NCBI RefSeq assembly: GCF_026241095.1
Contig: NZ_JAPFGB010000036.1
Coordinates: forward strand, 3,234 to 40,751
DNA: 37,518 nt
Direction: 5' to 3'
Origin: Saccharopolyspora sp. NFXS83
GTDB lineage: Bacteria > Actinomycetota > Actinomycetes > Mycobacteriales > Pseudonocardiaceae
Shown: piece after piece, positions 1 through 37,518 of the stretch
Layout of the letters: every line of letters begins with the position of its first letter
Position numbering within the stretch: the stretch's first letter is position 1
The notes under the pieces: generated by a model
What the model was told of the DNA's origin: nothing
The model's database searches: none
The model's input: only the letters and a program-made list of their open reading frames with translations
Program-made: the position numbers and the translations under genes

Positions 1-90
1 AAGCCCACGGCCTCGCAGCCCACCGCAGCGAAATCCACGACGGCCAAGCCCACGGCCTCGCAGCCCACCGCAGCGAAATCCACGACGGCG
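1..90 (+). repeat. 45-bp tandem repeat inside the ppk N-terminal tail
   Basis: Bases 1-45 and 46-90 are identical except for the last base. Each unit encodes 15 residues ([15 protein letters not shown]) in the ppk frame. The array may continue left of the window. Unit length is a multiple of three, so changes in copy number would keep the frame. Confidence 0.85.
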
Positions 91-2424
91 AAATCGACCG
101 CCGCCAAGTCCACCGCGCGCAAGACCTCCACGGCGAAGGCCGCACCGAACGCCACGGGCGGCTCCCCCGCAGCGAAGCCGAGGACGTCCCGGATGCGCAC
201 CGCGAAGCCCGCAACCACCTCGGCGGCACCGGCGAGCGCTCGGCGCAAGACCGCCGCCGCGACCGCTGCCCCGGCCCCGCCTCCGGCGCCGAAACCGCCG
301 GTGAACGGCGAAGGCGCCCGCGTGCCGGCCGCTCCGCCCGCGGTGACCCGCGCCGCAGCCAGCACCGACCTGCCCGACGACCGCTACCTGAACCGCGAGC
401 TGTCCTGGCTGGACTTCAACGCCCGCGTGCTCGCCGTCGCCGAGGATCCCTCGCAACCGGTCCTGGAACGCGCCAAGTTCCTGGCGATCTTCGCCTCCAA
501 CCTGGACGAGTTCTACATGGTCCGCGTCGCGGGCCTGAAGCGCCGCGAGGAGACCGGGCTCTCGGTGCGCAGCGCCGACGGGCTCACACCGCACGAGCAG
601 CTCGCCCGCATCGCCGCCCGCAACCAGGACCTCACCGAGAAGCTGGGCCGCACGTTCCTCGACGAGCTGGTGCCGGAACTGGAGGCCAACGGCATCCGGA
701 TCATGCGCTGGGAGCAGCTCGACCGGCCTGAGCAGCAGGTGCTGGGCCGCTACTTCGACGACCACATCTTCCCGGTGCTGACCCCGCTGGCCGTGGACCC
801 GGCGCACCCGTTCCCGTACATCTCGGGGCTGTCGCTGAACCTCGCGGTCACCGTCAGCGACCCGGAGGAGGGCCTGCGCCGGTTCGCCCGCGTCAAGGTG
901 CCGGACAACGTGCCCCGGCTGATCCGCGTCGAGGCCGACCGGGAGAACGAGCGGGCGACGTTCCTGCCGCTGGAAGAGCTCATCGCCGCGCACCTGGACA
1001 CGTTGTTCCCCGGCATGGACATTAGCGACCACCACATCTTCCGGGTCACCCGCAACGCGGACCTGGAAGTGGAGGAGGACCGCGACGAGGACCTGCTGCA
1101 GGCCATGGAGCGGGAGCTGGCGCGCCGCCGGTTCGGCCCGCCGGTGCGCCTCGAGGTCACCGACACGATGAGCGAGACGATGCTCGAACTCCTGCTGCGG
1201 GAGCTCGAAGTCGACGCGCACGACGTGGTCGAGGTGCCGGGGCTGCTGGACCTGTCCTGCCTGTTCCAGCTGGACAAGCTGCAACGCCCGGATCTGAAGA
1301 ACCCGCCGTTCGTGCCCGCCACGCACCCCGCGTTCGCGGAGGGCCAGACGCCGAAGAGCATCTTCGCGACGCTGCGCGAGGGCGACGTGCTGGTGCACCA
1401 CCCCTACGACGCGTTCTCCACCTCGGTGCAGCGGTTCATCGAGCAGGCCGCGGCCGATCCGCACGTGCTGGCGATCAAGCAGACGCTGTACCGCACCTCC
1501 GGCGACTCGCCGATCGTGAACGCGCTGATCGACGCCGCCGAGGCGGGCAAGCAGGTGGTGGCGCTGGTCGAGCTGAAGGCGCGGTTCGACGAGCAGGCCA
1601 ACATCCAGTGGGCGCGCACGCTGGAACGCGCCGGCGTGCACGTGGTCTACGGCCTGGTGGGCTTGAAGACGCACTGCAAGACGGCGCTCGTGGTCCGCCA
1701 GGAGGGCTCCACGATCCGCCGCTACTGCCACCTGGGCACCGGCAACTACAACCCGAAGACTGCCCGCACCTACGAGGACCTGGGGCTGCTGACGGCCGCC
1801 CCGGCGGTGGGCGCGGACCTCACTGACCTGTTCAACGTGCTCACCGGCTACGCCCGGCACGGCACGTACCGGCGGATCCTGGTGTCCCCGCACGGCATCC
1901 GGCTCGGCATCGTGGAACGCATCGAGGCGGAGGCGGAGCGCGCTCGCGCCGGAGAGCCGTGCGGCATCCGGATGAAGGTCAACTCGCTGGTCGACGAGCA
2001 GATCATCGACGCGCTGTACCGGGCTTCGCTGGCGGGCGTGCCGATCCGGATCGTGGTGCGCGGCATCTGCGCGCTGCAGGCCGGGGTGGTCGGCCTCAGC
2101 GAGAACATCGAGGTGCGGTCGATCCTGGGGCGCTTCCTGGAGCACTCCCGGGTGTTCCACTTCGTCGGCATCGACGAACGCTGGATCGGCAGCGCGGACA
2201 TGATGCACCGCAACCTGGATCGCCGGATCGAGGCGCAGGTGCGGGTGGTCGACCCGAAGCTGACCGAGCAGCTGGACGCGATGCTGGACTCGGCGCTGCA
2301 CCCGTCGACGCGGTGCTGGGTGCTCAACGCCAAGGGCGACTGGGAGGCCTCACCGCGCAGCGGCGAGCAGGTTCGCGATCACCAGGCGGAGATGTTGCGC
2401 CAGCACGGGGCGAAGGTGCAATGA
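1..2424 (+). CDS. ppk: Polyphosphate kinase 1, N-terminus cut by window edge
   Basis: Polyphosphate kinase transfers the gamma-phosphate of ATP to a growing polyphosphate chain, through a phosphohistidine intermediate, in the cytoplasm. The core begins near the [14 protein letters not shown] motif and runs to the stop at 2422-2424. The conserved KTHCK and FLEHSR histidines and the [19 protein letters not shown] block fit Ppk1. An ATG occurs at 193, but the same frame is open to base 1 and the extra 64 codons continue the Lys/Ala/Pro/Thr composition seen after 193, so the real start probably lies outside the window. This gives an unusual basic, low-complexity extension of more than 110 residues before the catalytic domain. 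The stop overlaps the mutT1 start as ATGA, which suggests translational coupling. Ppk followed by mutT1 matches mycobacterial gene order. The family call is certain; the start is unknown. Confidence 0.95.
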
Positions 2425-3452
2425 CCGCTGCGCACGAACCGGAGCAACCGATGACGACGAGCAGGCCGGTGACGATCCGTGCCGCGGGGGCGGTGCTGTG
2501 GCGCCCCGGTACCGACGGGGCGCCCGAGGTGGCCGTGGTGCACCGCCCGCGCTACGACGATTGGTCGCTGCCGAAGGGAAAGCTCGATCCGGGTGAGACG
2601 GCGGCGCACGCCGCCGCGCGGGAAGTGCTGGAGGAGACCGGGTTCGGTTGCGTGCTCTCCGGCTTCCTGAGGCGGGTCAGCTACGAGGTTCCGGGCGCGG
2701 GCGGCGGCACCGGCAAGCAGGTGGACTACTTCATCGCCCGCGCGGGCGACGGCCACTTCGAGGTCAACGACGAGGTCGACGAACTCGTGTGGACGGCGCT
2801 GCCGAAGGCGCGGGAACTGCTGAGCTACCCGCAGGACCGGCACGTTCTGGACGAGTTCACCGCGCTGCCCGACGACCCGGTGACGCTGCTGCTGGTGCGG
2901 CACGCGAAGGCCGGGAAGCGGTCGGACTTCGACGGTGACGACACCCTGCGTCCGCTGTCCGGGGCCGGTCGCAGGCAGCGCGACGCGCTGCACTCCTGGC
3001 TGCCGCTGTTCGGTCCGGAACGGGTGTACTCGGCGCCTCGGGTGCGCTGCGCGCAGACGGTGCAGCCGCTGGCGGCGGACCTGGGCATCGAGGTGGCCCC
3101 GGAGCCGCTGCTGTCCGAGGAGGGCTACCTGGAGGACCCGGCCGCGGCCGTGCACCGGTTGCTGCGGATCGCAGCGGGCGCGGGCACGGCAGTGGTCTGC
3201 AGCCAGGGCGGCGTGATCCCGGATCTGGTGGGCAGGCTGGTGGAATCCGCCGCGCTGCACCCGGCCGAGCCGGGCGAGGCCCCGAGCGCCGAGCTCGCGG
3301 TGGGCGAAGCCGTCAGCGGGGACGTGGTCAGCGCCAAGGGGAGCGTGTGGACGCTGCGGTTCAGCCGGGACGTGCACACCGGCAACGGTTCCGGCCCGCT
3401 GCTGCGGCTGGTGTCGGCCGACTACCTGGCGGACGCCTCTGCCGCTGGATGA
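2421..3452 (+). CDS. mutT1: MutT1-like NUDIX hydrolase fused to histidine phosphatase
   Basis: This 343-residue protein has two domains. Residues about 18-145 form a NUDIX domain with a complete Nudix box ([20 protein letters not shown], starting near residue 53). From about residue 152 there is a histidine phosphatase (phosphoglycerate mutase-like) domain with the [10 protein letters not shown] signature. Mycobacterial MutT1 has the same layout and hydrolyses 8-oxo-dGTP/8-oxo-GTP and diadenosine polyphosphates, so sanitation of oxidised nucleotides is the likely role. The start at 2421 overlaps the ppk stop (ATGA) and has GAAGG four bases upstream. An in-frame ATG at 2451 with GGAG six bases upstream is a credible alternative and would remove ten residues. 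The gene is followed by a hairpin repeat element. Confidence 0.92.
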
Positions 3453-3461
3453 GTTGCTTGA

Positions 3462-3637
3462 GTGGCCGGGTGGCGGAACCTCAGCGGCTTCCTCGCTGCG
3501 GGATCTTTTCCCGAGTGGCTCCGCCACGAGGGAAAAAGCCGTCCTCGCGAGGAAGCCGCTGAGAACCCGCGGGTGACCGCCTTCTCGACGTGGGCTATGC
3601 GCTGACGCGCATACAGGCACGGCCTCCGGCCGCAAGG
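3462..3637 (+). repeat. Convergent-gap hairpin element, copy 1
   Basis: This is a structured element ten bases after the mutT1 stop. Stem I has perfect 17-bp arms (3480-3496 and 3547-3563, CTCAGCGGCTTCCTCGC). Nested inside it are TTTTCCC/GGGAAAA and GTGGC/GCCAC pairs. Stem II is TATGCGC/GCGCATA (3596-3602, 3607-3613). Stem III is CGGCC/GGCCG (3620-3632). Related copies lie at 7841-7940, 12290-12480 and, inverted, 20757-21005. The gap is between convergent genes (mutT1 and hupB). The element may work as a bidirectional terminator and may be spread as a REP-like sequence; both ideas are inference. Confidence 0.85.
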
Positions 3638-3717
3638 CGCGGTTCGGTCGCTTCGCTCTTCGCGGACCGGGGCGTCCGAGGCGGGGCATCGAGGCTGGAA
3701 ACGTCTCGCCGTGGAGC

Positions 3718-3791
3718 GGTTCTTGGACCGGAACGGCGATGATCCCGGCCCGATCGCCATCGCGATCGCACCGGGATCATCGCTGAGAACC
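3718..3791. terminator. Nested inverted repeat downstream of hupB
   Basis: Perfect 13-bp arms GCGATGATCCCGG (3736-3748) and CCGGGATCATCGC (3771-3783) enclose an inner CGATCGC/GCGATCG hairpin (3751-3768). They are flanked by GGTTCT (3718-3723) and AGAACC (3786-3791), giving a third pairing layer. It lies 160 bp beyond the hupB stop in the mutT1-hupB convergent gap. There is no T-tract. A bidirectional terminator is likely, but another DNA-structure role cannot be excluded. The rest of 3638-3952 shows nothing else I can name. Confidence 0.5.
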
Positions 3792-3952
3792 GGCGGAGCA
3801 CCTCTGTTCGGGCACGGCCGCGGTGCCCGTGGCACGGGTACCGGGGCCGCGCGTCGCTCCGCCGCCGCGCGTGGCGCGGGTGACGCTGCGCCGTGTGCGG
3901 GGATGCCACCCGCGAACGCCTGCGAAGCTCGGCTCGCTCAGGCGGCGAGCGC

Positions 3953-4777
3953 TCACTTCTTGGCGGTCTTGCGCGTGGTCTTGCCCGCGGAGGCCTTGGC
4001 GGTCGAGGTCTGGGCGCCGGACGTCTTGGCCGCGGAGGTCTTCGCGGCGGAGGTCTTGGCGGTCGACTTCGAGGCGGTGGCCTTGGTGGTGGCGGCCTTC
4101 TTCGGCGCGGCCTTGGTGGCCGGAGCCTTGGTGGCCGTCGCCTTGGAGGTCGTGGCCTTGCCGGTGGCGGCCTTGGAGGCGGTCGCCTTGGTCGCGGTCG
4201 CCTTGGTTCCGGTGGACTTGGCGGCGGTCGTCTTGCTGCCCGCGGCCGTCTTCGGCGCGGCCTTGGTGGCGGCCGGCTTCGCGCTGGACCGCGTGGCGGC
4301 GGCCTTCTTCGGCGCCGTCTTGGTGGCGGCGGCGGTCTTCGCCGTGCTCCGGGTGCCCGCTGCCTTGGTGGCGGGGGCCTTGGTCGCCGTACCGGCGGAC
4401 TTGGTCGTGGCGCGCCCGGTGCCCGCGGTCTTCGTCGCGGTGCTGCGGGTGCCCGCGGACTTGGTGCCCGCCGACTTCGCGGCCGTCGCGCGGGGCAGTT
4501 TCCGGCTGCCGCCCACGACTTCCTTGAACTGGGTGCCGGCGCGGAATGCCGGGACGTTGGTCTTCTTCACCTTGACGGCCTCGCCGGTGCGCGGGTTGCG
4601 CGCGGTGCGGGCGGCACGTGCGCGCTTCTCGAAGACACCGAAGCCGGTGATGTTGACCTTTTCGCCCTTGTTGACGTTGCGGACGATGAGGTCCACGACG
4701 CCCTCTACCGCCTGACTGGCGGTCTTCTTGTCGCCGAGGCGTTCCGCGAGTGCCTCGATGAGTTGGGCTTTGTTCAC
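3953..4777 (-). CDS. hupB: HU-type nucleoid protein with long Lys/Ala-rich H1-like tail
   Basis: A 274-residue histone-like protein. Residues 1-90 are a standard HU domain ([24 protein letters not shown], and the DNA-binding arm ARNPRTGE near residues 59-66). The rest is a low-complexity tail of repeated TKA, AKT and KKA blocks ending in KTAKK, as in actinobacterial HupB/HupS, where such tails bind DNA and compact the nucleoid. The tail, about 175 residues, is long for the family. I chose the GTG at 4777 because it matches the usual HU N-terminus and has GGGAGGG upstream; the reading frame itself stays open further upstream. The gene is convergent with mutT1 and lies downstream of leuCD on the same strand, separated by 229 bp with inverted repeats, so it is probably transcribed on its own. 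Confidence 0.95.
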
Positions 4778-4860
4778 TTCAGTCCCTCCCAGGACAACAA
4801 CGGCCCCGTCGGGCCGACTCAAAACCCACGGTAAAGCCCTGAGTTGCCGAATGCCATTCG

Positions 4861-4887
4861 CCACGCCCCATTTTTTCGTTGGGGCGT
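4861..4887. terminator. Inverted repeat between leuD and hupB
   Basis: CACGCCCC (4861-4868) pairs with GGGGCGTG (4880-4887), and the loop holds a T-run. It could end leaders or readthrough from leuCD, or be part of the hupB upstream region. The sequence does not decide between these. Confidence 0.35.
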
Positions 4888-4942
4888 GGGGCTTTCGGCG
4901 GCTCAGGGCTCGTATCGCCGGTTTCCCGGTTAGGTTGTGAAC

Positions 4943-5000
4943 ACCGGCCGCGGAGTCGGATTTTCCCTGCGCAGCAAGGAGAACCGAGCCCGCGGCCGGT
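4943..5000 (-). terminator. Inverted repeat just after leuD, possible terminator
   Basis: ACCGGCCGCGG (4943-4953) and CCGCGGCCGGT (4990-5000) form perfect 11-bp arms, starting seven bases after the leuD stop. The 36-base loop is long and there is no T-tract, so the call is tentative. Confidence 0.35.
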
Positions 5001-5006
5001 TCCGGT

Positions 5007-5609
5007 TCAGCCCGCGCGAGCGGGCAGCGTGGCCGGTTTGAAGGAAGGGCGGGTTTTCTCGTACGTGTCGATCGTCTCGGCGTGGCGCAGGGTCAAACCG
5101 ATGTCGTCGAGCCCTTCCAGCAGCCGCCAGCGGGTGTAGTCGTCGATGGCGAACGGGACGGTGAGGTCTTTCGCCTGCACGGTCCGCTCTTGCAGATCGA
5201 CGGTCACCTGGGTGCCGGGCTCGTTCTCCAGCAGCTTCCAGAGCAGTTCCACATCGGACTGGGCGCACTCGGCGGCGAGCAGTCCCTGTTTGCCGGAGTT
5301 GCCGCGGAAGATGTCGGCGAACCGGGAGGAGATGACCACCCGGAAGCCGTAGTCCTTGAGCGCCCACACGGCGTGCTCGCGGGACGATCCGGTGCCGAAG
5401 TCGGGTCCGGCGACCAGCACGCTGCCGTTGCGGAAGGCGTCGTTGTTGAGGATGAAGTTCTCGTCGTTGCGCCACGCGGCGAACAACGCGTCCTCGAACC
5501 CCGTGCGCGCGACCCGCTTGAGGTACACGGCGGGGATGATCTGGTCAGTGTCCACGTTGGACCGCCGCAGCGGAACGCCGACGCCGGTGTGCTGGGTGAA
5601 CGGTTCCAT
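5007..5609 (-). CDS. leuD: 3-isopropylmalate dehydratase small subunit
   Basis: LeuD supplies the swivelling domain of isopropylmalate isomerase, which with LeuC converts 2-isopropylmalate to 3-isopropylmalate in leucine synthesis. The 200-residue protein has the expected length. It carries the family motifs near the N-terminus ([14 protein letters not shown]), the [17 protein letters not shown] substrate loop at about residues 68-84, and the [11 protein letters not shown] segment. The ATG at 5609 is preceded by AAAGGAG. It follows leuC after 25 bp on the same strand, so the two are cotranscribed, and the pair is divergent from ndgR. All expected motifs are intact. Confidence 0.97.
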
Positions 5610-5634
5610 CGTTGCTCCTTTCGGGTCGGGTGGA

Positions 5635-7038
5635 TCAGTCGAGGTCGTCGGGCGACGACAGGGTGCCGCGCACCGCGGTGGCGGCGGCCACCAGCGGGGA
5701 GACCAGGTGGGTGCGACCGCCTTTGCCCTGCCGTCCCTCGAAGTTCCGGTTCGAGGTCGACGCGCTGCGCTCGCCGGGGGCGAGCTGGTCGGGGTTCATC
5801 CCGAGGCACATGGAGCAGCCCGCCGAACGCCATTCGGCGCCCGCGGCGGTGAAAACCTCGTTGAGCCCTTCGGACTCGGCCTGCAGCCGCACCTTCATCG
5901 AGCCGGGCACCACCAGCATCCGCACGTCCTGGGCCACCTTGCGCCCGTCCAGGACGGCCGCTGCGGCCCGCAGGTCCTCGATGCGGCCGTTGGTGCAGGA
6001 ACCGAGGAAGACGGTGTCCACGGCGACCTCGCGCAGCGGCGTGCCGCCTTCCAGGCCCATGTAGTCGAGCGCCTTCTCGACGGCGTAGCGCTCGGAGTCG
6101 TCGCCGATGGTCTCCGGGTCGGGGATGCGCTCCCCCAGCGGCAGGCCCTGCCCGGGGTTGGTGCCCCAGGTGACGAACGGGGTCAGCGAGTCAGCGTCGA
6201 GGGTGATCTCGGCGTCGAATTCGGCGTCCTCGTCGGTGCGCAGCGTCTTCCAGTACTCGACGGCGGCGTCCCAGTCGGTGCCTTCCGGCGCGTGCGGGCG
6301 GCCCTTGAGGTACTCGAAAGTCGTCTCGTCGGGGGCGATCATCCCGGCGCGGGCGCCCGCTTCGATCGACATGTTGCAGACCGTCATGCGGGATTCCATG
6401 GACAGCTGCCGGATCGCTTCGCCCCGGTACTCCAGGACGTAGCCCTGCCCGCCGCCGGTCCCGATCTGGGCGATGACGGCGAGGATGATGTCCTTGCTCG
6501 TCACGCCGGGCCGCAACGAGCCTTCGACGTTGATCGCCATGGTCTTGAACGGGCGCAGCGGCAGCGTCTGGGTGGCCAGCACGTGCTCCACTTCGGAGGT
6601 GCCGATGCCGAACGCGAGCGCGCCGAACGCGCCGTGGGTGGAGGTGTGGCTGTCGCCGCACACCACCGTGGTGCCGGGCTGGGTGAGCCCCAGCTGCGGT
6701 CCCACCACGTGCACGATGCCCTGCTCCGCGTCGCCCATCGGGTGCAGGCGGACGCCGAACTCCTCGCAGTTGCGCCGCAAGGTGTCCACCTGGGTGCGCG
6801 ACACCGGGTCGGCGATCGGGAGATCGATGCCGGTGGTGGGCACGTTGTGGTCCTCGGTGGCGATCGTGAGGTCGGGGCGGCGGACCGGCCGGTCCGCCAG
6901 CCGCAGCCCTTCGAACGCCTGCGGGCTGGTGACTTCGTGCACGAGGTGGAGGTCGATGTAGAGCAGGTCCGGCTCATGACCTTCGCCTCGGCGCACGATG
7001 TGGCCGCTCCAGACCTTCTCCGCGAGCGTGTTGCCCAT
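5635..7038 (-). CDS. leuC: 3-isopropylmalate dehydratase large subunit
   Basis: LeuC is the aconitase-family large subunit that holds the [4Fe-4S] cluster for the second step of leucine synthesis. The 467-residue protein starts [15 protein letters not shown]. It shows the [33 protein letters not shown] core (quoted here only as a landmark between its [10 protein letters not shown] and EVEHVLATQ ends), and cluster-ligand cysteines in the [12 protein letters not shown] and GCSMCLGMN segments. The ATG at 7038 has GGGGAGGAG upstream. It is divergent from ndgR across a 96-bp gap that contains a palindromic operator, so repression by NdgR is likely; the related LtbR and NdgR proteins are known to bind leuCD upstream regions. 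leuD follows in the same operon. Confidence 0.97.
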
Positions 7039-7101
7039 CGCTCCTCCCCATCGAGATGTGGTGGTCGCACCCCGGTTCCGGGGCACTGTCCCAAAGAGTG
7101 G

Positions 7102-7122
7102 ACTTCTCAGATATCGAGAAGT
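7102..7122. promoter_or_regulatory. Palindromic operator between leuC and ndgR
   Basis: ACTTCTC (7102-7108) and GAGAAGT (7116-7122) are perfect 7-bp arms around AGATATC. The centre resembles the TCTGAGATATC-type core reported for LtbR-like IclR regulators. It overlaps the expected ndgR promoter and lies 63 bp upstream of the leuC start. NdgR is the obvious candidate to bind it, controlling itself and leuCD. Confidence 0.7.
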
Positions 7123-7128
7123 TAGTAT
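7123..7128 (+). promoter_or_regulatory. -10 box of ndgR; transcript probably leaderless
   Basis: TAGTAT ends six bases before the GTG start at 7135, which is the spacing expected when transcription begins at the start codon. No Shine-Dalgarno sequence is present. The operator abuts the box on its 5' side. Confidence 0.45.
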
Positions 7129-7134
7129 CGGTAC

Positions 7135-7836
7135 GTGGGACAGCATAGCGGCATCGGAGTGTTGGACAAGGCAGTGGCCGTGTTGCAGGCCGTGGCGGGC
7201 GAACCGTGCGGCCTGACGGAGTTGTGCGGGCGCACGGGCCTGCCCAGGGCGACGGCGCATCGGCTCGCGGTGGGCCTGGAGGTGCACCGCTTGCTGCGCC
7301 GCGGCTCGGACGGCCGGTGGCGTCCCGGTGCCGCACTGGCGGAGCTGGCGGGCGGCGCGGTGGACCCCTTGCTGGAGGCCGCTTCGACGGTGCTGCCCAA
7401 ATTGCGGGACATCACGGGCGAAAGCGTGCAGCTCTACCGCCGGGACGGCATGCAGCGCCTGTGCATCGCTTCCGCGGAACCCCCCAGCGGCCTGCGCGAC
7501 ACGGTCCCCGTGGGCTCCACCCTCCCGATGGTCGCGGGCTCCGGGGCGAAGGTCCTGGCCGCCTGGGCGGATCCCGCGACGCAACGAGCGGTCCTGGCCG
7601 AAGCGGTCTTCGGAGAACGCACTCTCCTGGAGGTCAGGCGGCGGGGCTGGGCTCAAAGCGTCGCGGAACGAGAATCAGGCGTGGCCAGCGTCTCGGCCCC
7701 CGTCCGCGACTCCCAAGGCGGCGTAGTGGCCGCGATCTCCGTCTCAGGCCCCATAGACCGAATGGGCCGCCGCCCAGGAGCCCGCTGGGCAGCAGACCTG
7801 CTAGCAGCAACCGAAGGCTTGCAGAACCGCCTCTGA
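7135..7836 (+). CDS. ndgR: IclR-family regulator of leuCD (NdgR/LtbR type)
   Basis: This 233-residue IclR-family regulator begins [20 protein letters not shown], an N-terminus typical of NdgR, LtbR and AreB proteins of actinobacteria. Residues about 8-60 form the winged helix-turn-helix ([20 protein letters not shown]). The rest is the IclR effector-binding domain, including the [18 protein letters not shown] segment. Family members bind leuCD and other amino-acid operator sites and sense branched-chain amino acids or related signals. The start is a GTG with no ribosome-binding site, so the mRNA is probably leaderless. Divergence from leuC and the palindrome between them support direct control of leucine synthesis. 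A hairpin repeat element follows five bases after the stop. Confidence 0.93.
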
Positions 7837-7840
7837 GGCC

Positions 7841-7940
7841 CCCGGCAGCGGGGTCTCAGCTGGTTCCTCGCCGCAGGATCGCTTTCCCGATGGCTCCGCC
7901 ACGAGGGAACAGCCGTCCGCGCGAGGAACCATCTGCCCCC
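7841..7940 (+). repeat. Convergent-gap hairpin element, copy 2 (stem I only)
   Basis: Arms CAGCTGGTTCCTCGC (7857-7871) and GCGAGGAACCATCTG (7921-7935) pair with one mismatch. The inner TGGC-TCC-GCCA hairpin and the TTCCC/GGGAA pair are kept. Stems II and III are absent. It sits in the convergent gap between ndgR and the tRNA-Glu gene, in the same orientation as copies 1 and 3. Bases 7941-8041 that follow are C/A-rich with a short (AAGACC)3 run and show no gene. Confidence 0.8.
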
Positions 7941-8041
7941 ACCGCAACGCCGGTCGCATTGCACGACCACCACTCACCCACCAACAAGACCAAGACCAAG
8001 ACCACCAAAGCAGCACAAAGCCACTCACCAACCCCGAACAC

Positions 8042-8081
8042 GATTAGGGCCCCACTTCCAAAAGGAAGTGGGGCCCTAATC
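8042..8081 (-). terminator. Terminator of the tRNA transcription unit
   Basis: An 18-bp perfect stem (8042-8059 with 8064-8081) closes on a 4-base loop, directly after the 3' end of tRNA-Glu. There is no long T-tract, as is common for actinobacterial terminators. Confidence 0.85.
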
Positions 8082-8085
8082 ACTG

Positions 8086-8158
8086 TAGTCCCGACGGGAT
8101 TCGAACCCGCGCCGCCGGCGTGAGAGGCCGGTGTCCTAGGCCGCTAGACGACGGGGCC
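8086..8158 (-). tRNA. tRNA-Glu (anticodon CTC)
   Basis: The 73-base cloverleaf has D arm GTC/GAC, a 5-bp anticodon stem CCGGC/GCCGG with loop CTCTCAC (anticodon CTC, codon GAG), and T arm GCGGG-TTCGAAT-CCCGT. CCA is not encoded. The acceptor stem has G1-U72 and a C3-A70 mismatch; the other pairs are canonical. It is the second gene in a unit with tRNA-Gln and ends at the strong hairpin 8042-8081. Its product is the substrate of GltX. Confidence 0.9.
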
Positions 8159-8165
8159 CTAGAAC

Positions 8166-8187
8166 GAACGATCATTGCTGATCGTTC
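8166..8187 (-). other. Hairpin between the two tRNA genes
   Basis: GAACGATCA (8166-8174) and TGATCGTTC (8179-8187) form a perfect 9-bp stem with a 4-base loop, filling the spacer between tRNA-Gln and tRNA-Glu. It may guide precursor processing. Confidence 0.5.
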
Positions 8188-8189
8188 CG

Positions 8190-8261
8190 CTGGGGTACCA
8201 GGACTCGAACCTAGACTAACTGAACCAGAATCAGTCGTGCTGCCGATTACACCATACCCCA
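8190..8261 (-). tRNA. tRNA-Gln (anticodon CTG)
   Basis: The 72-base cloverleaf has acceptor arms TGGGGTA and TACCCCA with discriminator G, anticodon loop TTCTGGT (anticodon CTG, codon CAG) and T loop TTCGAGT. CCA is not encoded. The U1-A72 pair is the usual recognition feature for transamidation of Glu-tRNA(Gln) by GatCAB, which is encoded in this same window. Confidence 0.95.
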
Positions 8262-8343
8262 TCGGCTTCGGTGTCCAGCGGTCTTCGCTCGGGCTTCTGG
8301 AGGAAGTCCGACCGGTTCGTCGCTGTCCGCCTTGCTGATGAAA

Positions 8344-8372
8344 ATAGTAGAGCATGGCCCGCGACGCCGTGA
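8344..8372 (-). promoter_or_regulatory. Probable promoter of the tRNA unit
   Basis: On the minus strand a -10 box TACTAT (8349-8344) is preceded by TCACGG (8372-8367) with 17-bp spacing. It lies about 80 bp upstream of the tRNA-Gln 5' end. The -35 match is weak. Bases 8373-8465 show nothing else. Confidence 0.4.
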
Positions 8373-8465
8373 CAGCACCCCCCTCTTATGCCGATTTCCC
8401 TGGTGGGGGCGGGTTTCGGGTGCACCGTCGCGGGTGGACGTCACCGGTTCGCGGGCCGGGCTCGG

Positions 8466-9269
8466 TCAGCGGGTGAGCGCGCCGATGCGCGTGGTCTCGC
8501 GCGGTGCCGGGTCCCCGGGGGCGTGCTGGGCGGGGATCTCGGGGGCGAACGGCAGGTCGCAGACGAGGAGTTCGGGGAGCTCGGCGAGGCTGGTGATCAT
8601 CGAAACGCCTTCGGGCGGCGCGTGTTCGGTGCCGCTGCGGTTGAGCCAGACGCCGTGCAGGCCCGCGTCGGCGGCGCCGAGGGCGTCGGTGTCGAGCCGG
8701 TCGCCGACGTGCACGACTTCGTGCGGGGCCGCGTCGAGGGATTCGCAGGCGGCGTGGAAGATCCGCGGATCCGGTTTGGCGACTCCGAGTTCGCCGGAGA
8801 TGAGCATGCTGTCGAAGGCGCCGGCCAGTCCGGTGTGGCTGATCTTCTTGCGCTGGTAGGCGCTGGGCGCGTTGGTGATGACGGCCAGTCGCAGGCCGCT
8901 GGCGCGCATCCATTCGAGGCAGGGCAGGGCGTCGTCGAACAGCCGCCAGGCGGCCTGCATGGCGGCCATCCGGTAGTCCTCGCGGACGGCGGCTTCGGCG
9001 TCGCTGATCTGCTCGCCGAAGGCGGCGAAGAAGGCGCGGGTGCGTTCGACGCACATGGTGGCGAAGTCGACTTCGCCGGCCACGTACCGCTCGTAGTGGT
9101 CTTCGGTGGTGTGGCGCCACACGGGCCAGGCGGCGTCGTTGCCGATGAGGGCGCGCAGGCCGAGGCGGGAGGAGGCGGCGTTGTCGAGCAGGGTGTCGTC
9201 GATGTCCAGGCACACGGCTTTGATGCGGCCGAGTTCAGGCGTGGTCGGAGGGTGCGGCGCGGATGTCAC
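8466..9269 (-). CDS. HAD-family hydrolase
   Basis: This 267-residue haloacid dehalogenase-like protein has motif I LDIDDTLLD at residues 21-29 (nucleophile D22, acid D24), motif II in LAVITNAPS, motif III lysine in GVAKPDPRIF, and motif IV in VHVGDRLDTDALGAADAG. The helical cap after motif I (about residues 28-125) resembles phosphatases of the YjjG/phosphoglycolate phosphatase group. It probably dephosphorylates a small phosphorylated metabolite, but the substrate cannot be read from the sequence. It lies between gltX and the tRNA genes on the same strand. A strong hairpin downstream of gltX suggests that it is transcribed separately. Confidence 0.88.
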   Translation of the reverse strand: MTSAPHPPTTPELGRIKAVCLDIDDTLLDNAASSRLGLRALIGNDAAWPVWRHTTEDHYERYVAGEVDFATMCVERTRAFFAAFGEQISDAEAAVREDYRMAAMQAAWRLFDDALPCLEWMRASGLRLAVITNAPSAYQRKKISHTGLAGAFDSMLISGELGVAKPDPRIFHAACESLDAAPHEVVHVGDRLDTDALGAADAGLHGVWLNRSGTEHAPPEGVSMITSLAELPELLVCDLPFAPEIPAQHAPGDPAPRETTRIGALTR

Positions 9270-9358
9270 CCCGAGAGGCTAGGGGTTCACCGGCGGTGTC
9301 CGCCTCGTCCAAGACGGTGATAGTCGTTGGCCTGACACGGTTTAGTCGAGGTACCAGT

Positions 9359-9391
9359 ACCGGGTGACGTCCACTGGGGACATCACCCGGT
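9359..9391 (-). terminator. Terminator of gltX
   Basis: ACCGGGTGA (9359-9367) pairs with TCACCCGGT (9383-9391), and inner GTCC/GGAC pairs extend the stem past one mismatch. It begins 20 bp after the gltX stop. Confidence 0.7.
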
Positions 9392-9411
9392 CGCTGGAAT
9401 CGTGCTGCTGA

Positions 9412-10905
9412 TCAGACCAGCGCGCGGCGGAGCCGGTTCAGCGAGACCTCGCGGCCGAGCAGTTCCATGGATTCGTACAGCGGCGGCGAGACGGTGCGGC
9501 CGGTGACGGCGACGCGGACGGGCGCGAAGGCCTTGCGGGGTTTGATGCCGAGTCCGTCCACGACGGACTCCTTCAGCGCCGCTTCGATGGCTTCGGTGGT
9601 CCATTCGGGAAGCGCGTCGAGCGCGCCGATGGCGGCGTCGAGCACGGGCCGGGCGTCGTCGCCGAGGGCCTTGGCCGCGGAGGCCTCTTCGGGCTCGAAG
9701 TCCTCGCCTGCGAACAGGAATCGCATCATGCCGACGGCGTCGGAGAGCACGATGAGCCGTTCCTGCACGAGCGGCGCGGCGGCCCGCACGGTCGCGAGCT
9801 GCTGCTCGGTCGGTTCGGCGTCGAGCACGCCGCCGTCGACCAGGTAGGGCACGACGCGCTGCACGAAGTCGTCCGGGGCGAGCGCCCGCAGGTGCGCCGA
9901 GTTGATCGCGTCGGCCTTCTTCTGGTCGAACCGGGCGGGGTTGCCGCTGACCCGGCTGATGTCGAAGGCCTCGACCATCTCGTCGAGGGTGAACACGTCG
10001 CGGTCGTCGGCGATGGACCAGCCGAGCAGCGCGAGGTAGTTGAGCAGTCCCTCGGGCAGGAATCCGCGGTCGCGGTGGTGGAACAGGTCGGAAGCGGGGT
10101 CGCGCTTGGAGAGCTTCTTGTTGCCTTCGCCCATGACGAACGGCAGGTGCCCGAACTCGGGGACGAAGTCGGTGACGCCGATGCGCTGCAGCGCCTCGTA
10201 GAGGGCGATCTGGCGCGGCGTCGACGACAGCAGGTCTTCGCCGCGCAGCACGTGCGTGATGCGCATGAGCGCGTCGTCGACGGGGTTGGTGAGCGTGTAG
10301 AGCGCGTCGCCGCTGCCGCGGACCAGCACCGGGTCGGGCACGGTGCCCGCGCGGAAGGTGATCTCGCCGCGGACGAGGTCGGTGAAGGTGATGTCGTGGT
10401 CCGGCATCCGCAGCCGCAGCACCGGGGTGCGGCCTTCGGCGCGGTGGGCGGCCTTCTGCTCGTCGGTGAGGTCGCGGTCGAAGTTGTCGTAGCCGAGCTT
10501 GGGGTCGCGGCCCGCGGCCTTGTGCCGGGCTTCGACCTCTTCCGGCGACGAGAACGCCTCGTAGAGCTCACCGGCGTCGAGCAGGCGCCGCGCGATGTCC
10601 GCGTAGACGTCCTTGCGCTCGCTCTGCCGGTACGGCCCGTAGGGGCCGCCGACCTCGGGACCTTCGTCCCAGTCGAGCCCCAGCCAACGCAGCGCGTCGA
10701 GCAGCGCGTCGTAGGACTCCTGGCTGTCCCGGCTGGCGTCGGTGTCCTCGATGCGGAACACCAAGGTGCCTTGGTGGTGCCGGGCGAAAGCCCAGTTGAA
10801 CAGGGCGGTGCGGATGAGCCCGACGTGCGGTGTGCCGGTCGGTGACGGGCAGAACCGGGCGCGGACGGTTCCGGGCGCTGGTGTGGCGAACTCTGGCGTG
10901 CTCAT
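9412..10905 (-). CDS. gltX: Glutamyl-tRNA synthetase
   Basis: GltX charges tRNA(Glu) with glutamate. In organisms that use GatCAB it also makes Glu-tRNA(Gln), which is then amidated. The 497-residue class I synthetase has the HIGH-like motif [10 protein letters not shown] at residues 20-29, the RIEDTDASR segment that follows, and the KMSKS-like KKLSKR at 263-268. Length and motifs are standard. The start is ATG at 10905. tRNA-Glu and tRNA-Gln lie just downstream on the same strand and gatCAB is 22 kb away, so all parts of the indirect Gln-tRNA pathway are in this window. I see no glutaminyl-tRNA synthetase here. A palindrome lies in the divergent gap with the next gene. Confidence 0.97.
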
Positions 10906-10972
10906 GACCGGTCCACCCTATCCGGCGGGGTTCGGTGCTTGACCAGCGACTCCGGGAGGAGCACCCTGAGGT

Positions 10973-10992
10973 TATTCAACGCATGTTGAATA
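10973..10992. promoter_or_regulatory. Palindromic operator ahead of the FAD monooxygenase
   Basis: TATTCAAC-GCAT-GTTGAATA is a perfect 8-bp inverted repeat and is AT-rich against its surroundings. It lies 48 bp upstream of the monooxygenase ATG and 67 bp upstream of the gltX start. The size and symmetry fit a MarR- or TetR-type repressor site. No such regulator is encoded next to it. Confidence 0.55.
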
Positions 10993-11040
10993 TCGATCTC
11001 GGAGTGCACCGGTGTGCGGCGCCGGGTAGGAGTGATCGCA

Positions 11041-12276
11041 ATGGAGCGCACGACTTGCTGCATCATCGGCGGCGGTCCCGCCGGCATGGTCCTGGCCCTG
11101 CTGCTGGCCCGGTCCGGGGTGCAGGTCACCGTCTTGGAGAAGCACGGCGATTTCCTCCGCGACTTCCGCGGCGACACCGTGCACCCGACGACGCTGCAAC
11201 TCATCGACGACCTGGGCCTGGCCGAGCGGTTCGCCGAGCTGCCCCAACGCAAGGTGGAGACGGTGCGGCTGCCCATCGACGCCGACGGCGGCTTCGTCAC
11301 CATCGGGGACTTCCGGCTGCTGCCGATCAAGTACAACTACCTCGCGCTGGTGCCGCAGTGGGACCTGCTGGACCTGCTCGCCGACGAGGCGAAGCAGGAG
11401 AGCGGCTTCGAACTCCGGATGCGCACCGAGGTCACCGGGCTGATCCGGGAGGGCGGCCGGGTCAACGGCGTGCACTACCGCGACGCCGACGGCGGCACCG
11501 GAGAGCTGCGCGCCGACATCACCGTCGCCTGCGACGGGCGGGACTCGCTCGCCCGGCGGCTGCCGGAGCTCGACCTGCGGAACTTCCCCACCCCGATGGA
11601 CGTGCGCTGGTTCCGGGTGCCGCGCAAGGAGGACGACCCGGCCGGGCTGATCGGGTCGATCCGCGACCGCACGTTCACCGTGCTGATCGACCGCGGCGAC
11701 TACTACCAGACGGCCTCGATCATCGAGAAGGACTCCGACGCGGACGGCAGGTCCGGGCCGATCGAGGAGTTCAACCGGCGGCTGCGGCGCCTCGTGCCGT
11801 GGCTCGACGATGGCCGCGAACTGGTCGCCGGGTGGGACGACGTGAAGCTGCTGCACGTCACGCTCGACCGGCTGCAGAAGTGGCACGTGCCGGGGCTGCT
11901 GTGCATCGGGGACGCGGCGCACGCGATGTCCCCGGTCGGCGGCATCGGCATCAACCTGGCCGTGCAGGACGCGGTCGCCGCGGCCCGCCACCTGGCCACG
12001 CCGCTGCGGGAAGGCCGATTGCGCCGCAGGCACGTCGCGGCGATCCAGCGCAGGCGGTGGCCGACGACCCTGCTGATCCAGGGACTGCAGAAGGTGTTGC
12101 ACCGCAACGGGGTCGAGCCCGGCCTGCGCGGCGACATCGACTTCGGCGACCGGACCCGGCTGCCGCGCCCGCTGCGGCTGATCACGCGGATACCGGCGCT
12201 GCGCATGCTCCCGCCCTACCTGCTGGCCTACGGCGCGCTGCGCGAACGCCCACCGCGCGAGGCGTTGCGGGGGTAG
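11041..12276 (+). CDS. FAD-dependent aromatic-ring monooxygenase family protein
   Basis: This 411-residue flavoprotein belongs to the UbiH/PHBH-like FAD monooxygenases. Residues 6-35 form the ADP-binding fold (CIIGGGPAGMVLALLLARSG followed by VLEKH). The DG motif is ACDGRDSLAR near residue 163, and the FAD ribityl motif is IGDAAHAMSPVGGIGINLA from residue 290. The family hydroxylates aromatic or polyketide-like substrates with NAD(P)H and oxygen; the substrate here is unknown. I chose the ATG at 11041 because AGGAG lies eight bases upstream; in-frame GTG codons at 11014 and 11032 are less suitable. It interrupts an otherwise mycobacterium-like order and has its own palindromic operator, so it looks like an inducible accessory gene. 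A hairpin repeat element follows. Confidence 0.88.
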   Translation: MERTTCCIIGGGPAGMVLALLLARSGVQVTVLEKHGDFLRDFRGDTVHPTTLQLIDDLGLAERFAELPQRKVETVRLPIDADGGFVTIGDFRLLPIKYNYLALVPQWDLLDLLADEAKQESGFELRMRTEVTGLIREGGRVNGVHYRDADGGTGELRADITVACDGRDSLARRLPELDLRNFPTPMDVRWFRVPRKEDDPAGLIGSIRDRTFTVLIDRGDYYQTASIIEKDSDADGRSGPIEEFNRRLRRLVPWLDDGRELVAGWDDVKLLHVTLDRLQKWHVPGLLCIGDAAHAMSPVGGIGINLAVQDAVAAARHLATPLREGRLRRRHVAAIQRRRWPTTLLIQGLQKVLHRNGVEPGLRGDIDFGDRTRLPRPLRLITRIPALRMLPPYLLAYGALRERPPREALRG

Positions 12277-12289
12277 TCCTCGTTCTGCT

Positions 12290-12480
12290 CTGGTGGTCGG
12301 GCGGCGGAACCTCAGCGTCCTTCTCACTGCGGGATCTTCTTCCCTAGTGGCTCCGCACGAGGGAAAAAGCCGTCTTCGCGAGAAGGACGCTGAGAACCCG
12401 CGGGTGACCGGCTTCTCGACGTGGGCCATGCGCTTCGCACATCCAGGCACGGCCTTCGGCCGCGAGGCGACGTGGCTTCG
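12290..12480 (+). repeat. Convergent-gap hairpin element, copy 3
   Basis: Stem I arms CTCAGCGTCCTTCTC (12311-12325) and GAGAAGGACGCTGAG (12380-12394) are perfect over 15 bp but differ from copy 1 on both sides, so pairing is retained. The following GAACCCGCGGGTGACCG block and stem III (CGGCC-TTC-GGCCG) match copy 1; stem II is degenerate. It fills the gap between the monooxygenase and the convergent FAH gene. Confidence 0.85.
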
Positions 12481-12494
12481 CCGCCCGCCGGGGG

Positions 12495-13271
12495 CTACTG
12501 CACGGGGTTGGTGAGGGTGCCCAGGCCGTCGATGGAGACCGACACGCTCTGCCCCGACCGCACCGGGCCGACCCCGGCGGGCGTGCCGGTGAGGATCACG
12601 TCGCCCGGCAGCAGCGTCATGATGCGGGAGACCCACGACACGAGACCGGCGACGTCGTGCAGCATCAGCGACGTCCGCGACTGCTGCTTGAGCTCCCCGT
12701 CGAGCTCGGTGCGCAGGCCCAGGTCCGCCGGGTCGACGGAGGTGTCGATCCACGGGCCCAGGGGGCAGAAGGTGTCGTAGCCCTTGGCCCGCGTCCACTG
12801 CCCGTCGGCCTGCTGCTGGTCCCGGGCGGTGACGTCGTTGGCGATCGTGTAGCCCAGGACCACCTCGAGCCCGCGCGCCTCCGGAACGTCCTTGCAGGGC
12901 TGGCCGATGACGGCCGCGAGCTCGCCCTCGTAGTCCACCCGCTCCGAGTTCGGCGGCAGCTTGATCGGCGCGTTCGGGCTCGTCACCGAGGTGGACGGCT
13001 TCATGAAGATGACCGGGTTCGCCGGTGCCTCGCCGCCCATCTCCTTCGCGTGGTCCGCGTAGTTCTTGCCGACGCAGACGACCTTGCTGGGCAGGATCGG
13101 CGCGAGCAGCCGGACGTCGGCCATCGGCCACTTGCGCCCGGTGAAGGTGGGGTCGCCGAACGGGTGCTGGTCGATCTCGATGGCCAGCACCTTCTCCTGC
13201 GGCGCGGACGGATCGGGTTCCAGCGCGACGAACGACACCCCGTCGGAGTGGGCGACTCGGGCCAGGCGCAC
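12495..13271 (-). CDS. Fumarylacetoacetate hydrolase family protein
   Basis: This 258-residue FAH-superfamily protein shows CVGKNYADHAKEMG, PVIFMKPSTSVTSPNAPI, the metal-ligand region VDYEGELAAVIG, and GDVILTGTPAGVGPV. These proteins hydrolyse or isomerise beta-keto or enol acids using a divalent metal; some are oxaloacetate decarboxylases or hydroxyhepta-dienedioate isomerases. The substrate is not decidable here. The orthologous position in M. tuberculosis, next to gltX, holds the same family. I chose the GTG at 13271 because it gives the family N-terminus (VRLARVAHSDG) and has AAAGAGG eight bases upstream. The open frame reaches 13361, but that start would overlap cimA. It follows cimA after 73 bp on the same strand. 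Confidence 0.9.
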   Translation of the reverse strand: MRLARVAHSDGVSFVALEPDPSAPQEKVLAIEIDQHPFGDPTFTGRKWPMADVRLLAPILPSKVVCVGKNYADHAKEMGGEAPANPVIFMKPSTSVTSPNAPIKLPPNSERVDYEGELAAVIGQPCKDVPEARGLEVVLGYTIANDVTARDQQQADGQWTRAKGYDTFCPLGPWIDTSVDPADLGLRTELDGELKQQSRTSLMLHDVAGLVSWVSRIMTLLPGDVILTGTPAGVGPVRSGQSVSVSIDGLGTLTNPVQ

Positions 13272-13344
13272 GGCGGACCTCTTTTCGTTCCTGGTTGCTT
13301 CGTACTCGGCTCGCTCGTGCTGGGACGAGGCGAACCGTCCCAGC

Positions 13345-15033
13345 CTATGCGGTGTCGTCACCGGTGCCGCTGCCGCCCGAAACGGCGCTCACCTCGGACC
13401 GGCGATGCGCGTTGTGCCGCAAGGCCTTGTAGGCGAGGGCGTCGCACAGGGCCAGCCAGCTCGCCTCGACGATGCTGCCGTGCACGCCCACCGTGGTCCA
13501 CTCGTCGGCGCCGTCGCGGGATTCGACCAGCACCCGCGTCACCGCGTCCGTGCCGGAGGCGTCGGTGAGGATGCGGACCTTGTAGTCCACCAGCTCCACC
13601 GAGTCCAGCCACGGCAACCGCCCCACGAGCGCCTCGCGCAGCGCGGCGTCCAGCGCGTTCACCGGCCCGTTGCCCTCGGCGGTGGCGATCACCCGGTTCC
13701 CGTCCACGTGCACCTTCACCGTCGCCTCCGACACGACCGTCCCGTCCGGGCGGTGGTCGAGCACCACCCGGTAGGACTCCAGGTCGAACGGCGCGTCGTG
13801 CTCCCCCGCGTCCGGCTCGCCCGCGGCGGTGAGCTCGCGGCGCAGCAGCAGTTCCAGCGACGCGTCGGAGGCTTCGAAGGACCAGCCGCGCGCCTCCAGC
13901 TCCTTGACCTTGCGCACCGCCGTGCCGACGGCCTCCGGCGCTTCCGTCAGGTCCAGGCCGAGCTCGGCGCCCTTGAGCTCGAGGCTCGCCCGCCCGGCCA
14001 TCTCGGTGACCAGCACCCGCATCGTGTTGCCCACGACGGCCGGGTCGAGGTGGTTGTAGAGCTCCGGGTCCACCTTGATCGCGCTCGCGTGCAGCCCCGC
14101 CTTGTGGGCGAACGTCGACGCGCCCACGTAGGCCTGGTGGGTGTCCGGGGCGAGGTTGGCGATCTCGGTGAGCGCGTGCGAGACGCGGGTGAGCTCGCCG
14201 AGGCCGCCCTCCGGCAGCACCGGCATGTCCAGTTTCGTCGTGAGGTTCCCGAGCACGGCGAACAGGTCGGCGTTGCCCGCGCGTTCCCCGTAACCGTTCG
14301 CGGTGCACTGCACGTGGGTGGCGCCCGCCTGCACCGCCGCCACCGAGTTCGCCACGGCGCAGGCGGTGTCGTCCTGGCAGTGGATGCCTACGCGGAACCC
14401 GGTGCGCGCGACGACCTCCCGCACGGTGTCGGCGAGCCCGGTGGGCAGCTGCCCGCCGTTGGTGTCGCAGAGCACCGCCACGTCGGCCCCGGCGGTCACC
14501 GCGGCCTCCAGCACCCGCAGCGCGCAGTCCGGGTCGTGGGCGTAGCCGTCGAAGAAGTGCTCGGCGTCGACGAACACCCGGCGCCCCTCCCCGACCAGGT
14601 AGCGCACGGTGTCGGCGACCATGGCGCGGTTCTCCTCGACGGTGGTGCGCAGCGCGCGCTCGATGTGCCTGCGGTCGGACTTGGCGACGAGCGTGACGAC
14701 CGGGGCGCCGGAGTCGACCAGCGCCCGCACCTGCGGATCCTCGTGCGCCCGGGCGCCAGCGCGGCGGGTGGCGCCGAAGGCGACGAGCGCGGCGTGGCGC
14801 AGCTCCAGCTCACCGGCGGCGGCGCGGGCGAAGAACTCGGTGTCCTTCGGCAGCGCGCCGGGCCAGCCGCCTTCGACGAAGCCGACGCCGAGGGAGTCCA
14901 GCAGCCGGGCGACCGCGATCTTGTCGGGAACCGAGTAGGAGATCCCTTCCCGCTGGGCGCCGTCGCGCAGCGTGGTGTCGTAGACGTGGAATTCGTCGCC
15001 CAGAGGGGTTCCGGCCGGGATCGTGCGAGTCAC
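13345..15033 (-). CDS. cimA: Citramalate synthase
   Basis: CimA condenses pyruvate with acetyl-CoA to (R)-citramalate. LeuCD and LeuB then turn this into 2-oxobutyrate, giving isoleucine without threonine deaminase. The 562-residue protein has the DRE-TIM core (YDTTLRDGAQREG at 18-30, GIHCQDDTACAVANS, and HKAGLHASAI with metal-ligand histidines). A C-terminal LeuA allosteric (regulatory) domain begins near residue 410 and is typical of feedback inhibition. Length and the IHCQDDTACAVANS block separate it from LeuA and homocitrate synthase. The GTG at 15033 has AGGAGA upstream. A terminator after leuB and a separate attenuator leader upstream indicate its own transcription unit, tied to isoleucine supply. 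Confidence 0.93.
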   Translation of the reverse strand: MTRTIPAGTPLGDEFHVYDTTLRDGAQREGISYSVPDKIAVARLLDSLGVGFVEGGWPGALPKDTEFFARAAAGELELRHAALVAFGATRRAGARAHEDPQVRALVDSGAPVVTLVAKSDRRHIERALRTTVEENRAMVADTVRYLVGEGRRVFVDAEHFFDGYAHDPDCALRVLEAAVTAGADVAVLCDTNGGQLPTGLADTVREVVARTGFRVGIHCQDDTACAVANSVAAVQAGATHVQCTANGYGERAGNADLFAVLGNLTTKLDMPVLPEGGLGELTRVSHALTEIANLAPDTHQAYVGASTFAHKAGLHASAIKVDPELYNHLDPAVVGNTMRVLVTEMAGRASLELKGAELGLDLTEAPEAVGTAVRKVKELEARGWSFEASDASLELLLRRELTAAGEPDAGEHDAPFDLESYRVVLDHRPDGTVVSEATVKVHVDGNRVIATAEGNGPVNALDAALREALVGRLPWLDSVELVDYKVRILTDASGTDAVTRVLVESRDGADEWTTVGVHGSIVEASWLALCDALAYKALRHNAHRRSEVSAVSGGSGTGDDTA

Positions 15034-15119
15034 TGGATCTCTCCTGTCGGCTTCGATGGCGATGCCTGCGGCGGGGACTGCTCGTCACCTCGCGGCGCGT
15101 GCCAGGAGCGTCCGGGCAC

Positions 15120-15186
15120 AAAAAAGACCCCCCGCGGAATGCGAGAGGTCTGCGCGCCGGGGGTGCGGAGTCGTCACCCGGCGCGC
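15120..15186 (-). promoter_or_regulatory. Attenuator hairpins ahead of cimA
   Basis: In transcript order, a 10-bp perfect stem (15186-15177 with 15161-15152, GCGCGCCGGG) overlaps the end of the leader ORF. A terminator follows: AGACCTC (15151-15145) pairs with GGGGTCT (15131-15125, one U-G pair) and ends in six U residues. The terminator lies 86 bp before the cimA start. This is the layout of peptide-mediated attenuation; the alternative fold was not computed. Confidence 0.65.
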
Positions 15187-15218
15187 GTTCCGATAATGAT
15201 CGTGGTGCTGATGGCCAC
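15174..15218 (-). CDS. Candidate Ile/Thr-rich leader peptide of cimA
   Basis: A 14-codon ORF from GTG at 15218 reads MAISTTIIIGTRAG and stops at 15174-15176. Four of its 14 residues are Ile, three in a row, with three Thr. Its end overlaps the first attenuator stem. The composition matches leaders of Ile/Thr-responsive operons, so stalling at the Ile codons would report isoleucyl-tRNA shortage. Weak points are the GTG start, no clear Shine-Dalgarno sequence, and no promoter that I could place. Confidence 0.55.
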   Translation of the reverse strand: MAISTTIIIGTRAG

Positions 15219-15283
15219 GCCCGCATGCTGCCACAACCCGGCCGACCGGTACCACTTGGGCGGACCGCGATCCGACGCAGAAC

Positions 15284-15310
15284 GGGCGCCTCCCCCAGGG
15301 GAAGGCGCCC
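15284..15310 (-). terminator. Terminator of leuB
   Basis: GGGCGCCT (15284-15291) pairs with AGGCGCCC (15303-15310), with C/G pairs continuing inside. It starts 16 bp after the leuB stop and separates leuB from the cimA leader. Confidence 0.7.
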
Positions 15311-15326
15311 GCCGTGCGTGCGTGGA

Positions 15327-16370
15327 TCAGGCCTGCTGGGCCACCTCGCGGGAGGACACCAGCGCCGCGAGCCGATCGCCGACGGCGAAGGTCGCCCCCG
15401 GCGCCGAGTGGTCGCGCGTCGCCAGGTCGAAGGCCACCGAGGCCTCCACCCTGCGCGCCGCCTCGGTCTGCCCGACGTGGTCGAGCAGCAGCGCCACCGA
15501 CAGCACCGCTGCCGTCGGGTCCGCAGACCCGTGCCCGGCGATGTCCGGCGCGCTGCCGTGCACCGGCTCGAACATGCTCGGGTTGCGGCGCGTGGCGTCG
15601 ATGTTGCCGCTCGCCGCCAGCCCGATGCCGCCGGTGACCGCGCCCGCCAGGTCGGTGATGATGTCGCCGAACAGGTTGTCCGTGACGATCACGTCGAACC
15701 GGCCCGGGTCGGTCACCAGGTGGATCGTGGTGGCGTCCACGTGCTGGTAGGCCACGGTCACGTCGGGGTGCTGCAGCGAGACCTCTTCGACCACGCGGGA
15801 CCACAAGGAACCGGCGTGCGTGAGCACGTTGGTCTTGTGCACCAGCGTGAGGTGCTTGCGCGGCCGGGATGCGGCGCGGGCGAACGCGTCCCGCACCACC
15901 CGCTCCACGCCGAACGCCGTGTTGAGGCTGACCTCGGTGGCGATCTCGTGCGTGGTGTCCTTGCGCAGCAGCCCGCCGTTGCCCGCGTAGGGGCCTTCGG
16001 TGCCTTCGCGCACCACCACCATGTCGATCTCGCCCGGGTCGTTGACCGGGCTCTTCACACCCGGGTACAGCCGAGCGGGGCGGAGATTGACGTGGTGGTC
16101 GAGCTCGAAGCGCAGCCGCAGCAGCAGCCCCCGCTCCAGGATCCCGCTGGGCACCGAGGGGTCGCCGACCGCACCGAGCAGGATCGCGTCGTGCTGGCGC
16201 AATTCGGTGAGCACCGATTCCGGTAGCAGCTCACCGGTCGCGTGCCAGCGCGCGGCTCCCAGGTCGTATCGAGTGATCTCGGTATCGGGAACGACCTCAC
16301 CGAGCACCTTCAGCGCCTCGGCCACTACCTCCGGCCCGATCCCGTCACCGGGGATCACAGCGAGCCGCAT
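15327..16370 (-). CDS. leuB: 3-isopropylmalate dehydrogenase
   Basis: LeuB oxidatively decarboxylates 3-isopropylmalate in leucine synthesis and, with CimA, the methyl analogue in isoleucine synthesis. The 347-residue protein starts [20 protein letters not shown] and carries the substrate-arginine region [21 protein letters not shown] (quoted in part: [15 protein letters not shown]), the [20 protein letters not shown] metal site, and the [12 protein letters not shown] adenosine loop. The ATG at 16370 has GGGAGGT six bases upstream; the GTG at 16376 abuts that site and is less likely. It lies downstream of serA behind a terminator, so it probably has its own promoter in the 235-bp gap. Confidence 0.96.
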
Positions 16371-16531
16371 GTACACACCTCCCGACTACCACCCCGAACC
16401 GCGGGGCTAGAACTGTTGCGCCGAAGGCTACCGGCAAGGCCACGCAGGCAGGCACGCCGGACCCACCAAGTGGTCGAGGCTTCCCGATTGGCGGGACACT
16501 CGAACGGGTGACGCGGGTGAGCCGGGTCGCG

Positions 16532-16562
16532 AAAAGGGCCGCCCACAAGTGTGGGACGGCCC
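16532..16562 (-). terminator. Terminator of serA
   Basis: On the minus strand GGGCCG-T-CCCACA pairs with TGTGGG-CGGCCC around a 3-base loop, followed by TTTT. It lies 43 bp after the serA stop and before leuB. Confidence 0.8.
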
Positions 16563-16605
16563 TCGTCGCAGTCGCACCGGACGTCGCCGGTCGGAGATCA
16601 GCGGA

Positions 16606-18195
16606 TCACTCGAAGTCGACCGTCCGCACCGTGCGGGCGCCGACGGCGGCACCGATCGGCTCCAGCACGCCGGCCTCGACCGGTCGGTCCACCCGCAGCA
16701 GCATGATCGCGTCGGAGCGCTCGGTCGTCTGGCTGACCGTGGCGGCCTCGATGTTCACGCCCACCTCACCGAGCAGGGTGCCGACCGTGCCCATCACGCC
16801 GGGGCGGTCCGGGTACTCCAGCAGCAGCACGCTGCCCTCGGCCCGGAGGTCGAAGTGGCGGCCGTTGACCTCGATGAGCTTCTCCACCAGGTCCGCCCCG
16901 GACAGCGCGCCCGACACGACGGCGGAACGCCCGTCGGCGAGACCTGCGCGCACCGAGACGACGCTGCGGTGGTGCGGGCTCTCCGAGGTGGTCTTCACCT
17001 CGACCTCGACCCCGAGGTCCTCGGCGAGCTGCGGCGCGTTGACGAAGGTGACCTGGCTGTCCACGGCCCCGGAGAACACGCCGCGCAGCGCCGCGAGCTG
17101 CAGCACCGACACGTCCTCGTCGGCGAGCTCGCCGCGAGCCTCCACGGTCACCGAGGTCGGCGTGCTGCCCAGCACGGCCGACAGCAGCTGGCCCAGCTTC
17201 TGGGTCAGCGGCAGGTACGGGCGCACCTCTTCACCGACGGCGCCGCCCTGCACGTTGACCGCGTCCGGGACGAAGTCGCCGCGCAGCGCCAGCAGCACCG
17301 AGCGGGCCACGTCGGTGCCCGCGCGGTCCTGCGCCTCCGCGGTGGAGGCGCCCAGGTGCGGGGTGGCCACGACGTTGTCCAGCTCGAACAGCGGGCTGGA
17401 GGTGGTGGGCTCGGTCTTGTAGACGTCGATGCCCGCACCACCGATGTGGCCGTTGCGGATCGACTCGGCCAGCGCCTCCTCGTCGATGAGGCCGCCGCGA
17501 GCGGCGTTGACGACGATCAGGCCCTTCTTGGCCTTCTTGAGCTCCTCCGCGCCGATCAGGCCCAGCGTCTCGGCCGTCTTCGGCAGGTGGATGGAGAGAG
17601 CGTCGGCCCGCGCCAGCAGGTCCTCCAGGCTCACCAGCTCGATGCCCAGCTGCGCGGCGCGCGAGGCGGACACGTAGGGGTCGTAGGCGATGAGCTTGGT
17701 GCCGAAGGCGGCGATGCGCTGCGCGAACAGCTGGCCGATCTTGCCGAGGCCGACGACGCCGACGGTCTTGCCGTTGAGCTCGACGCCGCTGAAGGAGCTG
17801 CGCTTCCACTCCCCCGCCTTGAGGCTCGCGTCCGCGGCGGCCACGTTGCGGGCCACCGACAGCAGCAGCGCGAGGGCGTGCTCGGCGGCGGAGACGATGT
17901 TGGAGGTGGGGGCGTTGACCACCATCACGCCGCGCTCGGTGGCGGCGGGCACCTCGACGTTGTCCAGGCCCACGCCGGCGCGGGCGACGACCTTGAGCTT
18001 GCTCGTCGCGGACAGGACCTCGGCGTCGACCTTGGTCGCGGAGCGGACCAGCAGTGCGTCGGCGTCGGCGACGGCCGCGAGCAGGGCCGGCCGGTCCGTG
18101 CCGTCGACGTGGCGGATCTCGACCTCGTCTCCGAGCGCTTCGAGCACGGAGGGGGCAAGCTTCTCGGCGATCAGGACGACAGGACGATTGGTCAC
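16606..18195 (-). CDS. serA: D-3-phosphoglycerate dehydrogenase, long ACT-domain type
   Basis: SerA oxidises 3-phosphoglycerate to 3-phosphohydroxypyruvate, the first step of serine synthesis, using NAD. The 529-residue protein has the long actinobacterial layout: substrate-binding segments, a Rossmann domain with VGVVGLGKIG at about 145-154, the NAARGG and HLGASTAEAQDRAG catalytic regions, an intervening domain (about 320-450), and a C-terminal ACT domain with RPGVMGTVGTLLGEVGVNIEAA (from about 468) for serine feedback. I chose the GTG at 18195 because it gives MTNRPVVLIAEKLAPS, matching the family length (528 in M. tuberculosis), with GGAG eight bases upstream. The frame is open to 18237, but that start would add 14 unrelated residues. 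Confidence 0.96.
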   Translation of the reverse strand: MTNRPVVLIAEKLAPSVLEALGDEVEIRHVDGTDRPALLAAVADADALLVRSATKVDAEVLSATSKLKVVARAGVGLDNVEVPAATERGVMVVNAPTSNIVSAAEHALALLLSVARNVAAADASLKAGEWKRSSFSGVELNGKTVGVVGLGKIGQLFAQRIAAFGTKLIAYDPYVSASRAAQLGIELVSLEDLLARADALSIHLPKTAETLGLIGAEELKKAKKGLIVVNAARGGLIDEEALAESIRNGHIGGAGIDVYKTEPTTSSPLFELDNVVATPHLGASTAEAQDRAGTDVARSVLLALRGDFVPDAVNVQGGAVGEEVRPYLPLTQKLGQLLSAVLGSTPTSVTVEARGELADEDVSVLQLAALRGVFSGAVDSQVTFVNAPQLAEDLGVEVEVKTTSESPHHRSVVSVRAGLADGRSAVVSGALSGADLVEKLIEVNGRHFDLRAEGSVLLLEYPDRPGVMGTVGTLLGEVGVNIEAATVSQTTERSDAIMLLRVDRPVEAGVLEPIGAAVGARTVRTVDFE

Positions 18196-18412
18196 GGGCG
18201 CGCTCCATTGAGTGGGATCACGGTCGTAGCAGGGCACGGCGTTGTACCCGGACGGTCAGGCAGTTTAACGGGAGATTGAGAACTCGTTCACAAGGGTGTG
18301 ACGCATCCCAATCCCACTCCACACCGTCCGGGGGCACCGGCAACCGTGTTCGACCGGATCGGAATAAGAAGGTGTTCTAGCAGCTCAGCCGCTTGATTGC
18401 GCGGTTAATTGA

Positions 18413-18685
18413 TCACGGTTCGTCGAACTCGCCGTCCTTTGCTCCAGCGACGAAAGCGTCCCATTCCTCGGGAGTGAAAACGAGGACCGGGCCTTCGGGT
18501 TCGGCACCGTTGCGCATGCCGATGTAACCGTCGACGAAGGCGATCTCCACGCCGGGTTCGTCGTCGTCCTCGGTGCTGGTGATCCATTCCGCGTCGGTGA
18601 AGTCCAGCTTGTGCCGGATGTGCGCTTTGTCGTCCACCGGTGCGTCCACTGTCGTACTGGTCTCTTCGCTCACGCCGGGCACCAT
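18413..18685 (-). CDS. DUF397 family protein
   Basis: This 90-residue acidic protein carries the DUF397 pattern: EWITSTEDDD, then GVEIAFVDGYIGMRNG, then GPVLVFTPEEWDAFVAGAKDGEFD. DUF397 proteins are actinobacterial. They are usually encoded beside a WhiJ-like helix-turn-helix regulator, and the pairs affect development and antibiotic production. No such partner is next to this copy. It follows the EamA gene after only 10 bp, so the two are probably cotranscribed. I chose the ATG at 18685; a GTG at 18673 is possible. The molecular function is unknown. Confidence 0.85.
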   Translation of the reverse strand: MVPGVSEETSTTVDAPVDDKAHIRHKLDFTDAEWITSTEDDDEPGVEIAFVDGYIGMRNGAEPEGPVLVFTPEEWDAFVAGAKDGEFDEP

Positions 18686-18695
18686 ACCGCCGCCG

Positions 18696-19754
18696 TCACG
18701 TCCGCTCGATCGCATGATCGGGTGTGGTCGGCACCGCCGTGCGCTCGCCGCATCGCTGCTCAGCGGGGTCGATCCCGCCTCCGCGCACGATCTCGGCCCG
18801 CGGGGCGGCCAGCGTCGCGACCGCGTTGGCGCCGACGATGACCACGATCGCGGCCCACTCCGGCCAGCCCGGCCGCTGCCCCAGCACCACGGCCCCGGCC
18901 AGGGCGGCCAGCACCGGGTTGACGCTCATGAACACCCCGAAGAACTGCGCGGGCACGCGGCGCAGCGCGAGCAGGTCGGCGAGGAAGGGCACGACCGACG
19001 ACAGCACTCCCGCGACGACGGCGAAGCCGAGCGCCCCCGCGGTCGGCGGGTTGCGCACGAGCACCAGGGCACCGATCGGCAGGTACGCGACCGCGGAGAC
19101 GGCCGCCGCGGCGGCCGAGCCCTGCACGCCGGGCACCCGGCGGCCGACGGTGCGGTTGAGCAGGATGTAGCAGCCCCAGCACACCGCCGCCAGCAGCGCC
19201 AGCGCGATGCCGGGGTAGTCGGTGCTCGGTTGCGGGCGGACGAGCACCACGACGGCCGCGGCGGCGGCGAGCGCGCAGCCGAGGTCGAGCAGCCGCCGGG
19301 ACGCGATCAGCGCCACCGCCAGCGGCCCGAGGAATTCCAGCGTGACCGCGAGTCCCAGGCCGATGTGGTCGATCGCGGTGTAGAGCGACAGGTTCATCGT
19401 GGCGAACACCCCGGCCAGGCCCAGCACCGGCCACCACTGGCGGGCGGTGAACGAGCGGAACCGGGGCCGTCCGGCCAGCAGCAGCACGATGCCCGCGACC
19501 CACTGGCGCACCGCGACCACGCCCGCCGGGCCGATCACCGGGAACGCCAGCGCCCCGGTCGCCGCCCCGAGCTGGTTGGACAGCCCGCCGCCCAGCATCA
19601 GGGCCATCCCGGCACCCCTGCCGGTGCCGCCCGACCCGGTGGTCCCGGCGCCCGGCTCACCGGTTCCCGATCCGCCGCTGACCGCGCAGGCGGTCTCCGG
19701 TCCGGCGATTCCCCTCGCGGCGGGGTTTTCGGCCCGCTCCGCTCCCGTCCTCAT
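18696..19754 (-). CDS. EamA/RhtA-type drug-metabolite transporter
   Basis: A membrane protein of about 352 residues with ten predicted hydrophobic helices in two EamA repeats (for example FPVIGPAGVVAVRQWVAGIV early and VVAGVLSSVVPFLADLLALR late). This matches the RhtA-like branch of the drug/metabolite transporter superfamily. Some RhtA relatives export threonine and homoserine; the substrate here is not shown. The ATG at 19754 leaves a Gly/Ser-rich cytoplasmic lead of about 50 residues before the first helix. An ATG at 19607 would remove it and is a real alternative. The gene diverges from a LysR regulator 69 bp away, the usual arrangement for a regulator and its target, and it precedes the DUF397 gene. 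Confidence 0.88.
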   Translation of the reverse strand: MRTGAERAENPAARGIAGPETACAVSGGSGTGEPGAGTTGSGGTGRGAGMALMLGGGLSNQLGAATGALAFPVIGPAGVVAVRQWVAGIVLLLAGRPRFRSFTARQWWPVLGLAGVFATMNLSLYTAIDHIGLGLAVTLEFLGPLAVALIASRRLLDLGCALAAAAAVVVLVRPQPSTDYPGIALALLAAVCWGCYILLNRTVGRRVPGVQGSAAAAAVSAVAYLPIGALVLVRNPPTAGALGFAVVAGVLSSVVPFLADLLALRRVPAQFFGVFMSVNPVLAALAGAVVLGQRPGWPEWAAIVVIVGANAVATLAAPRAEIVRGGGIDPAEQRCGERTAVPTTPDHAIERT

Positions 19755-19823
19755 GGTCCCGAGAATCGGGGTCGCCGTCGGCCGCGCAAAATGCATCGGC
19801 GGCCCCCGCCATACGCTGGAGTC

Positions 19824-20705
19824 ATGGATGTGGAGCTGCGGCACCTGCGGTGCCTGGTCGCGATCGTGGACACCGGCACGTTCACCGACGCCGCGATCGA
19901 GCTGGGCGTCTCGCAGGCGGCGGTCTCGCGCACGGTGCTGGCGCTGGAGCACGCGCTCGGCGTGCGGCTGTTGCACCGGACCAGCCGCACCTGCACTCCG
20001 ACCACGGCGGGCGTGCAGGTGCTCGCCCGCGCCCGGCACCTGCTCGCTGAGGTCGACGACCTGGTCCGCGAGGCCACCACCGGGCACACCCGGCTGCGGC
20101 TGGGCCACGCCTGGTCGGCGATGGGCAGGCACACCAACGAGTTCCAGCGCCGTTGGGCGAGCCGCCACCCCGACGTCGAGCTCCACCTGGTCCGCACCAA
20201 CACGCAGACCGGCGGTCTCGCCGAGGGGGCGTGCGACCTGGCGGTGGCGCGCGTGGGGATCGACGCCCACCGCTACGCCCACGCCACCGTCGGGCACGAG
20301 CGCCGCTACTGCGCGCTGGCCGCCGACGATCCGTGGGCGCGCCGCCGTTCCTTGACGCTGGACGAGATCCGGCGGCGCGTCCTGGCCGTCGACCACCGCA
20401 CCGGCACCACCACCGCGGACCTGTGGCCGCCGGAGGACCGCCCCGAGCTGGAGCGCACACCGGACATCGACGACTGGCTGGCCGCGATCTCCACCGGCCG
20501 CTGCGTGGGCATCACCCCGCAGAGCACCCTCACCCAGTACCGCCGCGACGGCATCGTCTACCGCCCTGTCCGAGACGCCGCCCCCGTCCCCGTTCACCTG
20601 ATCTGGCGCCGCCACGACCCGCACCCCGCAACCCCGGCCGCGGTAGCCCTCCTAACAGAGCTCTACGCCGAAGCGGACCACGCACCCCACCGCCCCACCC
20701 GCTGA
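19824..20705 (+). CDS. LysR-family transcriptional regulator
   Basis: This 293-residue LysR regulator has the N-terminal winged helix at residues 1-60 (ELRHLRCLVAIVDTGTFTDA, SQAAVSRTVLALEHALGVRL, LLHRTSRTCTPTTAG). A periplasmic-binding-like effector domain begins near residue 90. It probably controls the divergent EamA gene and itself. TACGCT ends six bases before the ATG at 19824, so the transcript may be leaderless, although GGAG sits two bases before the ATG. Its C-terminus ends in a Pro/His-rich run. A long gap with hairpin element copy 4 follows. Confidence 0.9.
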   Translation: MDVELRHLRCLVAIVDTGTFTDAAIELGVSQAAVSRTVLALEHALGVRLLHRTSRTCTPTTAGVQVLARARHLLAEVDDLVREATTGHTRLRLGHAWSAMGRHTNEFQRRWASRHPDVELHLVRTNTQTGGLAEGACDLAVARVGIDAHRYAHATVGHERRYCALAADDPWARRRSLTLDEIRRRVLAVDHRTGTTTADLWPPEDRPELERTPDIDDWLAAISTGRCVGITPQSTLTQYRRDGIVYRPVRDAAPVPVHLIWRRHDPHPATPAAVALLTELYAEADHAPHRPTR

Positions 20706-20756
20706 CCGACCACCATCGAGCACGAAGCCGCGCAGAACGAGCACAACGAGCCCCAC

Positions 20757-21005
20757 CTAGCGGCCGAAGGCCATGCCTATGCGGCGAAGCCATGCAACGG
20801 GCAAGCGAAGCAAAGCCTGCCTTGCGGCCGAAGGCCGTGCCTGTAAAGCGCGAAGCGCTTTAGCCCACGTCCACAAGCCGACCACCCGCGGGTTCTCAGC
20901 GGCTTCCTCGCGAGGACAGCTTTTTCCCTCGTGGCGGAGCCACTCGGGAAAAAGATCCCGCAGCGAGGAAGCCGCTGAGGTTCCGCTACCCGACCACCAA
21001 AGCAA
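20757..21005 (-). repeat. Convergent-gap hairpin element, copy 4 (inverted, longest)
   Basis: On the minus strand this copy is nearly identical to copy 1. Stem I has the same 17-bp arms (20979-20963 with 20911-20895). Stem II is TAAAGCGC/GCGCTTTA (20862-20844), longer than and different in sequence from copy 1 but still perfectly paired. Stem III is CGGCC-TTC-GGCCG (20837-20825), and a second stem-III-like block follows near 20760-20778. It lies between lysR and ilvC, which are convergent. The following 21006-21170 is C/A-rich and holds a short direct repeat (ACGCCAAGCCGAAC, twice) but no gene that I can support. Confidence 0.88.
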
Positions 21006-21170
21006 CACGAGCCGTGGAAGCAATCACTAAAGAAGACCTTCCACCGCACCACAGCAACCACACACCCAAACCGGGGAAGGCCCTAAAACCCGACGCCACA
21101 CGCCAAGCCGAACCCGACTCCACACCCCGCAACCCCACGCCAAGCCGAACAAGTCGATGCCGAAACGACG

Positions 21171-21207
21171 AAGGCCCGGTGATCCCTTGTGGGGATCGCC
21201 GGGCCTT
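21171..21207 (-). terminator. Terminator of the ilvBNC operon
   Basis: AAGGCCCGG (21171-21179) pairs with CCGGGCCTT (21199-21207), with GATCCC/GGGATC (one base offset) continuing inside around a short loop. It lies 53 bp after the ilvC stop. Confidence 0.8.
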
Positions 21208-21260
21208 GATCGCGAACGTCACCGATCAGATGACGCCGCGAAGTCATCGTCCGCGAACGC

Positions 21261-23060
<1,800 letters not shown>

Positions 23061-24893
23061 TCATGCTTCATCCTCCTCGAACAGCGGGCGGATGCCGCGA
23101 GCCGCCATGATCTCGTCGTTGCCGGTGCCCGCGGCCACCATGGGCCACACCTGGGAGTCCTTGCCCACCACGAAGTCGATCACGACGGGTCGGTCGTTGA
23201 TCTCCATGGCCCGCTGGATGACGCTGTCGACGTCCTCGCGGGATTCGCACCGCAGGCCCACGCAGCCCAGCGCCTCGGCGAGCAGCTTGAAGTCGGGGAT
23301 GCGGTGCTTGTGGGTTCCGAGGTCACTGTGTGAGTAGCGCTCGGCGTAGAACAGGCTCTGCCACTGCCGGACCATACCGAGGTTGCCGTTGTTGATGACG
23401 GCGACCTTGATCGGCAGTTCTTCGATGGCGCAGGTGGCGAGTTCCTGGTTGGTCATCTGGAAGCAGCCGTCGCCGTCGATGGCCCAGACGTCCTTGCCGG
23501 GCACGCCCGCCTTGGCGCCCATCGCGGCGGGAACGGCGTAGCCCATGGTTCCGAGCCCGCCGGAGTTCAGCCAGCTGCGCGGCTGCTCGTAGCCGATGAA
23601 CTGGGCCGCCCACATCTGGTGCTGCCCGACACCGGCCGCGTAGACGGCGTCGGGGCCCGCGAGGGCGCCGATCCGCTCGATGACGTACTCGGGGGCGAGG
23701 CTGCCGTCCGCGGGCCACTCGTAGCCCAGCTGGAACGTGTCGCGCCAGGTGCTCAGCTGCGTCCACCAGGGCCCGAGGTCGGCGGTGCCGCCGTCCTCGG
23801 TGGCGGTGGCGACGGCGTCGATGAGCTCGGCGATGACCTCCTTGCAGTCACCGACGATCGGCACGTCGGCGTTGCGGTTCTTGGAGATCTCCGCCGGGTC
23901 GATGTCGGCGTGCACGACCTTCGCGTCCGGCGCGAACGAGGACAGCTGGCCGGTGACCCGGTCGTCGAACCGGGCGCCGAGGGTGATCAGCAGGTCGGAG
24001 CGCTGCATCGCGGCGACGGCGGCGACCTTGCCGTGCATGCCGGGCATGCCCAGGTGCAGCGGGTGCGAGTCGGGGAACGCGCCGCGCGCCATCAGCGTGG
24101 TGACGACGGGGATGTTCGTGGCTTCGGCCAGCTTGCGCAGCTGCTCGGTCGCTTCGGCTTTGAGCACGCCACCACCGACGTAGAGCACCGGCCGCTGCGC
24201 CGCGGTGATCAGCTTCGCGGCTTCGCGCACCTGCTTGCCGTGCGGCTTGCTGGTGGGCCGGTAGCCGGGCAGCTTCATCTCCGGCGGCCAGGAGAACGTG
24301 GTCGCGGTCTGCTGGACGTCCTTCGGGATGTCCACCAGCACCGGGCCGGGGCGCCCCGAGGCGGCGATGTAGAACGCCTCGGCGATGGTGCGCGGGATGT
24401 CCTCGGCCTTGGTGACCAGGAAGTTGTGCTTGGTGATCGGCAGCGTGATGCCGCAGATGTCGGCTTCCTGGAACGCGTCGGTGCCGATCAGGCTGGTGGC
24501 CTGCTGACCGGTGATCGCCACGATCGGGACGGAGTCCATCTGCGCGTCGGCCAGCGCCGTGACCAGGTTCGTCGCGCCGGGGCCGGATGTGGCCATGCAC
24601 ACGCCGACCTTGCCGGTGGCCTGGGCGTACCCGGTGGCGGCGTGCCCGGCTCCCTGTTCGTGGCGGACCAGGACGTGCCGGACCTTCGTGGAGTCCAGCA
24701 GCGGGTCGTAGGCAGGCAGGATGGTGCCGCCGGGAATGCCGAAGACGATCTCGGCCCCGACGGACTCCAGCGACCGCACGAGCGACTGCGCGCCGGTGAC
24801 CTGCACTGGGGCGTCGTTGGGCGGTGCTGGTTTGGAACGGTGTCCCGGCGGCGGTGCCGGGACCGGGCTCTGCCTGGTGTGGGCGCTGGTCAT
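23061..24893 (-). CDS. ilvB: Acetolactate synthase catalytic (large) subunit
   Basis: IlvB uses thiamine diphosphate, FAD and Mg to join two pyruvates, or pyruvate and 2-oxobutyrate, at the common step of branched-chain amino acid synthesis. The 610-residue protein has a Pro-rich lead of about 30 residues. The PYR domain follows with the catalytic glutamate in [15 protein letters not shown], then a central FAD-binding domain. The PP domain carries the ThDP motif [14 protein letters not shown] through [14 protein letters not shown]. The ATG at 24893 has GAGG eight bases upstream. The frame is open to 25733, but that stretch crosses the leader region and is not coding. Expression is probably set by the attenuator at 24939-25056. 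Confidence 0.97.
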
Positions 24894-24938
24894 CGAGTTC
24901 GCCTCTGTCCGAACGGTGGTGGTCGGTGAGTGGGCACG

Positions 24939-25022
24939 AAAAAACCCCCGCCGGGCCGAAAAGGGGACCGTACGAGGGTTGGCGCGTCGACGCTGCGGAG
25001 CTTCCTCAGGCGTCGACGCGCC
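24939..25022 (-). promoter_or_regulatory. Attenuator hairpins of ilvBNC
   Basis: A perfect 13-bp stem (25022-25010 with 24993-24981, GGCGCGTCGACGC, 16-base loop) spans the end and stop of the leader ORF. Downstream, CCCC (24966-24963) can pair with the G-run at 24949-24945, followed by six U residues (24944-24939), as in a terminator. Ribosome stalling on the leader would open the first stem. The terminator stem as drawn is short, so folding should be checked. Confidence 0.7.
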
Positions 25023-25056
25023 GGGGAAGTACGAGAATGTCGTGCAGTCGCAGCAT
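25006..25056 (-). CDS. ilvB leader peptide, branched-chain-rich
   Basis: A 16-codon ORF from ATG at 25056 reads [16 protein letters not shown] and stops at 25006-25008. Seven of the 16 residues are Leu, Ile or Val, including ILVL in a row just before the first attenuator stem. Actinobacterial ilvB genes are known to use such leaders. The ATG is seven bases after a -10 box, so translation probably starts on a leaderless transcript. Confidence 0.75.
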
Positions 25057-25063
25057 GGCCAGG

Positions 25064-25093
25064 ACGTTAACGGCACTGGTGCCACCAGGTCAA
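25064..25093 (-). promoter_or_regulatory. Promoter of ilvBNC
   Basis: On the minus strand TTGACC (25093-25088) and TAACGT (25069-25064) are spaced by 18 bp. The leader ATG follows seven bases later. Bases 25094-25359, up to the divergent PH-domain gene, show nothing further. Confidence 0.65.
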
Positions 25094-25359
25094 ACCATGC
25101 GGGACGCGATTCCCGCATGGTGGACGCCGAAAGCCGCCCGAAACCCCGCTTCCGCTGGCGTTTTCGCTGTTCACGGATATCCCGTTCGCATTTGGCGGAG
25201 TCCGATGTGGCGTACGTCGCTCCCGCGCCGGCCCGGCGGGTCCCCGGCTGTGGAACCGCCGGTGCCATCAAGTGGGAACCGCTCGCGCCCCCGGCATCCC
25301 GTGGGCGCGAGCGCCCGGGACTCTGCGGGCGGCGTGCGCACGGGTGAGAGCATCGGGGG

Positions 25360-26235
25360 GTGAGCGAGTCCCCAGCGGCATCGGAACGGCCCGGCGAGAA
25401 CGGGCCCGGCCGCACCGGCACCGGCTCCGCCCCGGCGGAATCGGGCACTCCGGACGCGGCGGGCTCGGAACGCGCAGAGGCAGAGGGGACCCGCGAAGTG
25501 AGCACGTCCGAGGAGCACGGCACGACCGGCACGGCGACCCGAGACGCCTCGGAGCTGCCCGGCGCGGTCGCGTCCGACGCCGACCCGTCGGCGGCGGACT
25601 CGCCCGAGGCGGTCGCCGAGCAGGGCTCCGGCGAACGGGACGCGGACCCGGCAGGACCCGCGAAGACCGGAGCCGCGAAGGACACCGCCCGGCGGGTGAA
25701 GGCGCTGCCGAAGTCGCTGACGTTCCAGCTCACCCGGACCTCGCTGCTGGCGGTGCTGGCGGTGGCGATCGGCGTGACGCCGATCGCGTTCGCGCAGCCC
25801 TTCCCGCTGCTGCTGCCCTCGTACCTGATCCCGCTGGCGCTCGCCTACGTGATCGTGCGCCCGCGCACCGTGGTGACGGCCGAGCGGATCGCCTCGCGCG
25901 GCCTGTTCGCCACCGCCCGGTTCGACTGGGACGAGCTCGCCTCGGTGCGGCTGGACGAGAACCGCTGGGTGCGCGCCGTGCTCACCTCCGGCAAGGAGGT
26001 CGTCCTCCCGGCGATCCGGGTGCGCGATCTGCCCCGGCTCGCCGAGCTCAGCGGCGGTCGCCTGCCGGACCCGAACGCCGAACCGGCGCAGCCCGCGACC
26101 GACGAGGACCGGACCGGCGACGCCACCGGCGAGACCCCGGCCGCCGCCGATCAGCAGTCCGAGACCGACGCCGCTCCGGCCGAGAGCTCGGAGTCCGACG
26201 ACGACGGGCGGACCGGCCCGAAGTCCGCGGACTGA
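25360..26235 (+). CDS. Membrane PH-domain protein (CFP-6/Rv3004-like) with disordered tails
   Basis: A 291-residue protein. Residues 1-115 are acidic, Glu/Ala/Ser/Gly-rich and probably disordered. Two hydrophobic segments follow (about 127-146 and 148-167). Residues 168-232 form a bacterial PH-like domain ([45 protein letters not shown]). The tail from 233 is again acidic and disordered. The position next to ilvB matches M. tuberculosis cfp6, whose product is a much shorter membrane PH protein, so the tails are an elaboration. The GTG at 25360 lacks a clear ribosome-binding site; an internal GTG at 25501 could be the real start and would shorten the N-tail. The function is unknown. Confidence 0.75.
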
Positions 26236-26380
26236 CCACCCCGCAGCTACACGATCACGAGCCGCCCCGCGCTCCCGGAACCGCGCGCATCGCCGCCCGG
26301 ACGGCTCCCGAGGCGTGCGTCACGAACGCCCGACGGGCGAGAACCGGTCGGACCGGACGTCGCCGGGCAGGAGTAGCGTC

Positions 26381-26434
26381 GTGGTCACCGCCGTTCGCCC
26401 CCACCCACAAGGTGGGCGTCTTTCGCCGCTATGA
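26381..26434 (+). promoter_or_regulatory. Possible short leader ORF and hairpin ahead of ilvD
   Basis: A 17-codon ORF begins at GTG 26381 with AGGAG upstream, reads MVTAVRPHPQGGRLSPL and ends at 26432-26434. The CCCACC/GGTGGG hairpin lies inside it, at about 26402-26416. The Val content is modest and no terminator T-tract follows the hairpin. The TAGCGT at 26374-26379 could equally be a -10 box. This is a weak candidate for leader control of ilvD. Confidence 0.25.
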
Positions 26435-26464
26435 CGCGAACTCTGTGAGAAACCGAGAAGGACC

Positions 26465-28309
26465 ATGCCCCAGTTGCGCTCCCGGACCACCACGCACGGA
26501 CGGAACGCCGCAGGCGCCCGGTCGTTGTGGCGTGCCACCGGCATGACCGACGACGACTTCGGCAAGCCGATCGTGGCCATCGCCAACTCCTACACCCAGT
26601 TCGTGCCCGGTCACGTGCACCTCCGCGACCTCGGTGACGTGGTGGCCGAAAAGATCCGCGAAGAAGGCGGCGTGCCGCGGGAGTTCCACACGATCGCGGT
26701 GGACGACGGCATCGCCATGGGCCACAGCGGCATGCTCTACTCGCTGCCCTCGCGCGAGCTGATCGCCGACTCGGTGGAGTACATGGTCAACGCCCACCAG
26801 GCGGACGCGCTGGTGTGCATCTCGAACTGCGACAAGATCACGCCGGGCATGCTCAACGCCGCGATGCGGCTCAACGTGCCGACGGTGTTCGTCTCCGGCG
26901 GGCCGATGGAGGCGGGCAAGGCCGTGGTCGTCGAGGGCGTCGCGCAGGCCCCGACCGACCTGATCACCACCATCTCCGCCTCGGCGAACGCGGCGGTGGA
27001 CGACGACGGGCTCAGCGAGGTCGAGCGGTCCGCCTGCCCGACCTGCGGGTCGTGCTCGGGCATGTTCACCGCGAACTCGATGAACTGCCTCACCGAGGCG
27101 CTGGGCCTCGCGCTGCCGGGCAACGGCTCGACGTTGGCCACCCACGCCCTGCGCCGCGAGCTGTTCGAGGAGGCCGGGCGCACCGTCGTGCGCATCTCCA
27201 AGCGCTGGTACCAGGAGGACGACGACTCCGTCCTGCCGCGCTCGGTGGCGAACAAGCAGGCGTTCGAGAACGCGATGGCGCTGGACATGGCGATGGGCGG
27301 TTCGACGAACACCGTGCTGCACACGCTGGCCGCCGCTCGCGAGGGCGAGATCGACTTCGAGCTGTCGGACATCGAGCGGATCAGCCGCCAGGTGCCGTGC
27401 CTGTCGAAGGTGGCGCCGAACTCCGATTACCACATGGAGGACGTGCACCGGGCAGGCGGAATCTCCGCGATCATGGGTGAGCTGGACCGCGCCGGGCTGC
27501 TGCACCGCGAGGTGTCCTCCGTGCACAGCGGGAGCCTCACCGAGTGGCTGTCGAGCTGGGACGTGCGCGGCGAGTCGCCGTCGCAGCAGGCGCTCGACCT
27601 GTTCCACGCCGCGCCCGGCGGAGTGCGCACCACGCAGGCGTTCTCCACTGAGAACGTCTGGTCCTCGTTGGACACCGACGCCGCGGAGGGCTGCATCCGC
27701 GACTTCGAGCACGCCTACACCGCCGACGGCGGGCTGGCGGTGCTGCGCGGCAACCTCGCCGAGGACGGCGCGGTCGTGAAGACCGCGGGCGTCGAGGAGG
27801 AGCTCTGGCACTTCCAGGGGCCCGCGCGAGTGCTGGAGAGCCAGGAGCAGGCCGTCGCCGCGATCCTGCAGAAGAAGATCCAGCCCGGTGAGGTGCTGGT
27901 GATCCGCTACGAGGGCCCCGCGGGCGGCCCCGGCATGCAGGAGATGCTGCACCCGACGGCGTTCCTGAAGGGCTCCGGCCTGGGCAAGAAGTGCGCGCTG
28001 ATCACCGACGGCCGGTTCTCCGGCGGCTCCTCCGGGTTGTCCATCGGGCACATCTCTCCGGAGGCGGCCAACGGCGGCATGATCGGCTTGGTGCAGGACG
28101 GCGACCAGATCCTCATCGACGTCCGCGAACGCTCCTTGGAGCTGCTCGTCGACGACGAGGTGCTCGCCGAGCGGCGCGCGAAGATGGACGCCGCCGAGCA
28201 CCCGTGGCAGCCGGAATCCCGGCAGCGCCCGGTGACCGGGGCGCTGCGGGCCTACGCGCGGCTGGCCACCTCGGCCTCGCACGGCGCGGTGCGCGACGTC
28301 TCGAAGTGA
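26465..28309 (+). CDS. ilvD: Dihydroxy-acid dehydratase
   Basis: IlvD dehydrates 2,3-dihydroxy-isovalerate and its methyl homologue to the 2-oxo acids, the step after IlvC, using an Fe-S cluster. The 614-residue protein has cluster cysteines in [12 protein letters not shown] and [12 protein letters not shown]. It also has the [12 protein letters not shown] and [17 protein letters not shown] signatures, and begins [20 protein letters not shown]. The CISNCDK/CPTCGSC spacing fits the [4Fe-4S] E. coli-like long form or the [2Fe-2S] form; the sequence alone does not settle which. The ATG at 26465 has GAAGGA upstream. It completes the valine set with ilvBNC on the other strand. In M. tuberculosis ilvD lies elsewhere, so this placement is specific to the lineage. 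Confidence 0.97.
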
Positions 28310-28323
28310 CCGGATGACGAGAA

Positions 28324-28363
28324 GACCGGCCGGGTTCCACGGGGAACCCGGCCGGTCTCGTTT
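28324..28363 (+). terminator. Terminator of ilvD
   Basis: GACCGGCCGGGTTCC (28324-28338) pairs perfectly over 15 bp with 28343-28357 around an ACGG loop, followed by TCGTTT. A 15-bp direct repeat (TCTCGTTTCGGGGGA) follows at 28356-28370 and 28373-28387. The gap is convergent with the DoxX gene. Confidence 0.85.
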
Positions 28364-28422
28364 CGGGGGATGTCTCGTTTCGGGGGATTGCGCGGCTCCG
28401 CCCGGCGGGCGGAGCCGCCGGA

Positions 28423-29148
28423 TCAGGAGCGCAGCAGGATCAGCACCGCGGCCGAGGAACCCGCCGCGATCACCAGGCAGATGAAGCCGCTGACCAGCGG
28501 GTGCCGGAACCAGGCGCGCCCGTTGTCCAGCGCGACCCGGCCGGGCCCGGCGAACATCAGGCAGAGCGCGGCGGCGATGAGCACCACGAGGTACTCGTAG
28601 CCGCCTTCCTGGTCGAAGAACGGGCCGGGCAGCTTCATCGACACGATGGCGCTGGCCATCACGCCGACGATGCCCGCGGCGGCCAGCGGGGTGAACAGGC
28701 CCAGCACCAGCAGCGCGCCGGCGCCGAGCTCGGTTCCACCGGTGACCAGGGACAGCACCGCGCTCTGCTCGAACCCGGACTTCGCCAGGGACTGCGCGAA
28801 GGCTTCCGGACCGCTACCGCCGAGCACGCCGAACAGTTTCTGCGCGCCGTGGGCGGCGAAGATCCCGCCGATCACCAGCCGCAATGCCAAGAGCCCGAGG
28901 TCGGCTCCGGCGTTCCAGCCGAATGGTTTCCGGGTGTCCAATTCTTCGTAGAAGTCGTCGCCGGAACGGCGGTCGACCACCGAGGTCGCCGCACCGTCGT
29001 TGTAGGCGGCGTCGTCGTAGTAGTCGTAGTCCTGCACGCCGAGGCCCTGGGTTCCCGTAGGCCCGTCGGCGGACTTTTCTCCGCCGCGTTGCGCGCGGTC
29101 GTCGCGGTTTCCGCCCGCGCCGCTCGGGCGATCGTCGTGAATGCTCAC
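28423..29148 (-). CDS. DoxX-family membrane protein
   Basis: A 241-residue protein. An acidic, Tyr/Asp-rich cytoplasmic lead of about 80 residues (DYDYYDDAAYND) precedes a four-helix DoxX domain (LGLLALRLVIGGIFAAHGAQ, SLVTGGTELGAGALLVLGLF, and two later helices). The orthologous position in M. tuberculosis (Rv3005c) holds a DoxX protein that acts with superoxide dismutase and a thiol reductase in oxidative-stress defence; that role here is inference. The GTG at 29148 gives the shortest sensible start, and the frame is open further upstream. I see no strong ribosome-binding site. It is divergent from the LppZ-like gene. Confidence 0.82.
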   Translation of the reverse strand: MSIHDDRPSGAGGNRDDRAQRGGEKSADGPTGTQGLGVQDYDYYDDAAYNDGAATSVVDRRSGDDFYEELDTRKPFGWNAGADLGLLALRLVIGGIFAAHGAQKLFGVLGGSGPEAFAQSLAKSGFEQSAVLSLVTGGTELGAGALLVLGLFTPLAAAGIVGVMASAIVSMKLPGPFFDQEGGYEYLVVLIAAALCLMFAGPGRVALDNGRAWFRHPLVSGFICLVIAAGSSAAVLILLRS

Positions 29149-29554
29149 GGCGGTGAAGGCTAAGGCATCACACACGGATGAAGCGACCCTTTCGAGTGAA
29201 GCTCTTCCAGACGTAATTCGGCCGAGATCCCGGTGTTCCGGCATCCGGCAGAATGGCCCGGTGGTCCCGCGAACCTTCGGTGAATTCCCGGTTTCCGCTG
29301 GCGACAGCCGTAAGATCGACATCTGAGAACACCGGGAATCACCGAATCGACACCGTCCGTCGCCGCCGATCGGTATCGGCCGACGTCCGGGGGCCCATCC
29401 GTAATTGCTGCATTCGGTCGCCGGGCGGCGACTGCTCCGCTCGAACCTGACGGGAAGCGACTTCCACCGGGTGGGACGGCGAGGCGGCGTCGCATGATCC
29501 GGATCCTCGGGTGCTCACCGTGCGTTCACGACCGGGCGGATACCCTCGGACCTC
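29149..29554. other. 406-bp divergent gap between DoxX and the LppZ-like gene
   Basis: No gene is supported here. CCCGGTGTTC (29229-29238) and GAACACCGGG (29327-29336) are perfect 10-bp arms 88 bases apart. TAAGAT at 29311-29316 could be a -10 box. TACCCT at 29541-29546 ends eight bases before the lipoprotein GTG and may be its -10 box, giving a leaderless transcript. Confidence 0.4.
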
Positions 29555-30739
29555 GTGGCAGCCTCCCAGCGCACCTCCCGCCCCGGTCGCCGTACTCGCG
29601 CGCGAGCGGCGGGAGTGCTGCTGGCCGTGGGCGCCTTCGCCGCCGGCGGCTGCGCGCAGTTCCCGAACGAGCACCCGAACGCCTGGCGCGACCAGCCTTC
29701 GCTGGAGCCGCAGGCCGGGCCGCAGCCGTCCATCGAGCAACCCGCCCCTCCCCCGCCGGAACCCGGGCAGCCGACCGAACCGCCGCCCTCCGTTCCCGCG
29801 GGCTGCATCGACCCCGACCCTGCGGTGGTCGCGACCTGCCTGGACCCGGTGGGCGCGATCACCGTGCTGCCCGACGGGAAGGGCGCGCTGGTGGGCGAGC
29901 GCGCCACCGGCCGGATCCTGCGGGTCGAGCAGGACGTCGAACCGGTCGAGGTGGCGCGCGTGCCCGTCGACTCGTCCGGCGGCGGTGGGCTCACCGGGCT
30001 CGCGCTGTCGCCGAGCTACCAGGAGGACGAGCTGATCTACGCCTACGCGAGCGTGGACGGCGAGAACCAGGTGCTGCGGGTGGCGCCGCGGGACAACCCG
30101 AAACCGGTCCTCACCGGCATCCCCAAGGGCGCCTCCGGCAACTCCGGCGCGCTGCTCGACGACGGCCGGGGCGCGCTGCTGGTCGCCACCGGCGACGCGG
30201 GCGACCGGGCGAACGCGACCGACCCGGCGTCGCTGGCAGGGAAGGTGCTGCGCATCGACGGGTTCGGCGCGGCGGCGCCCGGCAACCCCGACCCGTCCTC
30301 GCGCGTGGTGGCCTCCGGGGTGTCGGATCCCGGCGGACTGTGCGGAGCGATCAACACCGGCGGCTACTGGCTCACCGACCGCGCCGGCTCGCGCGATTCG
30401 CTGCACAGGCTGGAGTTCGGCGCGGCCCTGGGAGCACCGGCGTGGAGCTGGCCGGACCGCCCCGGGGTGTCCGGGTGCGCGGCCGGACCCGCGTCGGTCG
30501 TCGTGGCGCTGACGGACGCGGCGGCGCTCTACACGCTCAACCCCGGCCCGGACGGCACCTTCACGGGCCAGCCGTCCAAGGTCATGGAACGCACCTACGG
30601 ACGCTTCTCCGCCGCCGCCAACGGCCCGGACGGCCAGCTGTGGCTGGGAACCGCCAACAAGTCCGGCGGCGCCCCGGTCCCCAGCGACGACCGAGCCATC
30701 CGCATCGAACCCCCCTCGGGCGACAGCGGCAAGGACTGA
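29555..30739 (+). CDS. LppZ-like lipoprotein with sugar-dehydrogenase-type propeller
   Basis: This 394-residue lipoprotein has a basic n-region, the hydrophobic stretch AGVLLAVGAFAAGG, and a lipobox cysteine at residue 33 (AGGC, slightly degenerate). A Pro-rich linker (about 45-80) leads into a six-bladed propeller like PQQ-dependent glucose/sorbosone dehydrogenases. Landmarks are GAITVLPDGKGALVGERATG, GGGLTGLALSP, LLVATGDAGDRANA and SLAGKVLRIDGFG. M. tuberculosis LppZ (Rv3006), also next to the DoxX gene, has this fold. Whether it binds PQQ or oxidises sugars is not shown. The GTG at 29555 is eight bases after a possible -10 box. The short gap to the convergent antiporter gene holds only a weak 6-bp hairpin. 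Confidence 0.85.
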   Translation: MAASQRTSRPGRRTRARAAGVLLAVGAFAAGGCAQFPNEHPNAWRDQPSLEPQAGPQPSIEQPAPPPPEPGQPTEPPPSVPAGCIDPDPAVVATCLDPVGAITVLPDGKGALVGERATGRILRVEQDVEPVEVARVPVDSSGGGGLTGLALSPSYQEDELIYAYASVDGENQVLRVAPRDNPKPVLTGIPKGASGNSGALLDDGRGALLVATGDAGDRANATDPASLAGKVLRIDGFGAAAPGNPDPSSRVVASGVSDPGGLCGAINTGGYWLTDRAGSRDSLHRLEFGAALGAPAWSWPDRPGVSGCAAGPASVVVALTDAAALYTLNPGPDGTFTGQPSKVMERTYGRFSAAANGPDGQLWLGTANKSGGAPVPSDDRAIRIEPPSGDSGKD

Positions 30740-30800
30740 CCGCGCGGCGATTCCGCGGGCGGCGGAACCCGGCCGCGATCCGCCCTCCGTGCTCGCCCCG

Positions 30801-32297
<1,497 letters not shown>

Positions 32298-32474
32298 CGC
32301 TTCCCCGTCTCGGCCACCGGCGCGTCGCCGCGCTCCGGATCGGCGATGCGTCCTGAGTGGACCATGGCGACGCCCGATCCGTCAGCCGCGCCACGCTCCT
32401 CGCGGGGTGATCTGCGCGAGGGGCCGGGGCCGCGGACCGCGGTGGCTCGCCGAAACGAGGGGGCAGCAGAAGAA

Positions 32475-32510
32475 CGGACCTCCCGCCCCGGTTCTGGGGC
32501 GGGAGGTCCG
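32475..32510 (-). terminator. Terminator of the gat operon
   Basis: CGGACCTCCCGCCCC (32475-32489) pairs perfectly over 15 bp with 32496-32510 around a 6-base loop, 21 bp after the gatB stop. It has no T-tract. The rest of 32298-32531 contains no gene. Confidence 0.8.
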
Positions 32511-32531
32511 GTCAGGGGTGGAGCGTTCGGG

Positions 32532-34037
32532 TCACTGCCCGCAGGCGACGAGGATGAGCTCGCGGACCCGCTTCGCGTCGGCCTTGCCGCCGGTGGCCTT
32601 CATGACCGCGCCGACGACGGCGCCCGCGGCCTGCACCTTGCCGCCGCGGATCTTGTCCGCCACGTCCGGCTGCGCGGCCAGCGCGTCGTCGATGGCGGCC
32701 TGCAGCGCGGAGTCGTCCGAGACGACCTCCAGGCCCTGCGCGGCGACGACCTCGTCGGGCTCGCCCTGGCCGTCGAGCACGCCGTCGACGACCTGGCGGG
32801 CCAGCTTGTTGGTCAGCTTGCCGTCCGCGACCAGCGCGATGACCCGCGCCAGCTGCGCGGGCGTGATCGCCAGCTCGGTGAGCTCCACGCCACGCGTGTT
32901 GGCCTGCTGCGACAGGTAGGCGACCCACCAGGACCGCGCCTCCGCCGCGGGCGCACCGGCGTCCACGGTGGCGGCGACGAGGTCGAGCGCCCCGGCGTTG
33001 ACCAGGTCGCGCAGCTCCTCGTCGGAGAGCTTCCAGTCTTCCTGGATGCGCTTGCGGCGCTCCCACGGCAGCTCGGGCAGCGTCGTCGACAGCTCCTCGA
33101 CCCACTCGCGGGGCGGCGCGATCGGCACCAGGTCCGGCTCCGGGAAGTACCGGTAGTCCTCGGAGGTCTCCTTCTTGCGGCCCGCCGAGGTGGTCGCGGT
33201 CGACTCGTCGAAGTGCCGGGTCTCCTGGCGGATCTCGCCGCCAGAGGTCAGCACCGCCGCGTGCCTGCGCATCTCGTAGCGCACCGCGCGCTCCACGCTG
33301 CGCAGCGAGTTGACGTTCTTCGTCTCGGTGCGGGTGCCGAACTCGCTCGTGCCCTTCGGCATCAGCGAGACGTTCGCGTCGCAGCGCAGCGAACCCTGGT
33401 CCATCCGCACGTCCGAGACGTCCAGCGACCGCAGCAGGTCCCGCAGCGCCGCCACGTACGCCCGAGCGACCTCGGGAGCGCGCTCACCGGCACCGACGAT
33501 CGGCTTGGTGACGATCTCCACCAGCGGGACGCCCGCGCGGTTGTAGTCGAGCAGCGAGTGCTCGGCGCCGTGGATGCGGCCGGTGGCGCCGCCGACGTGC
33601 AGCGACTTGCCGGTGTCCTCCTCCATGTGGGCCCGCTCGATGTCGACGCGGAACGTCTCGCCGTCGTCGAGCACCACGTCGAGGTGACCGTCGAAGACGA
33701 TCGGCTCGTCGTACTGCGAGGTCTGGAAGTTCTTCGGCTGGTCCGGGTAGAAGTAGTTCTTCCGCGCGAACCGGCACCACTCGGCGACCTGGCAGTTCAG
33801 CGCCAGCCCGATGCGGATCGCCGACTCCACCGCCTTGCCGTTGACGACGGGCAGCGCGCCGGGCAGCCCCAGGCACACCGGGCACACCTGCGTGTTCGGC
33901 TCGGCACCGAACACGTTGGCGCACCCGCAGAACATCTTGGTGGCCGTGGACAGCTCCACGTGCACCTCGAGGCCGAGGACCGGGTCGAACCGCTCCAGGA
34001 CCTCGTCGTAGTCCATGATCTCGGCGACCGCGGTCAC
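32532..34037 (-). CDS. gatB: Asp/Glu-tRNA amidotransferase subunit B
   Basis: GatB binds the tRNA and activates the side chain of Glu-tRNA(Gln) or Asp-tRNA(Asn) with ATP in the GatCAB complex. The 501-residue protein has the [19 protein letters not shown] start, a zinc-site pattern at C37, C39, C52 and C55, the [13 protein letters not shown] block, and the [12 protein letters not shown] motif. The C-terminal helical and tail domains (from about 300) end in the YqeY-like region [12 protein letters not shown]. The GTG start (34037-34035) overlaps the stop of the small upstream ORF (34036-34034), which implies translational coupling. Confidence 0.97.
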
Positions 34038-34231
34038 TTGCCGTCATCCCCCTTGCGCAGGGTGCGGATCGCCAGCGCGGTGCCTGTGACCAGGCCCAGC
34101 GCGGTGATGATCGAGTCGGCCATCGCAAGCCGGTCGTTGTTCGCCTTGGCGTCGCGAATGCTCGCGCGCAGCCCGAAGGCCGCGGAGAGCACCGACGCGA
34201 GCTGGAACGCTGCCTTGATCTTCGAGTTCAT
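34034..34231 (-). CDS. Small hydrophobic protein inside the gat operon
   Basis: A 65-residue protein of no family that I recognise. It has two hydrophobic segments, about residues 8-24 ([17 protein letters not shown]) and 39-55 ([18 protein letters not shown]), joined by a charged linker (RDAKANNDR), and ends in a charged tail ([10 protein letters not shown]). A two-helix membrane hairpin or an amphipathic helix pair is likely. Its ATG overlaps the gatA stop (TGATG) and its stop overlaps the gatB GTG, so it is locked into the operon. M. tuberculosis has pfkA between gatA and gatB. The coding call rests on the exact overlaps at both ends and the sensible composition. Confidence 0.75.
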
Positions 34232-35766
34232 CACGCCACCTCCAGAGCGGGGACACGGTCGAGCAGCGGGCCGCCCTGGGCGGCGTCGCGGGCGGTCTCG
34301 TAGGCCGCACCGACCCGGTAGAGCCGGTCGTCGGCCAACGCCGGGGCCATGATCTGCAACCCCACCGGAAGACCATCCTCATCGGACAGTCCACTGGGGA
34401 CGCTCATGGCGGCGTTGCCCGCCAGGTTCGACGGGATGGTGCACAGGTCCGCGAGGTACATCGCCAGCGGGTCCTCGGTGCGCTCGCCGATCTCGAACGC
34501 CGTGGTCGGCGTCGTCGGCGACACCAGCACGTCCACCTGCTCGAACGCGGCGGCGAAGTCGCGGGTGATCAGCGTCCGGACCTTCTGCGCCTGGCCGTAG
34601 TAGGCGTCGTAGTAGCCGGACGACAGCGCGTAGGTGCCGAGCATGATGCGGCGCTTCACCTCGGGGCCGAACCCGGCCTCGCGGGTCAGCGACATGACCT
34701 CTTCGGCGCTGCGGGAACCGTCGTCTCCGACGCGCAGGCCGAAGCGCATCGCGTCGAACCGGGCCAGGTTCGAAGAGCACTCGCTCGGCGCGATCAGGTA
34801 GTAGGCGCCCATCGCGTACTCGAAGTTCGGGCAGGAGACCTCCACGACCTCCGCGCCCAGCTTCGAGAGCTGCTCGACCGCGGCGCGGAAGGACCGCTCC
34901 ACGCCCGGCTGGTAGCCGTCGCCCGCGAACTCGCGGACCACGCCGACCTTCACGCCGGTCAGGTCACCGGCGGCACCTTCGCGCGCCGCCGCCACGACCT
35001 GCGGCACCGCGCCGCTGATCGAGGTGGAGTCCATCGGGTCGTGCCCGGCGATCACCTCGTGCAGCAGCGCCGCGTCCAGCACCGTGCGCGCGCACGGGCC
35101 GGGCTGGTCCAGCGAGGACGAGAAGGCGACCAGGCCGTAGCGGGACACGCCGCCGTAGGTGGGCTTCACGCCGACGGTGCCGGTCACGGCGCCGGGCTGG
35201 CGGATCGAGCCACCGGTGTCGGTGCCGATCGCCAGCGGCGCCTCGAACGCGGCCAGCGCCGCCGAGGAGCCACCGCCGGAACCGCCGGGGATGCGGTCGG
35301 TGTTCCACGGGTTGCGCGTCGGGCCGTACGCGGAGTTCTCGGTGGACGAGCCCATCGCGAACTCGTCCATGTTGGTCTTGCCGAGGATGACGACGCCCGC
35401 TTCGCGCAGCCGCCGCGTCACCGTCGCGTCGTACGGCGGCTTCCAGCCCTCCAGCATCTTCGAGCCGCAGGTGGTGGGCATGTCGCTGGTGGCGAACACG
35501 TCCTTGAGCGCCAGCGGAACGCCTGCCAGCGGCGAGGCCGCCTTGCCCGCGGAACGGTCCTCGTCGGCCTGCCGGGCCGCGGCCAGCGCGCCCTGCTCGT
35601 CGACGTGCAGGAACGAGTGCACGGTGCCGTCCACGGCGGCGATGCGGTCCAGGTGGGCCTGGGTGGCCTCCACGGAGGTCACCTCGCCCGAGGACAGCCG
35701 GTCGGCGAGATCGGCGGCGGACAGGCCGATCAGGGCCGAGTCACCTCCGGTCGCGGTCGAAGTCAT
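34231..35766 (-). CDS. gatA: Asp/Glu-tRNA amidotransferase subunit A
   Basis: GatA is the glutaminase of GatCAB; it releases ammonia that GatB uses on Glu-tRNA(Gln). The 511-residue amidase-signature protein has the Ser-cisSer-Lys triad: K89 in PLALKDVF, S163 in [13 protein letters not shown], and nucleophile S187 in [11 protein letters not shown]. The rest of the amidase fold is intact through to the [20 protein letters not shown] segment. I chose the ATG at 35766 because it overlaps the gatC stop as TGATG; a GTG one codon earlier is possible. The gene sits between gatC and the small ORF in one operon. Confidence 0.97.
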
Positions 35767-36065
35767 CACGCCTCCTCACTCAGGATCCGCGGAACGCGGA
35801 ACCGGTTGTCCTCCGCCGCGGGCGCGCCGTCCAGCGCCGCCTCGCGCGGCAGGCTGGGCCGCACCACGTCATCGCGGAACACGTTCGTCACCGGCACCGC
35901 GTGGGAGGTCGGCGGAATGTCATCCGCGGCGACCTCACCCACCCTCGCCACCGACTCCAGGATGACGTCGAGCTGCCCGGCGAAGGTGTCGAGCTCCTGT
36001 TCGGTGACCGCCAGCCTGGCCAGGCCGGCGAGGTGCGCGACCTCGTCGCGGGAGATCTTGGACAC
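35766..36065 (-). CDS. gatC: Asp/Glu-tRNA amidotransferase subunit C
   Basis: GatC is the small subunit that wraps around and stabilises GatA in the GatCAB complex. The 99-residue protein has the usual start [20 protein letters not shown], the helix [18 protein letters not shown], and the extended Pro-rich tail with [16 protein letters not shown]. The start is a GTG at 36065 with GGGAGCC upstream. It is the first gene of the gatC-gatA-orf-gatB operon, so the operon promoter should lie in the long upstream gap. Confidence 0.95.
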
Positions 36066-36701
36066 TACGAAGGCTCCCTGGTCATGTCCGGTATCACGGT
36101 TGGACCTCAGTCTATTGCGGAGCCCGCATGTGCCCGTTCAGGGGGCGAACCGACGTGTCGCGCACGGGGTGCGCGGCCGGTTACCGGCCTCGGCGCGGTG
36201 CGCTCCCGCCGCGGCTCGCCGACCGTCCGGGCACCGTGAACGGTCACCAACCCCGTTTGCCGGTGACCGTTCACGTACCGCCCGACCCCGCCTCCGAATG
36301 CTCCTCGCGTCGGCACCAGCGGAGGGGCGCGACGGCGGGCGGTAGGGATTTCCCCTGCCCTGCGAACGCCCCTTCCCGAGCTCCCGCGATGTGGACGGCG
36401 CGGGCGCGGTGCCGTCCGCTCAGCGGAAATCGGCTCCGGTGCCCAGGGGGCGCGTCCCCCGGCACGGGGCGGCCGGGGTTCCGCACTCCGGGACGCGGGG
36501 CTCCGCGGTGCGGGAAACATCCGGGACCAGCGACAGCGGCCCGTCGTTTCACTACACGAACGCCGGTCTCACCGATAGGCTGCGGTGTCTGCCACAATTT
36601 GCCCCGCCTGCCGGGCGCACGGTGGCCTCCGCGTGCGGCCGTGCGGCGCGGGGAGCGCGGACGGCGAGGTGCCGCGCACGAAGCTGGAGGCGTTGAGTCC
36701 G
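36066..36701. other. 636-bp divergent gap between gatC and the ACT-domain gene
   Basis: No gene is supported; the longer open frames here lack family features. It holds the paired palindromic site at 36235-36275, a GGACGGC/GCCGTCC hairpin (36393-36399, 36411-36417), and TAGGCT at 36576-36581 as a possible -10 box for the rightward gene. Confidence 0.5.
36235..36275. promoter_or_regulatory. Paired palindromic sites upstream of gatC
   Basis: CGTGAACGGTCACC (36235-36248) and GGTGACCGTTCACG (36262-36275) are perfect 14-bp inverted arms around 13 bases. Each arm is itself nearly symmetric (GTGA-N4-TCAC), so this looks like two operator half-sets facing each other, with centres 27 bp apart. The site begins 170 bp upstream of the gatC start. 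A hairpin in RNA is the alternative reading. Confidence 0.5.
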
Positions 36702-37355
36702 GTGTCCTTCCTGATCCGGGTGCAGATACCGGACCGTCCGGGCGTGCTCGGCGCGGTGGCCTCCGCGCTGGGCGAGATCGGCGCCGACATCCTCAGCGTC
36801 GACGTCGTCGAACGCGGCGGTGACGTGGCGATCGACGACATGGTCGTCGAACTGCCCTCGGGCAGGCTGCCGGACATCCTGATCACCGCCGCCGAATCGG
36901 TCGACGGCGTCGAGGTCGACGCGGTCCGCCCCTACGCGGGCGTGCTGGACACCCACCGCGAGCTGGAACTGGTGGAGGACATCGCGGCCGAACCCGGCAA
37001 CGGGCTGCAGATCTTCGCCGAAGGCGTCCCGAAGATCATCCGATCGGGCTGGGCGATCGTGTTCGGGCACCACGCGGGCGGCGCGGAACAGCTCGCCGCG
37101 AGCTCCTCGGCCCCGCAGCAGGGCTACCTGGAACTGCCGTGGTTACCGCTGCCGCGGGCCACGATCCTCGACGGTGACGAGATCTGGGTGCCGGAGACCT
37201 GGCAGGAGCTGGGCACCGAACTGGCCGCGACGCCGATCGGCAAGCCCGACCGCGTGCTGCTGGCCGGGCGCCCCGGCGGCCCCATGTTCCGCGCTGCCGA
37301 GGTGGCGCGGCTGGCGCACCTGGCGGGCATCGTGTCAGTAGTCCTGGACGGCTGA
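36702..37355 (+). CDS. ACT-domain protein (Rv3013-like)
   Basis: A 217-residue protein whose first 75 residues form an ACT domain (RVQIPDRPGVLGAVASALGE, then GADILSVDVVERGG). The C-terminal part (about 85-217) is a conserved domain with RELELVEDIA, LPWLPLPRATILDGDE and EVARLAHLAGIVSVVL. It matches M. tuberculosis Rv3013 in length and position, between gatC and ligA. ACT domains bind amino acids, so a sensing role is plausible, but no function is established for the family that I can name. I chose the GTG at 36702 from the length match, with GGAGG eleven bases upstream. The frame is open to 36585, where another GTG follows a TAGGCT box, so a longer form is possible. Confidence 0.85.
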   Translation: MSFLIRVQIPDRPGVLGAVASALGEIGADILSVDVVERGGDVAIDDMVVELPSGRLPDILITAAESVDGVEVDAVRPYAGVLDTHRELELVEDIAAEPGNGLQIFAEGVPKIIRSGWAIVFGHHAGGAEQLAASSSAPQQGYLELPWLPLPRATILDGDEIWVPETWQELGTELAATPIGKPDRVLLAGRPGGPMFRAAEVARLAHLAGIVSVVLDG

Positions 37356-37420
37356 GGCCGCGTCACTCACCTCGCGACCAACACCCGACAAATCCGCTCG
37401 GACTGATCTTCCGATCTTGT

Positions 37421-37518
37421 CACCGGCGAAGCCGTGCCTCACGGCGAAGCCGTGCCTCACGGCGAAGCCGTGCCTCACGGCGAAGCCGTGCCTCACGGCG
37501 AAGCCGTGCCTCACGGCG
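37421..37518. repeat. 18-bp tandem repeat array running off the right edge
   Basis: GCCGTGCCTCACGGCGAA repeats from 37431 (four full units and a 16-base fifth at the edge), after one degenerate half-unit at 37421. Every unit contains the palindrome GCCGTG-CCT-CACGGC. Parts resemble the stem III region (GGCACGGCnTTCGCCG-like words) of the hairpin elements in this window. It starts 65 bp after the ACT gene stop. Confidence 0.9.

What the first reader, a model, noticed from the sequence alone, without database searches (positions are those of the whole stretch)
3462..21005. A four-copy hairpin element found only in gaps between convergent genes
Related elements lie at 3462-3637, 7841-7940, 12290-12480 and, inverted, 20757-21005. 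Every copy sits between two genes that converge (mutT1/hupB, ndgR/tRNA-Glu, monooxygenase/FAH, lysR/ilvC). None sits in a divergent or same-strand gap, and two shorter convergent gaps (28310-28422, 30740-30800) lack it. Three copies begin within about 15 bp of a stop codon. I know of no named family with this three-stem layout, though REP/BIME-type elements are comparable. It may be a bidirectional terminator that spreads, or a supercoil-absorbing structure.
Basis: partly seen in the sequence, partly recalled or inferred. Interest (0 to 1): 0.75.

Follow-up and report, generated by a model that had tools for sequence, protein, structure and literature searches.

The report
Mobile hairpin repeat beside stop codons
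The four elements belong to a large, apparently undescribed family of small mobile DNA hairpins in Saccharopolyspora and relatives that mostly settle, head first, a short way behind the stop codons of genes, and are therefore common, but not exclusive, between converging genes.

Summary
The repeat is real: four copies in the window, about 150 in the genome (150 listed at the cap, six cut by contig ends). 'Only in convergent gaps' is false genome-wide: of 132 classified copies 60 are convergent, 65 same-strand, 7 divergent. The sharper rule is anchoring to gene 3' ends: 81 of 125 non-divergent copies have their head 5-36 bp behind a stop codon, 24 expected from random placement; 23 copies from two further genomes agree. 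The core is an 84-bp hairpin with covarying arms. Complete copies of one subtype are units of 219-246 bp with terminal inverted repeats. Orthologous gaps are often filled in one species and empty in another, so it moves. Y1/RAYT transposase is absent from the four genomes compared. Stem mismatches show no RNA-strand signature (GU 44, AC 42): terminator function is neither supported nor excluded. Best reading: a REPIN/MITE-like mobile palindrome tolerated or targeted behind stop codons, mobiliser unknown. No match in Rfam, phages, plasmids or nine paper searches.

The parts
3453..3658 (+). Copy 1 (subtype I): foot 3453-3479, large hairpin A 3480-3563, small hairpins B 3596-3613 and C 3614-3638; model start 7 bp behind the stop of the gene ending at 3452
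   Evidence: HMM 3462-3658, CM 3471-3569 at 113.5 bits, distance; RNA fold of 3479-3567 -60.9 kcal/mol, z -9.19; sequence
7841..7941 (+). Copy 2, degenerate, hairpin A only; the match begins 8 bp behind the stop of the gene ending at 7836
   Evidence: CM 7846-7941, 47 bits, E 6.6e-10; HMM 51 bits
12292..12485 (+). Copy 3 (subtype I), head 14 bp behind the stop of the gene ending at 12276; 9 bp from the opposing gene
   Evidence: CM 12302-12400, 96.9 bits; distances
20757..20998 (-). Copy 4 (subtype I, inverted) with extra small-hairpin modules at its tail (20757-20799, by eye); tail 94 bp from the stop at 20705, head 261 bp from the opposing stop, so not stop-anchored
   Evidence: CM 20889-20988, 122.2 bits; HMM 20800-20998; distances; sequence
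21014..21044 (-). Accessory hairpin GTGGAAGG...CTTCCAC in front of the head of copy 4; near-identical sequence precedes the copies in L020, L030, L031, L050, L074, L080
   Evidence: head-flank listing of the 60 best copies; sequence
3738..3781 (.). Native terminator-like palindrome on the hupB side, kept beside copy 1
   Evidence: Present in all five genomes that could be aligned at this gap (G000, G003, G005, G002, G001; G004 could not); 86% and 89% of the G005 hairpin retained in G000 and G003

Best explanation
A family of non-autonomous mobile palindromic elements (REPIN/MITE-like) of one actinomycete family (Pseudonocardiaceae, name recalled from the placement of Saccharopolyspora). Shown: a conserved foot, an 84-bp hairpin with covarying arms, two tail subtypes, terminal inverted repeats of 16 bp (up to 19 in some) in complete copies of subtype II, many copies, species-to-species turnover of sites, and a strong preference for lying head first 5-36 bp behind a stop codon. 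Inferred: an enzyme acting in trans (not a Y1 RAYT encoded by these four genomes, since none was found) moves the unit, perhaps as a folded DNA hairpin, into the short stretch between a stop codon and the gene's own terminator; purifying selection removes copies from genes and promoters; afterwards copies are swapped between sites by gene conversion or re-insertion and age neutrally. The convergent-gap enrichment then follows largely from such gaps having two 3' ends and no promoter. An effect on transcript 3' ends is possible but secondary.
For: Copy number: 131 core matches against 2 for the control; 150 of 150 scored CM candidates match, of 6222 first-look candidates (cap); 18 distinct places at E up to 0.01 in 800 kb of evenly spaced DNA. 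Position: 81 of 125 non-divergent copies have the head 5-36 bp behind a stop, 24.2 expected; head nearer than tail in 50 of 60 convergent copies. G018: 12 of 14 heads face a stop, 10 of them at 24-41 bp; G017: 9 of 9 face a stop, at 23-68 bp; 0 of 23 divergent. One gap in G003 and one in G018 hold two copies, each with its head to its own stop. Mobility: the 9 G000 sites against G005: 7 without hairpin A (one of them, copy 3's site, keeps a remnant of foot and tail), 2 filled; the 16 G003 copies against G004: 3 empty, 8 filled, 5 not comparable; three gaps filled in opposite orientation in G003 and G004. Ends: inverted 16-mer, up to 2 mismatches, 86 against 2 control matches in G003 and 24 against 2 in G000; ten inverted pairs 208-228 bp apart, eight of them 221-224; nine distinct units read. 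Conversion or re-insertion: in 16 of 21 orthologous-site pairs some other held copy is more alike, although the left-hand genes are 86-96% identical in 20 of 21. Palindrome: 94.6% of cells paired, 173 double changes against 51 in shuffles and at most 44 when slid. No RNA-strand signature: GU 44, AC 42. No Y1 in G000, G003, G004, G005.
Against: No enzyme and no autonomous partner found. No consistent target duplication in the nine units read. The 16-mer end is not clearly above its control in G004 (10 against 4) and rare in G005 (5 against 0). No such ends were recognised in subtype I, which includes the window's three clear copies, and copy 4 is not stop-anchored. In same-strand gaps the head faces the stop in only 37 of 65 (p 0.32). 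Seven copies are divergent. The head-against-tail comparison is partly biased, because the model stops short of the true tail in subtype II. Y1 genes are commoner in carriers across the family (22 of 68 carriers, 39 of 229 others, p 0.0097, kinship not corrected), so a Y1 origin is not excluded. Gene calls are from my own codon-model caller, trained on G000 and used unchanged on the other genomes.
Confidence: 0.62

Rival explanations
1. A bidirectional transcription terminator or RNA 3'-end protector that has multiplied because it is useful: the hairpin folds in RNA read from either side and stops polymerase or blocks exonucleases.
For: Very stable hairpin; sits behind stop codons and is depleted in divergent gaps; covarying arms; equal GU and AC mismatches are also what selection on both strands would give.
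Against: No T-run after the large hairpin; the terminator scan of 3000-21300 finds only a marginal inner match in copies 1 and 4 and no excess overall (8 found, 6.2 expected). Stem mismatches are no rarer than changes at unpaired sites, and GU is not favoured even where the head follows a stop in a same-strand gap (9 to 7). Native terminators are not clearly lost next to it. The hairpin typically starts about 40 nt behind the stop, behind a conserved unpaired foot (27 nt in copy 1).
Confidence: 0.2
2. REP/REPIN elements moved by a RAYT that has since been lost, or by a Y1 enzyme supplied from outside. This is a narrower form of the mobile reading, not exclusive of it.
For: REPIN anatomy (inverted conserved ends, variable middle, compensatory changes; PMC3116915, passages seen); REPs also favour convergent and same-strand gaps close to 3' ends (PMC3733652, passages seen); Y1 commoner in carriers; GTAG lies in front of the hairpin in at most a third of G000 copies and in many S. 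sp. HNM0986 copies.
Against: 0 Y1 matches in the four genomes of the genus with most first-look candidates, present in the two with fewest; 46 of 68 carriers have none; the tetranucleotide is GTGG in about two thirds of G000 copies and 6 nt from the stem; turnover among genomes without the enzyme.
Confidence: 0.2
3. Ordinary DDE-type MITEs derived from an insertion sequence still present somewhere in the genus. Also a narrower form of the mobile reading.
For: Terminal inverted repeats around units of 219-246 bp (six of the nine read; three shorter ones of 112-117 bp).
Against: No consistent target duplication in the nine units; no long unit with the same ends in the fetched loci, though these were mostly about 3 kb; no such ends recognised in subtype I.
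Confidence: 0.25

Closest known systems
REPIN (REP doublet forming hairpin), RAYT-mobilised (PMC3116915, passages seen)
   Same: Extragenic hairpin of inverted conserved parts with variable middle and compensatory changes; many copies; turnover
   Different: No Y1 match in 46 of 68 carriers; conserved foot on one side only; variable block inside each arm; second tail hairpin; terminal inverted repeats in subtype II
GTAG/CGTC REP super-families (PMC3733652, passages seen)
   Same: Sit mostly between convergent and same-strand genes, close to 3' ends
   Different: Those palindromes are described as 20-40 bp; here 84 bp within a unit of about 185-246 bp. The text has no occurrence of Saccharopolyspora, Amycolatopsis or Actinobacteria
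ERIC / intergenic repeat units of enterobacteria (recalled; a listing gives 127 bp for RU-1)
   Same: Imperfect palindromes of similar length in intergenic DNA, mobiliser unknown
   Different: Other lineage; sequence not compared here; stop-anchored orientation not recalled for ERIC
MITEs
   Same: Short, non-coding, terminal inverted repeats (subtype II), many copies
   Different: No parent transposon or target duplication found

Membership tests
REP / REPIN | RAYT (Y1_Tnp, PF01797) in the genome | tested here: not met
   0 matches in G000 and in G003, G004, G005; present in G001, G002; 46 of 68 carriers in the family sample have none (the two samples of 297 are taken to be the same genomes)
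REP / REPIN | GTAG (or GGAG) tag next to the palindrome | tested here: not met
   Foot column 2 is G in about two thirds of 93 copies, giving GTGG; GTAG in at most a third; 6 nt from the stem
REP / REPIN | Many extragenic hairpin copies near gene 3' ends | tested here: met
REPIN | Two inverted conserved ends that pair, with compensatory changes | tested here: met
   94.6% paired, 16 of 28 pairs with double changes on 55 sequences
MITE | Terminal inverted repeats | tested here: met
   Subtype II only: ten inverted pairs 208-228 bp apart, nine units read; not recognised in subtype I
MITE | Target-site duplication | tested here: inconclusive
   No consistent duplication in nine units
MITE | Parent transposon with the same ends | tested here: inconclusive
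   None in the loci held, but most end loci are about 3 kb; two ends 4.5 kb apart in G003 (3834786 and 3839315) were not read because all searches and fetches were used
Intrinsic terminator | Hairpin followed by a U-run | tested here: not met
   Hairpin A is followed by GAACCCGCGGG-like sequence; scan only marginal
Intrinsic terminator | Transcripts end there | not testable with these tools
   needs 3'-end RNA data
ERIC | Sequence similarity | not tested
   recalled family only
Any Rfam family | Score over the gathering cut-off | tested here: not met
   Only two tRNAs in the window; for copy 1, three matches at 17.9-19.9 bits against cut-offs of 55-90

The most novel reading that the evidence does not exclude
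A miniature transposon that targets the few bases behind stop codons, usually in a fixed orientation, moved by an unknown, non-RAYT enzyme that copies it through a folded DNA hairpin. Copying one arm from the other would explain why the arms vary in blocks yet stay complementary with no excess of GU over AC.
Probability: 0.3. Interest if true: 0.78.

Novelty: new variant of a known kind. Interest (0 to 1): 0.55.

Why it matters
It gives a clade of antibiotic producers (Saccharopolyspora and relatives) an abundant repeat family with a simple placement rule. REPIN spread is tied in the literature to RAYT (PMC3116915, passages seen); here turnover is seen among genomes without a detectable one, so the mobiliser becomes a concrete search problem with known ends. 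The 100 held G000 copies whose head faces a stop, some with empty orthologous sites, are ready-made tests of what a strong hairpin does to the end of a transcript. Copies lie at several contig ends of the draft genome.

Tried and rejected
(1) 'Convergent only': rejected. (2) RAYT as present mobiliser: rejected for this genome. (3) Element replaces native terminators: retention 15 of 39 with element, 153 of 317 without; no clear difference. (4) Insertion into the loop of each gene's own terminator, which would leave gene-specific inverted flanks: real head-tail pairs no more complementary than mismatched ones (31 type I, 28 type II, 21 other). (5) Insertion at TGA with duplication of the stop codon, suggested by 3-bp spacing in several units: stop usage at anchored G000 copies is 75 TGA of 87, background 518 of 585, and spacing runs from 1 to 13 bp among the 19 heads with a repeat-like start (17 distinct; two loci were counted twice in that script), 3-5 bp in 8 of the 17; rejected as a rule. 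(6) RNA-level selection on pairing: no support. (7) Half-element search for a long autonomous version in held G000 DNA: known or truncated copies, derivatives lacking hairpin A and probable chance hits. (8) Rfam, phage and plasmid searches: nothing. (9) First arm-extraction script gave nothing; the second was off by one base, so its zero for exact arm identity is an artefact and one search is the valid count. (10) Literature: nine answered paper searches (three of them returned no paper) gave, in their listings, no description of this family. PMC3610266: outline with abstract and passages. PMC3733652, PMC12306157, PMC2267715 and PMC3116915: passages only.
Full report
WHERE IT IS. The window is G000:C30:3234-40751 of a 6.9-Mb, 70-contig genome. 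Genome G001 of the same genus has a contig of 512,363 bases, the length of a Saccharopolyspora sp. HNM0986 contig that carries the repeat, so the genus is taken to be Saccharopolyspora in NCBI's sense (inference from equal contig length). G017 has the length that I recall for S. erythraea NRRL 2338 (recalled). The tool labels G017 and G018 as other genera of the same family; by NCBI names G017 would still be Saccharopolyspora.

THE OBSERVATION. All four elements are there. A 20-base core with up to 3 mismatches occurs 131 times in the genome against 2 for the reversed pattern. A covariance model built from 55 copies of several species matches at all 150 of the 150 places it was allowed to score, of 6222 first-look candidates; six of the 150 are cut by contig ends, so two could be halves of one copy, and the degenerate copy 2 is not in the list. 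It also matches at 18 distinct places at E up to 0.01 in 800 kb of evenly spaced DNA, so about 155 copies per genome is a fair estimate. The core 89 nt fold at -60.9 kcal/mol, z -9.2.

WHERE COPIES SIT. The copies come from 80 stretches round most of the 100 core matches that one search listed of its 131, 40 evenly spaced stretches, the rest of contig 30, and 20 stretches over 27 places of the model list. They hold 139 distinct copies; 7 at stretch or contig ends were dropped, leaving 132: 60 convergent, 65 same-strand, 7 divergent. In the sample not chosen by the core: 11 convergent, 6 same-strand, 1 divergent, 1 edge. By number of background gaps convergent gaps hold about three times, and divergent gaps about one fifth, of the expected share; by bases, about twice and one fifth.

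THE SHARPER RULE. In 100 of the 139 copies the head faces a stop codon, at a median of 22 bp, 83 of them within 5-36 bp; where the tail faces a stop (90 copies) the median is 88 bp and 13 lie within 5-36. Random placement and orientation in the same non-divergent gaps would put 24 of 125 heads within 5-36 bp; 81 are there. In convergent gaps the head is the nearer end in 50 of 60, a figure helped by the model ending before the true tail of subtype II. In same-strand gaps the orientation is not clearly biased (37 against 28, p 0.32), which limits the claim. In G018 and G017 all 23 copies in the 20 stretches examined lie next to a gene 3' end, 21 with the head towards a stop. One gap in G003 and one in G018 each hold two copies, each with its head to its own stop. 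In the window, copies 1-3 follow the rule and copy 4 does not.

ANATOMY. A foot (GGTGGTCGGGTRGCGGAAC) is followed by hairpin A: CTCA, a variable block, TCTCGC, a conserved internal loop (TGCGGGATC opposite GCTGTCC), and a variable inner stem. Then come two tail types. Type I, the type of window copies 1, 3 and 4, carries a GACGTGGGC linker and small hairpins that can be repeated. Type II carries a small hairpin made of the same bases as the foot of A's stem. Complete type II copies end in inverted repeats, CCTGTCTTTGATCTTG and its complement. Of nine distinct units read, six are 219-246 bp long and three are 112-117 bp and lack hairpin A. The end 16-mer is far above its control in G003 (86 against 2) and G000 (24 against 2), not clearly so in G004 (10 against 4) and rare in G005 (5 against 0). 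Among 17 distinct heads with a repeat-like start the stop lies 3-5 bp away in 8. Further units without hairpin A are as expected if long palindromes are deleted between short repeats. One copy (L047) has the interior of the palindrome inverted, and some copies have arms of different types (listing).

PAIRING. On the 55-sequence alignment 94.6% of cells pair; 16 of 28 pairs show double changes; 173 double-change cells against 51 in shuffles and at most 44 when the partner is slid. The structure was read from these sequences, so even the slid control leans in its favour, though the double changes are too many for that alone. In 93 G000 copies, on an alignment fitted to the model and leaving out one fixed T-G pair, 129 of 2403 cells are not Watson-Crick: 44 GU, 42 AC and 43 others. 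RNA-level selection should favour GU over AC. That is about 2.7% per base, against 2.6% in 41 unpaired columns (three more columns with over 25% deviation were left out). So in this genome copies look like recently spread, neutrally ageing palindromes whose complementarity arose before or during spread.

MOVEMENT. Comparing about 160 kb around the window in G003, G004 and G005, and 63 kb in G000, 46 copies were found (G000 9, G003 16, G004 17, G005 4). Gaps filled in one species are often short and empty in another, for example 258 against 30 and 3 bp, or 273 against 18 bp. 'Empty' means without hairpin A by the model; at the site of window copy 3, G005 keeps a remnant of foot and tail, which could be a loss. 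Three gaps are filled in opposite orientation in G003 and G004. In one case (G004) the copy lies between the stop and a terminator that its relatives share. In 16 of 21 orthologous-site pairs another held copy is more alike than the orthologous one, although the left-hand genes are 86-96% identical in 20 of 21; this points to gene conversion or repeated insertion.

DISTRIBUTION. All 6 genomes of the genus have it; 68 of 297 genomes and 14 of 46 genera of the family by nucleotide search; 18 of 298 in the order, all in the same family; in the class sample only the own genome of 296. The last two scans used stricter filters and may miss diverged copies. No match in phage or plasmid collections or Rfam.

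MECHANISM. A mobile, non-autonomous palindrome accounts for copy number, turnover, defined ends and exchange between sites. Placement could come from targeting or from selection that spares genes, promoters and terminators; the tight spacing and the paired copies in one gap favour some targeting, but no direct proof exists. Y1 transposase is absent from the four genomes that I compared for turnover, yet commoner in carriers across the family (22 of 68 against 39 of 229, p 0.0097, kinship not corrected), so an ancient Y1 origin remains open. The terminator reading is not excluded: it needs RNA data. The odds given for the rivals overlap, because two of them are narrower forms of the mobile reading.

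NOVELTY. The placement near 3' ends is known for REPs (PMC3733652) and compensatory changes for REPINs (PMC3116915); I saw passages of both. What I did not find in print is this family, its terminal repeats, its stop-anchored placement and its turnover without a RAYT. The searches are named in Tried and rejected; most subscription papers are not in that library.

Noticed in passing
G000 contig ends: C14:1-41, C20:1-98, C21:1-57, C35:45210-45264, C47:13168-13236, C69:1-55: Six contigs begin or end inside a copy, so the repeat probably breaks the assembly and the copy number is uncertain.
   Followed up: partly
L047 2428 region (G000:C34:258900-263900): Interior of the palindrome is inverted between its arms, a natural inversion.
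   Followed up: no
L013, L055, L060, L043, L018: Left and right arms belong to different arm types, as if two copies had recombined.
   Followed up: no
G005 gap orthologous to window 12277-12494; L089 19502, L097 16984, L104 16349, L212 2853, L234, L260: Units that have lost hairpin A but keep the foot and tail or the ends.
   Followed up: partly
just past the window, G000:C30 near 40.8 kb, and tails of many type I copies: Tandem arrays of a short unit around CACGGCTTCGCCG; one is interrupted by a run of N in the assembly.
   Followed up: no
window 7940-8050 and 20706-20750; tails in G003: By eye, intergenic DNA around copies is asymmetric between strands (A/C-rich on one, G/T-rich on the other); not measured.
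   Followed up: no
G003:C1:5261510-5261910 (joined coordinates 98011 and 98277); G018 L218 2499 and 2695: One convergent gap holds two copies in opposite orientation, each with its head to its own stop codon.
   Followed up: yes
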